A program made the position numbers and the translations under genes. This document shows, in pieces, positions 1 to 64,000 of a DNA stretch of 64,000 nucleotides. The notes beneath the pieces were generated by a model. The model was not told the origin of the DNA. It made no database searches and saw only the letters and a program-made list of their open reading frames with translations. Numbering within the stretch: the stretch's first letter is position 1; each line of letters starts with the position of its first letter. This DNA comes from Calothrix sp. C42_A2020_038. GTDB lineage: Bacteria > Cyanobacteriota > Cyanobacteriia > Cyanobacteriales > Nostocaceae. The stretch is taken from contig JACYLQ010000045.1 in the NCBI GenBank assembly GCA_015272395.1, positions 1-64,000 on the forward strand, in the 5' to 3' direction.

Positions 1-90
1 TTCTTTATTGGGGCAGTCTGTAAGCCTGCCTGGAGGTTCGGGTTATTTGTGTTGCGATCTCAGCACAGATCGCTCAGGGCTACTGAAAAG

Positions 91-110
91 CCCCGCCCTT
101 AAGGGCGGGG
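91..110. repeat. Perfect 20-bp GC-rich palindrome
   Basis: CCCCGCCCTTAAGGGCGGGG is a perfect palindrome with 10-bp arms and no spacer. A one-base-pair variant occurs at 48170-48189. Hairpins of this kind are common at the ends of IS200/IS605-type elements in cyanobacteria. No tnpA or tnpB is recognisable here, so it may be a leftover end or simply a terminator-like hairpin. Confidence 0.5.
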
Positions 111-424
111 GTTAGCTTACTTTACCTATTGGGCTGCTTCGTATCCTGCATCTAAGGTTAAGTATTTGAAAGGCGCCACTGACACTCGAATATGACTATA
201 AGTTACCTAGAAATCCTGATTTTGACGGCAAACACCACTTAGGGTTTACGGTTGACGCGAATTACTTACAGTATTATTTCTCATACATTAGACGAAGTGA
301 AATAAACAAATTGCGAGCGAATAAGGTACTGCATGAGGAGAATCTGGATAACCGTCCTAAATATTGTTCGGGAAACCACCCTTCATGGACAGCCTACACA
401 GGCTCAGTATATATATCAGCATAG
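110..424 (+). pseudogene. Decayed reading frame upstream of dnaK
   Basis: Two adjacent open stretches look like parts of one broken gene. The first runs to a TGA near 191 and includes residues KVKYLKGATDTRI. The second is open from 170 to the TAG at 422-424 (84 codons, no good start) and includes LEYDYKLPRNPDFDG and the C-terminal GNHPSWTAYTGSVYISA. The residue mix is protein-like, rich in Tyr and charged residues, and the frame change lies at about 170-190. I do not recognise the family. It occupies most of the dnaK upstream region, so the dnaK promoter probably lies between 425 and 560. Confidence 0.35.
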
Positions 425-564
425 TTATGGGTTTTTAACCTAAAAAAGCCAAAACTAAAGGTTTAAAGTGCTGAACTGACTGCCTAATCAACTCAGTTGG
501 TTCAAAATTCTCGCCGTATTACGTCCACTTATTAGTTTGTAGTTACACGGAGCCAGCACCTACA

Positions 565-2475
565 ATGGCAAAAGTAGTTGGAATAGACTTAGGAACAACT
601 AATTCCTGCGTGGCAGTCATGGAAGGTGGTAAACCCACGGTTATTGCTAACGCTGAAGGTTTTCGTACCACTCCCTCGGTTGTCGCGTTTGCAAAAAATG
701 GCGACCGCTTGGTTGGTCAAATTGCTAAACGCCAAGCGGTGATGAACCCCGAAAACACTTTTTATTCTGTAAAACGCTTCATCGGGCGTCGCTTCGATGA
801 GGTTACAAATGAAGCTACTGAAGTCTCATATAAAGTTTTACAAAGCGGTGGAAACGTTAAATTAGATTGTCCTGCGGCAGGTAAGCAATTTGCACCTGAA
901 GAAATCAGCGCGCAAGTTCTTCGTAAACTAGTTGAAGATGCTAGTAAATATTTGGGTGAAACAGTTACCCAAGCTGTAATTACAGTACCCGCATATTTTA
1001 ACGACTCACAGCGTCAAGCCACTAAAGACGCAGGTAAAATCGCAGGTATCGAAGTACTACGGATTATTAATGAACCTACAGCCGCATCATTGGCATATGG
1101 TTTTGATAAGAAGAATAACGAAACTATCCTTGTGTTTGACCTTGGTGGTGGTACGTTTGACGTATCCGTTCTTGAGGTAGGTGACGGTGTATTTGAAGTA
1201 CTTGCAACTTCTGGTGATACCCACCTAGGTGGTGACGACTTTGATAAAAAAATCGTTGATTACCTCGCTGAAGAGTTTCGCAAAGCTGAAGGTATTGACC
1301 TACGTAAGGATAGACAAGCACTACAGCGTCTAACCGAAGCAGCAGAAAAGGCAAAAATCGAGCTTTCAAGTGTTACTCAAGCAGAAATAAACCTACCTTT
1401 TATTACTGCTACACAAGATGGTCCAAAGCACCTTGATATGACGCTAACGCGCGCCAGATTTGAGGAACTTTGTTCGGGCTTGATCGACCGTTGCCGTGTT
1501 CCAGTTGAAAATGCACTGCGTGATGCAAAACTCAGCAAGGGCGATATTGATGAGGTTGTATTAGTGGGTGGTTCGACTCGTATCCCCGCCATACAACAAT
1601 TAGTTAAGAATGCATTAGGTAAAGAACCTAACCAAACAGTAAACCCTGATGAAGTAGTAGCTGTTGGTGCTGCAATTCAAGCAGGTGTATTAGCTGGTGA
1701 TGTTACTGGCATATTGTTGTTAGACGTTACACCGTTATCTCTCGGTGTAGAAACCTTGGGTGGTGTAATGACCAAGATTATTCCTCGTAACACCACTATT
1801 CCTACCAAGAAGTCAGAAGTATTCTCCACCGCAGTTGATGGGCAAACAAACGTAGAAATTCACGTCCTCCAAGGTGAGCGTGAAATGTCTAACGACAACA
1901 AGAGTTTGGGAACTTTCCGTCTTGATGGAATTCCTCCTGCACCTCGTGGTGTTCCTCAAATTGAAGTTGTTTTCGATATCGATGCCAACGGTATCTTAAA
2001 TGTAACTGCAAAGGATAAGGGCACAGGTAAGGAACAGTCCATCAGTATTACTGGCGCCTCTACCCTTGACAAATCAGACGTTGAGCGCATGGTACGTGAT
2101 GCAGAGCAAAACGCATCTGCGGATAAAGAACGTCGCGAAAAAATTGACCGCAAGAACCAAGCTGACTCTTTGGCATACCAAGCAGAGAAGCAAATTCAAG
2201 AGCTTGGTGATAAAGTACCCGCAGCTGACAAAACCAAAGTTGAAGGTTTAGTCAAAGAACTCAAGGAAGCTGTTGCAAAAGAAGATGATGAGCAAATTAA
2301 GCGTTTAACTCCCGAATTGCAACAAGCTCTATTTGCAGTTGGTAGTAATATTTACCAACAGCAAGGTGATGCTGGTACAGGTGCCCCAGGACCTGGCGCT
2401 GGCTCTGCTGGTGGCGCCTCTTCTGGTGGTAGTGGCGACGACGTAATCGATGCGGATTTTACTGAATCTAAGTAA
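565..2475 (+). CDS. dnaK: Molecular chaperone DnaK (Hsp70)
   Basis: ATP-dependent Hsp70 chaperone that folds nascent and stress-damaged proteins in the cytosol with DnaJ and GrpE. At 636 aa it has the usual full length. The nucleotide-binding domain (about 1-385) shows the phosphate-1 motif GIDLGTTNS near residue 6, the phosphate-2 motif [12 protein letters not shown] near 191 and the adenosine motif [10 protein letters not shown] near 333. The linker and substrate-binding domain begin around [14 protein letters not shown] (about 389). The Gly-rich tail ends in [12 protein letters not shown], close to the EEVKD-type Hsp70 tail of bacteria. An ACGGAG ribosome-binding site precedes the ATG. Overall it resembles the main cyanobacterial housekeeping form (DnaK2-like); assigning the paralogue number would need a phylogeny. 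No CIRCE-type inverted repeat was seen upstream. A DnaJ-like gene lies 43 kb away, not in an operon. Confidence 0.97.
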
Positions 2476-2488
2476 TTCTATACTTACA

Positions 2489-2550
2489 TTCCCAGGCTCT
2501 ACCTGGGAAGAACCAAAACCCACACTAGCTTAAGTTGGTGTGGTTTTTAT
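2489..2550 (+). terminator. dnaK terminator region (two hairpins)
   Basis: Directly after the dnaK stop, TTCCCAGG pairs with CCTGGGAA (2489-2509). A second stem, AAAACCCACAC with GTGTGGTTTT (2515-2547, one bulge), runs into a T-rich tract. The second has the form of an intrinsic terminator. Confidence 0.65.
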
Positions 2551-2590
2551 TTTTGATTTTGTAAAGTAATTACCTCAAATCAGCATATTT

Positions 2591-2621
2591 AGTACTACTG
2601 GTTGAGTTAACCAGTAGTACT
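2591..2621. repeat. Perfect 13-bp inverted repeat
   Basis: AGTACTACTGGTT (2591-2603) and AACCAGTAGTACT (2609-2621) are perfect complements around the 5-base loop GAGTT. It lies 70 bp upstream of the next gene's start, after the dnaK terminator. It could be an operator or an RNA hairpin. There is no following T-run. Confidence 0.6.
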
Positions 2622-2691
2622 ACCAATCAAAAGCGGTATATATTTGGAGGGTTTACAAGTACAAACTTGGAACTGAATGTAGGAGATAAAA

Positions 2692-3342
2692 ATGGCATAT
2701 CCAATGGCGCCTTGGAATTTGCAGGGTTACGCAGTGCAAACTGTACATTTAATAGATACGAAGCATGTTCGTGGGTTAATTCCTTCTGAGTTTGAAATTT
2801 TTTCAGTTTTTCCTGGTAAAACAGTTGGTGGATTATATGTGTCTAACTATCAAGCTGGTTCAGTACTTGAATATAATGAATTGATTGTTATACCAGGTTT
2901 AGTCAAATATAAAGACAAGATCGGTGGTTGGGTATCACATATATATGTAGATAATCCTGATTCAGTTGCAGGTGGTCGAGAAATTTGGGGATTACCCAAA
3001 GAACTTGCTGATTTTACCTGGCTTGATAAGCGTGTCTTTGTACAACAAGCAGGTAAAACTGTTTTTAGCCTTGATTTTAATAAGCAAAGTTGGATGAATT
3101 GGCGCCTAACTTTGGGATGGTCAAGTTTTAGTACTAAAGAGAGAAATATACTATCTTTCCCATTTGGATTTGAATTCAATTTAGGTTTAATTAGTTCTAA
3201 ACTAGAAGTTCCGCATTCTAGTCCGTTTGCTTCTTTAAATTTAGGAGCGCCACTTTTAACAGCTTGGTGCAAGAATTTAAATTTGCGGGTTGATGCGCCA
3301 CAAATTGTAGGCAACTGTGCGGCTAATTACACTTACAGCTAA
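2692..3342 (+). CDS. Acetoacetate decarboxylase-like protein
   Basis: A 216-aa member of the acetoacetate decarboxylase (ADC) superfamily. The diagnostic stretch GREIWGLPKEL (residues 95-105) contains Glu97 and the lysine (Lys103) that in true ADC forms the Schiff base with the substrate. Many cyanobacterial members have no demonstrated decarboxylase activity, so the substrate is unknown. A strong AGGAGA ribosome-binding site lies 6-8 bases before the ATG. The gene stands alone, converges on the large WD-repeat gene and is separated from dnaK by terminator hairpins. No signal peptide or membrane segment is seen. Confidence is high for the fold, low for the reaction. Confidence 0.8.
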   Translation: MAYPMAPWNLQGYAVQTVHLIDTKHVRGLIPSEFEIFSVFPGKTVGGLYVSNYQAGSVLEYNELIVIPGLVKYKDKIGGWVSHIYVDNPDSVAGGREIWGLPKELADFTWLDKRVFVQQAGKTVFSLDFNKQSWMNWRLTLGWSSFSTKERNILSFPFGFEFNLGLISSKLEVPHSSPFASLNLGAPLLTAWCKNLNLRVDAPQIVGNCAANYTYS

Positions 3343-3402
3343 AATCCTGTCTACGAATGAGAGCGAATGTAACGGATAGGCAAATTTTAAGTTTCAATTA
3401 TT

Positions 3403-6400
3403 TTATCCACAAAGATTTTTATTCTCGTTGTTACCTTCTTGATTATTTTGTAAATAATCACGTACCCAATCACATCCACGTTGAAAGAGTTCTTTACGAC
3501 TTGGAGCTTTCCAATCAATATTTTCAATATTCCAAAGTTTGATTTTACCATCGTCCCCTGTTGATGCTAAGGTTTTACCATCAGGACTAAAGCTAACGCT
3601 GTAATTGGCGCCTAAATCACCTTCAAGAGTTTTGAGTAACACACCCTCACGACTCCATAAGCGCACAGTATAGTCGTCACTAGCAGAAGCAATGATTTTA
3701 CTGTCTGGACTAAAAGCAACACTACGAACTTTGTTATGATGTCCTTCAATAAAAATAGGAAAATTTTCAGTTTGATTTTTGTTTAAATTCCACAAAACGG
3801 CTCGATTGCTATGGCTACCAGCAACAAGCAATTGACCATCAGGACTAAAACTTAATGAAGTAAAACGGTCATTATTTCCTGATAATTTTGAAACTAATTT
3901 ACCACTACGGTTCCAAAAAACAATTTCATTAGCGTTGGTGCTAGCTGCAATTATTTTGTTATCAGGGCTAAAGCTAACATCAGAAAAAGTTTCACTATTA
4001 TCTGCCTTCAATACCTGCGTTAGTATACCTTCACGATTCCAGATTTTTACAGTACCATCCATACTGGCAGACGCAAGTAAACTACTATCACGACTGAAGC
4101 TTGCACCATAGACCCAATTCCCATGTATGAGTGTTTTCAGTAATTTACCATCACGTGTCCATAACCGCACAGTTTTATCTTCACTCGCTGAAGCTATAAC
4201 TTCACCATCTGGACTAAAAGCTACATCTAATATCCAGTCATTATGTCCAGTTAAAGTTTTTAAAAGTTTGCCGTCACGACTCCAGAGTTTAATGGTTTTA
4301 TCTGCACTCGCCGAAGCTAGTACTTGACTGTCTGGCGCCCAAGCTACACTCCATACTAATTCTTTTTGATGTGCTAGAATGGTTTTTTGTAAAATCGGCT
4401 CATATTTCCACAGTTTGGTAGTTTTATCACCCCCTGCGGTAGCCATTATTCGAGCATCAAGACTGAAGCTAATATCATTTAAGTCAGATTTGTGACCCTT
4501 AAAGCTATTAATTAAATTACCATCACGGCTCCACAATTTGAATTTTTTATCATCACTTGCTGTGGCAATCATTAAATTATTTGGGCTAAAAGCAACACTT
4601 TTAATAGTATTAGTATGTGCTTCAATACTGTGCATTAATTTACCATCTTGAGTTCGCCAAAGTTTCATAGTACGGTCGCTTCCACCACCAACTGATGCCA
4701 AAATCTCATTATTAGGACTGAAAGCGATACTGTAAATCCAATCCTTGTGTCCTGTTAGAGTTCTTATTAGTTTGCCACGTGCATCCCAAATTTTTACACT
4801 TTTATCGGTACCACTTGATGCAATCATTTTTCCGTTCGGGCTAAAGTGTACATCTAACACTTTATCTTCGTGCGCTTCCCAACTTTGAAGTAATTGTCCA
4901 TCGATACTCCAAAGTTTAATGGTTCTGTCTTCGTTGGCAGAAGCAATTGTCCCATTCGGACTAAAGCTAAGAGATAAAATCGCTGGTAATTGGGACTTGT
5001 TTTCTTTTAAAACCAGTATTTCTTTACCTTTACGGTTCCAAAGTCTAATTGTACCATCGGCGCCACTTGAGGCAATGATTTGACCATCTGGGCTAAAAGC
5101 AACATCAGTAACAAGCGATGTATGTCCCCAAAGAGTATGAAGTAACTTACCTTTAGTATTCCACAAAATTACTGTATGGTCAGCACTTGCTGTAGCTATA
5201 ATTTGATTATCAATATTAGTATCAGGGCTGAAGCTAACTGCTAAAACTTCATTTTTGTGACCTTGCAAGCGATTCTTTTCTTCAATTCCATAGACAGCTT
5301 GACGTAACAAATCCTCGATTTGCTTTTCAAGAATAGATGGTACTTTCGTCCAGCGTAGTTGGTAAGTTGCTTTTAGACTATTAATCAAACTATCGAAACG
5401 ATTATCTAATAAGAATAATGCTTCTGAAGCAGAATTTAATGCTTCAATATTAGCAATTTCTGCTTGTTTTTTCTGAGAAGCTGTTTGTAGTCCAAAATAT
5501 AATGTACCGACAGTTAAAACACTAACAATAATGCTTGTTGCAATTGCTAAGTTACGTTGACGTTTAAGAGAGCGATTTAGTTTATCTTTAGTACGTCTGA
5601 TTTGTGCTTCAGCATACTTTCGCTGCTCTTTGACTAGCTTACTTTCTTCAATCTCAGTTGCCTGTTGTGATTGGCGAATAAAAGTTACGAGATAGTCATG
5701 CACTAATTGATAAGCATCAGTAGGATCTTGAGGTATTTTTAATACTAAATTTGACCTCACTAAAATTTCTAAAATTATATCTAATTTGACAATTATTTCA
5801 TTGTCAGTATTTTCTAAATCTTTTGCTAATTCTGTCTTTGTTTTCAGCGGACGTAAGCCGTTTTCATCAGTTAGTAAATATAATATAATTCGAGCCGCGC
5901 GTTCATTTTCTAAACCACAATCTTGGATAACCTCTTCTAAAAAACGTTCAACTAGTTTTTCTTTTGGTCCACGTAAGTGATACTGTTCTAAGGTAGTAAT
6001 TTCTTCAGTTTCAAGTTGTGTACCAACTATTTGTAACTCAATTGGACGTATATCATTATGTTCACGAGCTAAATCTTTTAATAGTTCATCGATTAATGGT
6101 TCTTCTAAGGATAAGTGTGTTTTATTATTTAAACTTTGTAAAAATAATTTAGCATGTATTTTAGTCAAGTTACCTAAATAATAAAGAATTTTGTTATCAA
6201 GAATATTATTACTAATTACATCAAAATTAATCAGACGATTATTACATTCTAGTAAATAGTGTAAATAATCTTCTCGTAATGACAAAATAACTTTAATATA
6301 TGGTATATGTAAACAATCGCGAAGAAACTTATAAAAAATATAACGTGTACGCGAATCTTGATTAATGACAAAAAATTCTTCTAATTGGTCAAAGATTAAA

Positions 6401-8412
6401 ACAATTAGAAGGTTATGCTCAACACATATTTTAAGATGGTCAAGAATCGACTTCATACCGTGGTTGTCTCCAACCAAAAAATAATGATTAGATTCTTTGA
6501 GTTTAATTTGTGAAGGTCGTTCGATGTGTATTTCTCCAGCAATAAATGAAATTCCCGCTTGTTCAATATGTGGTTGTGAAGGAGATAGTTCACAAGCCCA
6601 ATTACCTGTATCATTAAGCGCAGTATATAATCTTTTACTAAACTCCCCCATCCAGTCAGTATAAACTTGTAATAATACAGGTACAACATCGCGTGTTCCA
6701 ATTGGTTTTTGTTTTAATGCAGGAATCAAACCTGCTTGTAAAATCGAACTTTTACCAACACCCGACTGCCCGTGAATTACCGTCAACTTATAATCATGTC
6801 GTCCCATGCGCTTGCGAAGATTTTCAATATCTTGCTGTCTACCTGATTCAGTAATTTCGGGGGCAATACTTCCTTTGTGTTCTACTTTAACCAAACCAGG
6901 ATTAGCAATTTGTTGCTTTGGTTGTAGTCTACCAGCACCAATAAACGCGCGAAAAGCATACTGCTGCTGAATTGAACGTTGTAGCTGTTTAATTGAAAAA
7001 GCTGTCAGATATTCACCTAATTGAAAGTAGCTATCGTGTAACTTGCCCAAAATTGAAATATACAGCTGTGGGTCATACTGAGGTTTAGTATCAACACGAG
7101 CAGTTTCAAAGATAGTAATTGCATCTTCGACTTCACCCAGTGCTAACAGCGACCGACCTAATGCATACAAATACCAACCTTGATGGTATGACATTTCCCA
7201 GTCTAAATCCGCTTTGAGTTCAGCAGAAGTTGATGATGCATTAGAAATTGCTTGTTTAGCATGATTCAAAATCTCTAAAGCTGTTTTTGCAGCTTGCTGT
7301 GCAGGTATGAACTGATACTTTGCTAAATACACCTCTGCAAAAAAACCGTATACGCGAGCCAGTTTAAACTCATCTGCATATTGTAAATGTAAACTTAATG
7401 CTCTTTGTGCCAAAGTTTCCAACTCATTCCAATATTCAAGACGCTGTAGCACCCCGCCTAAAGCATTGATAAAATTTGCTACTAAATCTAAGCGATTGGC
7501 TTGTTCAAAAGATTGAATACATTGCTGGAAATAGCTTTTAGCCTTTTCACAAGCTTGCTTATACTCGGAACGGTGTAGCATAGCATATGTTCGCCACCAT
7601 AATCCTAGGCAATACAGTAAACAACCTTGACGGATTAACAATTTTGAATCTTCTATTTCATGGGGGTTTTCTGCTTGTTTTTGCAAAAGTATTAAGCTAT
7701 GTTCATAATACTGGCGTGATTGTTCCATCGAAGCATGTACGTCAAGACCGAGAACAAATTGTAAACAAGCTTCGATTTCGGGGTCTAAGTTAACGCAGCG
7801 TTTTTGTAACTCTTGCCAAGCAAACTCTAACTCATGCCGCCTTGAGGAACCAACTTGTAAATTGAATGTGGTGTTATCAATAAAGCGACCAGAACCAGCG
7901 TCGAGGACTTTTGCAAATACTTCCGCAGCAGTAGTTTGAATTAGTTCGATTAAGCTGCTAGTTGAAAGGGTGAATTCAACAGTAATTGACCAACTATATA
8001 AGTCGGGAGCCTCACGCATGAAGTTTTGCAGTACTTTGTCTGTAACCCAAAATACTACAGGGAAGTGAAAGTTTTTTCTAAACTCTTCGCGTACTTGGTT
8101 TGCAGCATAAAGCATTTGTTTGATTGCAGTCACTGATTCCAAACCATATACAAATACAGTTGGAAAATTGTTAATTTTTGGTTTTGCACCAAGCAAATTA
8201 AAAATGCTTAGATACAGCTTTCTGGTCGAAGGTTCAAGAACTACTTCGTAAAATTCGACCAAATGCGATTCTTTCAGTTCTTGAACTAATTGCCGACGTA
8301 AACTAACAGCATTACAACGCGCTAAAATCAGGGAGAATTCGCCACGAGACATTGAAATAGCCCAAGCTAGTTCTTCCAACGAATCTTGATTATTAATATC
8401 GAGATTATGCAT
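3403..8412 (-). CDS. TPR / STAND-type NTPase / 14-WD40-repeat membrane protein
   Basis: A 1669-aa multidomain protein. Residues 1-150 form an uncharacterised domain (AWAISMSRGEFSLILARCN, later HFPVVFWVTDKVLQNF) seen at the front of many large cyanobacterial signalling proteins. TPR-like helical repeats follow (about 200-480). The NTPase (about 525-830) has Walker A GQSGVGKS at 548-555 and a Walker B-like LIVLIFDQLEE with Asp675, as in novel STAND (nSTAND1-type) ATPases. A predicted membrane segment (about 954-974, LAIATSIIVSVLTVGTLYFG) is followed by 14 WD40 repeats (about 1040-1640), enough for two seven-bladed propellers. STAND proteins are ligand-triggered switches in which the repeat domain senses and the NTPase oligomerises. 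Here the effector would be the N-terminal domain. The upstream ATPase gene is on the same strand, 264 bp away. Ligand and output are unknown. Confidence 0.9.
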   Translation of the reverse strand: MHNLDINNQDSLEELAWAISMSRGEFSLILARCNAVSLRRQLVQELKESHLVEFYEVVLEPSTRKLYLSIFNLLGAKPKINNFPTVFVYGLESVTAIKQMLYAANQVREEFRKNFHFPVVFWVTDKVLQNFMREAPDLYSWSITVEFTLSTSSLIELIQTTAAEVFAKVLDAGSGRFIDNTTFNLQVGSSRRHELEFAWQELQKRCVNLDPEIEACLQFVLGLDVHASMEQSRQYYEHSLILLQKQAENPHEIEDSKLLIRQGCLLYCLGLWWRTYAMLHRSEYKQACEKAKSYFQQCIQSFEQANRLDLVANFINALGGVLQRLEYWNELETLAQRALSLHLQYADEFKLARVYGFFAEVYLAKYQFIPAQQAAKTALEILNHAKQAISNASSTSAELKADLDWEMSYHQGWYLYALGRSLLALGEVEDAITIFETARVDTKPQYDPQLYISILGKLHDSYFQLGEYLTAFSIKQLQRSIQQQYAFRAFIGAGRLQPKQQIANPGLVKVEHKGSIAPEITESGRQQDIENLRKRMGRHDYKLTVIHGQSGVGKSSILQAGLIPALKQKPIGTRDVVPVLLQVYTDWMGEFSKRLYTALNDTGNWACELSPSQPHIEQAGISFIAGEIHIERPSQIKLKESNHYFLVGDNHGMKSILDHLKICVEHNLLIVLIFDQLEEFFVINQDSRTRYIFYKFLRDCLHIPYIKVILSLREDYLHYLLECNNRLINFDVISNNILDNKILYYLGNLTKIHAKLFLQSLNNKTHLSLEEPLIDELLKDLAREHNDIRPIELQIVGTQLETEEITTLEQYHLRGPKEKLVERFLEEVIQDCGLENERAARIILYLLTDENGLRPLKTKTELAKDLENTDNEIIVKLDIILEILVRSNLVLKIPQDPTDAYQLVHDYLVTFIRQSQQATEIEESKLVKEQRKYAEAQIRRTKDKLNRSLKRQRNLAIATSIIVSVLTVGTLYFGLQTASQKKQAEIANIEALNSASEALFLLDNRFDSLINSLKATYQLRWTKVPSILEKQIEDLLRQAVYGIEEKNRLQGHKNEVLAVSFSPDTNIDNQIIATASADHTVILWNTKGKLLHTLWGHTSLVTDVAFSPDGQIIASSGADGTIRLWNRKGKEILVLKENKSQLPAILSLSFSPNGTIASANEDRTIKLWSIDGQLLQSWEAHEDKVLDVHFSPNGKMIASSGTDKSVKIWDARGKLIRTLTGHKDWIYSIAFSPNNEILASVGGGSDRTMKLWRTQDGKLMHSIEAHTNTIKSVAFSPNNLMIATASDDKKFKLWSRDGNLINSFKGHKSDLNDISFSLDARIMATAGGDKTTKLWKYEPILQKTILAHQKELVWSVAWAPDSQVLASASADKTIKLWSRDGKLLKTLTGHNDWILDVAFSPDGEVIASASEDKTVRLWTRDGKLLKTLIHGNWVYGASFSRDSSLLASASMDGTVKIWNREGILTQVLKADNSETFSDVSFSPDNKIIAASTNANEIVFWNRSGKLVSKLSGNNDRFTSLSFSPDGQLLVAGSHSNRAVLWNLNKNQTENFPIFIEGHHNKVRSVAFSPDSKIIASASDDYTVRLWSREGVLLKTLEGDLGANYSVSFSPDGKTLASTGDDGKIKLWNIENIDWKAPSRKELFQRGCDWVRDYLQNNQEGNNENKNLCG

Positions 8413-8676
8413 ATTTAACGTGCTGAGTTAGAAGTACTAATTAGAAATATATATTTGAAATGTGTATATAAAGTGCTGAGTGTAAAGTTGAATATACTTT
8501 GTACTCAGCAATGTTAGAGAATGTTTTTGATCCACCATTATCCTCCTTAATAAGGGAGACTTTGATTTGAATTCCCCCTTTAGGAGGGGTAGTCGGAGAT
8601 CAACGAGTATCTAAAATCACAGCAAACCACTTTTGAAACAACCTCTTAGGTATACGACAGTCGCAGGAACTCTCTA

Positions 8677-10098
8677 TCATTCAGAACTATATAGTTCGGG
8701 CGCCTGTGCCAAAATAGGGTTAATGTCAAACCAAAAACCTTGTTGGTCACAGTATTCATATACCAAGCGACTGTGAATTAACTTACGATAGTCTTGATCG
8801 CCTTTAACTTGTTTGCGTTTGCTGACCTGACGCAATAGTTCCCATTCATCGTCGGTAATTCCTAAATTCATTTCATTACAACGGGATGCAATCAGGGTTT
8901 TTAGTGTTGTTCCTGATAATGGTAGTTTACGGTCTTTTTTAATCCATTCGCATAGTATACGTAGCAGTTCTCGCACGTGACCGCCGCTAAATAAGCATAA
9001 CTGCTCTATAGTTTGTTGTGTGTCAAATATCAGAGCGATTAGTTCTGGTGTTGGTTCGGGTTGTTGAGATGGGAAAGCGCGCGTTATGACCATTTTTTGC
9101 ATCAAGTACATTCCTTGATTACAGATGCTGCCATCACGCTGACGTACTGGTACCATTGGCAAAACTTTGGGATGAACTGGAAAACGGTCTAACAAACGAC
9201 CAAAGTCGTCTGAAAATCTTAGTGACAATGGCATTGTGTACACGACATGGCATTGCAACTGACGTAACTGTTCACCTCGGTCTATGAATAGGTATTCAGC
9301 TTGAGGGCGTCCCCATGACTTACGTCCGGTTTCAACTCGGTCTAGGTTATCGACAATAACCACTAAGCCGCATTTACCTAATTGCTTAAGCTGTTGTTTG
9401 GCTGGTTCGAGCAATTCTTGGTTGATGAATTCCAAAATACTCTTGGTTTGAGGTTCAAGGTATTCGCGTAACTTACTACGAACATCTGGGCTATCTTTGG
9501 CTTTCGCAGTGATTTTACCGATGCCTGGTGCAATGACTGTTACACCTTGTTTTTGTGCCTTGATTTCTCCCACTCCAGGTACTTTTGCAGATACCTCACC
9601 TTCTGTATTAATAGATATATCACCTATACCCAATAGGGAAAGTTCTGCATCAACCGAAACTTCAGGCATCAACAATTGTGCGGCGCCTTTTAGAATTTTC
9701 TTTAAACCCCTAGGTTCAGGAAGTTCTAATTTCTTTAAACCTTCAAGACTTTCGCAGACTCGACGTGCAATTGCAAGCATGATGTCAGAAATATCCACAT
9801 CATCTATTTCTAAATCTTGGGTAGACTCAAAATAAACGACATGAAATCCTGCATCTTCTAGTTCAGCTTTTAAGCGTAAGAGTTCGGTTGTTTTGCCACA
9901 ACCAATATGCCCTGTAAATAAACCACATGTAGGTTCATCTGGAGAAAAATAGGTAATATCGTTTTTTAGCTCCTCAATTATCTTACCACCACGTACTTTG
10001 GCAAAATCTATGTAATATTGCCTATCATGAGGGTCACTTACTACTATCGTTTTGCTAGGGTTACAGGCGTTAGCAAATTTTTGTAAGTCCACGTTCAT
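8677..10098 (-). CDS. P-loop ATPase, KAP/AAA-like
   Basis: A 473-aa ATPase. Walker A is GHIGCGKT (63-70) and Walker B VVIVDNLDRV with Asp250, followed by a C-terminal winged-helix-like stretch. The opening DPHDRQYYIDFAKVRGG and the spacing of the motifs match cyanobacterial 'ATP-binding protein' genes that sit beside WD40/STAND genes. Residues about 150-198 form an unusual insertion with a repeated pattern (GIGDIS, PGVGEIKA, PGIGKITA), likely a small beta structure between the Walker motifs. No transmembrane segment is evident. It lies 264 bp upstream of the STAND/WD40 gene on the same strand, so the two are probably co-transcribed and could act together as sensor and switch, which is inference. 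The ATG is preceded by GGGGAGGTGGT-like purine-rich sequence. Confidence 0.8.
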   Translation of the reverse strand: MNVDLQKFANACNPSKTIVVSDPHDRQYYIDFAKVRGGKIIEELKNDITYFSPDEPTCGLFTGHIGCGKTTELLRLKAELEDAGFHVVYFESTQDLEIDDVDISDIMLAIARRVCESLEGLKKLELPEPRGLKKILKGAAQLLMPEVSVDAELSLLGIGDISINTEGEVSAKVPGVGEIKAQKQGVTVIAPGIGKITAKAKDSPDVRSKLREYLEPQTKSILEFINQELLEPAKQQLKQLGKCGLVVIVDNLDRVETGRKSWGRPQAEYLFIDRGEQLRQLQCHVVYTMPLSLRFSDDFGRLLDRFPVHPKVLPMVPVRQRDGSICNQGMYLMQKMVITRAFPSQQPEPTPELIALIFDTQQTIEQLCLFSGGHVRELLRILCEWIKKDRKLPLSGTTLKTLIASRCNEMNLGITDDEWELLRQVSKRKQVKGDQDYRKLIHSRLVYEYCDQQGFWFDINPILAQAPELYSSE

Positions 10099-10275
10099 AT
10101 ACCACCTCCCCTACAAGGCTAATCCTACTTAATATATGTAAAAGCTGTTACAAATTACTGGAAATTATTCAGTATTTTTTCAGTATAGTATCAGTAGTAT
10201 TTTCGATGCAGAAGAATTAAAAAATTATTTTTTTTTGTCAGCAGCGACATACTTTTTGTGGGTAAATGTACTTTT

Positions 10276-10320
10276 AAACGCACCCCAACTAATTGCAAGC
10301 AATATAGTTGGGGTGCGTTC
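10276..10320 (-). terminator. Long hairpin downstream of sucrose-phosphate synthase
   Basis: AACGCACCCCAACTA (10277-10291) pairs perfectly with TAGTTGGGGTGCGTT (10305-10319), and the stem extends with one mismatch. It lies about 55 bp beyond the sps stop and is a good candidate transcription terminator, although no long T-run follows. Confidence 0.6.
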
Positions 10321-10374
10321 AAATTTGCTGTAAAATATATATGATGCTGGATTAAGTATGTTACTGAACTGTAA

Positions 10375-12507
10375 CTAATTAAAAAAGTTATAATGCTTAA
10401 TCGCTTCCAAAATGCCCCAGGCATGGGCGCTCTTGGCAAAATAAACCCGCTCAGTATTAGTCAACACTGACAGTTCTTCACGGTGGCGATTAGCAATGAC
10501 CACACCTAGAGTATTGCCACGTAGCATATCTTCATCGCCGCCAGACCCACCACTAACCAAAATTCTATCTAATGGAATATTCCATTGTTTTGCTACATAG
10601 CGCAATGCTTGCCCCTTAGAAGCTCTTGCGGGTACAAAGTCAAGATACTGACCGAATGAGAGTGTTGTATTAGCCAATAATTCTTGTTGCCGCAATAAAG
10701 TCAAGATTTCTTCTAAAGATGGTGCGATGTTAGCATCATAATAATAAGAAACTTTAAAGCGACTTTGCTCACTTTTAGGTTGCAATGTTAAGCCAGGTAA
10801 TGAATCGCACAGGCGCCGTAATACTTGTGGTGTCCATCCACGGTCTATATGATAATTCCAAGCAATGTCGGCAGTCATTTGTGAGGAGTAATAAATTTCT
10901 GTGCCTAAACTGGTAATTAAAATGTCAGGGGTTGGAATACCATAACTTTTAAGAAGTTTTAGAGCTGAGTCGAACCGCCGACCTGTAGCAATCCCAAATA
11001 AAAACTCTCTATGATGTTGGCGAACTACTTGTACGAATTGCGACAAAGCCTCAGCATCGCCTAACAACGTATTATCGATAGAGGTGAAAATAGCTCGTTT
11101 TCGATTGCTACTTACTTTGGGTGGTTGTGTTGGTACTGATAAAGGTTCATGCTGCAATAAGGGTTGAATTTTTCTTAAGTAGGTTTGGGCATGAGCATCC
11201 CATGAATAGAACTTAGCAACATTTTTTAAACCATTCTCTGAATATTGCTCCCAAAGCGTTGAATCGGAGAGAATCGCGAATAAAGCTGACTCAATTGCGC
11301 TTGTACTTAAAGGATCAACCAATAAACCATTATGACAATTACCAATAATATCCACTGGCCCACCATTTTCTGTTGCAACCAATGGTAATCCACTTGCCGC
11401 AGCTTCCAGTAAGGTTAAGCCAAAAGGCTCGGTGAGAGCAGGATTGACAAAAACACCTTTTGAAGCAGCAGCTAATCGATAAATATCCGGTACTTCGTTA
11501 GAATTATGATGTTTTGGCAGAGCAACACGTCCATAAAGCTCGTAACAATCTATCAGTAGCAATAATTCGGTTAAAACATTTTGGGCGCCTTCGCTTAATT
11601 CTCGAATATCATCCCGATTACCTGCAACAATTACCAAATTGGCTAATTCCTGTAAGCGTGGGGATTGACCATAAGCTTCTAACAGAGTAACAATATTTTT
11701 GCGCTCATCAGGACGCGATAATGCCAAAATTATTGGCTTATCAGGCAGCTTCAGAAACTTTTCTAATGTTTGCTTGAACTTGATAGTTTCACTTGCTTCT
11801 TTTGGCGGATGAAACTGCTCTAAATCAGTCCCTGGTGGAATAACCACCATTTTTTCAGGTGTGTAACAATCATAAAGCTCGTACTGATCTTCAATTTCGT
11901 TGTAAGTGCTGGTAATCACCAAATCTGCATTGTTCAAGGTGTCTTCTTCCGCACTAATACGTTGCGTCATGTGATACCGATGCTCTATCTCCTCCATTGT
12001 CATGCCTAATGCCAACAATCTACGCAACTTATCGCGCCCTAAAGAATGCCCAGTATGTACAAGCGGTAAACCTGTTAAATGGGAAAGACGTACCCCTACA
12101 TATCCTGCATCAGCATAGTGGGTGTGCAGGATATCAGGCAAACGCGGTTGCTCATCTAACCAGGCAAACAAACGATCCGTAAAGCCATCAAGATAACTCC
12201 ATAATTCTTCTTTGGGAATATAGGCATCAAGACCTGCTTCAATCCGAACTATCTGCACTCCGGCGCCCAGAGATTCAGTTGCTGCGCTATAATCAGCATC
12301 TACAGCACTATCAATAATCCGCCGCGTGACTAAATCAACACGTTCCACGTTTGGCTGAAGAGCCAAGGCTTTAGCTAATTCAACAACATATTTGATTTGC
12401 CCCCCAGTATCTGCATCACGACCTAATTCTAGATTGTTACCCCGAATTAGCCCATGAATACTAATTAGTAAAATATAAAAGGGCTTGGTAGTACTTGTGT
12501 TTGACAT
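10375..12507 (-). CDS. Sucrose-phosphate synthase with degenerate phosphatase domain
   Basis: A 710-aa bidomain enzyme that makes sucrose-6-phosphate from UDP/ADP-glucose and fructose-6-phosphate, for sucrose as compatible solute and transport sugar. Residues 1-460 are a GT-B (GT4) glycosyltransferase: ISIHGLIRGNNLELGRDADTG near the N-terminus, the donor-site region EPFGLTLLEAAASGLP and NGGPVDI. Residues 470-710 are a HAD-type sucrose-phosphatase-like domain (FGIATGRRF, SGGSGGDEDML). The HAD motif DxDxT reads SIDNT here, so the nucleophile Asp is Ser476 while Asp478 remains. The phosphatase is therefore probably inactive, as known for the bidomain enzyme of Synechocystis, and a separate SPP would be needed. 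The start ATG is followed by MSNTSTTKPFYILLISIHG. It is divergent from glycerol kinase across 322 bp. Confidence 0.92.
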   Translation of the reverse strand: MSNTSTTKPFYILLISIHGLIRGNNLELGRDADTGGQIKYVVELAKALALQPNVERVDLVTRRIIDSAVDADYSAATESLGAGVQIVRIEAGLDAYIPKEELWSYLDGFTDRLFAWLDEQPRLPDILHTHYADAGYVGVRLSHLTGLPLVHTGHSLGRDKLRRLLALGMTMEEIEHRYHMTQRISAEEDTLNNADLVITSTYNEIEDQYELYDCYTPEKMVVIPPGTDLEQFHPPKEASETIKFKQTLEKFLKLPDKPIILALSRPDERKNIVTLLEAYGQSPRLQELANLVIVAGNRDDIRELSEGAQNVLTELLLLIDCYELYGRVALPKHHNSNEVPDIYRLAAASKGVFVNPALTEPFGLTLLEAAASGLPLVATENGGPVDIIGNCHNGLLVDPLSTSAIESALFAILSDSTLWEQYSENGLKNVAKFYSWDAHAQTYLRKIQPLLQHEPLSVPTQPPKVSSNRKRAIFTSIDNTLLGDAEALSQFVQVVRQHHREFLFGIATGRRFDSALKLLKSYGIPTPDILITSLGTEIYYSSQMTADIAWNYHIDRGWTPQVLRRLCDSLPGLTLQPKSEQSRFKVSYYYDANIAPSLEEILTLLRQQELLANTTLSFGQYLDFVPARASKGQALRYVAKQWNIPLDRILVSGGSGGDEDMLRGNTLGVVIANRHREELSVLTNTERVYFAKSAHAWGILEAIKHYNFFN

Positions 12508-12829
12508 TGTTAGCTCTACTTGGTAGATGTGAATTAGCTTGCTTTGAATGTCTTAAGTAATAGTGTAATAATAATTATTTAACCTTAAAAGCGCGCGTTC
12601 TCAAATCCACGTATAGGTAGGATTCCAAAAATGTGCTAGTTTCAGATTTTTTTTGATACAAAGGCACCAACATTAAAACAAAACTGCTTCTTTGTCGTCA
12701 GGGAATGGCGAGATTTCCGATAATCCACGTTTCTACACCACGCAAATGTATAAGTAAGTAATTGAGGTTTAAAACTTGCACTCGGTTTTACTATAAAATC
12801 ACAGATGGCAGTGAGGAAAATTTAGAGAC
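12508..12829. other. Divergent intergenic region sps/glpK
   Basis: 322 bp that must carry promoters for both divergent genes. It is AT-rich with a T-run near 12647-12654. No convincing -35/-10 pair, operator palindrome or small gene could be supported by eye. Confidence 0.4.
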
Positions 12830-14317
12830 ATGCAGGTGCCAAAATATATCCTGGCATTAGATCTAGGTACTACAGGGAATCGCGCGTTTGTATTTAACGC
12901 TGACGGGAGTGTAGTCGGTAGTGCTTATAAAGAACTTACACAATACTACCTACAACCAGGATGGCTGGAACATGACCCTCTGCAAATTTGGAATGATACT
13001 TGCTCGGTTATGCAAGCAGCTATTGCAAATTCCCAAATTATTCCTGCACAAATTGCTGCCATCGGACTTACTGTCCAGCGTGAAACTTGCTTAGTGTGGA
13101 ACAAAGCGACCGGAGAACCGCTTCATAATGCCATTGTTTGGCAAGACCGACGCACGGCGCCTTTTTGCTATGAATTACAAGCACAGGGTTATACTCAAGA
13201 AATTTACGACCGCACTGGTTTAATTATCGATGCTTATTTTTCTGCAACCAAGCTTAAATGGTTATTAGATAATCTTGATGTTGATGTCAATAATACCTTA
13301 GCTGGGACTATTGATACATGGATATTGTGGAAATTAACTAATGGTAAAATTCATGCGACTGACCACAGTAATGCCAGTCGTACCATGTTAATGAATTTAA
13401 CAACTGGCGCCTGGGACGAAATGTTGTTGAAATTATTTCAAATTCCAATAGATATATTACCTAGAATCCAACCAAGCTTGAGCTACTTTGGTGTAACTGA
13501 TACTAGTATATTAGGAGTTGAAATTCCGATTACAGCTATACTAGGCGACCAACAAGCTTCGTTATTTGGTCATGGTTGTTCACAACCTGGTTTAGTAAAA
13601 TGCACTTATGGTACTGGTAGCTTTTTGGTAGCGCATACAGGCTCGGAAATTGTTAGGACATCGCAGCAGCTAATTTCTACAATTGCTTGGACACAAACTA
13701 ATTTAAGTAACTCACTCAATATGGGTTACGCACTAGAAGGTAGTATGTTCACAAGCGGCGCCTGTATTCAATGGTTGCGTGATAGTCTCAAAATTATTAA
13801 CACTGCTGCCGAAACCGAAACAATGGCAACGAGTATTACAGATAATGGAGGTGTATATTTTGTCCCAGCATTCAGTGGGTTAGGGGCGCCTCACTGGGAT
13901 ATGAGCGCGCGGGGAGCATTTTTAGGAATTACAGGTGCAACACAACCCGAACATATGATACGCGCCGTTCTCGAAGCAATAGCTTACCAAGTTAAAGAAG
14001 TTGTCGAGGCAATTAACGTATCTTCTACAATACCTGTACAGAAATTAGCTGTAGATGGTGGCGCGTGTAACAATAATTTCCTAATGCAATTCCAAGCTGA
14101 TATACTAGGAATCCCTGTAGAACGTCCAGTAATACGTGATACAACAGTGCAAGGTATTGCTTTTGCTGCTGGGCTGGTAGTGGGGTTATGGGATAGCTAC
14201 GAAACATTAATACAAAAGCGCCAAATTGACTATGTATTTAAACCAACTCAACAAACCCATAACAACTTTGCGATATGGCAGAAAGCTGTCGAACATACGA
14301 AAAACTGGACAATGTAA
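12830..14317 (+). CDS. glpK: Glycerol kinase
   Basis: FGGY-family kinase phosphorylating glycerol to glycerol-3-phosphate with ATP in the cytosol. The 495-aa length is standard. The N-terminal phosphate-binding motif LALDLGTTGNRAFVF, the substrate-region AIVWQDRRTAPFC, GDQQASLFGHG (about 237-247), CTYGTGSFL and the C-terminal ATPase motif VDGGACNNNFLMQFQAD all match GlpK. The Arg of WQDRR and the catalytic Asp of GDQQASLFGH are present. There is no glpF or glpD next to it, so it is a stand-alone gene converging on the DUF72 gene (31 bp between stops). A purine-rich AGGAAAA precedes the ATG at some distance. It likely salvages glycerol for lipids or osmolyte turnover. Confidence 0.95.
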   Translation: MQVPKYILALDLGTTGNRAFVFNADGSVVGSAYKELTQYYLQPGWLEHDPLQIWNDTCSVMQAAIANSQIIPAQIAAIGLTVQRETCLVWNKATGEPLHNAIVWQDRRTAPFCYELQAQGYTQEIYDRTGLIIDAYFSATKLKWLLDNLDVDVNNTLAGTIDTWILWKLTNGKIHATDHSNASRTMLMNLTTGAWDEMLLKLFQIPIDILPRIQPSLSYFGVTDTSILGVEIPITAILGDQQASLFGHGCSQPGLVKCTYGTGSFLVAHTGSEIVRTSQQLISTIAWTQTNLSNSLNMGYALEGSMFTSGACIQWLRDSLKIINTAAETETMATSITDNGGVYFVPAFSGLGAPHWDMSARGAFLGITGATQPEHMIRAVLEAIAYQVKEVVEAINVSSTIPVQKLAVDGGACNNNFLMQFQADILGIPVERPVIRDTTVQGIAFAAGLVVGLWDSYETLIQKRQIDYVFKPTQQTHNNFAIWQKAVEHTKNWTM

Positions 14318-14348
14318 CTAGTCGTTTCAAGTTCTTAATTATTCAGTC

Positions 14349-15203
14349 TTACCACAAATTTAATTGATTCGGCTGGTTATTAACTTGATTCCAAGGTAAA
14401 GCTGGTACTTGCACTCCACTTGCTTCTAAAAGCTTCTGAAAATACCGTGCGTTACCTGGAGAATGTTCTTCAACCGGACAGTGAACAAAGAAATATATTT
14501 GTTTTCCTTGTTCTAGCCAATTTTTGATTTGCGTTACCCACTCTTCCATAAATTGCAGATTCATTTCTAACGTTGGGTGCGAAATAAACCGAATTAAACT
14601 AAACGGCGCCGTAACACTAAACTCCACTGGTAATTTAGGTTTACGTCGTTCAGATTCTAACTGAGGGTCATCATCTCCGATATAAATTGGACGAGTATCC
14701 AACAATACTCTACCTGCTCCAAATTTTTCTAAAAGTGCATTTAAATCTCCAGAGTGAACTTTCCTAAACCAGTCGCGATGACGCACTTCTACAGCTAAAG
14801 GTAATTTAGTTACTTGCCAAGCTTTCAAGAAACTTTCTAAATCATCAATTGATTTTGGTGTATAGCTTGGTGGTAACTGTGCGAACATTGGTCCCAAACA
14901 GCTACCTAAAGGTTTCATCCGTTCTGCAAACTCTAAAGCTTTGGAAATAGATGGTTTTAGTAATCCATTATGAGTGATATCGCGTGGTAGCTTGAGGCAA
15001 AATTTAAAACTAAGTGCTGTTTCAGTTGCCCAACGACTAACTGTTTCTGGGCTTGGTACCGCGTAAAAAGTCGTGTTACCTTCTACTGTAGTAAAACGTT
15101 GACTATAAAGTTTCAAAAAATCGGTATTACGAGTACCTTCTGGGTATAACTCTCCTACCCATCCTTTATATGCCCATACAGCGCACCCTAAAAAAAAGTT
15201 CAC
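14349..15203 (-). CDS. DUF72 (YecE-like) protein
   Basis: A 284-aa DUF72 family protein, a TIM-barrel fold of unknown biochemical role found in many bacteria. The family signature opens the protein (FLGCAVWAYKGWVGELYP), followed by FTTVEGNTTFYAVP, KLPRDITH, LAVEVRHRDWF and the late segment YFFVHCPVEEHSPGNA. The length is typical. It converges on glpK, and no further functional hint comes from the neighbours. Family assignment is secure; function is not known. Confidence 0.85.
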   Translation of the reverse strand: MNFFLGCAVWAYKGWVGELYPEGTRNTDFLKLYSQRFTTVEGNTTFYAVPSPETVSRWATETALSFKFCLKLPRDITHNGLLKPSISKALEFAERMKPLGSCLGPMFAQLPPSYTPKSIDDLESFLKAWQVTKLPLAVEVRHRDWFRKVHSGDLNALLEKFGAGRVLLDTRPIYIGDDDPQLESERRKPKLPVEFSVTAPFSLIRFISHPTLEMNLQFMEEWVTQIKNWLEQGKQIYFFVHCPVEEHSPGNARYFQKLLEASGVQVPALPWNQVNNQPNQLNLW

Positions 15204-15344
15204 AATAAATCTAATCTTAATCAGTATTTCAGAAGTTTTATTTAATTTTAAATCAAAATTAGATTTGCTTAAACATTATTTACATTCGACTTAGTCAAAA
15301 AGACAGAGAATATAACGAAACTTGACATGTCAGATTAGACTTTT

Positions 15345-15674
15345 ATGGAAACACTCAACCGCAACACTTGGATTAAAGGATTAGCGGTTATCTTAACAGC
15401 TAGTGCCATCAACTTTTTTGTAAATCTACCAATCCAAGCAAGAACTAATCCTAACCCTAGTATCTTTAAGGAGTTTCCTTATAATCGCGTATTAAAGGGT
15501 ACGCATAGGCGCCGTTCTAAACTTCAACCAAAATACTTACAACAAGTTAGAGTTAATGCTCGAATCAAAAAACAACAGCATAACGCGATAAATCGTAAAC
15601 CAACTTATACGAATGTGCCTAAACAACAAGAGATTGAACCGCGTTACATTGAATTTCGGGCGCCTGGATATTAA
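15345..15674 (+). CDS. Small secreted basic protein
   Basis: A 109-aa protein with an N-terminal hydrophobic signal-like segment (WIKGLAVILTASAINFFV) and a plausible AxA-type cleavage after PIQA at about residue 32. The mature part is short, strongly basic (RRRSK, RKPTY) and rich in Gln and Asn, with no recognisable domain. It stands alone and is followed by a hairpin. It is probably exported to the periplasm or envelope. Function unknown. Confidence 0.55.
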   Translation: METLNRNTWIKGLAVILTASAINFFVNLPIQARTNPNPSIFKEFPYNRVLKGTHRRRSKLQPKYLQQVRVNARIKKQQHNAINRKPTYTNVPKQQEIEPRYIEFRAPGY

Positions 15675-15706
15675 GGATAATTTATCAATTTACCAAAAAT
15701 ATAAAT

Positions 15707-15727
15707 CCCCCAATTCAATATTGGGGG
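15707..15727. terminator. Bidirectional terminator hairpin
   Basis: CCCCCAAT (15707-15714) pairs with ATTGGGGG (15720-15727) around a 5-base loop. It sits between two convergent genes, so it likely terminates both. Confidence 0.65.
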
Positions 15728-15749
15728 GTAGGAGATGAAAATAATTACC

Positions 15750-16283
15750 TTAGAAGCGGTAGCCAACACCAGCTTGTAAACTGACAGCATCAGCGGAACT
15801 ATTTTTGTATGCATTAATACCCCATTTGGCATCACCGTAAATAACGGTGTTTCTAGCAACTTCAGATTCGGCGCCAAGGGTAATAACAGGTGCGTTTTTA
15901 TTTCCTAGTGGACTAGCTTTACCTTCTTCGGTTTGGAATGAGTAACCACCACCAATGTAAACGTTAGTGTTTTGAGCAACAGGCGCATCAAGAGTTACCA
16001 TTGGTATAAGTGCTGTTGAATTACCACCAAATAATGCGGCGCCACGAACTGAAACTTGTGATTGTGGAATTGCGTAACGTCCTTGTACGTTACCACCCAA
16101 TGTAGCGGCATCCTCTTGTTGACCACCATTCGTAACACCTGCTGCAACACCGGCACCAATGTAGCTACCATTCATTCCTTTTGGTTGGAGTTGTTGAACT
16201 GGTTGAGCAGAAGCAATACCTGCGGAAACAAAAATAGAAGAAAGAGCAAGTGCAGCAGTAGCAGTTAATTTAGCAAGTTTCAT
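15750..16283 (-). CDS. Small outer-membrane beta-barrel-like protein (paralogue 1)
   Basis: A 177-aa exported protein. A signal peptide (MKLAKLTATAALALSSIFVSAG, cleaved after ASA near residue 26) is followed by alternating beta-strand-like segments: SYIGAGVAAGVTNGG, VQGRYAIPQSQVSVRGAALF, NVYIGGGYSF, VIYGDAKWGINAY. It ends in AGVGYRF; a terminal Phe is the hallmark of outer-membrane beta-barrels recognised by BamA. The gene 630 bp upstream (16912-17421) encodes a close paralogue. AGGAGAACC before the ATG is a good ribosome-binding site. Probably an envelope protein of the OmpA/OprF-like barrel type without a peptidoglycan domain. The role is unknown. Confidence 0.75.
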   Translation of the reverse strand: MKLAKLTATAALALSSIFVSAGIASAQPVQQLQPKGMNGSYIGAGVAAGVTNGGQQEDAATLGGNVQGRYAIPQSQVSVRGAALFGGNSTALIPMVTLDAPVAQNTNVYIGGGYSFQTEEGKASPLGNKNAPVITLGAESEVARNTVIYGDAKWGINAYKNSSADAVSLQAGVGYRF

Positions 16284-16748
16284 AGTAGGTTCTCCTAATT
16301 GGGAATTTAATCAATGCTTTCTACATATAGAATCTCTCTTTTCACAAAAGTTAACCTCGCACTGAAAGGTCATTCTAGTAGGTGAAAATAAATTCACCTA
16401 GTTGGATGGGGTCTACTCAATTTTGACGAGCTAAAATAATCTATGTAATCTACATTCCATTTGAGTGCGTCGATGGAACGTTTCTGCGTCGAAACCGCAG
16501 AATCTCGGTACATGCTATATATTTGTCGAGACGTGACATCGCACATCAAAATAGCTCTTATTTATAATCAATATTGTCAGCCATCGAGAATGAACTTAAT
16601 TCGTAACAAAAGCACTATTATTGTGCAAAAAATGTAAATTTTTCTCTATCTTATAGTTATTATGTACTATGATGGAAAAACTAGCTAGGGTGCGGAATAT
16701 GGAGTATAAATCAAAAGAAAACAGAGTAGATAAAAATATCTACCCTGT
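16284..16748. other. Intergenic region upstream of beta-barrel gene
   Basis: This AT-rich stretch must contain the promoter of the downstream minus-strand barrel gene. The pair TAGGTGAA / TTCACCTA (16379-16399) forms a short inverted repeat. No open frame of note was seen. Confidence 0.35.
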
Positions 16749-16878
16749 CTAGTGGTTTATGTCATTAATTTTGTGGAGTAGTGGAACAGGCAGGAAAGGC
16801 TGTTCTATTGTTCAGGCATCCCTGCCTGAACCATAAGAGATTATTTATGCCACCAAAACTTTTGACACGAACCACTAG
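16749..16878 (-). mobile_element. MITE-like element, copy 1
   Basis: A 130-bp non-coding element bounded by imperfect terminal inverted repeats, CTAGTGGTTTATGTCAT on one side and the complement of TGACACGAACCACTAG on the other. It contains an internal hairpin (GTTCAGGCA/TGCCTGAAC). Read on the minus strand it aligns with copies at 31743-31871 and 54033-54164 over the terminal repeat and the adjacent GTTTTGGTGG. It has no coding capacity, so it would need a transposase in trans. Confidence 0.75.
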
Positions 16879-16911
16879 TTAGATTAATTTAAAGTCGAGA
16901 ATATTGATTTC

Positions 16912-17421
16912 TTAGAAGCGATATCCGACTCCTGCTTGCAAGCTTAATGCATCATTTGAACTTCTTCGGTAAGCATCAATTGCCCACTTCAAATCTCCAA
17001 ACAATACAAAGTTCTTGCTGATAGCAGATTCTGCACCTAGAGTTAATAAAGCAGCATTACGATTTCCTAACTGAGTTGCTTTACCTTCTGTTGTTACAAA
17101 GGAATAACCAGCACCAACATAAATATTGGTATTTTCAGCTATAGCTAAGTCATATGTCAGTGTTGGAGCAATTACAGTTGCGTCACCACCAAATAAAACC
17201 GCACCACGTACAGAAACAGGAGCTTGGGGAATTGCAAAACGACCCTGAACGGTGCCACCAAACTTTGCATCATCATTACCGCGTCCACCATTGGTTAGGC
17301 CAGCAGCAGCACCTACACCAATATAGCTACCAGGCATTCCTGTTTCAGCAGAAGCAATCCCAGCCGATACTACAGTCAATGTAACGAAAGCTACAGACAA
17401 CGCAGAAGCTACTAGTCTCAT
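16912..17421 (-). CDS. Small outer-membrane beta-barrel-like protein (paralogue 2)
   Basis: A 169-aa exported protein clearly paralogous to the 177-aa protein at 15750-16283. Shared blocks include PGSYIGVGAAAGLTNGG, FGGTVQGRFAIPQAPVSV, NIYVGAGYSF, LGAESAISKN and the C-terminal LSLQAGVGYRF with terminal Phe. It has a signal peptide with cleavage after IASA at about residue 25. The pair probably arose by tandem duplication; a MITE-like element and 490 bp of other sequence now separate the copies. Likely outer-membrane barrel; ligand or role unknown. Confidence 0.75.
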   Translation of the reverse strand: MRLVASALSVAFVTLTVVSAGIASAETGMPGSYIGVGAAAGLTNGGRGNDDAKFGGTVQGRFAIPQAPVSVRGAVLFGGDATVIAPTLTYDLAIAENTNIYVGAGYSFVTTEGKATQLGNRNAALLTLGAESAISKNFVLFGDLKWAIDAYRRSSNDALSLQAGVGYRF

Positions 17422-17552
17422 ACTGAGTCCTCGCTAGGGTGAATTGTCATCGTACCTATATCAAATGTAGCAAATAAAACTGGATTTGAAATTTATATAC
17501 TGATATAGTAATATAATTTTTTCAAAAATCATCCGGTTGGGTGAACAGCAAT

Positions 17553-17584
17553 ATTCCCGACTTCTCCTCGAAGAAGTCGGGAAT
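17553..17584. terminator. Hairpin downstream of murJ
   Basis: ATTCCCGACTTCT (17553-17565) pairs perfectly with AGAAGTCGGGAAT (17572-17584) around a 6-base loop. It lies just beyond the murJ stop and is a likely terminator. Confidence 0.6.
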
Positions 17585-17602
17585 CTAATTTTTCGGCGAA
17601 AT

Positions 17603-19234
17603 TTACCTCTTTAATATCTTTTGGCGCATTTTTGCGACGAAGGTGTCAACTTCGGGTAGTTTCATAACTGCCGCAATAGCACCGAATACTACTAAACCAA
17701 TTAAACCTGCAATTGAAAGTTCTAATAGTAAAACCAGTATATTTTCTTTACCAGCTAAAAGACGCTCCATGAACTGCAATGTTGCAAAGCTTGAAATTCC
17801 CCCTGCAAAGCTTGCCGCTGTTAGTCCCAAAATTGGTAGACTCCACTCAAGCATTGGTAGTCCATTTAATCTATTATTGAGTATAAATAATAACATTAAT
17901 ACTGAACTAAAATTCACACCTACTGTTGCCAAAACTAGACCTGGTGCGCCGAAAGGTTTAATGAAAATATAGTCCAGAAAAGCATTGAGTACTATATTTA
18001 TCATACTGATACGGAAAGGAGTGGCGCCATCACCCAAAGCATAAAATACTCTGACTAAAACGTCACGCCCTAAATAAATGAACATGCCAATACCATTGGC
18101 AACTAACAGTGATGCAACCAAAGCAGAATCTGTGGCTTTAAATGCACCACGTTCGTAAACGATTCGTACAATTGGTGTTGATAGTGCGATTAGTAAGGCA
18201 CCCAATGGCAGCATTGTAAATGCAGATAAAATCAATCCCTGGCGAATACGTAATTTGAGTTCTTGCCAACTTTCCGGCGCCGCAAGACGGGAAAATATAG
18301 GCAGCAAGGGTACTAAAATTACATTAGAAATGATTCCGAGAGGAGTTTGTACAAGTAGTCCTGCATTCGATAAAGCTGCTGCGACACCAATAACTGGAAT
18401 TTGAGAAGCGAAATACAAATCAGTATAAAGGTTGATTTGCAACATTCCAGAGGAAAAAGTTGCTGGGAGCATGATTTTGAGGGTGTTACGTACCCCTTCA
18501 GAATTAAAATCGAATCGCAAGCGAAATCTGCCCATACCCGATTTGACTTGTGCGACTACCTGTAGTAGCCATTGTAGAATCGCACCTGCTAGAACGCTTC
18601 CAGCCAGAACCATGCCGCCTAATTTGGCGTATCCAGCTTCTGTACTACTGATATTACTACCAACCGCTAAGTATAAGAGACCTATACCGACAATAACGGT
18701 GACGCTCGATAGTAATGGGCTAACGGAAGGTAGCCAAAATTGGTTAGCAGTATTGAGAACTCCAAACCCGATACCAATCAACCCTGCTAGAAGTGCCATT
18801 GGCGCCATAATTTGGAGTTGGTCGATGGTAATTAAGCGGACAATTTCTTTTCCTGGTGCTTTTAAACCAGGTGAAAATACATCAACTAAAGTTGGCGCCA
18901 GAAGTGCAATCAAAATCGTGACGACAAGCAGGACTCCTCCCACTAATGTTGTAATTGTCTCTACCAATGGCGCCGCTTCTTCTTTTTCGCGCTTGGAAAG
19001 AACGCTGACAACAGCACTATAGAATGGCCCATTAATCCCACCTAGTAAGATTAATAGAAAACCGGGAATTGTATAAGCATAGCTAAAAGCATCAGCGGCA
19101 GGCCCTAAGCCAAATGCAGCAGTGATGACTTGTTGCCGCACTAATCCAAATACTTTACTTATTAACGTAGCTGCGGCGATTATTCCCGCAATTCTCGTTA
19201 AAGAACGAGATGATTTTTCCTGTTGTTTTGTCAC
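17603..19234 (-). CDS. murJ: Lipid II flippase MurJ
   Basis: A 543-aa member of the MVF (MviN/MurJ) branch of the MOP exporter superfamily, which moves lipid II across the inner membrane for peptidoglycan synthesis. The length and about 14 hydrophobic segments fit the family. Typical stretches are IAAATLISKVFGLVRQQVI at the N-terminus, GPAADAFSYAYTIP, TPLGIISNVILVPLLPIFSR, and YERGAFKATDSALVASLL with the conserved Arg-Gly-Ala-Phe. The start is GTG (MTKQQEKSS). It precedes two further envelope- or lumen-directed genes on the other side and ends at a strong hairpin. It is monocistronic as far as can be seen. Confidence 0.93.
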   Translation of the reverse strand: MTKQQEKSSRSLTRIAGIIAAATLISKVFGLVRQQVITAAFGLGPAADAFSYAYTIPGFLLILLGGINGPFYSAVVSVLSKREKEEAAPLVETITTLVGGVLLVVTILIALLAPTLVDVFSPGLKAPGKEIVRLITIDQLQIMAPMALLAGLIGIGFGVLNTANQFWLPSVSPLLSSVTVIVGIGLLYLAVGSNISSTEAGYAKLGGMVLAGSVLAGAILQWLLQVVAQVKSGMGRFRLRFDFNSEGVRNTLKIMLPATFSSGMLQINLYTDLYFASQIPVIGVAAALSNAGLLVQTPLGIISNVILVPLLPIFSRLAAPESWQELKLRIRQGLILSAFTMLPLGALLIALSTPIVRIVYERGAFKATDSALVASLLVANGIGMFIYLGRDVLVRVFYALGDGATPFRISMINIVLNAFLDYIFIKPFGAPGLVLATVGVNFSSVLMLLFILNNRLNGLPMLEWSLPILGLTAASFAGGISSFATLQFMERLLAGKENILVLLLELSIAGLIGLVVFGAIAAVMKLPEVDTFVAKMRQKILKR

Positions 19235-19337
19235 GAATGATACCAGTCAGCCAATAAGACAGCGCTTAACACCAGAACTTTTAACATGAAACGGGCAAGT
19301 CTGTCAGGTAAATTTTGACAAAAAAAATAATTAAGGA

Positions 19338-19847
19338 TTAGTTTCTGCAACCTAAACTATCGCGCGTTGCTATACCTGTAACTGGATTCACCCCACTAGC
19401 TCGTTCGCACATCAAGTTTACCTGATAGCGGTCTATAAGGGCATTGGTAAAGTCGGCGCCTGTAATATCAGCATCGAATAAACGACTACGAGTTAGGGTT
19501 GCGTCAGTAAATATTGCGTTTTTGAGATTGGCACTATCGAGAGTAACACGGTCTACTAGGGCGCCTGTGAGGTTTGCTCCTTCCAAGTTGGCTTTTAACA
19601 TTACACCTTTGGTTAACATGGCATTAGTTAAATTGGCGCCTTTAAAATTAGTGCCTCGCATTTCTGCTGCGACAAAGTTTACACCTGTTAAATCAGTATT
19701 AGAAAAATCACGATTTTCTAAACTCGCATTATTGTAGTTGATTGTGTTGATTTGGGCGATGACTGGCTTGGCAGTAAACATTACTAGTAACCACGCTAGA
19801 CCCAGTATGGTTATTAAACTTAGAATGCTGCGTAATATTTTTTTCAT
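19338..19847 (-). CDS. Secreted pentapeptide-repeat protein
   Basis: A 169-aa protein with a signal peptide (ILSLITILGLAWLLVMF, cleavage after VIA-Q near residue 31) followed by pentapeptide repeats of the A(D/N)LXX type, e.g. NTDLTGVNFVAAEMRGTNFK and GANLTNAMLTKGVMLKANLE. These predict a right-handed quadrilateral beta-helix of about five coils. The C-terminus carries two cysteines (MCERAS, SLGC) that could form a disulphide. It resembles thylakoid-lumen pentapeptide proteins of cyanobacteria and plants. Role unknown. Alone between murJ and the LCP gene. Confidence 0.8.
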   Translation of the reverse strand: MKKILRSILSLITILGLAWLLVMFTAKPVIAQINTINYNNASLENRDFSNTDLTGVNFVAAEMRGTNFKGANLTNAMLTKGVMLKANLEGANLTGALVDRVTLDSANLKNAIFTDATLTRSRLFDADITGADFTNALIDRYQVNLMCERASGVNPVTGIATRDSLGCRN

Positions 19848-19974
19848 AATTTAGGCACCTGTTCATTTGAACTTAATGTATTATTTTACAGATGAGCAAT
19901 GAAAAATCTCCTCCGAAGAAAAATCGGAAGAGATTAATTTGTGAAAAATAAAATTAAGTTAGTTAGTAAATCAA

Positions 19975-21447
19975 CTACTTCCAGTCTTTACCTACACGAA
20001 TTGTAATATCAGACTCCAGGACACCAGTTGCAGCTACCTTAACATGACCTAGCCCAAGAGCTTGTTGAACTTGTTCACCAAGTTCGCGACTGCCCCTTTG
20101 AACAATAATTTCTGTTTCGCGTTGTGTATCAGACCAATTAGTTGATGCGTAAGCGTTAGAAAAACCTCTTTGCTTGAGAGTATTAATTACTTTTTCAGCT
20201 TGACCTGGCTGATTTGATGCATTTTGAACAGCAACTTTTAAGCTGGGTAAAGGTCTAACAATAGGACGCATTCCAGCGATACCGACACCTGTATAATCGC
20301 TTAACAATTTAACTTGTCCGGTTAAATCAATCCAGTAGCTATTTGGGTCAGCACTGAGACGACTGAAAATACCAGGTAAAATTGTCATCTCAAAACTATC
20401 ACGTTCTAAGTTAGAAGAGTAGTTAACAAGCGCCATCATTTCTTCTAACTTTAAATTTGTGTCGAAGTACTTTCGCATCACGCGGATAAGTTGTGGTAAG
20501 CGAGGTACAACTGTAGGACTCGATAGCTTTTCGCGCAATGCCATCAATAGTGCTTGCTGACGTTGGACGCGCGGTAAATCTCCGGTATCGGATTCACGGA
20601 AGCGTGCGAATTCCTCTGCTTGTTCACCACTCAGGTTTTGCCAACCTTCGACCAAATTAATCGAAAAGCGAGCAGAAGCGTCTCTGTAGTTCATCGCTTT
20701 GGGAACAAATACTTCAACTCCTCCTAATTGGTCTACCAACTGACGCAAACCGCTTGTGGAAATCCGAATATAGCGGTCGATAGGAGCATTATTTAAAGTC
20801 CGACTAATTACGCGCGCTGCCAATACTGGTCCACCTTGAGCGTTTGCTTGCGATACTTTGTTTAACCCTTGTTCAGGAATAGCAATCATCGTATCTCTGG
20901 GGATCGACAACACACGCAAACTTTTATCTCCAGGGTTGAGCCGAATTAATAGCATTGTATCGCTTTTACCTGCAAAGCTTTCTGGCGAACCATCAACGGA
21001 ACCTGGTACTGGCTCAATTCCCATTACTAAGATATTCATTGGGCGGATGAGCTTGTACTGTGAGATATTACTCCATAAATCCGCTGGTAAAGGACTTTTC
21101 TCCGATTCTTTACCTGAAAGCTGTAATTCGTCATCAGTTTGACCAACACTGCTCCACAAAGGAGTCCACAGTGCGAGTGCTGATACTAACAATCCAGAAA
21201 GTGTCATCCCAACGGCAATAGTAAGTATCCAAAATAGCCAGCGTGGCATTGACAAACCAAGCCGTTGATAAAGCTGACTAGGTATAGAACCTATTGTCGC
21301 ACCCGGATTTTGGGAAACTTTATCTGAATAAGTTACTGTCTCAACACTATGGGATTGTTCTGTATTTGGTGGTGCTTCTTGATTCTCCAACCAATCAGTA
21401 TCTGGAAAATTATCCTGATTCTCTTTACGTTCTACTTGTTTTACCAC
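19975..21447 (-). CDS. LytR-CpsA-Psr (LCP) family cell-envelope ligase
   Basis: An LCP-family phosphotransferase that attaches glycopolymers to peptidoglycan or modifies the envelope outside the cytoplasmic membrane. From the GTG at 21447 the protein is 490 aa; GGGGAG lies 6 bases upstream, better than the TTG at 21501, which has no ribosome-binding site. A cytoplasmic N-terminus precedes one membrane segment (WILTIAVGMTLSGLLVSALA). The LCP domain shows MGIEPVPG, DTMLLIRLNP, LRVLSIPRDTM, the conserved Arg/Asp residues and FARFRESDTGDLPRVQRQQ. A C-terminal LytR_C domain (VQNASNQPGQAEKVINTLK) follows. It is divergent from the mannose-1-phosphate guanylyltransferase gene, which supports a role in polysaccharide attachment. 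Confidence 0.9.
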   Translation of the reverse strand: MVKQVERKENQDNFPDTDWLENQEAPPNTEQSHSVETVTYSDKVSQNPGATIGSIPSQLYQRLGLSMPRWLFWILTIAVGMTLSGLLVSALALWTPLWSSVGQTDDELQLSGKESEKSPLPADLWSNISQYKLIRPMNILVMGIEPVPGSVDGSPESFAGKSDTMLLIRLNPGDKSLRVLSIPRDTMIAIPEQGLNKVSQANAQGGPVLAARVISRTLNNAPIDRYIRISTSGLRQLVDQLGGVEVFVPKAMNYRDASARFSINLVEGWQNLSGEQAEEFARFRESDTGDLPRVQRQQALLMALREKLSSPTVVPRLPQLIRVMRKYFDTNLKLEEMMALVNYSSNLERDSFEMTILPGIFSRLSADPNSYWIDLTGQVKLLSDYTGVGIAGMRPIVRPLPSLKVAVQNASNQPGQAEKVINTLKQRGFSNAYASTNWSDTQRETEIIVQRGSRELGEQVQQALGLGHVKVAATGVLESDITIRVGKDWK

Positions 21448-21564
21448 AACAATCTCCCCACTCAACCACTCCCTTAAGGCTATGTTAATGCAAGCTATCA
21501 AACTTGCCAGTGGAAAAGCTTACAGTACACACTTGTAATGTTTTAAATTTAGGTTCTTGATAAT

Positions 21565-22629
21565 ATGAATACAGCATTTTTCCCTGTAATCCTTGCTGGT
21601 GGTAAAGGTGAGCGTTTTTGGCCTTTAAGTCGCCTCAACCGACCGAAGCAATTTTTGTGTCTCGATGGAACTGACCGAAGTCTTTTACAAGCTACTGCCG
21701 ACCGACTGCTGAGTTTAGCTTCTGGTTGGGAAAACTTGTGGGTAATTACTTCTAGTCTGATCGCGCAGGGTGTTCGCGACCAGCTAAACACACTGCCATC
21801 TAGTAACTTACTCATTGAGCCACAGGGAAGAGATACAGCAGCAGCAGTTGCTTGGACTAGCTTAGAAATTGCTCGTCGTTATGGAGAAGAAGCAATTATT
21901 GGCTTTTTCCCAGCAGATCACTGGATTGCCGACATGGATGTGTTTGTACACACCATCAAAGCAGCTACCCAACTTGCCGCAACTACAGATGCAATTGTGA
22001 CGTTGGGGATCAAGCCTACGTTCCCTTCAACTGGCTACGGTTACATCGAACAAGGTGAAAAGATTGGTATCTTTGATGACTTGCCAGCTTACCACGTTAA
22101 CCGCTTTACTGAAAAGCCCAATCGTGAAACTGCTGAAACATTTTTATCTACGGGTCGCTTTAGTTGGAATAGTGGCATGTTCGTTTTTAGGGCAGGTGTT
22201 GTCCTAAAAGAACTGCGCGCGTATGCTCCTGAAATTATCGAACCCCTAGAGCAAATTGGCCCAGATGTCTACCCTCAACTACCTAAAAAGAGTATAGACT
22301 ACGCTTTAATGGAAAAGACAGCTTTAGCATATGTATTACCTGTAGAATTTGGTTGGGATGACCTAGGTGACTGGAATGCAATCGAACGTCTGCTTAAAAA
22401 AGAAGACGTGCCCAATGTCGAACTCGCCACTCATGTCGGTTTAGATACCAAAGGCGCCATAGTTTACGCATCAAACCAAGACGATGTAATTGTTACCATT
22501 GGTCTAGAAGATGTAGTGATAGTGCGCGATGGCAATGCTACCCTCATTGTCAAAAAAGATCGTACCCAAGAAATCAAACAAGTCCTCAAAACTTTGCAAA
22601 GCGATTCTAGATTTAAAGAGCTACTTTAA
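21565..22629 (+). CDS. manC: Mannose-1-phosphate guanylyltransferase
   Basis: Makes GDP-mannose from mannose-1-phosphate and GTP for exopolysaccharide and lipopolysaccharide. It is 354 aa and has only the nucleotidyltransferase domain, without the fused isomerase found in long ManC/AlgA. Signature motifs are PVILAGGKGERFWPLSR (residues 7-23), PQGRDTAAAVAW, FTEKPNRETAETFL, FSWNSGMFVF and EFGWDDLGDW. The gene is divergent from the LCP ligase (about 120 bp), consistent with a shared envelope-glycan role. It is followed by a repeat-rich spacer. Confidence 0.92.
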   Translation: MNTAFFPVILAGGKGERFWPLSRLNRPKQFLCLDGTDRSLLQATADRLLSLASGWENLWVITSSLIAQGVRDQLNTLPSSNLLIEPQGRDTAAAVAWTSLEIARRYGEEAIIGFFPADHWIADMDVFVHTIKAATQLAATTDAIVTLGIKPTFPSTGYGYIEQGEKIGIFDDLPAYHVNRFTEKPNRETAETFLSTGRFSWNSGMFVFRAGVVLKELRAYAPEIIEPLEQIGPDVYPQLPKKSIDYALMEKTALAYVLPVEFGWDDLGDWNAIERLLKKEDVPNVELATHVGLDTKGAIVYASNQDDVIVTIGLEDVVIVRDGNATLIVKKDRTQEIKQVLKTLQSDSRFKELL

Positions 22630-22632
22630 GTA

Positions 22633-22892
22633 GTTATGAGTTATGAGTTATGAGTTAAGAGTTAATACTCACGCCGAAGCGCACTTTTGAAACCCTTGAC
22701 AGAGGCAGAATGTACCTTTTTTTAGTATAACTTAACTATCTTAAAGGAATTAGAAGTGCTGAATTATAGAGTTGGGAGTTAGAGGGAAGATACACGATGA
22801 ATTACGTCTTTACAACTCTTAACTCCTAACTCTTAACTTTTAACTCCGTACAGACGCGATGTTCCTCGCATCTCTACTCCTAACTCTTAACC
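22633..22892. repeat. Heptameric short tandem repeats plus GAGACGCGA-type hairpin
   Basis: Heptamers of the ATGAGTT/AAGAGTT type (22633-22665) and their inverted counterparts TAACTCC/TAACTCT (22814-22847 and 22874-22892) flank a small hairpin, AGACGCGA-TGTTCC-TCGCATCT (22852-22873). The same hairpin unit plus heptamers recurs at 46314-46369. Such STRR blocks are characteristic of heterocystous cyanobacteria. Function unknown. Confidence 0.75.
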
Positions 22893-22895
22893 TGC

Positions 22896-24548
22896 TTGTT
22901 TATGTTTATCACCCAAACAGTTCCTCGTCAACGCGAAATCATTGAAGTTCTTTTCCGTAATGGTTGGGACTATATGCGGCGCCTGCTTACAGGTGGTAAA
23001 CCTGAAGACCCGCAACTACCAACACCCGCTGTATTGAAGAAAATTTTAGTAGACCTGGGGCCTGTTTACGTTAAACTCGGCCAATTAATGTCAACTCGTC
23101 CCGATATTTTAAGTGCTTCCTATATTGATGAACTTTCTACTTTACAAGATGAAGTTCCACCAGTGGGATGGTCTGAGGTCGAAGTGCTTATTCGCAAGGA
23201 ATTAAAGAGTCCTTTAGAAGAGACCTTTAAGTATATAAACCCTGTACCTGTTGCCGCTGGTTCAATTGCTCAAACCCATCGTGCAACTCTTGCTGATGGT
23301 CGCGAAGTTGCACTGAAAGTTCAACGTCCTGGAATTGATATTACAATTGCTCAAGATATTGCCTTAATCCAAGGTATCGCTGATTTAGTCGCGCGTACCG
23401 AATTCGGGCAAAACTATGAAATTAAATCTATTGCTGAAGAATTCTGTAAAGCTCTAGAAGCTGAATTAGACTTTACGCGCGAAGCTAGCTTTACCGATGA
23501 GCTACGTCGCAATCTATCGAAAAGTAAGTGGTTTGACACCACAAAACTTGTTGTTGCCGAAATTTACTGGGATTTAACGACACCCAAAATCATGGTAATG
23601 GAATGGCTCGATGGAGTCCCATTATTATCGGCACAAATAGGCACTCAGTATAATGGCAAAGACTCTGTTACTGAACGTAAGGAAATCACAACTTTATTAT
23701 TCCGCGCTTTTTTCCAGCAGTTATATATAGATGGCTTCTTTCATGCTGATCCCCATCCCGGAAACCTGTTTTATCTTCGTGATGGTCGTGTTGCTCTCCT
23801 AGATTGTGGCATGGTTGGGCGCCTTGATCCCCGTACTCAGCAAATTCTTACCGAAATGTTACTGGCAACAGTTGACTTAGATGCACAAAGATGCGCTCAG
23901 TTAACTTTACAATTAGCAGATTCAACTCAACCCGTAATTTTGTCGCGTTTGGAAAGTGATTATGATCGAATGTTGCGAAAGTACCACAATCTCAATATTG
24001 CCCAAATCAACTTTTCGCAAATCGTCTACGAAATTCTCCAAGTCGCACGCAATAATAAAATACGTTTACCAAGCAACATGGGCTTATACGCTAAAACTCT
24101 AGCAAACCTAGAAGGGGTTGCACGCGGTTTTAACCCTGAACTTAACTTTTTCGATGAAATCAAACCCTTACTGACTGACTTATTTCGGCGCCAGTTACTA
24201 GGTGACAGTCCAGTACGTTCACTTTTACGTACTGCTTTAGACCTAAAAAGTCTCTCCCTCCAATCTCCACGTCAAATTGAATTATTACTAGATCGGGTTA
24301 CATCAGAAACCTTACAGTGGAATATATCTATACGTGGCTTAGACAGTTTACGCCGCACCACTGATGAGGCTGCAAATCGATTGTCACTAAGTATTCTCGT
24401 AGGTTCACTGATAATGGGCGCCGCCATTATTTCTACAAAAGCACAGACTGTACAGCTATCACTCCTGAACAATATTTTATTTGCTGCTGCTAGTTTGTTA
24501 GGTTTATGGCTAATTTTTAGCACCTTACGTTCTGGAAGAGTAAAGTAA
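22896..24548 (+). CDS. AarF/UbiB (ABC1) family atypical kinase
   Basis: A 550-aa ABC1/ADCK-type protein-kinase-like protein. Family members support quinone or isoprenoid-lipid metabolism and in cyanobacteria and plastids associate with membranes or plastoglobules. Seen are the KxGQ motif (VKLGQLMSTRPD), the Ala-rich nucleotide loop AAGSIAQTH with the lysine in VALKVQRPG, the catalytic region FFHADPHPGNLF and the metal-binding LLDCGMVGRLD. Two hydrophobic segments close the protein (LVGSLIMGAAIIS and NILFAAASLLGLWLIF), forming a membrane hairpin. The start could be ATG 22896 or the second Met two codons on. It follows the repeat block after manC and is probably independently transcribed. Confidence 0.9.
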   Translation: MFMFITQTVPRQREIIEVLFRNGWDYMRRLLTGGKPEDPQLPTPAVLKKILVDLGPVYVKLGQLMSTRPDILSASYIDELSTLQDEVPPVGWSEVEVLIRKELKSPLEETFKYINPVPVAAGSIAQTHRATLADGREVALKVQRPGIDITIAQDIALIQGIADLVARTEFGQNYEIKSIAEEFCKALEAELDFTREASFTDELRRNLSKSKWFDTTKLVVAEIYWDLTTPKIMVMEWLDGVPLLSAQIGTQYNGKDSVTERKEITTLLFRAFFQQLYIDGFFHADPHPGNLFYLRDGRVALLDCGMVGRLDPRTQQILTEMLLATVDLDAQRCAQLTLQLADSTQPVILSRLESDYDRMLRKYHNLNIAQINFSQIVYEILQVARNNKIRLPSNMGLYAKTLANLEGVARGFNPELNFFDEIKPLLTDLFRRQLLGDSPVRSLLRTALDLKSLSLQSPRQIELLLDRVTSETLQWNISIRGLDSLRRTTDEAANRLSLSILVGSLIMGAAIISTKAQTVQLSLLNNILFAAASLLGLWLIFSTLRSGRVK

Positions 24549-24677
24549 CCTGAATTCTTTGCTCTAAACTTTTGATAAAAATGTATGTCATACTGAGCGT
24601 AACCCTTCACTAGTATTAAAGCTCCTACCAGTGGATTACGTTCAGAATGACAACTAATATACCGGACATAATATTAC

Positions 24678-25640
24678 TCAGTGTTTTATGACATGATTAG
24701 GGTTTAAAAGTTGCGATATTTGAGCTTGACGAGATGTGTTGCCTCTAGATGGTATCAAGAATGATGCGACCGCTAGTATCAGTGCAAAAATGCTTCCTGC
24801 TGCAATAATATATATTAATCCGCGCGTTTGACTAAAGCTTTGATTGGACTGTGCAAATTGTTCTTCTGCTTTCTGAATACGGTTTTGAACTTGTTCAAGT
24901 TGATGTTGATTATTTTTTCTTACTTCCTCGATTAATATTTTTGTATTTTTCAGTTCTAATTCAAAACTACGAAATTGTTGCTGAATAGCTTGTTGAGAAG
25001 AACCTAAATTATTCAAACGCTCTAGAATTTTGCTTTCTAGTTCTCCTTGAAAGTTTTTAATCTGATTATCAACTCCACTTAACTTTTGAGCAACTTTCTT
25101 AGTAAATTCTTGCCACTTTGCCTCGGCGCCTTTTTCAGAAAGTAGGAAACGTTGATTTAAATCTTCTTGAGATTGAGCAAAATTATCTAAAATATCTTGC
25201 TCCATATTACTAAAACTTTGCTTTAATGCTTTATGATTTTTGAGTATATCCTCGATTGACTCTTTTGATTCAGCTTGTAATTTTCCAGATATTTGCCGTG
25301 ATTCATCTTGCAAGGCTTTCTGAAATTGAGTAAAATTCTCTATAATCTCTTGCTGTAGATTGGTAAAATCCTGTTGAACAGTTTCGTTTGTCTGAATTAC
25401 TTGTTCAACCGCAGATTCTGATTCAATTTGTAATGCAGCTACAATTTGACGCGATTCTTTCAAGTTTTCTGCAAGCTTTTGATGCTCATCTTTTAAACCC
25501 TGATATTTTTGAGCTAAATCCTCGAAATTATGTTGGATTTTAGCTAAATCATTTAAAATCTCTGATGATTCTTTAAATTTGGCACTATCACTGGCTAAAT
25601 CTTTTTCTAATGCTTCTACTTTGTTGAGATTATCAGCCAT
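24678..25640 (-). CDS. Long coiled-coil protein with C-terminal membrane anchor
   Basis: A 320-aa protein predicted as almost continuous coiled coil from residue 1 to about 270, very rich in Gln, Glu, Lys and Leu with repeated units such as LQQEIIENFTQFQKALQDES and MEQDILDNFAQSQEDLNQRF about 65 residues apart, which suggests internal duplication. A single hydrophobic segment (YIIAAGSIFALILAVASFLI) near the C-terminus makes it tail-anchored, with a short basic end. No enzymatic motif. No family recognised; a scaffolding or filament-like role is possible but is inference. Confidence 0.65.
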   Translation of the reverse strand: MADNLNKVEALEKDLASDSAKFKESSEILNDLAKIQHNFEDLAQKYQGLKDEHQKLAENLKESRQIVAALQIESESAVEQVIQTNETVQQDFTNLQQEIIENFTQFQKALQDESRQISGKLQAESKESIEDILKNHKALKQSFSNMEQDILDNFAQSQEDLNQRFLLSEKGAEAKWQEFTKKVAQKLSGVDNQIKNFQGELESKILERLNNLGSSQQAIQQQFRSFELELKNTKILIEEVRKNNQHQLEQVQNRIQKAEEQFAQSNQSFSQTRGLIYIIAAGSIFALILAVASFLIPSRGNTSRQAQISQLLNPNHVIKH

Positions 25641-26160
25641 AATTTTATCCTTCCTAAAAACTATATTATTACTTCAAAACCTTGACTAATATAGCTTATT
25701 ATGGATTGCGCTACAGCAATTTTGTTACTAATTTCATCGTTTTTTTTACGTGCTATAATTATTTAAATATTTTTATAACCCAACAATCATCTGAAATAAC
25801 TGAGAAATTGCAGAACCTTGCTTTTCAATTAAAAATTAGTTTGTGAAAGTTATCTTGATTAAACTTTATCTAAAAATAAATAAACTGCTCATAAATCTTA
25901 TTGTTAACATCAGGTATTTTTTGTTACTTCTTGGTAAAGGCATATACAACCAGGAGTTATATTCGGAGTGTATATTCATAATTGTATGTTTTATTACCAA
26001 GTGTTAAGCATGTTTAAAATATAACGTATGTATCTTGGGTGTAGAAAGTACTTCTATAATTGAAATAATTTGAGCTAACTGTATCAATACGAGCAAATAA
26101 TATATTAGTATTATCTATACACGATCTCGGTGCTTGTGCATTACCACGCTCGTAAATACT
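25641..26160. other. AT-rich intergenic region
   Basis: About 520 bp between divergent genes. It is AT-rich and contains many short T- and A-runs. I see no supported small gene, RNA gene or strong hairpin. It must include promoters for the coiled-coil gene and the ABC transporter pair. Confidence 0.4.
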
Positions 26161-27141
26161 ATGTCTATCATCATTGCTCACAACCTGAGCAAATCTTACC
26201 CCGTTGCAGTTAAAGAACCAGGTATTAAAGGCACTATATCTCATTTTTTCCGACGTACTTACCGTCAAATTAAAGCGGTTCAGGATGTATCGTTTGAAAT
26301 TACTCCTGGTGAAGTCGTTGGATTTTTGGGACCAAACGGTGCAGGGAAAACTACAACACTGAAAATGCTCACAGGATTAGTTCACCCAACTAGTGGTAAT
26401 GTGAGAGTCGCGGGACATATCCCATTTCGGCGCCAAGAAGAATTCTTGCAAAAAATCACGCTGGTAATGGGGCAAAAACAGCAGTTACTGTGGGACTTAC
26501 CAGCTCTTGACTCCTTAAAGATAAATGCTGCTGTCTATGGTATCTCCGACCATGAATTTTGGATGAGGGTGGGAGAATTAACAGAAATGCTGTCTTTGGA
26601 AAGTAAGCTAAATCAACCCGTGCGGAAGTTGTCTTTGGGTGAGCGCATGAAAGCAGAGTTGCTAGCTGCATTGTTACATCGTCCCCAAGTGTTGTTTCTT
26701 GATGAACCGACATTGGGACTTGATGTTAACGCACAAGTGGGAGTGCGAGATTTTTTACGTGACTATAATCAGCGCTATCAAGCCACTGTATTATTGACTA
26801 GTCATTACATGGCAGATATTACTGCTTTGTGCAAGCGGGTATTAATGATTCACCAAGGCACTTTAATATATGACGGTAGCTTAGATGCTTTACTTGAAAA
26901 GTTCGCACCATACCGCGAGATACATTTAGAGTTAGCGCAGCAAGTATCCAAAGAAAAACTGAAATTTTACGGAGACGTTAAACAAGTTGAAGGGCGTTCA
27001 GCTTATTTTATCGTTGAACAAGAAAAGTTAACCCTCACAGTTTCGCGTATTTTAGCTGATTTGGAAGTCATTGATTTGACCGTCAGTGAGCCACCTGTGG
27101 AAGAAGTTATAGGTAGGATGTTTCAGGCAGGAGTTGTTTGA
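26161..27141 (+). CDS. ABC-2 type exporter ATP-binding protein
   Basis: ATPase subunit of a drug/polysaccharide-type ABC-2 exporter. Walker A GFLGPNGAGKTTT, Q-loop region VMGQKQQLLWD, signature LSLGERMKAEL, Walker B VLFLDEPTLGLD and the switch His in LLTSHYMAD are all present. From ATG 26161 it is 326 aa, including a C-terminal extension (about 80 residues) typical of DrrA/NatA-like subunits. An upstream TTG at 26134 is in frame but has no ribosome-binding site. The permease gene begins 34 bp downstream, so the two form one transcription unit. Substrate unknown. Confidence 0.9.
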   Translation: MSIIIAHNLSKSYPVAVKEPGIKGTISHFFRRTYRQIKAVQDVSFEITPGEVVGFLGPNGAGKTTTLKMLTGLVHPTSGNVRVAGHIPFRRQEEFLQKITLVMGQKQQLLWDLPALDSLKINAAVYGISDHEFWMRVGELTEMLSLESKLNQPVRKLSLGERMKAELLAALLHRPQVLFLDEPTLGLDVNAQVGVRDFLRDYNQRYQATVLLTSHYMADITALCKRVLMIHQGTLIYDGSLDALLEKFAPYREIHLELAQQVSKEKLKFYGDVKQVEGRSAYFIVEQEKLTLTVSRILADLEVIDLTVSEPPVEEVIGRMFQAGVV

Positions 27142-27175
27142 CTCTCATGTTTAGGTTAACGGTTTCTAAACTTCC

Positions 27176-27976
27176 GTGAGGTTTTTGATGAACTTGATTT
27201 GGAAAAAAGTAAGAACTTTTCTTTCGGTATACCATGCCTATATGGTGGAGTACCGCGCCGAGTTAATATTGTGGGTATTAGCTGGCTCATTACCAATTAT
27301 ATTGATGGGGGTATGGACAAAAGCTGCACAAGGTGGGCAATTTGGTTTGTCACCTGCAGATTTTGCGCGTTATTTCATTTCGGTATTTATCGTTCGTCAG
27401 TTTACCGTTGTTTGGGTGGTATGGGAATTTGAGCGTGAAGTAGTTGAAGGCAAACTTTCACCTCGATTATTACAACCTATTGACCCAGTATGGCATCATG
27501 TAACTTCACATATTTCGGAACGAGCGGCTCGTATGCCTTTCGCTGTTTTTTTGCTATTATTATTTTTCTTGTTATATCCACAAGCTTTTTGGATACCTAG
27601 TTTATCTCAGGTTTTGTTATTTACGGTATCTATACTACTCGCCTTTACACTACGATTTATAATTCAATATACTTTTGCAATGCTAGCTTTTTGGACAGAG
27701 CGCGCGAGTTCAGTAGAAAGTTTTTGGTATCTATTCTACTTATTTTTATCTGGAATGATTGCTCCATTGGAAGTATTTCCCGAACCTATACGTGCGTTTG
27801 TGTTATGTACACCATTTCCATATTTAGTAGATTTTCCCGTTAGTCTTTTAGTGGGTTTACCTACTGATATTGGTAGAGGATTTTCTATGACTATTGGTTG
27901 GACACTATTATTTTTGGGTTTGAATCGAATATTGTGGCGCCAGGGTTTGAAAAAATATTCAGGTATGGGAGCGTAG
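27176..27976 (+). CDS. ABC-2 type exporter permease
   Basis: A 266-aa integral membrane protein with about six hydrophobic segments (e.g. LILWVLAGSLPIILMGVW, VFLLLLFFLLYPQAFWIPS, WTLLFLGLNRILWR), of the ABC-2 permease type that pairs with DrrA-like ATPases. LSGMIAPLEVFPEPIRAF is the characteristic stretch of this family (DUF990/ABC-2 subgroup). The start is GTG 27176; an ATG at 27188 is an alternative. It is directly downstream of the ATPase gene. Many homologous transporters have a second permease, but none is adjacent here, so the transporter either is a homodimer or uses an unlinked partner. Confidence 0.85.
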   Translation: MRFLMNLIWKKVRTFLSVYHAYMVEYRAELILWVLAGSLPIILMGVWTKAAQGGQFGLSPADFARYFISVFIVRQFTVVWVVWEFEREVVEGKLSPRLLQPIDPVWHHVTSHISERAARMPFAVFLLLLFFLLYPQAFWIPSLSQVLLFTVSILLAFTLRFIIQYTFAMLAFWTERASSVESFWYLFYLFLSGMIAPLEVFPEPIRAFVLCTPFPYLVDFPVSLLVGLPTDIGRGFSMTIGWTLLFLGLNRILWRQGLKKYSGMGA

Positions 27977-28045
27977 GATTTTAGATACACTACATTTCTT
28001 GTGGGATGGGCATCCCTGCCCGTCCATATAATTAAAATAAATATG

Positions 28046-29785
28046 TTATAAATTACTTGGTATAGTTTTAAACTTATCTTTTGAACCTAACGAGTAATCG
28101 TTTAACTTAAAATCGGCAAAAGGTTTTTCTTCTAACCTGTTGCGTAATGCCTCATCTAAAATCACACCATCAGATTTTTTCCTGACACCAATAATAATGA
28201 TACTGCGCTGATAAGCAGTGGCATCCTGATTGTTTTTACAATCACTGCGATTAAATTGTCCTAAATTGAGTAATCTGTACCCTTCTAAGTTATTACTATT
28301 ACTAAATAGTCTTTTAGATAATAACTGAATTTGCTTTGCTCTTTCTAACGCGCGCGCTTCTTCGGCTGTGACATTACCTTCGCATGAAGCAGTACCTACA
28401 GAAATAATTTCGCTAGGGTTTTCCATGATGCGTTGGATGCCTTCTTCTTGAAGATTATTTCTTAATGTATCGAGATTAATAACTTGGTCGTTGTGCTTAA
28501 TTTGAAAAGTGCTGCCCAAAAGCCATTTATATTCAACCGATAAAACTGCAACGTTAAATTCTGCCACTCGACCTTGACTGTCTCTACCTTCCTGATACGG
28601 AAAATAATCTACTGTTACTTTATCACCCTTCTTTCTTTGTGGCGCCTGTCCATAGCTGCCACTAATAGCATAATTATCCGAACGAGTTGCAAGTGCGAAG
28701 AGTCCTAATGACCCTAAAACAACTAATAATGCACTGAATAAAGCTAGTAAAGGAAGTTGATCACGCTTTTCCTTTTCGGGTGAAACGCATATTGGTTGTG
28801 ATGTTGTTGTGTTCGGTGATGATAAAATCTCGGTTTTTTGATTACCTACAATATTGACTGTTGCCGCACTACTGGCATTTGGGTACTGGTCAAACAGAGC
28901 TAGTCGCTGTAAAATCTCTTCAGCAGTTTTAGGACGCTTATTAATTTCGCGCGTCATTAGCCAGTCGATTAAATTAAGCAGCGCAGGTGAAATGTTTTTT
29001 GTATGAAGGCGCCATTGCAATTCATTATTATAAGCATCATACATTTCGTTATGATGCTTACCAGTGAGTAAAAACACAAAAGTACGCCCTAAAGCATAAA
29101 AATCAGACTGCGGTACAGCTCTTCCATGCAGTTGTTCGGGTGCGCTGTAACCAGAAGATGAAATCGCAGTCTGGCTACCAGAACCACTACTAACTTTAGC
29201 TATATAACTATTCGTTAATGCTTTTGCAGTGCCAAAGTCGATTAATACTAATTGCCCATTTGGGCGAATCATAACATTGGATGGCTTGATATCACGGTGT
29301 AAATATTGCTTACTATGCACCAATACTAAAATTTCAGTCAGTTGTTTTAACCATGCTACAGCCTGTTCTTCTGAAATCGGTCGATTTTGCTGCTGTTGTA
29401 ACCATCCTTCCAAATTCGGACCATCAATTTTTTCCATTGCCAAACAGTGCAACCCCAAACCGTCTCTAGTTTGATACTGAAAATAACCTTCCACTTTTGG
29501 GATACCTGGATGGTGCAACTCTCCTAGTACCGATGCTTCTTGTTTAAACAATTCAACTGCTTTAGTATCGTAATTGAGGTCTTCCTTAAGTATCTTGAGT
29601 ATTTTAGGCTCATCCCGCTCGTAAGCATCGTAAACTTTGCCAAAACCTGTTTTATCACTTAGTAAACGCATTACCCGAAAGCGTCCCAGCAACTCCAACT
29701 GTGAACCACAACTTTGACAAAAGCGGTTCTCGTCGTTATCTGGGTGGTTAGGTTTGGGACAAGTGGGATTGATACAGAGACTCAT
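28046..29785 (-). CDS. Zinc-ribbon Ser/Thr protein kinase with membrane-anchored C-terminal domain
   Basis: A 579-aa Hanks-type kinase. It starts with a four-cysteine zinc ribbon (CINPTCPKP, FCQSCGSQL; residues 4-29). The kinase domain (about 33-300) has the glycine loop TGFGKVYDAY, the catalytic LHRDIKPSN and LIDFGTAKAL, plus an APE-like YSAPEQLHG; all key residues are present. After a low-complexity linker, a membrane segment (LLALFSALLVVLGSLGLFAL, about 345-365) leads to an extracytoplasmic domain of about 200 residues with two cysteines (ASCEGN, RSDCKNN). That domain may sense a signal in the periplasm. No adjacent phosphatase or substrate gene is seen. Confidence 0.9.
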   Translation of the reverse strand: MSLCINPTCPKPNHPDNDENRFCQSCGSQLELLGRFRVMRLLSDKTGFGKVYDAYERDEPKILKILKEDLNYDTKAVELFKQEASVLGELHHPGIPKVEGYFQYQTRDGLGLHCLAMEKIDGPNLEGWLQQQQNRPISEEQAVAWLKQLTEILVLVHSKQYLHRDIKPSNVMIRPNGQLVLIDFGTAKALTNSYIAKVSSGSGSQTAISSSGYSAPEQLHGRAVPQSDFYALGRTFVFLLTGKHHNEMYDAYNNELQWRLHTKNISPALLNLIDWLMTREINKRPKTAEEILQRLALFDQYPNASSAATVNIVGNQKTEILSSPNTTTSQPICVSPEKEKRDQLPLLALFSALLVVLGSLGLFALATRSDNYAISGSYGQAPQRKKGDKVTVDYFPYQEGRDSQGRVAEFNVAVLSVEYKWLLGSTFQIKHNDQVINLDTLRNNLQEEGIQRIMENPSEIISVGTASCEGNVTAEEARALERAKQIQLLSKRLFSNSNNLEGYRLLNLGQFNRSDCKNNQDATAYQRSIIIIGVRKKSDGVILDEALRNRLEEKPFADFKLNDYSLGSKDKFKTIPSNL

Positions 29786-30099
29786 GAATTGTAGGAACTG
29801 AGAACTAGGGGAGCAATGAAATTACACTGGATGCATTTTACACAGTAGTATTCTAGCCCACATTCCGCACCCTAAGTTTCATACAGGGGTTTTTACTGAG
29901 GATTTTTTCTATAAGTAGAGTAAAAACATACTCTTGTCGTGCATCATTAAACTTATTTGCAGTATCATCAACTTAAATCTTCAACTAAAGTGGTTTACTT
30001 GTATTATTGCATTTGAGTTTTAGATTACAAGTGATTAATAATATTTATTATTATTTAGACTGTAAATTTGTCTTCGTTAAACTTATCTCAATAACATGC
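29786..30099. other. AT-rich intergenic region
   Basis: 314 bp upstream of the kinase gene. Only AT-rich sequence was seen, with no supported gene, hairpin or repeat. Confidence 0.4.
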
Positions 30100-30384
30100 T
30101 CAAGCCGAAATTCTCGATAAAATAACTCCAACTAGTACAATGAGACCTAGCGTTCTACGAAAATAATTAACACCTTGAAATAATTCTTCCCATCCCCAAG
30201 TAAACAAGGCGCCATAAGCTACTGCGTCTAACCCGATGTTGATTTCACCGCTTGTAAAAACTAGTTTGAGTAAACTAGCTACAGCCCATAGAATAATAGG
30301 TAAGTTTGGTGGTTGAGCTATAACAATATTACCATTATTATCGCGGAAAATTTTATCGAATAATGTACTTTCTGTACTCTGCAT
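30100..30384 (-). CDS. Small membrane protein
   Basis: A 94-aa protein with two or three hydrophobic segments (LPIILWAVASLLKLVF, AVAYGALFTWGWEELFQG, TLGLIVLVGVIL). The N-terminal 27 residues are polar (FDKIFRDNNGNIVIAQPPN). The amino-acid pattern is protein-like, and it appears to be a conserved type of short cyanobacterial inner-membrane protein. No domain with known function is recognised. It stands alone. Confidence 0.6.
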   Translation of the reverse strand: MQSTESTLFDKIFRDNNGNIVIAQPPNLPIILWAVASLLKLVFTSGEINIGLDAVAYGALFTWGWEELFQGVNYFRRTLGLIVLVGVILSRISA

Positions 30385-30849
30385 AGTTCAAATATATTTG
30401 TGTTGCAATGTTCAATAATATTTAATATTTACATTATTTTTTATTTCTAGTTATTAGGCTTCATTCTCAAGATATATATCAACCATCAAGAAGGAATAAA
30501 ATAGTTAGTATTTTGGAAAACATCAAAAGTTCACAAAAGTCATCTAACCTAAGACGTTGTTTGAACAGTATCAATGTTAACGCTCAAACCTAACTTCTAA
30601 CCCCACATAATTATGTTTAAAAAAATAAATACAGTATTTCCTGTTTTCATGAACTACATCAGAGCGGTCAAGGATGCCCACCCCACAAGAGATTTATCAA
30701 TTTAATTTGTACATTTAACTCTTTAGTTAGAAGATTGATTAGCCTTAATAATTATACTCTCTAAAAAAGTAGCATATTTTATATAAGTAACGCACCAGTA
30801 AATATTGTTTTCAAAATTCTGATATACATCAAAATTAGTACCATTAGTT
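30385..30849. other. Intergenic region with dispersed repeat
   Basis: 465 bp between divergent genes. It contains one copy of a dispersed repeat at 30553-30604 (AGTATCAATGTTAACGCTC then AACCTAAC), shared with 42778-42850 and 48746-48795, and a GGATGCCCACCCCAC fragment at 30672-30686. No gene was seen. Confidence 0.5.
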
Positions 30850-31716
30850 ATGGACAAGTTTGAAACGATGTTACTACCAGCTTATCTAATTACGCCAATG
30901 CTAGTGCTGGAAACCGAGCATTACACAGAGGGTATTGTGTTTGACTCTATGGGCAACCTTTATTTTTCTCAAACAAAAGCGGGAAATATTACAGTATTGG
31001 CGCCTGATGGTGAGGAGCGAATTTGGGCATCTGTTGCAGGCGCCAATGGTCATAAAATCGACGCTCAGGGAACTCATATCGTTGCCGCTGAAAAGTCATT
31101 GGTCAAGCTTGATGCTAATGGCGAGGTGATTGAAGTTATTCGGGAAGTTGATGGCAAAGCTTTGCTGTATCCTAATGATATCACGATTGATCCAGAAGGT
31201 GGTTTTTACTTTACCGACTCTGGTGACAGAAATAGCGAAAAATCAACTGGTTGTGTTTACTATGTAGATGCAGTTGGGCACATTAGTCAAGTTGCAACAG
31301 AAATTGCATTTGCAAATGGGCTTGTGCTTACACATGATAGAAAACAATTGTTTGTAGCTGAGAGTTGGCGCAACCGTATCTTGGTTTACAATGTGTTATC
31401 ACCTGGAAACTTAGGTGTAAAGCGCATTTTTGCAGAGCTTCCAACCAAACAGGGTAAGCAAATCGATAATCAGCCCGACGGTATCTGTCTGGATAAGATG
31501 GGTAATCTTTATGTAGCTCACTATGGAATGGGACAAATAATTGTCCTCAATCAAAATGGACAATTAATACGTCGATACAACAGTGGCAACCTCACAACTA
31601 GCAACTGTGCCTTTAGTAACTCCAACTTTAATTACTTATTTGTGACTGGTGGAATTGGAACAGAAGACGGCCCGGGAGGAATTTTTCGCTTACACATTAG
31701 TACAAATGAACTGTGA
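30850..31716 (+). CDS. SMP-30/gluconolactonase/LRE-like beta-propeller protein
   Basis: A 288-aa six-bladed beta-propeller of the SMP-30/gluconolactonase/LRE family, whose members are metal-dependent lactonases or related hydrolases. Blades are visible as repeats such as TEGIVFDSMGNLYFSQ, PNDITIDPEGGFYFTDSG and PDGICLDKMGNLYVAHYGMG. The conserved Glu near the N-terminus (YTEGI), Asn in YPND and Asp in QPDGICL are the usual metal ligands. No signal peptide was found. Substrate unknown. Stand-alone, followed by a MITE-like element. Confidence 0.85.
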   Translation: MDKFETMLLPAYLITPMLVLETEHYTEGIVFDSMGNLYFSQTKAGNITVLAPDGEERIWASVAGANGHKIDAQGTHIVAAEKSLVKLDANGEVIEVIREVDGKALLYPNDITIDPEGGFYFTDSGDRNSEKSTGCVYYVDAVGHISQVATEIAFANGLVLTHDRKQLFVAESWRNRILVYNVLSPGNLGVKRIFAELPTKQGKQIDNQPDGICLDKMGNLYVAHYGMGQIIVLNQNGQLIRRYNSGNLTTSNCAFSNSNFNYLFVTGGIGTEDGPGGIFRLHISTNEL

Positions 31717-31742
31717 TTGATAACAGGTTTTTTCTAAAAAAC

Positions 31743-31871
31743 CTACTGGTCTGTGTCATCAGTTTTGGTGGTGTAAATAATATCTTATGGGTCAGACATC
31801 CCTGTCTGATAGATAGAACAGGCATCCTGCCTGTTCTATAACACCTGGAAATTAATGATACAGACCACTAG
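31743..31871 (+). mobile_element. MITE-like element, copy 2
   Basis: A 129-bp element with terminal repeats CTACTGGTCTGTGTCAT and ATGATACAGACCACTAG. The inside has two hairpin-forming segments (GGTCAGACATCC/TGTCTGA and AGAACAGGCA/TGCCTGTTCT). It matches the reverse of 16749-16878 and the forward strand of 54033-54164. Confidence 0.75.
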
Positions 31872-32167
31872 GCTTGTGAGAGATGCACATTCAGATTGAT
31901 GATTTTGTCGGTTTCTTTAATATATCTTTACATTTTGCTGATAAATATACTGAGGACACTGCTGTGTGATCATGCTAATACGTAAAGACACTATGTTCAA
32001 AGTGCTTTTAAGTGACTATGCACACTGAGGAATGATAAAAAATTATTTTCATAAATCTTTGCTGGTAAGGAATTATAAAGTAAATCTAAAAAACAACTGT
32101 TGATATAAAAATAGTCTCATATTATACCTTGTATATTCTTCCCGGTGCTAAGAAAGAGGGTTTTGCT

Positions 32168-33934
32168 GTGGCAATATCGCGCGTGATAAAGATTACTAAC
32201 ATCTCTTCTCGCTATCCAAAATCGATTATTAAAGTCTCATATGGAATAATAATTGCCATTTTTTTCGTACTTGTTTGTTGGGGAATTGGACAGTTATATC
32301 AACAAGAATTAGTACAACATCAGCAGGAGATTAATACGAAAACTATAAGTGTTGATATGCTTCTCAAAACTACTTTGAGTAACGTCAACTTACTCAAATC
32401 GCAAGCTGAATATTTAATCAACCAATCTCAGATATCAATAAGCTCCGTAGATGCTGCCCGAATAAGTTACTGGTATACTACTGGTGCTTATCAAGGTTCC
32501 TATAGCTTTGACTATGCACCCAAGAACCTGTTTAGCGATGGTCAAAACTTCAATCTATTTGCATTGCAGGACGCAGATATTGGCACTGTTGGCCTTTTCC
32601 GTCGGAATAAAGGGATAAATTTGCAACGTGAGGTAGAGATGAGCTTGTCACTTGCACCCTTATTGCGACCTATTTATGAACAGTTGCCAGGTAAAGGATC
32701 GGTTCATTACACCTCACTTGCTGGACTCGCGATAACTTATCCAGCTACACCTCCAATGACTCGTGAGACACGGATAAAGACATTTCAGAAAACAATTAGC
32801 CAATTAATTATAAGTGGAATGCCAGAGGCAAACCCTGGTCACAAAAGTTATTTCACTCATCCTTATCAAGACATATCAGAAAAAGAACTAATTGTGACGG
32901 CTAGTAGTCCTGTTTACCAGGGAGATAAGTATCTTGGGAATGTTGGCATCGACTTCACCTTAGAAGCTCTGAAGTATTTTGTGAAGCAACTTGGTGGCAA
33001 TGATACTATGGTTGTAGCTGCTGAAGGGCAAGTATTGAGTTATCCAAGCTTGCAAACTCAATCTATGATGCCTGTTCATATAAACCATTTGATCAAAAAC
33101 TCTGTTGTCCGAACTAAGTTATTAGAAATCTTAAAAACTGGAAACAAAGGACAAGTTATTATAGATGGACATGTGATTACATATCAAAGATTAGATAACG
33201 CACCGTGGCTAATTATTAATATCACTCCAGTAAAAGCTTTAATTGAAAATATTTTTATAACAAAGTTATCTATTATCTTGGGATGTATTGTTGGTGTATC
33301 AACTTTATTATTGATTAGCCTTCAAATTATTAGTAGAGTGTTTGAGCTATTGAATCAGTCGTGTGCAGTTACAGAGCAAACAAACCAGAAATTGCAAAAT
33401 ACCTTAATCGAACTGGAATTTCTTGCCTATACTGACAAACTAACAGGTACTTGGAACCGTCGCTATTTTGAGCAAGTTGCATCTGCTGAAACAAATCGTG
33501 TGAAGCGTCATAATCAACCTTTGTCGCTTTTGATATTAGATATTGATTACTTCAAGAGTATTAATGACAAGTATGGGCATTACACTGGTGATGTTGTGCT
33601 ATGCGAGGTTGCTTGTCTGATCAAAGAAAATATTCGTACATCGGACGTATTAACACGTTGGGGTGGTGAGGAATTTGTCATTCTTGCTCCCTCAACCTCT
33701 ATTGCAGATGCAACTGAATTAGCCGAAAGGTTACGTTTAGTAGTTGCAGGTCATACCTGGAAAGAAGTCGGGAATATTACGGTCAGCTTTGGTGTTGCCC
33801 AGTTCCAAGAACACGAAAACCTGGATATTTGCCTCAAAAGAGCTGACTATGCACTTTACCAGGCTAAGAACAGTGGTAGAAATACTGTAATGGTAGCGCC
33901 TAATATAGTTAACCAATTTGCTTGCGCAGATTAA
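32168..33934 (+). CDS. Cache-domain diguanylate cyclase (GGDEF)
   Basis: A membrane sensor that makes cyclic di-GMP. From the GTG at 32168 (GAAAGAGGG 7 bases upstream) it is 588 aa; a TTG 39 bases earlier lacks a ribosome-binding site. A first membrane segment (IIIAIFFVLVCWGIGQLY) precedes a periplasmic double-Cache sensor domain (about 60-360), then a second membrane segment (LSIILGCIVGVSTLLLISL). After a short coiled linker comes the GGDEF domain (about 415-580), with TDKLTGTWNRRYF, the catalytic RWGGEEF (GG[D/E]EF with Glu) and NSGRNTV. No clear RxxD inhibitory site upstream of GGEEF was found. No EAL domain, so synthesis rather than breakdown. Confidence 0.92.
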   Translation: MAISRVIKITNISSRYPKSIIKVSYGIIIAIFFVLVCWGIGQLYQQELVQHQQEINTKTISVDMLLKTTLSNVNLLKSQAEYLINQSQISISSVDAARISYWYTTGAYQGSYSFDYAPKNLFSDGQNFNLFALQDADIGTVGLFRRNKGINLQREVEMSLSLAPLLRPIYEQLPGKGSVHYTSLAGLAITYPATPPMTRETRIKTFQKTISQLIISGMPEANPGHKSYFTHPYQDISEKELIVTASSPVYQGDKYLGNVGIDFTLEALKYFVKQLGGNDTMVVAAEGQVLSYPSLQTQSMMPVHINHLIKNSVVRTKLLEILKTGNKGQVIIDGHVITYQRLDNAPWLIINITPVKALIENIFITKLSIILGCIVGVSTLLLISLQIISRVFELLNQSCAVTEQTNQKLQNTLIELEFLAYTDKLTGTWNRRYFEQVASAETNRVKRHNQPLSLLILDIDYFKSINDKYGHYTGDVVLCEVACLIKENIRTSDVLTRWGGEEFVILAPSTSIADATELAERLRLVVAGHTWKEVGNITVSFGVAQFQEHENLDICLKRADYALYQAKNSGRNTVMVAPNIVNQFACAD

Positions 33935-33992
33935 TCTAACTATATCCCATATTCCGCACTTCAGCTTGAAGTACAAATAGATTACAGTAAAG

Positions 33993-34200
33993 TCAAAGCG
34001 AAAAGTCAGGATAATGCTGTGCTGTTAAAATTCGCCTGTCCTTGTGCTTGTAGTCAAAAGTAAAGTCACCTAAACGAACTACATTTGCTAACTTTCTACG
34101 GTACTGCACCTCTGGATAAGCGGCGCCAAACCTGTTCATACCCCAACCAAGTAAAGGGTGTTTTTGAATACCACGGTTTGCTACTTCCCATAAATGGCTT
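33993..34200 (-). pseudogene. O-antigen ligase/polymerase C-terminal remnant
   Basis: Read on the minus strand, about 69 codons ending in a TGA at 33995-33993 encode LWEVANRGIQKHPLLGWG and then AYPEVQYRRKLANVVRLGDF and TFDYKHKDRRIL. The HPLLGWGMNRFGAAYP block is the conserved segment of Wzy/WaaL-type O-antigen ligases. No N-terminal membrane part remains upstream: the sequence there belongs to a different frame on the plus strand. It is a fragment left by rearrangement. Confidence 0.6.
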
Positions 34201-34440
34201 GGATGGCATTCATGGCAGCAAAAAATAGAAACCCTGGCGTTACCAGTATTAATGTTCCTGATATTTTGGATAGCCTAAATTCAGGACGGCAAGAAGTAGA
34301 TAATAATACCGTTTTATCTATAGTTGTTGGAGAGGCTGGAAAGCTTGCTATGAAATTTTTTGACCATTTTAAAAGAGTTTGCGGAACTGGCTGAGGAACT
34401 GCGAACGGAACGTGATTTATATATAAATAGAGCTGCCTAA
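34194..34440 (+). pseudogene. Frameshifted small helical protein gene
   Basis: An open frame from 34194 continues as INVPDILDSLNSGRQEVDNN and then EAGKLAMKFFDHFK. It meets a TTTTAAAA run at 34367-34374, after which the next frame gives EFAELAEELRTERDLYINRAA-type helix ending in TAA at 34438-34440. Removing one A from the run would join both parts into one smooth helical protein. This suggests a recent one-base insertion or a programmed slip. Family not recognised. Its true start is unclear because the 5' end meets the O-antigen-ligase remnant. It lies 67 bp before the AAA ATPase. Confidence 0.4.
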
Positions 34441-34507
34441 TTCCTGGTTTTTCAGGTAGAGTAATGAAGCCAGTAAACAACAAGTCTGGATATGGGGAGA
34501 CTGTTCG

Positions 34508-35596
34508 ATGACGGGGAATAGTGATGATAAACAACTGTCGAGAATAGTTTTAAACGGTTTTAAGTCGATTGCCGCGTGTGACCTTGAGCTTGCCAATCTG
34601 AATGTGTTGATTGGGGTGAATGGGGCGGGGAAGTCGAATTTTATCGGCTTTTTTCGTATGATGCAGCAGTTACTTGAGGAGAATCTGCAAGTTTTCGTCA
34701 GCCGTCAAGGGGGACCCGATGCGTTGTTGCATTTTGGGCGGAAAACCACGGAAGAATTGGAGTTTCAACTATATTTTGGTAATAACGGGTACTTTGCGAC
34801 CCTAGAACCAACCCAGGACAATCGCCTAATGTTTGTGCGGGAGTCCTTCTGGTGGAACTTGGGGGGTGATCGCGAAATAGGGAAGGGGCATTTTGAGACC
34901 AAGGCTTTGGTCAGCACTGGAACTGGAATTGACAAGTATGTTTTGTCTGCAATCCAGAAGTGGCGCGTATATCATTTTCACGACACCAGCGATAGCGCAT
35001 ATGTCAAGCAACCGCACGGTATCAATGACAATGCTTACCTGCGTCCCGATGCGCGGAATCTGGCGGCTTTTCTGTATTTTTTACGTGACAGCTACCCGGC
35101 ATCTTATCAGAAAATCGTCAAAACTACCCGCCTGGTTGCGCCGTTCTTTGGGGATTTTTACCTGCGTCCTTCCCCTCAAAACAAGGAGGTAATCGAACTG
35201 GAATGGTTTGAGCGGGGGCAGGATATTCCCTTTAAGGCGCATGTGCTTTCCGATGGCACGCTGCGCTTTATCTGTCTGGCGACGGTTTTTTTACAACCGG
35301 AAGAGTTGCAACCGGAGACAATTTTGGTTGATGAGCCGGAATTGGGGCTTCATCCCTATGCTATCACGGTGCTGGCTTCGTTGATACGGACGGCTGCTAA
35401 ACAGGTAATTGTTTCCACCCAGTCCGTGGAATTGCTGAACGAATTTGATGTGGCGGATGTTGTTGTTGTTGACCGTTTGGAGGGGAAATCGTCGCTTCGC
35501 AGGTTGAATCAGCAGGAGTTGGCGGGATGGCTTGAGGATTATAGCCTGGGCGAATTGTGGAAGAAAAATGTCCTGGGTGGGAGACCTTCACGATGA
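34508..35596 (+). CDS. AAA ATPase (AAA_21/OLD-like, SMC-type)
   Basis: A 362-aa ABC-type ATPase related to RecF/SMC and the AAA_21 group. Walker A is LNVLIGVNGAGKSNFIGFF (about residues 33-51), the signature-like region VLSDGTLRFICLA and Walker B TILVDEPELGLHP, followed by the His-switch-like VIVSTQSVELLN. Relatives are usually encoded with an overlapping TOPRIM/DUF4276-type partner, and some AAA/TOPRIM pairs are phage defence systems. Here the stop overlaps an ATG (ATGATG) but the downstream frame dies after 26 codons, so the system is probably broken. The gene is noticeably GC-richer than its neighbours, with G-rich wobble positions, and lacks GGCGCC, which indicates horizontal acquisition. 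Confidence 0.8.
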   Translation: MTGNSDDKQLSRIVLNGFKSIAACDLELANLNVLIGVNGAGKSNFIGFFRMMQQLLEENLQVFVSRQGGPDALLHFGRKTTEELEFQLYFGNNGYFATLEPTQDNRLMFVRESFWWNLGGDREIGKGHFETKALVSTGTGIDKYVLSAIQKWRVYHFHDTSDSAYVKQPHGINDNAYLRPDARNLAAFLYFLRDSYPASYQKIVKTTRLVAPFFGDFYLRPSPQNKEVIELEWFERGQDIPFKAHVLSDGTLRFICLATVFLQPEELQPETILVDEPELGLHPYAITVLASLIRTAAKQVIVSTQSVELLNEFDVADVVVVDRLEGKSSLRRLNQQELAGWLEDYSLGELWKKNVLGGRPSR

Positions 35597-35974
35597 TGCG
35601 TGTCCATTTAAACGCTGCGGATTTGGGTTTAGAAATTTTAATAATTTTGAAATGCGTGCTTTACGACCAATAAGTTTTAGCCACTCTTGCCTCAGTTTAT
35701 CCCGAATATTTTGCACTGATTTTTTACTGGGTTTTATTAATAGTTTCCACCCGGATTTTGTGTTAGGAACTGGGTATTGTCTTATGTTAAAACCTAGGAA
35801 ATCGAATCCTTCTTTAAGGTGGGTAATTTTGGTCTTTTCTGTGGACAGTTTAAGACCTCTTTTACCGAGCCATTCATCCAAAGTGGATTTTGCTTTTTCT
35901 GTATCTTCCTTGTGTCCCCTGAATGCACGTATCTCGGCGGCCACCCAACAAGGCTTGCGATGCCTGTTCCACAA
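35588..35974 (-). pseudogene. Group II intron reverse transcriptase/maturase fragment
   Basis: A 128-codon open frame whose core is the thumb-proximal part of a group II intron-encoded RT: KEDTEKAKSTLDEWLGKRGL, KLSTEKTKITHLKEGF, DFLGFNIRQYPVPNTKSGW and KLLIKPSKKSVQNIRDKLR. The YADD catalytic motif expected just before it is lost (the position reads VAAEIRAF). The C-terminal X and endonuclease domains are missing: similarity ends at LLKFLNP near 35622, where it abuts the AAA-ATPase operon remnant. It is not functional. Confidence 0.8.
35593..35673 (+). pseudogene. Truncated start of overlapping partner gene
   Basis: An ATG at 35593 overlaps the ATPase stop codon (ATGA), the arrangement expected for a translationally coupled partner. 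The frame begins MMRVHLN, as DUF4276-type proteins often start with a short beta strand, but then runs into the antisense of the reverse-transcriptase fragment and stops at 35671-35673. Only about 7-10 codons look original. Identification rests on position and start, so it is tentative. Confidence 0.35.
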
Positions 35975-36179
35975 CTATAATTTACATATTTGCCTAGCTA
36001 TATGTATATATCAATATATAGCCAGCAAGCCAATTTCAATAGTTGTTTAATTACTTGTGCAAGTATTTTGTCATTGTGTTAGTGATTCTTGCTACAGAAT
36101 GTAAAATGGCATTCATGTATCAATGTCAATTAGTAGTTTTTTACACAAAATCTGACTAAAAGTGACAAATTACACTCCC

Positions 36180-36977
36180 ATGAAAAGACGTTACTTTTTC
36201 TTATCAAGTCTGGCTGCAATTTTAGTCGTGTCTTGTACATTGTTCCTGCAAACGCCGGCATCTCAAATGTTACTGGCTCAAAAGCCAGTAACATTGACCG
36301 TATCTGCGGCGGCTGACCTCAACTATGTATTTAAAGAAATCGGTGCTTTATGGGAAAAAGAAACAGGAAACAAAGTCACATTTAACTTCGGTTCTACAGG
36401 ACAACTAGCTCAACAGATCGAACGCGGGGCGCCTGTAGATTTATTCGCAGCTGCGAATAAATCCTTTATTGAAGACCTTGACAAAAAGGGACTAATAGTT
36501 AACAACACGAAAGCTCTGTATGGGCGAGGACGGATTACTGTGTGGACACGGCAAGATAGTAAACTCAATTCTAAAGACATCAAAGATTTAACCAAACCGG
36601 AATATAAGAGAGTCGCGATCGCCAATCCTGACCATGCACCTTATGGTTTGGCAGCAAGAGAAGCTATGCAGTCTGTGGGTATATGGGATGTGGTGAAACC
36701 AAAACTTATACTGGGTGAGAATATCCGCCAAACTCAACAGTATGTAGAAACTGGTAATGTTGATGTTGGTATCATTGCTTTGTCTTTAAGCGTTAACAAG
36801 CCAGGAAAATGGGAGCTAATTCCGGAAAACTTACATAAGCCAATTGACCAAATGTTGGCTGTAGTCAAAAAGAGTAAGCTCCAGACAGAAGCTCGACAGT
36901 TTGCACAATATATTAACGGTTCCAAAGGTAGACCGTTAATGAAGAAGTATGGGTTTGTTTTACCTGGGGAGGTATAA
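36180..36977 (+). CDS. modA: Molybdate ABC transporter substrate-binding protein
   Basis: Periplasmic molybdate/tungstate-binding protein that feeds the ModBC permease. From ATG 36180 it is 265 aa; an in-frame GTG at 36162 is possible. It has a lipoprotein-like or Sec signal (RRYFFLSSLAAILVVSCTLF). The SVSC-type segment LVVSC could be a lipobox with Cys at about 21. The mature domain shows VSAAADLNYVFKEIGALWEK, FGSTGQLAQQIERGAPVDLF, FAAANKSFIEDL and NVDVGIIALSLS, all typical of ModA. modB follows after 2 bases. This is the first gene of modABC. Confidence 0.92.
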   Translation: MKRRYFFLSSLAAILVVSCTLFLQTPASQMLLAQKPVTLTVSAAADLNYVFKEIGALWEKETGNKVTFNFGSTGQLAQQIERGAPVDLFAAANKSFIEDLDKKGLIVNNTKALYGRGRITVWTRQDSKLNSKDIKDLTKPEYKRVAIANPDHAPYGLAAREAMQSVGIWDVVKPKLILGENIRQTQQYVETGNVDVGIIALSLSVNKPGKWELIPENLHKPIDQMLAVVKKSKLQTEARQFAQYINGSKGRPLMKKYGFVLPGEV

Positions 36978-36979
36978 AG

Positions 36980-37648
36980 TTGATAGATTGGTTTCCTTAT
37001 ATCTTGTCATTGCAAGTTACTGCATTGGCTACAGTATTGCTTTTAATTTTTGGAATGGGAATAGCTATTTTTTTAGCCCGTGTCCGTTTCCCAGGAGAAA
37101 TAATCATATCTACAATATTGAACTTGCCTTTAGTGCTACCCCCTAGCGTCATTGGTTTTTACCTGTTATTAGTTTTAGGTAGAGGAAGTCCAATACTGGA
37201 ATGGTTTGGGATAGATATTTTATTCACTTGGCAAGCAGGGGCAATTGCCAGTGCAGTAGTTGCATTACCTCTAATTGTAGAAGCAGCTAGGGCTGCAATT
37301 TTAGATGTTAATCCCGAATTAGAAGCAGCAGCACGTACTCTCGGAGACTCAGAAATTCAAGTACTGTGGCGAGTCACGTTACCTATGGCTCGTTCAGGAA
37401 TTTTGGCAGGCTTTATTTTAGCAATTGCCAGGGCTTTAGGTGAATTCGGCGCCACATTGATGGTTGCAGGAAATATCCCTGAGCGTACCCAAACTTTACC
37501 TCTAGCTATTTATGATGCTGTTCAGAACCAAGAGTATGGTAAGGCTAATTTAATGGTTTTGGTAATGACTTTTTGGGCGTTTCTGTTGCTGTTGTGGGCA
37601 CGAAGTTTGGAACTTCGTCAGCAAAAGCGTTTCACCAACAAAATATAA
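36980..37648 (+). CDS. modB: Molybdate ABC transporter permease
   Basis: Inner-membrane channel of the molybdate importer. It is 222 aa with about five membrane segments (VTALATVLLLIFGMGIAIFL, LVLPPSVIGFYLLLVLG). The cytoplasmic EAA loop EAAARTLGDSEIQVLWRVTL contacts ModC. ALGEFGATLMVAGN is the ModB signature. The start is TTG with GGGGAGG about 8 bases upstream, located in the end of modA. modC begins 12 bp after the stop, so all three genes form one operon. Confidence 0.93.
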   Translation: MIDWFPYILSLQVTALATVLLLIFGMGIAIFLARVRFPGEIIISTILNLPLVLPPSVIGFYLLLVLGRGSPILEWFGIDILFTWQAGAIASAVVALPLIVEAARAAILDVNPELEAAARTLGDSEIQVLWRVTLPMARSGILAGFILAIARALGEFGATLMVAGNIPERTQTLPLAIYDAVQNQEYGKANLMVLVMTFWAFLLLLWARSLELRQQKRFTNKI

Positions 37649-37660
37649 TTAAAGCGAAAA

Positions 37661-38728
37661 ATGCAACTTTCAGTAGAGATTCGCAAACGACTAGCTAGTT
37701 ACCCTTTGGAAGTTAAGTTCAACTTAGAAGGGCGAGTTCTGGGAATATTAGGAGGTTCTGGTTCTGGCAAAAGTATGACCTTACGCTGTATTGCGGGACT
37801 AGAAACACCTAAGCAAGGTCGCATTATTCTTAACGACAAGGTTTTGTTTGACTCCAGCAAAGGAATTAATCTACCAAGTCGCTTACGTCGAGTTGGTATT
37901 GTTTTTCAAAACTACGCCCTATTCCCCCACTTGACAGTTGCTCAAAATATTACCTACGGGTTACAAGATTTACCTAGTGCAGAACGTCTGCGCCGTTTAG
38001 CTGAACAAATTGCTAAATTACAACTTTCTGGACTGGAAAATCGCTATCCCCAACAGTTATCTGGTGGACAGCAGCAGCGTGTAGCTTTAGCGAGAGCATT
38101 AGCAGTAGAACCAGAAGTTCTGCTCTTAGATGAACCTTTTTCGGCTCTCGATACCCACCTGCGACACCAGTTGCAAGAGCAAATGATTGAGACATTGAGG
38201 AGCTATCAAGGAGTAACACTTTTTGTTACCCATAATTTAGAAGAAGCTTACGAAATTTGTGAACAACTGTTAATTATTTCCCAAGGACAGGTGATTGCTT
38301 ATAATGATAAACAATCTATTTTCGAGCGTCCAGCAACTTATACAGTCGCGCAACTAACTGGTTGTAAAAACTTCTCTAAGACCAGAGCAATTTCTCCCAC
38401 ACAAGTAGAAGCTATTGACTGGGGCTGCAATCTCAAAGTTATTGAGCCAATTCCCGAATCATTGACTTATCTGGGTATTCGCGCACATCATTTAAACATT
38501 ACTAATGATCCAAGTGCTGAGAATACCTACCCATGTTGGCTAGTTCGTACACGGGAAACACCTCATCGGATGACACTTTATTTGAGACTACATAGTCCAG
38601 CAACTCAACCAAATGATTACCACATCCAAGCAGAAGTATTTAAAGAAAAATGGTTTACGATTAAAGACAGTTCTTTCCCTTGGTATGTCAAATTAGATCC
38701 ACTAAAACTGTTTTTAATGCAAGCATAA
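37661..38728 (+). CDS. modC: Molybdate ABC transporter ATP-binding protein
   Basis: ATPase subunit of the molybdate importer, 355 aa. Walker A GGSGSGKSMT, Q-loop VFQNYALFPHLTV, signature LSGGQQQRVALARALA, Walker B VLLLDEPFSALD and the His-switch LFVTHNLEEAY are complete. A C-terminal extension (about 235-355) with FSKTRAISPTQVEAI and LTYLGIRAHHLNI is the oxyanion-type regulatory (TOBE/mop-like) region of ModC. The upstream neighbours are modA and modB, and the downstream one is a probable molybdate-responsive regulator. Confidence 0.92.
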   Translation: MQLSVEIRKRLASYPLEVKFNLEGRVLGILGGSGSGKSMTLRCIAGLETPKQGRIILNDKVLFDSSKGINLPSRLRRVGIVFQNYALFPHLTVAQNITYGLQDLPSAERLRRLAEQIAKLQLSGLENRYPQQLSGGQQQRVALARALAVEPEVLLLDEPFSALDTHLRHQLQEQMIETLRSYQGVTLFVTHNLEEAYEICEQLLIISQGQVIAYNDKQSIFERPATYTVAQLTGCKNFSKTRAISPTQVEAIDWGCNLKVIEPIPESLTYLGIRAHHLNITNDPSAENTYPCWLVRTRETPHRMTLYLRLHSPATQPNDYHIQAEVFKEKWFTIKDSSFPWYVKLDPLKLFLMQA

Positions 38729-38982
38729 GAACACTCAATTGATTGACACTCCTACGGCGATCAAAACATCGCTTGTTTTGAATTAAAAGCCGTGGAATTC
38801 TTGTTTCAAAGAGATTCCAATGAATTTACCTGAAGCAGCGCGTTTAAAAATTCTCACTTGTTTATCTGTTGCATCTGTGGAAATATTTCTGCTCTGATAG
38901 TTGTAAAGTCAACTTTTTAAGTGTTCAATTGAACACAGATGTGGCTTGACCCATCAGCAATAAATTTTCTGAGAGTCAAAAC
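38729..38982. promoter_or_regulatory. modC-regulator intergenic region with perfect 16-bp palindrome
   Basis: The perfect palindrome GTGTTCAATTGAACAC (38921-38936) lies 46 bp before the regulator's ATG and is a strong candidate operator, perhaps autoregulatory. A related but imperfect element, GAACACTCAATTGATTGACACT, sits at 38729-38750 immediately after modC. Between them is sequence resembling a short dead reading frame (38821-38899). No other gene was seen. Confidence 0.55.
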
Positions 38983-40137
38983 ATGAAACAAGAAGTTCTC
39001 CGCAACAACTTAAAGCAAATCAGAACTCGCTTGGGAATGAATCAACAGGATTTAGCTAACTTGGCCGGTGTTACCCGTCAGACTATTAGCGGTGTTGAAT
39101 CAGGACAGTATGCTCCTTCAACTACAATTTCCTTACGCTTGGCAAAAGCTCTTGGTTGCCAAGTGGAAGACTTGTTTTGGCTTGAGGAGGATTTACCGGA
39201 AATTGAAGCTGTACCTGTCCAAAATTTACCAGTCGGGCAGGACTTACGAGTAATTTTGGCACGAGTCGGAGGACAATGGGTAGCGCATCCTCTGATTGGC
39301 AAAGACGCTTTTCGTACCGAAATGATTCCAGCTGATGGAGCAAGTAATCGTCTTCCTTTCATGGATACAATTTTGGTCAAACTTTTAGATGACCCTAAAA
39401 AACTGTACAACACGGTAGTTTTGGCTGGTTGCTCACCTGCGCTATCTTTATGGGCAAGAGCTGCTGAACGCTGGCATCCAGAATTACGGGTACATTTAAC
39501 TTTCGCTAACAGTATGACTGCCTTACAACGCTTGTGCCGAGGTGAGATTCACATTGCAGGAATGCACTTGTACTGTTCTGAGACTGGGGAGCATAATACA
39601 CCCTTCGTACATCGTAGCTTGGAAAATAAGGCAGCGGTTCTAATTAACCTTGGTGTTTGGGAAGAAGGGCTTTTAGTACAACAGGGGAATCCCAAAAACT
39701 TAAAAACTGTTGCAGACTTAGCACAATCTGGAGTAACGATAGTAAATCGCGAATATGGTTCTGGTAGTCGAGAGGTACTAGAAAGAAAACTTCGGGAGGA
39801 AAAAATTACTTGTGAAGACATACAGGGATTTGACAAAATAGTCAACGGTCATCAAGAGGTTGCTTTGGCTGTAGCAACTGGCAAAGCAGATGCAGGAGTG
39901 AGTTCGGCATCAATTGCTACAGCCTTTGGACTAGGGTTTATTCCTTTATATAAATCACGATACGATTTGGTAGTTCTCAAGCAATCTTTAGAAGAACCAC
40001 CTGTCCAACAATTACTTGGTACTTTGGGTCATAGACAGGTGATTTCACAACTGCAAGCACTTGGTGGTTATGACACCAACTTGACTGGTGAGGTTGTGGC
40101 AAAAGTAGAGGCTGTTGGTAACGTTAAGCACAATTAG
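38983..40137 (+). CDS. XRE-family regulator with periplasmic-binding-protein-like ligand domain
   Basis: A 384-aa fusion. Residues 1-68 are a classical XRE helix-turn-helix (LKQIRTRLGMNQQDLANLAG, VTRQTISGVESGQYAPSTT). Residues about 110-375 form a ModA/PBP-like type II binding domain (PF12727-like), seen as VVLAGCSPALSLWARAAE, LCRGEIHIAGMHLYCSETG, VNREYGSGSREVLERKL and VATGKADAGVSSASIATAFG. This class resembles a one-component sensor: the ligand domain binds an oxyanion or small molecule and controls the HTH. Its position right after modABC makes molybdate/tungstate the obvious ligand guess, playing the part of ModE. That link is inference. No signal peptide, so it acts in the cytosol. Confidence 0.85.
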   Translation: MKQEVLRNNLKQIRTRLGMNQQDLANLAGVTRQTISGVESGQYAPSTTISLRLAKALGCQVEDLFWLEEDLPEIEAVPVQNLPVGQDLRVILARVGGQWVAHPLIGKDAFRTEMIPADGASNRLPFMDTILVKLLDDPKKLYNTVVLAGCSPALSLWARAAERWHPELRVHLTFANSMTALQRLCRGEIHIAGMHLYCSETGEHNTPFVHRSLENKAAVLINLGVWEEGLLVQQGNPKNLKTVADLAQSGVTIVNREYGSGSREVLERKLREEKITCEDIQGFDKIVNGHQEVALAVATGKADAGVSSASIATAFGLGFIPLYKSRYDLVVLKQSLEEPPVQQLLGTLGHRQVISQLQALGGYDTNLTGEVVAKVEAVGNVKHN

Positions 40138-40357
40138 CAAGACACATTTAATATTTAAGTACGTCACAGCGTACATCAAAATCTGCGGTTCTAATTATAA
40201 GTATTTAACCGGAATAATAGTCAAACCTGTAGCCTGATCGCACCGACTCTTGGTTGTGATAATATTGTAAGTCTACATTCTTCAAGCTCAACGGTTTTAG
40301 CTCTAAGAAGCTTAAAATATAACGATAAACTATGTGAAATTTTCTGAGGAAGTGTTG

Positions 40358-40741
40358 ATGGCACGGAAAAATGGCATGAAGGGTGAATCTGATACTGAAT
40401 TGTCTTCGATTTCAGATACAGAAGAGTCGATTGTTGAAGATTTGTATCAATCAGTTGAGGTAGTTCAACATGAAACCCAGGATATTGATGAAATTTTAAA
40501 CTCACTTAAAGCTTTATTAAGTTCGTTAGAAAAACTTCAAAAAGCTCGACAAGAAGTAGGCGATATCAAACCTTTAATCGTGCGAATGCTGGATGGAGAA
40601 ATGATTGGAGGAGACGACCTAGAGCAACTTAAGACGGGTGTAAATGGTCTTTCTCGTCTTGTTCGTGCCTACAGTGATCACCAAGCAGCACTTGCTAAAG
40701 CACAACCTGCAAGGAAATTACTAGATCAAGTCATTAAATAA
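40358..40741 (+). CDS. Small helical protein (paralogue of 61010-61489)
   Basis: A 127-aa protein starting at ATG 40358, with GAGGA 7 bases upstream (an in-frame GTG at 40334 is less likely). The N-terminal third is acidic and Ser-rich (ELSSISDTEESIVEDLYQSV). The rest is helical, with heptad-like LEKLQKARQEVGDIK, LDGEMIGGDDLEQLKTGVNG and KAQPARKLLDQVIK. The last 75 residues align with the C-terminal half of the 159-aa protein at 61010-61489. No known domain. Function unknown. Confidence 0.65.
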   Translation: MARKNGMKGESDTELSSISDTEESIVEDLYQSVEVVQHETQDIDEILNSLKALLSSLEKLQKARQEVGDIKPLIVRMLDGEMIGGDDLEQLKTGVNGLSRLVRAYSDHQAALAKAQPARKLLDQVIK

Positions 40742-40839
40742 CGATAAACTGGAGGCAGAGGCAAAGAAAAACTTTGCCCTCTAGCTTTCTAAATAATAGT
40801 TATATTTTATACAATATTTTTACTACAAGACCTTATTAA

Positions 40840-40968
40840 TTAGGAACTTACAAAAAATTAATTCTCTAGCTTGTGGGGTAAGCATCCATGTCTGCCCTGA
40901 AAATTTAACGGATGAGGACGTATACCCCACAAGAAATTTTGGGTATTTATTTAATTGGAAGTCCCTTA
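40840..40968 (+). mobile_element. Second MITE-like family, copy 1
   Basis: A 129-bp non-coding element with inverted ends TTAGGAACTT... and ...GGAAGTCCCTTA. Internal complementary GTGGGGTA/TACCCCAC lie near the middle. The right half, with TTTTGGGTATTTATTTAATT, recurs at 54837-54936. Confidence 0.6.
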
Positions 40969-41134
40969 TTACACGTCAAGTATAATACTTTGTAGAAACG
41001 GTATTACACCGCGTCTTTACGGCAACTGGTAAAATTACTTTTATACATGAAAGAGTAATAAAAGGTATAAAAGCTGGAAAATTCCCACGTTAATTTTAAA
41101 ATATTGGAATGAGTATAGTGGCAATACCAAAATT

Positions 41135-42715
41135 TTATTTTTGTTGAATAGGAATTTCAATGATAAACTCAGTTCCTTCTCCGGGAGTGGAGAAACACTT
41201 GATTTTACCGTTATGCTTTTGGGTAATAATTTGATAACTGATAGACATACCCATGCCTGTACCTTTTCCGACTGGTTTTGTAGTAAAAAATGGGTCAAAA
41301 ATGCGTTCTTTAATAGCTTCAGGAATACCACAACCGTTATCAGCAATTGCGATTTTCACCCAGTTCGACCCAATGGTAGATGTGTGGATAGTAATGCGGT
41401 TGGGATTGGTTTCAATTTCTTGATAGCTGCGTTTAGCATTAAATTCTTCTAGTGCATCAATGGCATTTGAAAGGATATTCATAAACACCTGATTTAGTTG
41501 CCCTGCAAAGCATTCAACATTAGGCAATTCGCCATAGTCTCGAATCAACTCAATCTCCGGACGCTCTGGTTTAGCTTTCAAACGATGCTGTAGAATCATT
41601 AAGGTGCTTTCAATGTTTTCATGAATATTAACTATCTTAAATTCAGCTTCATCCATACGAGAAAAAGTTCGCAATGATAGAACTATCTCGCGGATACGAT
41701 TTGTGCCTATTCTCATAGAACTGAGAATTTTCATTAGGTCTTGACGCAAAAAATCCAAATCTATTTCCTCAGCGCACGCTTGAATTTCAACAGCAGGATT
41801 GGGGTAATGCTTTTGATAAAGCTGCAAAAAGTCGAGTAAATTTTGAGAATACTCCTGCACATGCTGCAAATTGCCGTGGATAAAGTTAACTGGGTTATTA
41901 ATCTCGTGAGCAACTCCTGCAACCAACTGTCCTAAACTAGACATTTTTTCTTGTTGTACTAGTTGCCCTTGGGTTTGTTGCAAATCTCGTAAGGTTGTTT
42001 CAAGTTGCTCAGTACGCTCAACCACTCGCTGCTCCAGGTCTTCGTTAAGATGCATAATTTGCTGCTCGACTCGATTACGCTTCAACACTTCCTGATAAAT
42101 CAGCTTGTAAAGCCACGCGAAAATTAGAAGGTTGATCACAATTGCTAATATAAAGGCGATTCTGGCGTTCTGAGCGTTAACAAGTGCATACTTTTGTTGC
42201 TGTAAAAGTGTTTCTGTTTGTACAGTTTGTAATTCTAGAGTTATTCGACGAATTTTCTCGGTTAGCAAGTACCCTTTATTTTCTTTGAGTTTAAATCGCG
42301 CAGCTTCAAGATTTTGCTGATTCTTTATATTAAGAACTTGTTGTAACTGAGCTATCCGCGCGCTAACAAGATTTTCTAACTTCGATAATCGATTTTGTTG
42401 GTCTGGTTTATCTATCAGGAGTTGTTTTAACAATGGTATTTCCTTTTCTATGCTGAGAGTTGCATTAATATATGCTTGCTGATATGCTTTATCTTCACTC
42501 AACAAATAGCCCCGTTGCCCACTCTCAGCATCTTTTATATTCTGAATCACGCTATTTATTCGATTAATTGTATTTAGTGTTTTCTGTACTAATCGATTTG
42601 ACTCATTGGTCTGAGCAATACTCCAAAAAGCAATACTACTGGTTGTTAGCGATAATAAGGTTGCAGCTACTAAACCACTTGCAATGTTTAATAAAAATCG
42701 TGGATATATTTTCAT
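41135..42715 (-). CDS. CHASE3-type sensor histidine kinase
   Basis: A membrane-bound two-component sensor kinase. Starting at ATG 42715 (MKIYPRFLL) it is 526 aa; the TTG 18 bases earlier is unlikely. Two membrane segments (about 10-30 and 187-206, [19 protein letters not shown]) bracket a CHASE3 four-helix sensor domain. Next are a coiled coil ([19 protein letters not shown]), the phosphoacceptor box [19 protein letters not shown], the N box [17 protein letters not shown], and the ATP-binding loops [10 protein letters not shown] and [10 protein letters not shown]. No receiver is attached and no response-regulator gene is adjacent, so it is an orphan kinase. Confidence 0.9.
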
Positions 42716-42733
42716 ACTTTTATTTACAAACAA

Positions 42734-43235
42734 TTAATCGAATTTTGATCGATTTTAATTCATTATCACGTCTCTAAGAGGTTGTGTGAAAAGTACCAAT
42801 CTTAACGCTCTAACCTAACCCTTAGTCCCTTCCCAGATGCGGGAAGGGAAATAAGAAAATAAAGCTTTCAAAGACTCTCTCCTCTTTAGAGCAAGGGAAG
42901 GTTTAGTAGAGGGCGTGGTATATTTCAATACTCTAAACAAGCCAGAGGCACCAACATCAAGTAAAACAGTTTTTGACTGAGAACGCATGGAGCTTCCCAA
43001 AGCAACGCAGAGAGAAACATACAGCCAAAGGCTACTAAAAAAACTAGGAAGTTTAATCATAGGTTTGGGTATATGTTTTTAGAATGCCCATCAGAAGAGT
43101 ATTTATAACGCACTAATCCCTTTACCCAGTCAAGCCAGTCAACCTACCTCAAAATGTTTTCCTGTAACCAAAGGTGAATTTGGTACTATTAATAAGAGCT
43201 AGTTCCACTTAATGATCAGAGAAAGCAGAAACATT
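42734..43235. other. Intergenic region with dispersed repeat
   Basis: About 500 bp. It holds a copy of the AGTAYCAATSTTAAC repeat at 42778-42850 that ends in the hairpin TCCCTTCCC/GGGAAGGGA (42826-42834 and 42841-42849). A small open frame on the minus strand (42815-43060) reads through this repeat and is not taken as a gene. Nothing else was seen. Confidence 0.5.
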
Positions 43236-43814
43236 ATGGCAAAGCGTAAGAAAAGCAATCTCCAGTGGATAAAAGAAACGCTTGAACTAAAACCAGACCA
43301 TCACTGGGAAGGACCTCCTGGCTATAAGATATTTGTAGCAAATCGAGGCGCCGTCCGCTTCAACGTACCCCGTGATTGGGTTTTTGAACCACAAGAAAAA
43401 TCATTTAAGTTCCTTGATAACAAACCACCCAAAGATGATTGCTGTCTCGAAGTGTCTTTTAATCACTTGCCACCTAATGACTGGAGTCTGTTTCCATTAA
43501 AACCTACCTTGAAGAAAATAATGGAAGACGATGAGCGTAATGTTATTGAGAGAGGAGAGGTTATCACTGTCAAACGACAAACTGCTAGAATTGTTTGGTG
43601 CGAGATTAAGTTTATCGACACCCAGGCAGAACCACGCGAAGCTTTTTCACGAACTTGTATTGCTTTAGGCTCAAATATCCAGTGCCTAATCACATTCGAT
43701 TATTGGGCAGACCAAGCAGAGCAGCTAATACCTGTTTGGGATGAAGTTATCCGGTCGCTAACACTAGGATTATATATTCGTGACCCCAGGACTGGTTTAG
43801 CTTACCCTGATTAA
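43236..43814 (+). CDS. Conserved hypothetical protein
   Basis: A 192-aa soluble protein from ATG 43236 (an in-frame ATG at 43212 is the alternative). Starts MAKRKKSNLQWIKETLELKP. It contains many aromatic residues and beta-like segments (FNVPRDWVFEPQEKSFKF, CCLEVSFNHLPPNDWSLF, CLITFDYWADQAEQLIPVW) and a C-terminal RDPRTGLAYPD. It resembles a family of cyanobacterial proteins of unknown function. No signal peptide or metal motif is obvious. It converges on the aminotransferase gene with 10 bp between stops. Confidence 0.65.
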   Translation: MAKRKKSNLQWIKETLELKPDHHWEGPPGYKIFVANRGAVRFNVPRDWVFEPQEKSFKFLDNKPPKDDCCLEVSFNHLPPNDWSLFPLKPTLKKIMEDDERNVIERGEVITVKRQTARIVWCEIKFIDTQAEPREAFSRTCIALGSNIQCLITFDYWADQAEQLIPVWDEVIRSLTLGLYIRDPRTGLAYPD

Positions 43815-43824
43815 ATCATTTGCT

Positions 43825-44973
43825 CTAGTTGGGTAATACCTCGCGCAATGCTGCTATTAGTTTATCAACGCTTTCAGGGCAACTGTTATAACCCATTAAA
43901 CCAACTCGCCAAACTTTGCCAGCCAGTTCGCCTAAACCACCACCGATTTCAACGTTATACTCATCAAGTAACTTACGCGCGATTGCTTTTCCATCAACTC
44001 CTTTGGGTATACGCACTGTTGTAAGTGTGGGCAAACGATATTGCTTTTCAACGTGCATTGCTAGTCCTATGCTTTCTAGACTTTCCCAAAGATACTCAAC
44101 GTTCTTCTGATGCCGCTGCCAGCAGTTTTCAATACCTTCTTCTGCAATTAATCTCAGTGATTCTCGCAGCGCATAATACATATTGATTGGTGCTGTATGA
44201 TGATACACACGCTCACTTCCCCAATATTTACCTAGTAGGTTCATATCAAGGTACCAGTTTTCCACCTTAGTGGAACGGTTTTGTAGTTTCTCCATTGCTC
44301 GTGCGCTCATCGTAAATGGTGAGGCGCCTGGAGGACAGCCCAGCCCTTTTTGGCTACAGCTATAGGCTAAATCGACACCCCACTCATCTAAGTATATGGG
44401 AACTCCACCTAAGCTAGTAACTGTATCGATTATCAATAAACAGTTGTGTTTATGACATAACTCGGCAACCCCTTCTATTGGTTGACAGGCGCCTGTCGAG
44501 GTTTCTGCGTGAACCAGCGCTAAAATTCTAGGATGATATGTTTCAATCGCTGTCTTTAATTCATCTAAACTAAAAACTTGTCCCCAAGGTTTAGTAATGC
44601 TGTGTACATCGGCGCCATAACGACCTGCCATATCTACCAAACGGTTGCCGAAGTAACCCATTACACCAACCAAAACTACATCACCTGGTTCCACCGAGTT
44701 TGCAATAGTTGCTTCCATTGCCGCAGTACCTGTACCGCTAACAGCAATAGTCATAGCATTATCAGTCTGCCAGACATAACGAAGTAGTGATTGAATCTCA
44801 TCCATTAAGTGTAAAAATGTAGGATCGAGATGCCCAACAGGTGAAGTATTCATCGCCTGAAGTACATCGGGATGAGAATTAGATGGACCTGGCCCCAACA
44901 ACAAACGGTTGGGCATTGAAAGAGGGGTAAGGTTTAATTTTTGACTAGTTTTAATAGATAGGGTTTGCGTCAT
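43825..44973 (-). CDS. Class V aminotransferase (alanine-glyoxylate / serine-pyruvate type)
   Basis: A 382-aa PLP enzyme of fold type I, class V. The PLP lysine is Lys209 in YSCSQKGLGCPPG; LLIIDTVTSLGGVPIYLDEW holds the conserved Asp. The N-terminal NRLLLGPGPSNSHPDVL and VSGTGTAAMEATIAN are typical of alanine-glyoxylate/serine-pyruvate aminotransferases. These convert glyoxylate to glycine, or serine to hydroxypyruvate, in photorespiration. Older cyanobacterial annotations call this family the 'soluble hydrogenase 42 kDa subunit', which is misleading. A glycerate kinase that completes the photorespiratory route lies at 55667. Start: ATG after a modest AGGCAT-like region. Confidence 0.9.
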   Translation of the reverse strand: MTQTLSIKTSQKLNLTPLSMPNRLLLGPGPSNSHPDVLQAMNTSPVGHLDPTFLHLMDEIQSLLRYVWQTDNAMTIAVSGTGTAAMEATIANSVEPGDVVLVGVMGYFGNRLVDMAGRYGADVHSITKPWGQVFSLDELKTAIETYHPRILALVHAETSTGACQPIEGVAELCHKHNCLLIIDTVTSLGGVPIYLDEWGVDLAYSCSQKGLGCPPGASPFTMSARAMEKLQNRSTKVENWYLDMNLLGKYWGSERVYHHTAPINMYYALRESLRLIAEEGIENCWQRHQKNVEYLWESLESIGLAMHVEKQYRLPTLTTVRIPKGVDGKAIARKLLDEYNVEIGGGLGELAGKVWRVGLMGYNSCPESVDKLIAALREVLPN

Positions 44974-45069
44974 GATGCCTAAAAAAGTAAATTGTATTAC
45001 AACAAGCTATTTCTGAATTTATAACTTGATGGCGCCAATTAACTCGTTTTTTTGGCTTCATGTTCAAAA

Positions 45070-45119
45070 AACCTCTCTCCAACAACCTTTTCTTCACGGA
45101 GAGGGGCAGGAGAGAGGTT
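45070..45119 (-). terminator. Hairpin at the end of the DnaJ-like gene
   Basis: AACCTCTCTCC (45070-45080) pairs with GGAGAGAGGTT (45109-45119) around a long loop. It starts at the dnaJ-like stop codon and may terminate that gene. Simple repeats of this CTCTC type are common in cyanobacterial spacers. Confidence 0.45.
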
Positions 45120-46116
45120 ACAATCGGATATTATTTAAATTACTACGTGGATTATAGGAACGGATGGAACGGATTTTTTCATATAATTCACGCTCTTGCT
45201 GACTTAAATCTTTGGGTGTTGTAATTATAATTTTGACAAGTAAGTCGCCACGTCCACCTTTACCTAGCACCCAACCTTTACCACGTAATCGTAGTGACTG
45301 TCCCGAACGTATTCCCGCCGGTACATTTACTTTTGCCGTTGTACCATCTGGTGTTGGTACATCAATTGATGCCCCTAATACTGCCTCATCAGGTGCTATC
45401 GGAACTTCGCACACTAAGTTATCACCATCCAAGTGGAAAAATGTATGTGGCTGAAGTTCAACTTTCAAATATAAATCGCCACGCTGTTTATTATAAGGAT
45501 TTGTTACTCCTTTACCGCGCACTCTCAATCTGCTGCCTGTTTTGGCACCTGCGGGAATACGAACAGTAATAATTTCCCCACCAACATTTAGTTTCTTTTC
45601 AACTCCATGATATGCTTCGCTCAAAGTTAACGAAATCATCGCTTCGCTATCTTGAACTGCACTACCCCCAGCATAATCCTGCTGGAAACCAAACCCATCG
45701 AAGCCACTTGCTCCTCCGGTTGAAGTTCGGTATGAATAACTCTGAGAACCACGGGTGCCAGCATTACTTCCAAAACGACCTAGTAACTCGTTGATAAAAT
45801 CTTCAAAGCTACCATACTGACCGAAGTCAAAGCCACTCATGTCAACCCCAACACCAGCACCATTGGGGAAACCCTGTCCAGCTTGTCTCCAATACTGACC
45901 AAATTGGTCATATTTTTTGCGTTTATCAGGGTCGGATAAAACTTCGTAAGCTTCGTTCACTTCTTTGAACTTTGCCTCAGCTTGCTTATTACCCTGATTA
46001 ACATCAGGGTGATATTTACGTGCAAGCTTACGAAAAGCTTGCTTGATTTCTTCTTGACTGGCAGTCTTACTAACTCCCAATACTGAATAATAATCTTTAA
46101 AATCGGTTGCAGCCAT
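45118..46116 (-). CDS. DnaJ-like chaperone (CbpA type, no zinc finger)
   Basis: A 332-aa class II J-domain protein, co-chaperone for DnaK. The J-domain (residues 6-75) has the essential HPD in KYHPDVNQG. A Gly/Phe-rich region follows (GSFEDFINELLGRFG, GGASGFDGFGFQQD). The C-terminal substrate-binding domains begin around MISLTLSEAYHGVEKKLNVG. The four CxxCxGxG zinc-finger repeats of DnaJ are absent, so it is of the CbpA/DnaJ2 type. A dnaK gene is in the same window but not in an operon with it. An AGGAGG-like purine run precedes the ATG. Confidence 0.92.
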   Translation of the reverse strand: MAATDFKDYYSVLGVSKTASQEEIKQAFRKLARKYHPDVNQGNKQAEAKFKEVNEAYEVLSDPDKRKKYDQFGQYWRQAGQGFPNGAGVGVDMSGFDFGQYGSFEDFINELLGRFGSNAGTRGSQSYSYRTSTGGASGFDGFGFQQDYAGGSAVQDSEAMISLTLSEAYHGVEKKLNVGGEIITVRIPAGAKTGSRLRVRGKGVTNPYNKQRGDLYLKVELQPHTFFHLDGDNLVCEVPIAPDEAVLGASIDVPTPDGTTAKVNVPAGIRSGQSLRLRGKGWVLGKGGRGDLLVKIIITTPKDLSQQERELYEKIRSIRSYNPRSNLNNIRL

Positions 46117-46313
46117 TCCGCAGCCTCCTGTAGAAATTACTGTATAGTCTTTAGATATTTATACATTCACCTTAGAAACTAGGGAATAGATATGCTTACA
46201 TCTATATTGCCCAGAGGAATACCCTGATTTTTAAATTAACAAATATTAAACATAAATTAAGTGCGGTTCTCGCTTTATGTCAAAGGGCAATTTCCGAACC
46301 AAAGAAGTTAATA

Positions 46314-46369
46314 GAGACGCGAGGAACATCGCGTCTCCCAACTCTTAACTCCCAACTCCTAACTCCTAA
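46314..46369. repeat. GAGACGCGA hairpin plus heptamer repeats
   Basis: GAGACGCGA (46314-46322) pairs with TCGCGTCTC (46329-46337). Directly next to it are CAACTCT/TAACTCC heptamers to 46369. The same composite occurs at 22633-22892. A related GTAGAGACGC occurs at 61488 and 48621. It abuts the end of glgC. Confidence 0.7.
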
Positions 46370-47655
46370 ATAACTGTTCCATCAGGTATTAGGGCATTTT
46401 TCAGTACTACTGTGATACCGCTTCTGATGTAAAAGCCTTGAGCTTCACGGTTGGCTTCCTGAACGTTATCTTTGTTGATGATGCGAACATCACGACCAAT
46501 ACGGGCATTTTTATCAACGATTGCACGGCGAATGATTGTGTCACTACCAATTCCAACTGGGATATTACCCTGCTCTGAGGTCGCTTGTCTTTCTGCGAAA
46601 GCTTGATAATAGTCGGCGCCCATCAATAAGGAATCCTCGATAATACACCCAGAGTCAACGCGCGCTCTTACCCCAAGTACAGAGTGTTCAATTCGACAAT
46701 TTTTGAGGATGCATCCTTCACCAATTATTGATTGAGTAATTTGACAGTCTAATAATTTACTAGGAGGTAAATAACGAGCGCGAGTGTAAATCGGAGCTTG
46801 TTCTTCATAGAAACTAAATGGGGGTAGTGGCTGTTGTGTTAAAGCTAAATTCGCATGATAGAAAGACTCGATTGTCCCAATGTCTTCCCAATAACCATCA
46901 AACAAGTAAGCTTGAACACTATAGTCTTTAGCTGCATCTGGAATAATCTCTTTACCAAAATCTGTTCGCTCTAAAGACTCTTTAAGCAGCTTAATCAAAA
47001 CTTCTTTTTTAAACACGTAAATCCCCATTGAGGCAATGTACGGTTGTAGCTTGGCTTGTTGTTCAGATAAACCAAGTACACTTGTATCTACCTGCATTTG
47101 TTTAAGAGCTTCACCTTTCGGTTTTTCACTAAAGCTAACTACCCTACCAGAGTCATCGATTTTCATCAACCCAAAATCAGACGCGCGTCGTTCATCCATC
47201 GGTATTACCGAGAGGGTAATATCGGCATTTGTTTGACGATGACGTTCAACGAACAAACGATAGTCCATCCGATAAAGATGGTCTCCCGATAAAATCAGAA
47301 ATTCAGTTACATCCCATTCTTCTAATAACCATAAGTATTGACGCACTGCATCTGCTGTTCCTTGAAACCAGCTTGGGTTTTCGGGCGTTTGCTGTGCTGC
47401 CAAAACCTCAACAAATCCTTCGCTAAAACCGGCAAAAGTATACGCGCGGGCGATATGACGGTTTAGAGAAGCTGAGTTGAACTGTGTCAGGACATATATC
47501 TTATATATTTCCGAATTTATGCAGTTACTTACGGGAATATCTATTAAGCGGTATTTGCCTGCCACTGGTACCGCTGGTTTTGCACGTAACTTGGTTAATG
47601 GGTAGAGGCGGGTACCTGCACCGCCGCCGAGAATTATTGATAATACCTTTTTCAC
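46366..47655 (-). CDS. glgC: Glucose-1-phosphate adenylyltransferase
   Basis: ADP-glucose pyrophosphorylase, the committed step of glycogen synthesis in cyanobacteria, allosterically controlled by 3-phosphoglycerate and phosphate. Its 429 aa match the family. Motifs: nucleotide loop [31 protein letters not shown], the glucose-1-phosphate region [28 protein letters not shown], and a C-terminal left-handed beta-helix ([24 protein letters not shown]-like). The conserved C-terminal regulatory Lys lies in [14 protein letters not shown]. It is monocistronic and preceded by 200 bp without another gene. Confidence 0.96.
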
Positions 47656-47868
47656 TCTGAGTTCTCCCGACTGCCGTTCATCTCCACTTCCAGTTTAGGA
47701 TGCTCTGTGGCTACTGATAAAGGGGTTACAAAAATCTATTGAGTTTATTGCCTCAGTAGTTAATATCACTAAATGTAACTTAGCATCTAGTCAATACGTA
47801 AATCTTTGTATCAAAACTAGATATCAAAATACTACATCAAGGTATCTTTAAGGTTTAGTTTTTACTTC

Positions 47869-48147
47869 CTAATTCCAAAATTTCATCAGACCACGTTTTT
47901 GGGATAGTTTGATAGACTTTACCCAAGGTTGTTGTGACAGTTCAGAAACTGTACTAGGTGAAACTGTGGCAGTAAAAATATTTCTACCGTCATTTGCATC
48001 TCCAATTCCCAAGCTCTCAAGAAATGTAACAGCTTGGGTATCAAGTGACTCATTGGTATGAATAAAAACCACCAGTTTCGGTTCTTCTAAGTTCTCAACT
48101 TCGTCAATAGCTATTGCCAAAGCAGCATCAAGTTTCTGATAGTTCAT
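47869..48147 (-). CDS. Stand-alone subtilase propeptide-like inhibitor
   Basis: A 92-aa protein resembling the I9-type inhibitory propeptide of subtilisin-like proteases but without a protease attached. MNYQKLDAALAIAIDEVENL and PKLVVFIHTNE, then ATVSPSTVSELSQQPWVKSI, run in the same order as the N-terminal region (MKHEKLSAGLLLAYEDYQN, VVFIYCDEH, DGLDALSEEEAVQRIKP) of the subtilase at 48810-50534. Independent I9 proteins elsewhere act as protease inhibitors or folding chaperones. It probably acts in trans on the neighbouring subtilase. An AAGGAT site precedes the ATG, with a 20-bp palindrome 22 bp upstream. Confidence 0.65.
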   Translation of the reverse strand: MNYQKLDAALAIAIDEVENLEEPKLVVFIHTNESLDTQAVTFLESLGIGDANDGRNIFTATVSPSTVSELSQQPWVKSIKLSQKRGLMKFWN

Positions 48148-48169
48148 ATGCTTATCCTTAAAATGAGTC

Positions 48170-48189
48170 CCCGTCCTTAAGGACGGGGT
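48170..48189. repeat. Perfect 20-bp palindrome before the inhibitor gene
   Basis: CCCCGTCCTTAAGGACGGGG is a perfect palindrome just upstream of the ribosome-binding site of the inhibitor gene (minus strand). It differs from 91-110 by one symmetric base pair. It could act as a leader hairpin, a terminator or an old insertion-element end. Confidence 0.55.
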
Positions 48190-48809
48190 CTTTAATTACA
48201 ACCAAGTTATTTACAACCAAGTTATCAAACTTATTTAGTATGCGTAACTATCTTAAGGATAAAGTCTAAAGTTTGTCTAGTACAATAGTTTGATGTCTTC
48301 GCAAAAAAAAACGGTGCCGTTTCTCAAAACTGGCGCCGTGTAAAAAGTTGTTCCCAGAAAGTTCTTAGTACTAAAAAATAGTAATTTTAGATTTAAAGCT
48401 TCAACTTATACTAATTGTTTCGTCTCAATGCTTTTGTTTACTTGATGTGTACATAATATAAATACTGCCTGCACTCAAACATCGACATAAAGTTTGGATT
48501 TTAACTCCCTTTCCCTCCACCAAATGATTGTCAAACTAAAGACTCAAGAGAGAGAAAATTGACTTCTGCTTAAGATGATGTTTGAAAACGATATATGACC
48601 TCTCTTTCCACACAAATTGCTTGTAGAGACGCGTAAAACCGAAGCGTCTCTACAAGGTCTGAAATGTCCTATTCATTGCCGCAGGCAAATTGTTATGGTA
48701 AGAGGTACCAGTTACTCACCCTTGAATGATCAGCAGTATCCTACCAGGGAAGGGGTTAGGTTCAAGGGTTAACATTGATACTTATGAACATCCTTAAGGA
48801 TGCCATAAC
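48190..48809. other. Repeat-containing spacer between inhibitor and subtilase
   Basis: About 620 bp without a supported gene. It contains the hairpin TTGTAGAGACGC/GCGTCTCTACAA (48621-48632 and 48644-48655, perfect 12 bp), and a minus-strand copy of the AGTATCAATGTTAAC dispersed repeat at 48746-48795 next to a run of TACCAGGGAAGGGG. The rest is AT-rich. Confidence 0.55.
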
Positions 48810-50534
48810 TTATAAATTCTCGGCATTAATTAATCCAAATCCCCATTTCGGGTCAAAAGTACCTTGAGGCTTTTCGGGAATTGTACTATTTTTGCGTAGT
48901 AATTCTTTGACTTGCTCAGGTGTCAAACTAGGGTCACGTTGTAACAACAGAGCTACTAAACCTGTGACAAATGGACATGCCATACTTGTACCAGCCATGA
49001 TCACAAACTTGGAGTTAATCATCATGGAGCGATCGAAACCTGCATTTGAGGACATTGTAGAAACAATCATTGCCCCTGGCGCCGCAACATCAGGTTTCTG
49101 AGCATTGTTGCGAAGTGGTCCTTCGCTACTAAACTCTGAAATCGTGTCTATTTCTAATCCGACTTCGCGTTCTTTTCCGTCAATGTCGTTATACTTAGCT
49201 TTTGTTGTGTAAGCAGCTACAGTGATTGCACTAGCCGCAGCTCCTGGAGAGCCTATTTTCGTTGTATCTTGAACACTCTTACCTGTAAAAAATACTGACC
49301 CAGAGTTATCAATTGTCCAGACATCGACACGAGTTGAATTCGATGTATTGTTTCGTAACCGTAATTGCCAAATTCCACCTGTTACTTGTGAAGCTCTCAC
49401 ACCACGAATTTGCACGAAGAAATTATAGTCTCCATTGGCGGCATCAGCACCAGGTGTCACCACTCTGACACGCGCGTCAGGTAAATTATATTCCTGCGCG
49501 GGATTACCTTCTGTCACAACTTTTTGCCAAGGAGTGACAAGACCACTAGGACTCCGTAATTGCACCTCCAACTTTGCGTTAGAGTACCATCCATTCAACC
49601 AAACAATACCAGCTTGATTAGGTGGTACATTGAATCGCATCGAATTTATCGAAGATGGTGCAACTAAACTTTGACCATGAATATTGTCGTTACCTTCATT
49701 CCCTGCTGCACAACAAACAATTCTTCCCGGACCTGTTTCAGCATCAATAATTTTAGATAGTGAGTCACTACCATCGTGTGCGTCAGCATGTCCACCCAAA
49801 CTCAGATTCACCACTGCTGGTTTACCTAACTCCCGCGCGACTCGGAAAACATAGCGAACAGCATCCGCAATGTGAGCATCCTGCAAATCACTCTTAACAA
49901 CAACTAATTCTGCTTCAGGCGCCACACCAGTATAATTTTCATCTACTCCTGCGGCAATACCAGCAACATGTGTACCGTGTCCATCGGTATCTTGAGAAAC
50001 GGTGAGCAACTCTTTTGTAAACTCGGCGCCGTAACTACCTTCTGCCACACCAGGACCAGAAATCGTTTGGTCCCAAATACGCAAAATGCGTCCAGCAAAA
50101 GCAGGATGTTTGGCATCAATACCACTGTCTATAATGCCAATCAGTACACCTTTACCTGTTAACCCTGTTTTATTCTTGAACTCAGGAAGTTTGACTCTGT
50201 TAGGTGCAACATCCATCAATAATTTCATCTTCCGTGATGGCTTGATACGTTGAACTGCTTCTTCTTCGGATAGTGCATCTAAACCATCGATAGGTAAATA
50301 CGCTGTTCTAACTTGACCCGCACTTTGGTTAACTACAATTCCATATGGTTCAAGGTGACTCAAGTCGGCATGTTCATCACAGTATATGAATACCACGCTT
50401 TTAGTTGGCTTAACATTACTTTTTGCCGAAACGATGCCAAGAGAACGCTTATGAGGTACTAGCGCCTGCTCACCTTCGTTTTGATAATCTTCATATGCCA
50501 GCAGTAGTCCGGCAGAAAGCTTTTCGTGTTTCAT
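48810..50534 (-). CDS. Subtilisin-like serine protease (S8) with propeptide and insertion
   Basis: A 574-aa subtilase. Residues 1-105 look like an I9-type propeptide. The catalytic triad is Asp136 (IGIIDSGID), His186 (DTDGHGTHVAGIA) and Ser517 (MAGTSMACPF). The oxyanion Asn lies in CCAAGNEGND. His and Ser are about 330 residues apart, roughly 170 more than in subtilisin. The extra segment (about residues 290-430, VWLNGWYSNAKLEVQLRSP onwards) looks like an inserted beta-sandwich domain. No signal peptide is seen, so it may be cytoplasmic or exported by another route. The small inhibitor gene lies 660 bp downstream on the same strand. Confidence 0.9.
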   Translation of the reverse strand: MKHEKLSAGLLLAYEDYQNEGEQALVPHKRSLGIVSAKSNVKPTKSVVFIYCDEHADLSHLEPYGIVVNQSAGQVRTAYLPIDGLDALSEEEAVQRIKPSRKMKLLMDVAPNRVKLPEFKNKTGLTGKGVLIGIIDSGIDAKHPAFAGRILRIWDQTISGPGVAEGSYGAEFTKELLTVSQDTDGHGTHVAGIAAGVDENYTGVAPEAELVVVKSDLQDAHIADAVRYVFRVARELGKPAVVNLSLGGHADAHDGSDSLSKIIDAETGPGRIVCCAAGNEGNDNIHGQSLVAPSSINSMRFNVPPNQAGIVWLNGWYSNAKLEVQLRSPSGLVTPWQKVVTEGNPAQEYNLPDARVRVVTPGADAANGDYNFFVQIRGVRASQVTGGIWQLRLRNNTSNSTRVDVWTIDNSGSVFFTGKSVQDTTKIGSPGAAASAITVAAYTTKAKYNDIDGKEREVGLEIDTISEFSSEGPLRNNAQKPDVAAPGAMIVSTMSSNAGFDRSMMINSKFVIMAGTSMACPFVTGLVALLLQRDPSLTPEQVKELLRKNSTIPEKPQGTFDPKWGFGLINAENL

Positions 50535-51074
50535 TTTTATCCTCTATATTTTTTATGTTGTTGTGGTTAGTTAGTTATATACCTAGACAGGAGTTGATTA
50601 TTACCTAACTTACTTGTGTATGCCTTGAATACGTTTTGAGAAACTCTGCATTATGCCAGTATCTCTTTAGACAATGCAGACCTTTATAGCTTTCTCGATT
50701 CCACATCGGAAAGGGGGTATCACCCCTCTTTAAATTTCAACAAATATAACTTTATTCGTTACTTTCGTATAAAAGTATACTTAAATGTACAGTTTTTGAG
50801 AGTCTCGTCAGAAAATTAAATCAATGATAAATTCTTCTTTAATAAACCCTGTTAAGGATATACATTTATTTTTACAGTGATTTCGGAAAATTCTAAATCA
50901 GTGATTTTATTTTGTTTGAAGTATAATATTATAGCTACAGCAATTTTTAGGTTGCGCTTTTGTATTAAAAAATTCCCGACGCGCGGTTTTAGCTGTCAGG
51001 AATGTGTTGTTATATGCCAATTTTGTGGTAATCTAGTTGCCAAAATTCATGACCTAGACTACTCTTGACCATAA
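50535..51074. other. AT-rich intergenic region
   Basis: 540 bp upstream of the subtilase gene. A short plus-strand open frame (50877-51068, Cys-containing) has a GTG start, no ribosome-binding site and no family resemblance, so it is not called. No strong hairpin or repeat was seen apart from short AT runs. Confidence 0.4.
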
Positions 51075-51278
51075 CTATTTAATATTGGCTTTAGCATCCT
51101 TTACTGCTGCAAAAAAGCTGATTGCAGTTAGGGGAATACTCACAGCTAATATGATGGCAGTTGTTTGCATACCGAGGTCTGGTTGACCAGAAGTGATTTC
51201 AAATACACAACCGACCCCTGCGATTGCAGCGATGCACGAAATTGCCAGGAATAAACCGCTTTTGGGAGTTAGATACAC
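51075..51278 (-). CDS. Small two-helix membrane protein
   Basis: A 67-aa protein with two hydrophobic segments (LFLAISCIAAIAGVGCVFEI and TTAIILAVSIPLTAISFFAA) separated by a short polar loop (TSGQPDLGMQ), and a charged tail DAKANIK. This pattern looks like a conserved short cyanobacterial membrane protein. Function unknown. It lies 15 bp after the deformylase stop on the same strand, so it is probably co-transcribed. Confidence 0.65.
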   Translation of the reverse strand: MYLTPKSGLFLAISCIAAIAGVGCVFEITSGQPDLGMQTTAIILAVSIPLTAISFFAAVKDAKANIK

Positions 51279-51293
51279 TTTTGTTATCCGCCT

Positions 51294-51860
51294 TTATACT
51301 ATAGGTTTAACTGCTTGTTGCGAGAAACCATTTTTAGATAGTTCTTGGGCCAATGCAAGCGAATTTTCTACGCGGTCTACAAAAACTACACCATTAAGAT
51401 GGTCCATCTCGTGTAAAATGCAACGTGCGAGTAAACCGTCAGCTTTGAGCGTTTTGGGACGCCCGTATTCGTCTTTGTAAGCGATTTCTACTTTTTCCGG
51501 ACGTTTCACATCCATATAAACATTGGGTATGCTCAAACATCCTTCTTGAGCAAGACATATTTCCTGACTAGTTTGTTTAATAGTGGGGTTGATTAATACC
51601 AGAGGTGGTATGTTGGGTTTATCGATTTCCAAGTCGATAACGATAAGTTGCTTGTTAACACCAACTTGTGGCGCCGCCAACCCGATACCATCACTGCTAT
51701 ACATTGTTTGCAGCATTTGCCGCGCCAGTTTACGGACTTCTTCATCAATTTTTGTAATCCGTTTGGCTGGTTGACGCAGCGCACGGTCTCCCAAATAGTG
51801 CAACTGCAAAGGTGGATTTTTTAACTTTTTTTTCTCAACGGCGATAGTATCAGATGGCAT
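51294..51860 (-). CDS. def: Peptide deformylase
   Basis: Fe/Zn hydrolase that removes the N-formyl group from nascent proteins. All three motifs are present: GIGLAAPQVG, EGCLSIPN (metal Cys) and LHEMDHLNG (HExxH). The ATG at 51860 (MPSDTIAVEKKKLK) gives 188 aa, close to the usual 170-190. The open frame extends 67 codons upstream, but that part is not conserved-looking, so I trim it. It is the first of two same-strand genes and is divergent from ftsX. Confidence 0.93.
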   Translation of the reverse strand: MPSDTIAVEKKKLKNPPLQLHYLGDRALRQPAKRITKIDEEVRKLARQMLQTMYSSDGIGLAAPQVGVNKQLIVIDLEIDKPNIPPLVLINPTIKQTSQEICLAQEGCLSIPNVYMDVKRPEKVEIAYKDEYGRPKTLKADGLLARCILHEMDHLNGVVFVDRVENSLALAQELSKNGFSQQAVKPIV

Positions 51861-52185
51861 GGGAAATGTCACTCGCTCTATTTGGCTAGTTTTATACGGT
51901 ACTAATGATTTAATGTTAACAATTCTGAGAGCCAAGCGGAGATAATTGGGTGAAGTGGAATCGACTTTTAGACCAACGCGATATATAACATGAACAAATT
52001 GTGATAATTTATACTGATATTTTTCTTGGATTCTAAACACGTAAATGAAACTTACGCTCACTTGTTGGAACCCCCGGATTTATCATTGGAGCAGTTCAGC
52101 TCTTTACTGTTTTCCCCTGCGAAAGTTATAACAGTAACCTGATATTGACTGGTGTTGTAGTCAGAATCGACACATAGGGGAAAAC
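51861..52185. other. Divergent def/ftsX intergenic region
   Basis: 325 bp carrying the promoters of two divergent genes. No clear palindrome, repeat or small gene is visible. Confidence 0.4.
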
Positions 52186-53088
52186 GTGTTAAAGATATTT
52201 ACAAAGCTAGATTACCTGCTTAAAGAAACATTTTTAGGTTTAAAACGGGGTGGTTGGATGAACTGGGCAGCAGTAAGCACTGTGACTGTGTTACTGTTTT
52301 TGTTCGGTATGAGTCTCCAAACTTCTTGGCAATTAGAAAAGCTTCTTAACCAGTTTGGCAGTCAATTAGAAGTATCGGTTTATCTTGAACGCAATGCTTA
52401 TGCTGCGACTGTGGCGCCGATAGTTGCTCAGATCCCAGAAGTTGTGAATGTCGAGAAAATAACCAAAGATCAAGCTTGGAAAAACCTAGTTCAAGAGTTG
52501 GGAATATCTAATATTGAAGGTGCTACCCAGCAGCTTGGTAGCAACCCGCTAGTAGATGAATTGAAAGTCAAAGCCAAAAACTCTGATGTAGTACCAAATT
52601 TGGCGACGCAACTTGCAAAAATTAAAGGTGTCGAAACAGTTCAGTATGTAGATGAAGCAGTTGTACGCATTGCTCAGTTACATCGCGGTTTAAATTGGAT
52701 GACATTTACTATTACAGTTATTCTGACTTTAACGGCTATTGCTGTAACTAGTATTACAATTCGCTTAATTGTCATGGCACGGCGCCGTGAAATTGAAGTT
52801 ATGCAGCTTGTTGGCGCCACTTCTACGTGGATATACTTACCGTTTGTTTTTCAAGGAATTGCATTCGGCTTACTTGGTGGTGGAATTGCATGGAGTTTTA
52901 TTAGTTTGACTTCTCAGTTCACCAACAAGTTGCTCCGCAACCAACCTGAATTTATCAAATTTCTCACCACAGGTTTACAACTAAGTACAACACAAGTATT
53001 ACTTTTACCACTAGTTCTCTTGGGATTCGGTGCAATAGTAGGATTAGTGGGTAGCTTGTTTGCTGTTCGTCGCTTTGCTAAGAGTTAG
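52186..53088 (+). CDS. ftsX: Cell-division permease FtsX
   Basis: Integral membrane partner of the FtsE ATPase, which controls peptidoglycan hydrolases at the septum. It is 300 aa with an N-terminal membrane segment (AAVSTVTVLLFLFGMSLQ), a periplasmic domain (LEVSVYLERNAYAATVAPIV, VNVEKITKDQAWKNLVQEL) and three C-terminal membrane segments with the FtsX loop MARRREIEVMQLVGATSTWI. The start is GTG with AGGGGAAAA a few bases upstream. No ftsE lies next to it, which is common in cyanobacteria. A DUF3598 gene follows after 70 bp. Confidence 0.92.
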   Translation: MLKIFTKLDYLLKETFLGLKRGGWMNWAAVSTVTVLLFLFGMSLQTSWQLEKLLNQFGSQLEVSVYLERNAYAATVAPIVAQIPEVVNVEKITKDQAWKNLVQELGISNIEGATQQLGSNPLVDELKVKAKNSDVVPNLATQLAKIKGVETVQYVDEAVVRIAQLHRGLNWMTFTITVILTLTAIAVTSITIRLIVMARRREIEVMQLVGATSTWIYLPFVFQGIAFGLLGGGIAWSFISLTSQFTNKLLRNQPEFIKFLTTGLQLSTTQVLLLPLVLLGFGAIVGLVGSLFAVRRFAKS

Positions 53089-53158
53089 TGCGCTCAGGCG
53101 ATTAAAAACTCGCACTTCGTTGTTAGCTTATTGCTAGGGTTGCATATCCTAATTTATT

Positions 53159-53971
53159 ATGCGTAATCAATGGGAATCTTTTCTGCAAAATCTGAATGTT
53201 TGGGTAGGTTCGTTTACACAGTTTTCACCCCAAGGAGAACTACTCGAAGACCGTCCTAGTCGTTTAACCCTCGAAAGAATTAATGATGGTCAGTCCGCAC
53301 AGTTAACGTTACAGCGTGAAGGATTAGAAGATTTAGTACTAGAGTTCAGTACGCTGTCGCGTAGTATACTGTTTTTTGAAAACGGCGCCTTTAGCCAGGG
53401 AACAATACAGTTTGCTCCGTTTACAGAGTTTGGTGCCGAATTTGGCTTTATTCATCAAAATCATCGACTTCGCCTAGTACAGCTATTTAATCAAGATGGC
53501 AATTTACGCTCATTAACTTTAATTCGCGAACACAGTGAAGGTAGTGATAAAGTCGAGCGTCCACCACTCACAGTTGATGCATTACTGGGCGAATGGGAAG
53601 GAAAAACTGTTACTATATTTCCTGATTCTCGTGATCCTGTGACTTCCACTACCAAGATGCAACTACATCTCAACTCGAAAGGACATCTGATTCAAAATCT
53701 TGGTTTCGGAGACAAAAACATCACCTCAACCGCTAAAATCAACGGCTCAACCCTTGAATTTGATGGAAACCCCGAAAATCCTATACGTGTATTAATGTTG
53801 CCTGGTGGCGCCTCTGCAACTTTCCCTGTCAAAGTACAATTACGACAACCCTTATTTTTGGAAAGCGGATGGTTAGTTGAACCAGGTTGGCGCCAGCGTA
53901 TGGTTCGTTCGTATGACGATAAAGGTGGATGGGTCAGTTTAACTTTGGTATCAGAAACAAAAATCAAGTAA
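53159..53971 (+). CDS. DUF3598 family protein
   Basis: A 270-aa cyanobacterial DUF3598 protein. The family opening MRNQWESFLQNLNVWVGSFT and QFSPQGELLEDRPSRL is clear. Two lipocalin-like or beta-barrel-like halves follow (about 10-130 and 140-270, e.g. LLGEWEGKTVTIFPDSRD, VLMLPGGASATFPV). Related folds include the phycobilin lyases, but no chromophore-lyase activity can be claimed. Function unknown. It follows ftsX by 70 bp on the same strand and may share its transcript. Confidence 0.8.
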   Translation: MRNQWESFLQNLNVWVGSFTQFSPQGELLEDRPSRLTLERINDGQSAQLTLQREGLEDLVLEFSTLSRSILFFENGAFSQGTIQFAPFTEFGAEFGFIHQNHRLRLVQLFNQDGNLRSLTLIREHSEGSDKVERPPLTVDALLGEWEGKTVTIFPDSRDPVTSTTKMQLHLNSKGHLIQNLGFGDKNITSTAKINGSTLEFDGNPENPIRVLMLPGGASATFPVKVQLRQPLFLESGWLVEPGWRQRMVRSYDDKGGWVSLTLVSETKIK

Positions 53972-54032
53972 TTACAAGTAATTATCCAATACCATACCCA
54001 GTTAATTATGGTGGCATCACCCCCGTTCGGGA

Positions 54033-54164
54033 CGAGTGGTTCATGTCATCTGTTTTGGTGGTATGGATAAAATATTTTGTGGCTCAGGCATCGCAAGCCT
54101 CGCAAAATGCATAGGTGGGACACCTGTTCCACAGCACCCCAACACTTATGACACAAACTACTAG
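54033..54164 (+). mobile_element. MITE-like element, copy 3
   Basis: A 132-bp element with ends CGAGTGGTTCATGTCAT and TTATGACACAAACTACTAG. It shares GTTTTGGTGGTATGGATAAA with the copy at 31743 at a comparable distance from the end. The internal GGCTCAGGCATCGCAAGCCTC segment differs somewhat, so this is the most diverged of the three copies. Confidence 0.7.
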
Positions 54165-54237
54165 CAGTATCCCAGTCAGGAAAGGGAAATATATATTTTC
54201 CCCTTCCTTTTAGGAAAGGGGGTTAGGGGAATAGGTT

Positions 54238-54795
54238 TTACTGATTTAAAATTAACCACCACTCTTTCTGCTGTGAGTTCCACATCGGAACAGGTGTCTC
54301 ACCTATTATGTAAGGACCCCAATAGCGACGTGAACCATCTTGAGCAAAAGCTACCACAACATCTCCCTTTGATAATTGTAATTTTTGATCGGGGAGTGAT
54401 AGAAGTAATCCTTTCTCGCTTCCTTCCTGGGGTGCAAAGTCCCAATGCGCTGGAACATGACTATCGGATGTGCTTTTATTGAGTTTACCTCTTGATAGCA
54501 AAGCAAGACGTATAGGTTGATAAGTTTGGTTGCTAAGACGTAAGGTTCCACCCCCAATATTTTTATTGGCATTGGCTTTTAACGAATTATAGGTTAAGAC
54601 CTGAGAGTTGGAATTTGTTGATGATGCATTGGATAAAGTTTCTTGCTGTAGTTGTGAAAATTTCATTGATGATGTTGAAGCCACTTCGGTTGCTGATGGC
54701 TCAAACGAAATTCCCACTTGGTAGCATCCAGCAAACAGTCCTAATGCACCCAAGCAACTAATTGCTAAAAGGGTGTGACGATATTTTGGCATCAT
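54238..54795 (-). CDS. Lipoprotein of unknown function
   Basis: A 185-aa protein with a lipoprotein signal (LLAISCLGALGLFAGCYQ; lipobox LFAGC, lipidated Cys at about 24). A Ser/Asn-rich linker (SSTNSNSQVLTYNSLKAN) leads to a compact C-terminal domain with beta-like stretches (GGTLRLSNQTYQPIRLALLS, GDVVVAFAQDGSRRYWGPYI, PVPMWNSQQKEWWLILNQ). Probably anchored to a membrane facing the periplasm. No domain is recognised. Downstream on its 3' side, CCCCTTCCTTTTAGGAAAGGGG-like sequence near 54200 could terminate it. Confidence 0.7.
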   Translation of the reverse strand: MMPKYRHTLLAISCLGALGLFAGCYQVGISFEPSATEVASTSSMKFSQLQQETLSNASSTNSNSQVLTYNSLKANANKNIGGGTLRLSNQTYQPIRLALLSRGKLNKSTSDSHVPAHWDFAPQEGSEKGLLLSLPDQKLQLSKGDVVVAFAQDGSRRYWGPYIIGETPVPMWNSQQKEWWLILNQ

Positions 54796-54836
54796 ATCTA
54801 ATAAAAATATAGGAAATGAGTATTATTTAGAGACTA

Positions 54837-54936
54837 TGAGGAATTCCAAAAAAATAATTATCCACATTGTGGGTGCTTACATTGACGCTCACCCCACAAA
54901 ACAATTTTGGGTATTTATTTAATTAGAAGTCCCTAA
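54837..54936 (+). mobile_element. Second MITE-like family, copy 2
   Basis: A 100-bp element with inverted ends TGAGGAATTCC and GAAGTCCCTAA. Its right half (CCCCACAA, then TTTTGGGTATTTATTTAATT) is almost the same as 40930-40968. It is shorter than the copy at 40840-40968. Confidence 0.55.
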
Positions 54937-55331
54937 GTTCGTTCTTGTGAATTTACGCCGAGTTGTCTGACGAAGCACCTATCCAATCTTTGAGTCGTTT
55001 TGCTATTATCTGGCAATACAACCAAATGTTTGCAGGTGTTACATTCCTTTGTCGAGTAAGTATATTATCCTACTCTTGAAAGAAATTTATAGAGGGTAAT
55101 AACCCCTTATATAATATGGAGAAGTTAAAAAGATGTTAAGACGAGTTAAGAGAATTTTACTCAGCCTATTCGATATTTAGGACTGGGATTTATTCAGTTG
55201 TAAAACTTACAGAAGGAAAGTCATATCCCTACAATATTATCTATAGCTACCTAATTTGAGATTGTAAACCTCAGAAGTGGATACTTAATAATAATTTGAT
55301 TTTGTTCAAAAATCCATAGTATATAGAAGTT
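54937..55331. other. Intergenic region upstream of ycf20
   Basis: 395 bp. A GGAG before an ATG at 55133 opens a frame of only 15 codons (MLRRVKRILLSLFDI), which may be a remnant or a leader peptide but is not called as a gene. The rest is AT-rich. Confidence 0.35.
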
Positions 55332-55661
55332 ATGCAAAATACTCGGTTAAATACCTTGGTGAGTTCTATCGGACAATGGCTTGATCAATGGCTGTCTAAC
55401 CCTTGGCGCCGTTGGTCAGTGCTGATTATTTGCTTCCTGTTTGGCTTTTTTCTCGGAACAGCAGTTTCCACTGTTGCCGGTCAGAGAGCAAATCTCGATA
55501 TTTATATCGCAGCAATTATAGTGTTATTAGTTGAAGTTACCAATAGACTTTACTATCGACACCGTAAAGGTGTTATCTCCTTTTGGATAGAGTCGCTAAA
55601 TACCTTGAAGGTTGGTTTGACTTATAGTTTGTTCGTCGAAGCGTTTAAGCTAGGTTCTTAG
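55332..55661 (+). CDS. Ycf20/DUF565 membrane protein
   Basis: A 109-aa protein of the Ycf20 (DUF565) family shared by cyanobacteria and plastids. It has the family block NPWRRWSVLIICFLFGFFLG and GTAVSTVAGQRANLDIYIAA. Two or three membrane segments are predicted. In green algae and plants Ycf20-like proteins affect non-photochemical quenching, but the mechanism is not settled. The stop is 5 bp before the glycerate-kinase ATG, so the two are co-transcribed. Confidence 0.85.
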   Translation: MQNTRLNTLVSSIGQWLDQWLSNPWRRWSVLIICFLFGFFLGTAVSTVAGQRANLDIYIAAIIVLLVEVTNRLYYRHRKGVISFWIESLNTLKVGLTYSLFVEAFKLGS

Positions 55662-55666
55662 AGCTA

Positions 55667-56476
55667 ATGAGTATACACGAACAATTAGCAGCACAAATTG
55701 CCCAACTTCGTCAAGATACTGGTCGCCCTATTGTTCAAGGTATTTTAGGTGGGCAAGGAGCAGGTAAAACAACTCTGGCGCTCACCTTAATTTCGCTCCT
55801 TGAGTTAATGGGGTATCGTACCGTTAGCTTGTCGCTTGATGATTTATATAAAACTTACAGTGAGCGTATTGCGCTACAAACTCTTGACCCTCGCTTGGTT
55901 TGGCGTGGTCCACCTGGAACCCACGATGTTGAATTGGGATTAACCGTTCTTGATGCTGTACGTCATTCTCAAACCCCAATTAGCATTCCGCGCTTTGATA
56001 AATCAGCCCATAATGGTGCTGGTGATAGAACTAATCCAGAAATATTTACGAATAATATAGATATATTGATATTTGAAGGTTGGTTTGTCGGCGCCCGTCC
56101 AATTGACCCAATTATATTTGATACTCCAATCCCGCCGATTGTTAGCGCCGCAGATAGATCCTTTGCGCGCGATATGAACCAGCAACTAGCTGGTTATTTA
56201 CCTTTATGGGAACGACTTGATAGTTTAATCGTGTTATACCCCCAAGATTATCGTTACTCAATCAATTGGCGTAAACAAGCTGAACATGAAATGATTGCAA
56301 GTGGTAGACCAGGTATGACCGATATACAAATCGAAGAATTTGTAAATTATTTTTGGCGGGCATTACACCCTGAACTGTTTATTAAACCGTTGATAACATC
56401 ACCTGATGTAGACACAGTTATAGAAATTGGCGCCGACCATACCTTTACCAAAATCTATCACCCAAAAAGCTCGTGA
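55667..56476 (+). CDS. D-glycerate 3-kinase (plant type)
   Basis: A 269-aa P-loop kinase that phosphorylates D-glycerate to 3-phosphoglycerate, the last step of photorespiration. Walker A is GILGGQGAGKTTLALTL (about residues 24-40), then SLSLDDLYKTY, LVWRGPPGTHDVELG, SIPRFDKSAHNGAGDR and IDILIFEGWFVGARP. These match the plant/cyanobacterial GLYK type, related to phosphoribulokinase and uridine kinase rather than bacterial GarK. It follows ycf20 by 5 bp. The class V aminotransferase elsewhere in the window could supply the pathway upstream. Confidence 0.88.
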   Translation: MSIHEQLAAQIAQLRQDTGRPIVQGILGGQGAGKTTLALTLISLLELMGYRTVSLSLDDLYKTYSERIALQTLDPRLVWRGPPGTHDVELGLTVLDAVRHSQTPISIPRFDKSAHNGAGDRTNPEIFTNNIDILIFEGWFVGARPIDPIIFDTPIPPIVSAADRSFARDMNQQLAGYLPLWERLDSLIVLYPQDYRYSINWRKQAEHEMIASGRPGMTDIQIEEFVNYFWRALHPELFIKPLITSPDVDTVIEIGADHTFTKIYHPKSS

Positions 56477-56563
56477 AAACTTCATCCCATCAGGTGATGT
56501 ACATATAACTTAATAGTTATACTTTCAAAATATCTAAGGTTTTCTAAATTTTGGGGGTAAAGT

Positions 56564-56953
56564 ATGACCAAAATTATTCCTGCGCTATTATTATCCCTAA
56601 CAACAGCAACAGTATTTTTGTTTACTAATCAGCCAGCGGAAGCTCATCGTTACCGTCATCACCACTACCGGAACTTTTATCGTCGTCGAGTCTATCCAAC
56701 AAGATACTGCTATCCTGTGACACGGTGGTTTGTAAACCAAGACCCAGCTTATCATCCTCGTGCTTATTCAGATGGTTTCCGTCAAGGACGCGAAAGTGCC
56801 AAAAGAGGAGACGCATATAAAGAACGTACCGCAGGCGGTGAATTTGCGCGCGGTTTTGAAGACGGTTACTATGGTAGAGAATTTCAGGGGCAAAAGCACA
56901 TTGTCGCAAACCTGTATCAACCATTTACAACGAATGAATGTAACTGGTATTAG
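56564..56953 (+). CDS. Small secreted His/Tyr/Arg-rich protein
   Basis: A 129-aa protein with a signal peptide (IPALLLSLTTATVFLFT, cleavage after AEA near residue 28). The mature region begins with a basic His-rich tract (HRYRHHHYRNFYRRRVYP), which could bind metal or anionic surfaces. It continues with a Gly/Asp/Tyr motif, GFRQGRESAKRGDAY and FARGFEDGYYGREFQG, that looks like two imperfect copies of G(F/Y)xxGR(E/D). Two cysteines are near the ends. Family not recognised. Likely periplasmic. Confidence 0.6.
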   Translation: MTKIIPALLLSLTTATVFLFTNQPAEAHRYRHHHYRNFYRRRVYPTRYCYPVTRWFVNQDPAYHPRAYSDGFRQGRESAKRGDAYKERTAGGEFARGFEDGYYGREFQGQKHIVANLYQPFTTNECNWY

Positions 56954-56959
56954 TGACTA

Positions 56960-58417
56960 TTAAGTTTGTATCTCCTTGACTAATTCATAAAAAGGTTCCC
57001 AGTTATTTTCCTGTGCAATTGCTTCCCAAACTGATTCAATCACAGGACGAAGTATGACAGTTTTTGGGTTGCTGCGAGCCAGAGTTTGGGCAACTTTGTC
57101 AATTTCGTCAGGTGCCAGGTTTGTCAAAATGTGATGATATAATCCTGACCAATGCAAAAATAAATCGGAGGCGCCTAAAGATTGGGCAATTTCCGAGCCA
57201 TGTAAAATAGAACTAGCGTCATCACGCCATTTGGGTGAGAAAGTAGTAGCGAGGTCAGCAAAGAAATGATGGTAGCTAATTGGATAAGTGTTGAGAAATT
57301 GTAGTGTAGCTTTTAACACTTCTTCTCCTTGCTCTGATTCCAAATTTTCAAATCCCAACTTTTGAAGCATTAACCTACGGTATTCAGAATGGTAAAAATC
57401 TTCAAATTTAGATAGTCCTGTTTCCATATCACTTGGTTGAATTGCTGCTAACAGTGGTTTCTGCAACAATTCTAGATTGAGCTTGCAAATACCAGGTTGG
57501 TTCCCATAACTGTATCTTCCGTAATAATCAAAGTAAGCAGCAGTAAATTGAGGATCAAATCTAGGAATAAATGCGTAGGGACCATAGTCAAAACTTTCAC
57601 CAGTTATTGACATATTATCAGTATTTAAAACAGCATGACAAAAACCAGTAGCCATCCACTGCGCGACAAGCGTAGCAACTCTTTGCACTAATTCACCATA
57701 AAATAAAGCGTACTTATCTTTTTCTGAACTACCATCTGAAGTCAAATGTGAATAATAGGTATCAATAACGTGGTTTAATAGTTTTTTGATTAAATCTGGA
57801 CGCTGAATAAAGCTTAACCTTTCAAAAGTTCCAAAACGAATGTGTGATTTGCTAAAGCGTACCATCACCGAAGATCGAGTTGGTGATGGTTCATCACCAC
57901 GCCACAAATCTAAACCTGTTTCAATCATACTCAAACAGCGCGATGTCGTAACACCCATTCTGTGTAACATCTCTGCTGCTAGTACTTCACGTACCCCTCC
58001 TTTGAGAGTTAACATTCCATCACCACCGCGCGAGTAAGGTGTTCTTCCTGAACCTTTTGTGCCAAAATCGTATAGCGTACCATCAGTTGCCCGTACTTGA
58101 GCGTACAGAAAACCTCTACCATCGCCCAATTGCGGGTTGTACTCGCCAAATTGATATCCGTGATACCGCAATGCTAGTAATGGTTTACATATCTCAAATT
58201 TTCCAAAAGCTTCGATAAAATGTTCGTTACTTACATTTGCTGCATCTAAACCTAAGCGCATCAGCAGTGCATCATTACGCCATCTTAAAGTATATTGGGG
58301 AAATTCAGCGGCTTCTACTTCGTCATAGTAATCATCACCCAGCGCTAAGATGGCAGGTTCATAGTTAAGGGAAACGAATGGGTTATCAAAGGTTTTACTA
58401 GTATCAGGCAAAGTCAT
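56960..58417 (-). CDS. Protein adenylyltransferase SelO (YdiU/UPF0061)
   Basis: A pseudokinase-fold enzyme that transfers AMP to Ser/Thr/Tyr of proteins and is linked to redox stress in E. coli. It is 485 aa. Conserved SelO features: [40 protein letters not shown] (flipped ATP site), [14 protein letters not shown], the catalytic Asp in [16 protein letters not shown] and [20 protein letters not shown]. No selenocysteine-like C-terminal motif is seen, as in many bacterial SelO. Convergent with the preceding small secreted protein gene (6 bp between stops). Confidence 0.93.
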
Positions 58418-58642
58418 TACGAGTACGGGAAATATGATTTATGTTTTAATCCTACCGAAGAAAGTCGATAGTTGACCAAACAAGTTTTTAGTGGTAGAGA
58501 TAAATAATTTTAGATTGTTGCATCTAAAATTAAAGTCACATAAACAAGTAACATAAACTGGTTGGATTAAGCATTATTGAATGTTGTTGAAATACTGTTG
58601 AAACATTTTTGAAATATTTTAGTCAAAAACCAAACCAAGAAT

Positions 58643-59302
58643 ATGAGTGATAATATACAGGAATTAAAAAATAAACTTAGTCGATTGGCGATTTTGGATA
58701 AAAATTTTGAAGTGTTTGGTTCGGAATCGCACCAGTATAAATTAAATCCTTGCTTAAGCGAAATCGAAATTCAGGAATTAGAAGCAAAGTATAAGATCAG
58801 ACTACCGTTTGAGTTTCGTGAGTTCTTATTAAAAGTGGGTAATGGTGGAGTTGGTCCAGGTTATGGATTGATAGGTATAGATCGTGTAGAACTATCCAAG
58901 ATCGAATTAACAGGGTTAGACTTTTTGTCTTTACCATTTCCTCTCCATCAAGAGTGGAATGATTTAGATTTACTTCAGAACAGTAATGGAAATTCTCCAG
59001 ATGCTTACTACGATGCCAATTTGGTTCAGGGTAGTCTTCTGGTTGCTGAATATGGATGTGGAATTGAGGCTCGGTTAGTAATTACTGGCGAACAATCTGG
59101 TAAGATTTGGATTGATGACCGTGTAGGGGAAGGTGGTATATATCCTTTAACTAATCATTGTGCAGCTTTCTTTCATGATGATCCAGATATAGAAGATAAT
59201 TTATATGAATCGGTAGAAGAAGTTAAAGAAGCATTGACTTTTTATGAGTGGTATGATAACTGGTTAAATCGTAGTATTAGTCAGGTTGTACAACTCGGAT
59301 AA
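58643..59302 (+). CDS. SUKH (SMI1/KNR4) family protein
   Basis: A 219-aa SMI1/KNR4-type SUKH-superfamily protein. Residues about 30-130 match the fold: LSEIEIQELEAKYKIRLP, FEFREFLLKVGNGGVGPGYG, LIGIDR. SUKH proteins are often immunity proteins next to polymorphic toxins in bacteria, and regulators in fungi. No toxin gene is adjacent. The flanks are a GNAT acetyltransferase (convergent) and SelO. It may be an orphan immunity protein acquired by transfer. No GGCGCC was found in it. Confidence 0.8.
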   Translation: MSDNIQELKNKLSRLAILDKNFEVFGSESHQYKLNPCLSEIEIQELEAKYKIRLPFEFREFLLKVGNGGVGPGYGLIGIDRVELSKIELTGLDFLSLPFPLHQEWNDLDLLQNSNGNSPDAYYDANLVQGSLLVAEYGCGIEARLVITGEQSGKIWIDDRVGEGGIYPLTNHCAAFFHDDPDIEDNLYESVEEVKEALTFYEWYDNWLNRSISQVVQLG

Positions 59303-59311
59303 AAGTTTGGA

Positions 59312-59884
59312 CTAAAAATTAGATTTCCAATTCGGGTTAATAAGGCTAGTCAAGATATGGTCTTCCCATTTACCGTTAATCATTAAGTAATCTCTAGCAT
59401 ATCCTTCGACATTAAATCCTAGACGCTTGAGTAATTTGCTACTACGCTGATTGTGGGGGATATAGTTGGCCATAATGCGGTGCATATTGAGTTCTGTAAA
59501 CATGTATTTAATTGCATGTTGCATTGCTTCAGTCATATAACCTTTACCTTGTTCGCTTTCGGCCAAGCTATATCCGACATTACAGTAGTGTGCGGCGCCT
59601 CGAACAAAATTGCTGAAGTTGAGAGTACCAATAATTTTATTTGGGTCAGTTTTAGGAAAGACGAATAGTCTTAAGGAACGGTCATGGAGAAATTCCTGGC
59701 AATTGACTTCGATTTGCAATTCCCAATATGCTGGAGTAAAGAAATTGTCGTGCCATTGAGGGTAATAGGGAGTTAGATAAGCCTTGTTCTGTGTGAAGTA
59801 ATTTAGGATTTTAGGTATATCCTCATTAGTTGCCATGCGGATGATAACGCGCGTACAGACAATGAATGGCATTTCCGAGGGCAT
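59312..59884 (-). CDS. GNAT acetyltransferase (RimJ/RimL-like)
   Basis: From the ATG at 59884 (MPSEMPFIVCTRVIIR) it is 190 aa. A further Met 4 codons on is also possible. The 18 upstream in-frame codons are hydrophobic and unlikely to be part of the protein. The RimJ/RimL subfamily pattern is clear: VIIRMATNEDIPKILNYF, the acetyl-CoA loop ESEQGKGYMTEAMQHAIKY, and NQRSSKLLKRLGFNVEGYAR. Such enzymes acetylate N-termini of ribosomal proteins or small amines; the substrate is not predictable. The PrmA gene lies upstream on the same strand (2 bp before this region's start of the longer frame), so they may form an operon. Confidence 0.85.
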   Translation of the reverse strand: MPSEMPFIVCTRVIIRMATNEDIPKILNYFTQNKAYLTPYYPQWHDNFFTPAYWELQIEVNCQEFLHDRSLRLFVFPKTDPNKIIGTLNFSNFVRGAAHYCNVGYSLAESEQGKGYMTEAMQHAIKYMFTELNMHRIMANYIPHNQRSSKLLKRLGFNVEGYARDYLMINGKWEDHILTSLINPNWKSNF

Positions 59885-59939
59885 AAACGACTTGAGTAAA
59901 GAGTTTATTATGTTGATTATATATATGATAGATGCCAAT

Positions 59940-60890
59940 TTAGACTAATCGATGAGCGAGTGCGACCCATTCGTTGCATCGTTGACAATCTATCACTTGA
60001 AACCCTTCTGCTTGAAAAGCTTTTATTACAGATACTTCATAGTCTTGATCGTAACCTGATGTTATTAGTATGCCACTATATGTGTTCTTGCTGGATAAAG
60101 CTTGTTGATAATCTGGCGCAAGGGTAGTGTGTATTCGCCCTAAGATATTTGCAACAATCAAATCAAAACTGTTGTTTGGTAAAATATTCGTAACCTTACC
60201 AATATTGTTACCACCCATCCAATTACCCATTTTACTACCGCGTCCTAAGCTTGCTTGCATCACCTCTACCTGATGTGTGACTGCGTTGCGTGTAACCGCA
60301 TCTTGAGTTGATTTAACTGCAATGATATCATTATCTACAGCGAGGACATTGGCGCCAAGTTTTGCTGCTGCCACACTCAGAATACCAGAACCACAGCCAA
60401 GGTCAAGAACATTCATATCTTTGATTAGATAACGTTCGAGCAGTTTAATTGCTAGGACTGTTGCTGGATGTAAACCGCTACCAAATGCCAAACTTGTTTT
60501 TAGTTCAATAATTATTTCGTCTGATTTTGGTAAGTAAGAGCAATTTGGAGAAAGCACAACAAACTTCTCCCCTATTTTAATAGGTTCGTTTGAAGTATGT
60601 AATTGATGGGATTTTTTTGGAACTATATATGCTTCAACTGTACTTGTTAGACGAGTTCGATATAAAGGTGAGAGTAAATCTTCAATTTCTGTGATGCGTG
60701 TACTTGCCTGGATATCATTAGGTAAATAAAAATTAATCGTGTGAATCCAATTATTGTGACTTGCGCTGTGATCAAGGTGTATAGATTTATTAACGGTAAC
60801 ATCGCTTGTGTATTCACAACCAGCCAGTAGTGTGCAGACCCAATCAACCGCTTCAGAGGTAGTATTTAAAGTTAATTCTATCCAGGACAT
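59940..60890 (-). CDS. prmA: Ribosomal protein L11 methyltransferase
   Basis: SAM-dependent enzyme that trimethylates ribosomal protein L11. It is 316 aa. The SAM-binding motif I VLDLGCGSGILSVAAAKLG, the acidic motif VLAVDNDIIAVKSTQDAV and motif IV FDLIVANILGRIHTTLA are the PrmA hallmarks. The N-terminal recognition domain is slightly longer than in E. coli, with IVPKKSHQLH, and there is a Gly/Asn-rich insertion (GRGSKMGNWMGGNNIGKV) just before motif IV. It is co-directional with the GNAT gene downstream. Confidence 0.92.
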   Translation of the reverse strand: MSWIELTLNTTSEAVDWVCTLLAGCEYTSDVTVNKSIHLDHSASHNNWIHTINFYLPNDIQASTRITEIEDLLSPLYRTRLTSTVEAYIVPKKSHQLHTSNEPIKIGEKFVVLSPNCSYLPKSDEIIIELKTSLAFGSGLHPATVLAIKLLERYLIKDMNVLDLGCGSGILSVAAAKLGANVLAVDNDIIAVKSTQDAVTRNAVTHQVEVMQASLGRGSKMGNWMGGNNIGKVTNILPNNSFDLIVANILGRIHTTLAPDYQQALSSKNTYSGILITSGYDQDYEVSVIKAFQAEGFQVIDCQRCNEWVALAHRLV

Positions 60891-61009
60891 AACTCTTGAT
60901 TTTTACCGAGCTTCTATAATTATCGGGCGTCGATATGCTCTAATTGAAGTGTTTTAAGTTAAAATTAGATACCTTCAGCTAAATACAGCTGCAATTAATC
61001 TGCCTGCTT

Positions 61010-61489
61010 ATGGTTCAGTATACTCTAGCTCAAAGCCCAGATATTATCCTCAGTGTTTCAGGTAAGGATTCAGCCAAAGCCCGTGAAAAAGCAATGGACC
61101 AGTTAATGGAACTGATGGACTCGGGCAAATTACCTACCGAACTCGAAGAAGGATTCAGTCCTCAACAACTAATAGAAGTGAAAGAAGCAAGCATTGATGC
61201 TGCTGGTGATGAGGATGCTATTACACAAGCAGTTCAACTTCTCAGTAACCTGGCCACACTCAAGTTAAAAGTACAAGACTCGCGCGCAGAAGCTTTAGAA
61301 ATTCGTAAAGCTCTTGATATTCTTTTCACCGACCAATCAGTCAGTGAGGAAGAAATTTCTCGTCTCAAAGAAGGGTTTAAAGTTCTCAAAAACTTTGCCC
61401 AAGCTAATCTTCGCTATCAAGAAGCGCGCACAAAGGCAGAAGGCGCCCGTCAAGTTCTTGATAAAGCGTTAAAGTCTCCGGATAAGTAG
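61010..61489 (+). CDS. Small helical protein (paralogue of 40358-40741)
   Basis: A 159-aa protein. The N-terminal half (LAQSPDIILSVSGKDSAKAR, EKAMDQLMELMDSGKLPTEL) predicts mixed structure. The C-terminal half is helical (LKLKVQDSRAEALEIRKALD, LKEGFKVLKNFAQANLRYQE, GARQVLDKAL) and aligns with the C-terminal part of the 127-aa protein at 40358-40741. ATG start with TGCTT upstream only; no clear ribosome-binding site. Probably a conserved cyanobacterial family. No known domain. Confidence 0.7.
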   Translation: MVQYTLAQSPDIILSVSGKDSAKAREKAMDQLMELMDSGKLPTELEEGFSPQQLIEVKEASIDAAGDEDAITQAVQLLSNLATLKLKVQDSRAEALEIRKALDILFTDQSVSEEEISRLKEGFKVLKNFAQANLRYQEARTKAEGARQVLDKALKSPDK

Positions 61490-61575
61490 AGACGCTCCGG
61501 TTCCTCGCGTTTGTACGGAGTTCGGAATTAGAACTCCGCGCCTCCGCGCCTCTGCGCCTCCAAACTCTTCATTCT

Positions 61576-63798
61576 TCACTTTTTCCGGTTTTTAGGAATG
61601 ATTGACGAAGCGCTTGTTTCCTGAATTTCTTCAACTTCGATGCGTTCTGCACTCATTCTCTGCCTGTAGTATTGCTGGTAGTAGCTGTAAGAAGCATGTG
61701 CTGCTTCCTTCGATTTATTCGCTACAAAGCCTAAAACCGGAGTGCCAGAAACTTGTAGCTCTTCCAAGGCTTGTTGGAACACAGTACGCTTGAGTTTACC
61801 CAATCCTGCAACTAGTACCATACCATTTGTGTTGGCGGCTAGTAGATTGGCATCAGCAAAACCAACAACAGGAGGAGTATCGTAAATTACTAAATCAAAA
61901 CTGCTTTGCAGGTCATTCATTAAATCCTGCATTTTCTGTGAAGCAAGTAAGCGCACAGAATCAGGTGGAATTGGTCCAGCGTTGAGGACATACAAGTTGT
62001 CTTCGATGGGAGAACGCTCGATAACATTACTCCAGTCTAAGTCAGAGGCGATGATATCGGTTAGTCCTTGAATATTCATTAGTCCAACTCGTTTATGCAG
62101 TGTTGGACAGCGTAAATTAGCATCGACAAGTAAGACTCGATGTCCCATTGCTGCAGCCGATAAAGCAAGGTATAAAGCTACAGTTGACTTACCATCGTTG
62201 GGTGTTGCAGAACTAATTACAAGTGAACGAATTGGTGTATCTGAACCCAGTAAGAGAATGTTTGTATAAAGCGAGCGGAAGACTTCAAAGAAAGCAGCAA
62301 TATCTGGCTTTTGAGCTTGACCACTGTCTTGCAGAGAAACTGCTAATTCTTTCCGCAATGGGATTGTTCCCAAAAGTGGTAAGTATGTAGCGTCTTTGAT
62401 ATCTTTAGTAGTGTAAAAGACATTACTAAGTTTATCAATAACAAGGGCTGCACCGGAACCGAGAATTAGACCAAGCATTCCTCCAATTAGCAAGTTACGC
62501 TTTGTACTATCAGCCATAGCTGCCGGTTTTTTGACTTCGGTAAGCTCGGGGTCTAGTAACTTCCACGGCTGTAGTTTTTGGGCTTTTTCTATCTCCAAAG
62601 CCTGTTGTTTAGAGATGAATTGTCCATAATTGTCGGTTGCGATCTTTAGCTGTTGCTGAATATAGTCATAATCACGATTAACAGTTGCTAAAGTTCTCAA
62701 TTCCTCGTTAGCTTTGTCAATCTTGTCTGCTAAAGATAAGTCGCGCGCGACTAGTTCACTGATGCGACTTTCAAATTCACGCTGGACTCGTGATTCTTCT
62801 GCTTGTAGCATTGGTAGCAGATTATTTTTTCTTTCCTGTAGAGTAATTATGGTTGGGTTTTCAGAGGTATATTTTGCAGATTCCTTCTTGAGCAGAACAT
62901 CTGCTTCTTGAATTTGGTCTAAGACTTTCTGGTAGCGAAGACTTTCGCTCAAAATTGAGTTACCTGCGCGTTCAACAGGCTGTTGTGACAATTCGCGTTT
63001 TAATTCATTGTATTTAGAAACCATTTGTTCATACTGTACTCGCGTTTCCATACGCTGCTGCGTTAGATTCGCAATCAAAGTAGAAACTTGTTGTGATTTC
63101 TGAGATGGATCGACTAAATTATTCTTTTGGCGCAAGGTACGTAGCTTTTCTTGCCAATCATCAACTCGTTGTCTTATTCGCCCTTGACTAATTCTTTCTT
63201 TAACAAACTTGATTGCTTCATTAATGTCTTCTTGACGTTCAGCCAAACTATAGTCTAAGTACGCATTAGACAGAGCTAGTAACACATCCCTAACCTGCTC
63301 CTGATCTTCGTTAATATATTTAACTGTTAATATGTTCGGTATATTTTCTTTGGGAGGCGTTATTTCCAAATCGCCTTGTAGTTTGTTATACGTTAACTCT
63401 GGATATTTTTTTCTGAGATTTTGAACTACTGGTGTTAGTAAGCGAGGGCTTTGCAAAACCTTTATCGTTGTGTTAACGTTTCCAGTCTCAGGCGCCGAAA
63501 TTGCATTTTGGGCGCCAATAGTCTGTGGAACGTTAGCAACAGCCTTTGATTCACCAGTTACTGGTTTAGTTAGAATTTCAAACTGACCTTTGAAAACTGG
63601 GGGGTCAGTTTCTGCTTTGAGAACGGCACCAGCGGTGACAACACCAGTGAATCCAGCAATTAATAATGCTCGACGGCGTAGTACCACTCCAACTTGACCC
63701 AGATTTAATCCACCTTCATCAGTATCATTTAACTGGGCAGCATTAGCTTGTATCTGCAATTGAGAATACTTTTCTGACTTCAGCATAGCGTTCGTCAA
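61576..63798 (-). CDS. Wzc-like polysaccharide biosynthesis tyrosine autokinase
   Basis: A 740-aa bacterial tyrosine (BY) kinase that controls chain length and export of extracellular polysaccharide. Residues about 30-480 are the Wzz/GNVR periplasmic domain between two membrane segments (ALLIAGFTGVVTAGAVL; LLIGGMLGLILGSGAALVI), with long coiled coils. The cytosolic kinase has Walker A SSATPNDGKSTVALYLA, Walker A' VLLVDANLRCPTLH and Walker B FDLVIYDTPPV. The tail holds a tyrosine cluster, SYSYYQQYYRQR, the autophosphorylation sites. No wza, wzy or glycosyltransferase genes follow in the window, but upstream DNA lies past its end. The start ATG gives MTNAMLKSEKYSQ. Confidence 0.93.
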   Translation of the reverse strand: MTNAMLKSEKYSQLQIQANAAQLNDTDEGGLNLGQVGVVLRRRALLIAGFTGVVTAGAVLKAETDPPVFKGQFEILTKPVTGESKAVANVPQTIGAQNAISAPETGNVNTTIKVLQSPRLLTPVVQNLRKKYPELTYNKLQGDLEITPPKENIPNILTVKYINEDQEQVRDVLLALSNAYLDYSLAERQEDINEAIKFVKERISQGRIRQRVDDWQEKLRTLRQKNNLVDPSQKSQQVSTLIANLTQQRMETRVQYEQMVSKYNELKRELSQQPVERAGNSILSESLRYQKVLDQIQEADVLLKKESAKYTSENPTIITLQERKNNLLPMLQAEESRVQREFESRISELVARDLSLADKIDKANEELRTLATVNRDYDYIQQQLKIATDNYGQFISKQQALEIEKAQKLQPWKLLDPELTEVKKPAAMADSTKRNLLIGGMLGLILGSGAALVIDKLSNVFYTTKDIKDATYLPLLGTIPLRKELAVSLQDSGQAQKPDIAAFFEVFRSLYTNILLLGSDTPIRSLVISSATPNDGKSTVALYLALSAAAMGHRVLLVDANLRCPTLHKRVGLMNIQGLTDIIASDLDWSNVIERSPIEDNLYVLNAGPIPPDSVRLLASQKMQDLMNDLQSSFDLVIYDTPPVVGFADANLLAANTNGMVLVAGLGKLKRTVFQQALEELQVSGTPVLGFVANKSKEAAHASYSYYQQYYRQRMSAERIEVEEIQETSASSIIPKNRKK

Positions 63799-64000
63799 TA
63801 TTACTATTAGTGTTTCTTGGGTTATTACACACTCAATGTGAGTTTTCGGCAGGCTTGGCGATGCATCCAGATAAATGACTGACTAATTATGTTATGTGCG
63901 CGATCTCTTCTAAATTAAAAGGTTCATCCAAGAATTATTACCAGGTACTTAGTCTCAACAGTAGGTATCAAAATACCTTAGTAAAATTTTGGCAATGCAC

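Follow-up and report, generated by a model that had tools for sequence, protein, structure and literature searches.

It has long been asked why a palindrome recurs roughly once per kilobase in cyanobacterial genomes, and the window studied here (the whole stretch of DNA analysed, 64,000 nt) raises it for the hexamer GGCGCC. The window holds 72 such sites against 3.8 expected from base composition and 5.1 and 4.4 under first- and second-order Markov models, which makes GGCGCC its top over-represented palindromic hexamer; the maximal-order expectation of 35 tells nothing, since the sub-words behind it come from GGCGCC itself. A preliminary description of this DNA had put the sites at about 70 against about 4 expected and proposed that GGCGCC has replaced HIP1 (GCGATCGC) as the dominant palindrome. 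The count was close, and the replacement holds for the window, the genome and the genus.

Abundance and distribution of GGCGCC

The whole genome lies far from Markov expectation, with 7475 GGCGCC sites in 6.53 Mb (1.14/kb) and, in a 464-kb genome sample, 539 against 29.1 expected (second-order). HIP1 is reduced to 147 copies in the same 6.53 Mb (10 against 3.8 expected in the 464-kb sample); the median for 209 other genomes of the family is 0.80/kb. The one copy in the window, earlier placed near 36614, was found at 36615, and HIP1 proved not to be enriched elsewhere in the genome, which does not show the over-representation of GCGATCGC that defines HIP1. The preliminary description also called CGCGCG and GCGCGC frequent; CGCGCG is a real second excess (34 against 7.6), and GCGCGC is only weakly in excess (17 against 10.5). 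GRCGYC forms that are rare in the window genome include GACGTC (3 against 27) and GGCGTC (6 against 28, one strand).

Genes and spacers alike carry the sites, as had been described: open reading frames wholly contain 64 of the 72 (56.8 expected from their coverage), in frames 36/18/10, and the other 8 are not wholly inside one. A preference for particular flanking bases had also been raised, and some is present, since G is disfavoured at −1 (0.12), but it is not strong; with flanks this weak, GGCGCC was rejected as a piece of a longer repeat. Spacing is near random (CV 1.03 against 0.99 ± 0.05), which rejects a regular arrangement, and gaps shorter than 50 bases are scarce (0.022 against 0.056). 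Conversion of HIP1 to GGCGCC in place was likewise rejected: none of four Nostoc calcicola (L019) HIP1 sites aligned to the window has become GGCGCC, the same four window stretches are covered by Desmonostoc (L018), and the result is 0/2 in each of two further genomes (L017 and L034).

Table 1 Palindromes and possible inner-C change products in the window
Feature	Number	Position	Strand
GGCGCC sites (first base; span 172..63516)	72	172, 2053, 2413, 2706, 3101, 3607, 4334, 5059, 8699, 9682, 10812, 11584, 12262, 13156, 13406, 13757, 13885, 14605, 15508, 15659, 15870, 16038, 18023, 18276, 18801, 18894, 18969, 19455, 19560, 19635, 22453, 22978, 23818, 24187, 24417, 25125, 26429, 27936, 28641, 29008, 30208, 30999, 31039, 34122, 36428, 37448, 43347, 44323, 44488, 44611, 45031, 46615, 48332, 49078, 49918, 50025, 51670, 52413, 52781, 52813, 53384, 53807, 53889, 55405, 56090, 56429, 57170, 59594, 60351, 61442, 63491, 63511	both (palindromic)
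HIP1 (GCGATCGC), sole copy	1	36615..36622	
CGCGCG, second, weaker over-represented palindrome	34	1448..62749	
GGTGCC, what C-to-T at the GGCGCC inner C would leave (span with GGCACC 2380..63630)	7	2380, 12835, 17251, 45754, 48313, 53432, 57111	
GGCACC, likewise what such a change would leave (some copies of either hexamer may have another origin)	7	12663, 16152, 18197, 19854, 42947, 45544, 63625	

All seven genomes of the genus, a branch of filamentous cyanobacteria, carry GGCGCC at 1.14–1.71/kb and HIP1 at 0.004–0.023/kb; in the other 210 family genomes GGCGCC reaches at most 0.11/kb. The swap itself is already known, having been first reported in 2015, when Calothrix PCC 7103 and D253 were described as having GGCGCC for their alternate highly iterated palindrome (HIP) (Elhai 2015, PMC4390886). 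The window genome shares with that case the hexamer, the loss of HIP1, a strong depletion of GATC and GrCGyC-type methyltransferases. PCC 7103 (G061) belongs to the same genus but to a different species, 82.4% identical where aligned and with 11.6 rather than 6.5 Mb. An alternate HIP in the sense of that paper is a short GC-rich palindrome hugely over-represented genome-wide where HIP1 is low, as observed here, with a methyltransferase able to modify it, for which the genus has a candidate, and with sites methylated in the cell. We judge it fairly likely that GGCGCC is the alternate HIP of one Calothrix-type genus. It matches HIP1 of most cyanobacteria in a density of about one site per kilobase and in its tie to methyltransferases (PMC4390886), and differs from it in sequence. 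What is new is that GGCGCC is shared genus-wide and that individual sites are retained, neither of which appears in the portion of the 2015 description cited here.

Another family of the same order offers a partial parallel. One of its genomes, G284 (3.8 Mb), contains 9489 GGCGCC and 74 HIP1 and encodes a HindV-type methyltransferase (53% identical), and three genus mates have 304–343 GGCGCC and no full-length homologue. In a 61-kb sample of G284, GGCGCC stands at 123 against 50.7 expected; AGCGCC is in greater excess (273 against 59.9), CGGCGCCG is the foremost octamer, and neither GGCGTC nor GACGTC is depleted. This hints that the swap happened twice, although the parallel is only partial and the favoured motif broader. 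Small samples of other genomes considered as a possible second GGCGCC lineage gave no clear excess: G420 (8 against 6.7 in 26 kb; genome total 2493), G318 (4 against 10.7), G477 (8 against 4.2), G551 (38 against 56.6) and G262 (8 against 5.4 in 10 kb). The high raw count of L070 corresponds to 11 against 5.8 expected.

Conservation and loss of individual sites

The GGCGCC sites are old. Calothrix HK-06 (81.5% identity) has 13 of the 15 window sites that align to it, and a second comparison at about 82% identity shares 15 of 17; other all-GC hexamers are shared at only 24/61 and 23/53 in the same two comparisons.

Across four relatives, in one 200-kb region, losses of GGCGCC are suppressed about threefold by all routes except C-to-T at the inner C (C3>T). 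Coding sites show 35 losses other than C3>T against 113 expected, and 64 C3>T losses against 47. At codon positions 1–2, C3>T occurs 18 times against 5.0 expected; pooled, it is barely above C>T at GCG outside the motif (26/1152 against about 0.019). Third codon positions show 10 G1>A changes against 34 expected and one G2>A against 12.7. C3>T losses per strain at 144 four-way sites (G060, 1; G061, 9; G064, 10; G065, 6) are too few to argue from. The C3>T product GGTGCC is enriched, and the other one-step neighbours of GGCGCC are rarer than in HIP1-type relatives. Counted over sites with at least three aligned strains and leaving out 36 mixed sites, losses exceed gains by 75 to 9, so the rise of GGCGCC itself was not observed; one-step gains number 4 against 1.3 expected. 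The outgroup G063 aligns at 16 of the losses and carries GGCGCC at just 11 of them, so polarity is imperfect.

Candidate methyltransferase and partner nuclease

HIP1-type motifs had been tied to methylation and repair in the preliminary description, which suggested looking for a cognate orphan methyltransferase, and a good candidate is present. A HindV/BsaHI-type (GRCGYC) m5C methyltransferase is conserved as an orthologue in 7/7 genus genomes, shows the homology, m5C motifs and recognition loop of its type (the loop being as in nuclease-paired enzymes), and has dN/dS of 0.05–0.17 over 21 pairs. Its gene neighbours are alike in six of the seven genomes. In the remaining one, G062, contig ends break up the copy at this locus, and an N-terminal piece adjoins the same neighbour at a contig end; contig C60 has a copy 80% identical, with none of the shared neighbours found in its 1.5-kb flanks. 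The enzyme is 56% identical to the product of a gene annotated hindVM adjoining hindVRP, and its DNA-contact loop is nearly identical to those of family enzymes, mostly nuclease-paired, in a comparison whose output has no E. coli HindV row. The window genome has one HindV-type copy and PCC 7103 two; HindV-type matches number one in G060 and two or more in G061, G064 and G065. In a tree of these enzymes the six core orthologues group at 100/100, the G062 row being a tandem paralogue that was disregarded. Two other m5C methyltransferase clusters are present in 7/7 and 6/7 genus genomes.

The base that M.BsaHI methylates is the central C of its target GRCGYC (PMC2413257). The likeness in family and contact loop predicts that the enzyme reads GRCGYC in this genus, and by homology GGCGCC sites would be methylated at the inner C, a putative link to methylation and repair. 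The GRCGYC assignment of the predicted enzyme rests on family, loop and avoidance statistics, and the inner-C change spectrum bears on methylation in the cell only indirectly.

Known HindV/BsaHI systems differ from the situation here in having a nuclease and in shunning GGCGCC, which is enriched in this genus. A HindVP-type nuclease occurs in 39 of 217 family genomes, at most 300 bp from the methyltransferase in 36 of the 39. The same type was found in 0/7 genus genomes (HindVRP query from an E. coli plasmid, E 1e-10), and no nuclease gene stands among the methyltransferase neighbours read in G000 and G060; the genus thus shows no nuclease-beside-methyltransferase pair of the HindV/BsaHI restriction-modification type.

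Avoidance was compared in a count table of 216 of the 217 family genomes (G108, 72% complete, left out), grouped into 38 with both genes, 18 with the methyltransferase alone, 1 with the nuclease alone, 152 with neither and the 7 of the genus. Partial or broken matches were scored as present, and rates use rounded genome sizes except for G000. Outside the genus, genomes with both genes carry 0.70 GGCGCC/Mb against 5.03 in those with neither (p 2.3e-6), and 0.83 GACGTC/Mb against 6.12 (p 7.2e-10); the control CCGCGG shows a difference too (p 0.0055), and part of the contrast therefore reflects shared ancestry. An earlier split outside the genus by methyltransferase copy alone (intact 46, broken or partial 10, none 153) gave lower GGCGCC (p 0.0014) and GACGTC (p 7.1e-7) with intact copies, with CCGCGG also lower (p 4.2e-5) and CTGCAG not (p 0.16); the grouping that adds the nuclease is the better test. 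The 18 genomes with a methyltransferase (some broken) and no nuclease found have no GGCGCC excess, and therefore the methyltransferase is not sufficient.

Origin and maintenance of the sites

On balance we consider it likely that, once HIP1 had been lost, a target formerly avoided became the palindrome that the genome methylates, through a restriction-modification methyltransferase left as an orphan. We infer the sequence of steps, and the force that maintains the sites, as follows. The ancestor probably had a HindV/BsaHI-type (GRCGYC) system, a type still common in the family, and like present bearers would have shunned GGCGCC. The methyltransferase would then have persisted as an orphan in a lineage that has no detectable nuclease of this kind and has lost HIP1, while GGCGCC rose to about one site per kilobase. 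The enzyme would mark the inner C of each site; a motif-specific force, either selection acting on the methylated mark or a repair process coupled to that mark, would hold the sites, which would leak away mainly by C-to-T at that base. GGCGCC, then, probably owes its mark to a relic of a former defence system. A more ambitious version, which we advance only tentatively, is that domestication turned the system into an epigenetic mark spanning the genome, with selection and not only repair bias guarding thousands of individual GGCGCC sites at synonymous positions as methylation erodes the inner C.

The most serious competitor, to which we give a distinctly smaller chance, is Elhai's ratchet: sites would arise and persist only as mismatch repair directed by methylated GC pushes GrCGyC near-misses to GGCGCC, up to about one per kilobase, with no selected function. 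Such a density is what is seen, the one-step neighbours other than GGTGCC are scarce as if consumed, one-step gains exceed expectation, and the motif-specific suppression of losses does not extend to C3>T, a change that deamination outside replication could produce. A running ratchet should nevertheless refill the sites, and gains are few beside losses; Elhai also held such HIPs to be sporadic rather than clade-wide (PMC4390886), whereas this one is present in 7/7 genomes of a genus in which sites are shared. It is improbable that the HindV-type gene has no part in GGCGCC and that the motif depends on some other methyltransferase or on none. Further m5C methyltransferases are indeed conserved in the genus, and their plasmid relatives bear no target-telling name, yet four lines of evidence (enzyme family, contact loop, avoidance statistics and the inner-C spectrum) converge on GRCGYC and a HindV-type enzyme.

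The remaining explanations fare worse. Dense, dispersed, conserved sites would suit a DNA-uptake or recombination signal unrelated to methylation, but uptake sequences are typically longer and not palindromic, and a palindrome with weak flanks and near-random spacing is a poor match; the C3>T spectrum would also go unexplained, and we regard this reading as very improbable. Two others are scarcely credible and were rejected. Very-short-patch (Vsr) repair of T:G mismatches would change GGTGCC into GGCGCC, but PF03852 was found in 0/7 genus genomes by a search that matches 5/14 control genomes, and GGTGCC is enriched rather than depleted. A codon or amino-acid bias (Gly-Ala, GGC GCC) would fit the commonest frame, which takes 36 of the 64 coding sites in the window and 125 of 243 in the PCC 7103 region; GGCGCC nonetheless occurs in all three frames and in spacers, and its G1>A and G2>A losses at codon position 3 are suppressed.

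Elhai argued that alternate HIPs may lack any function and be by-products, appearing sporadically and not in clades (PMC4390886). A genus with an ancestral alternate HIP, kept site by site even synonymously and accompanied by an apparent orphan methyltransferase, is a natural experiment on that question. If the tentative domestication reading is true, HIPs in general would have a selected function, one that can be passed from one methyltransferase to another.

GGCGCC in the window, the genome and the genus

The window holds 72 copies of GGCGCC in 64,000 bases (39.5% GC) and one copy of GCGATCGC (HIP1). Base composition predicts 3.8 GGCGCC, and Markov models predict 5.1 (first order) and 4.4 (second order); the figure of 35 at maximal order is circular. 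The preliminary description had claimed about 70 against about 4 and a single HIP1, and was accurate on both. Of the 72 sites, 64 lie entirely within ORFs, where all three frames are used. Spacing is near random, and the flanking preference that we looked for is weak. The whole genome (6.53 Mb, 50 contigs) carries 7475 GGCGCC (1.14 per kb), 147 HIP1 and two copies of the reversed hexamer CCGCGG, and a 464-kb sample of it contains 539 GGCGCC against 29.1 expected and 10 HIP1 against 3.8. Neither a GGCGCC count near its genome-wide Markov expectation nor HIP1 enrichment elsewhere in the genome, the two outcomes named beforehand as counting against the claim, was found. The excess is real and genome-wide, and in kind it is already described: according to the available part of Elhai 2015 (PMC4390886), GGCGCC replaces HIP1 in Calothrix PCC 7103 and D253, to which the window genome adds one more case. 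Our literature search found GGCGCC as a highly iterated palindrome (HIP) in no other paper among the matches listed.

A window protein read as a glucose-1-phosphate adenylyltransferase type is 92–93% identical to its counterparts in Calothrix HK-06 NIES-2101, Dulcicalothrix desertica PCC 7102 and Calothrix PCC 7103, its nearest named relatives, with the next at 88%. In 21-kb loci of HK-06 and PCC 7102, GGCGCC reaches 2.45 and 1.88 per kb and HIP1 is absent. Across 217 family genomes, GGCGCC density is 1.14–1.71 per kb in all seven of the genus and at most 0.11 in the other 210, making this alternate HIP a clade character, whereas the available part of Elhai 2015 (PMC4390886) presents exceptional HIPs as sporadic and not in clades. 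HIP1 density is 0.004–0.023 per kb in the genus and has a median of 0.80 elsewhere in the family (209 genomes); outside the genus it falls below 0.05 only in G182 (0.009), with G194 at 0.05. A 21,290-base locus of Scytonematopsis contorta HA4267-MV1 has one HIP1, two GATC, one GGCGCC and no strong replacement palindrome; this genome is possibly between HIPs.

A HindV-type methyltransferase and the search for a partner nuclease

Searching for a cognate methyltransferase, as had been proposed, yielded a HindV-type candidate METHYLTRANSFERASE: one m5C cluster of the genus has a 313–331-residue protein in all seven genomes, 80–90% identical to that of the window genome. This core gene lies between RuBisCO-like and SLH-type genes (our reading of the ORFs) in six of the seven; in the remaining genome, G062, an N-terminal piece adjoins the RuBisCO-like gene where a contig ends, and an intact 80% copy lies elsewhere. 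Its dN/dS is 0.05–0.17 (21 pairs). Extra copies, ~60% identical and some broken, occur in PCC 7103, NIES-4105, PCC 7716, G062 and G064. The genus enzyme shares 56% identity with the product of a gene that adjoins hindVRP on an E. coli plasmid and is annotated as a HindV methylase. In the available parts of the sources, the putative HindVP system is homologous to BsaHI (GRCGYC) and the central C is the base methylated by M.BsaHI (PMC2413257), methylated motifs of H. influenzae Rd include GRCGYC (PMC8565308), and PCC 7103 carries two GrCGyC methyltransferases (PMC4390886).

The DNA-contact loop is almost identical between the genus enzymes and those of 23 family loci examined (L187–L209). A HindVP-type nuclease, in some copies broken, is present in 39 of the 217 family genomes, and in 36 of them it lies no more than 300 bp from the methyltransferase; the same search of the genus found it in none of seven. 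We then compared 209 of the 210 genomes outside the genus (G108 left out). Median GGCGCC and GACGTC are 0.70 and 0.83 per Mb with both genes (38 genomes), 5.45 and 6.44 with the methyltransferase alone (18), and 5.03 and 6.12 with neither (152); both genes versus neither gives p 2.3e-6 for GGCGCC and 7.2e-10 for GACGTC. The control CTGCAG shows no difference in this comparison (p 0.56). The control CCGCGG does differ (p 0.0055), so shared ancestry contributes to the contrast. The evidence that the methyltransferase and nuclease pair reads GRCGYC is good, not conclusive.

Other methyltransferases and defence-like genes were also seen, the latter in a PADLOC scan covering five window proteins. 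A 658-residue m5C methyltransferase is clustered in five of the seven genus genomes, with a small ORF directly after the gene; that of genus genome G060 has no NCBIfam match. A further m5C methyltransferase shares 88% identity with a plasmid gene of Calothrix PCC 6303, and its flanks (L011, L012) hold no GGCGCC and one HIP1; this region looks recently acquired.

Coordinates of features in the window and in two genus genomes
Feature	Location	Positions	Strand	Remark
Kinase-like protein matching PD-T4-6	window	28046-29785	-	E 4.7e-110
ATPase matching PADLOC HEC-01A	window	34508-35596	+	E 1.2e-150
Longest GGCGCC-free stretch	window	37454-43346		5.9 kb; mean gap ~0.9 kb; chance could suffice
Glucose-1-phosphate adenylyltransferase type	window	46366-47655		
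m5C methyltransferase flanked by L011, L012	G000:C13	around 19358-20500		
Locus L151, holding the 658-residue m5C methyltransferase	G000:C38	444000-458000		long C-terminal extension
Locus L150, holding the 658-residue m5C methyltransferase	G060:C4	438000-450000		long C-terminal extension

Age and turnover of the sites

GGCGCC sites are old and kept. Between the window and HK-06 (81.5% identity), 13 of 15 aligned window sites are common, whereas for all other all-GC hexamers the figure is 24 of 61; in a second region (L249 versus PCC 7103, 82.4%), the figures are 15/17 and 23/53. The same window sites give 11/14 with PCC 7102 and 12/14 with PCC 7103, results not independent of that with HK-06. 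The relatives hold 13–14 sites (window comparisons) and 4 (L249) without a counterpart in the window genome. In four HIP1-type relatives (L017, L018, L019, L034), aligned GGCGCC is shared at 0/1, 0/4, 0/4 and 0/1.

We aligned a 200-kb region of PCC 7103 with G060, G064 and PCC 7716 (93–94% identity, near-equidistant). In this alignment 181 sites are conserved, 75 have been lost, 9 have been gained and 36 are mixed. Among the sites where the outgroup NIES-4105 aligned, it carries GGCGCC in 11 of the 16 counted as losses, in neither of the 2 gains and in 32 of the 36 conserved. Since losses now exceed gains, most of the build-up preceded the split of these four strains. A C-to-T change at the inner C (C3>T) accounts for 47 of 65 one-step losses; one-step gains number 4 against 1.3 expected. 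With coding expectations drawn from rates outside the motif at the same codon position and trinucleotide, C3>T occurs 64 times against 47 (codon positions 1–2: 18 against 5.0) and other coding losses 35 times against 113; the flanking bases change about as often as the average base. Pooled over the four strains, C3>T barely exceeds C>T in GCG outside the motif. GGTGCC stands at 27.6, 29.0 and 21.0 per 100 kb in three genus samples versus 13.5 in HIP1-type relatives, and the other eight one-step neighbours are rarer in each sample than in those slightly GC-richer relatives. Two forces are visible: C-to-T change is frequent at the inner C, the base that the enzyme would be expected to methylate, and a brake specific to the motif holds back other changes, even synonymous ones.

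CGCGCG is a second over-represented palindrome (34 against 7.6 expected in the window, with sites between 1448 and 62749; 237 against 53.1 in the 464-kb sample), at ~2x expectation in samples of G060, PCC 7103, G064 and PCC 7716. The frequency first noticed for CGCGCG and GCGCGC holds for the former and to a smaller extent for the latter (132 against 71.9 in the same sample). In the four-strain alignment, CGCGCG was lost 14 times where 23.1 were expected and gained 13 times where 6.1 were expected; unlike GGCGCC, it may still be forming. GATC (461 against 1386) and GGCC (142 against 507) are depleted in the sample; GATC is likewise depleted in PCC 7103, at 16% of expectation in the available part of Elhai 2015 (PMC4390886). 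Many other palindromes are near-absent in the 464-kb sample: TTCGAA 1 against 164, GTGCAC 0 against 65, GTCGAC 0 against 39, CGTACG 0 against 40, TGCGCA 9 against 135 and ACGCGT 1 against 62. Several restriction systems, past or present, are likely.

A possible route from restriction system to HIP

A partial second case is G284, from another family of the order. Its HindV-type methyltransferase is 53% identical, and its 3.8 Mb hold 9489 GGCGCC and 74 HIP1 (3110 and 3424 HIP1 in genus mates G281 and G295), possibly an independent HIP swap. The favoured motif is broader, with CGGCGCCG and AGCGCC in excess (L250–L253, L270). Its methyltransferase adjoins ORFs that we read as Dps- and NUDIX-like. 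Genus mate G230 has few HIP1 (134) and only 343 GGCGCC, and a search there for a HindV-type enzyme gave no match.

In the best-fitting order, an ancestor with a GRCGYC restriction-modification system would have lost the nuclease and then HIP1, after which GGCGCC would have climbed to ~1 per kb. Its upkeep may come from selection on the methylated mark or from repair tied to that mark, and species-level data fit both; in the model of Elhai 2015, as its available part gives it, methylated-GC-directed repair generates such sites and function is not needed (PMC4390886). The methyltransferase alone is insufficient, because 18 family genomes have it (in some broken), with the nuclease not found, and lack a GGCGCC excess. 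In none of the 18 does HIP1 fall below 0.33 per kb, in line with Elhai's idea, in that available part, that low HIP1 is also needed. New relative to the earlier account are the clade-wide spread, the probable descent from a restriction-modification system that was orphaned, and the signature, seen at the level of sites, of change at the inner C and of constraint.
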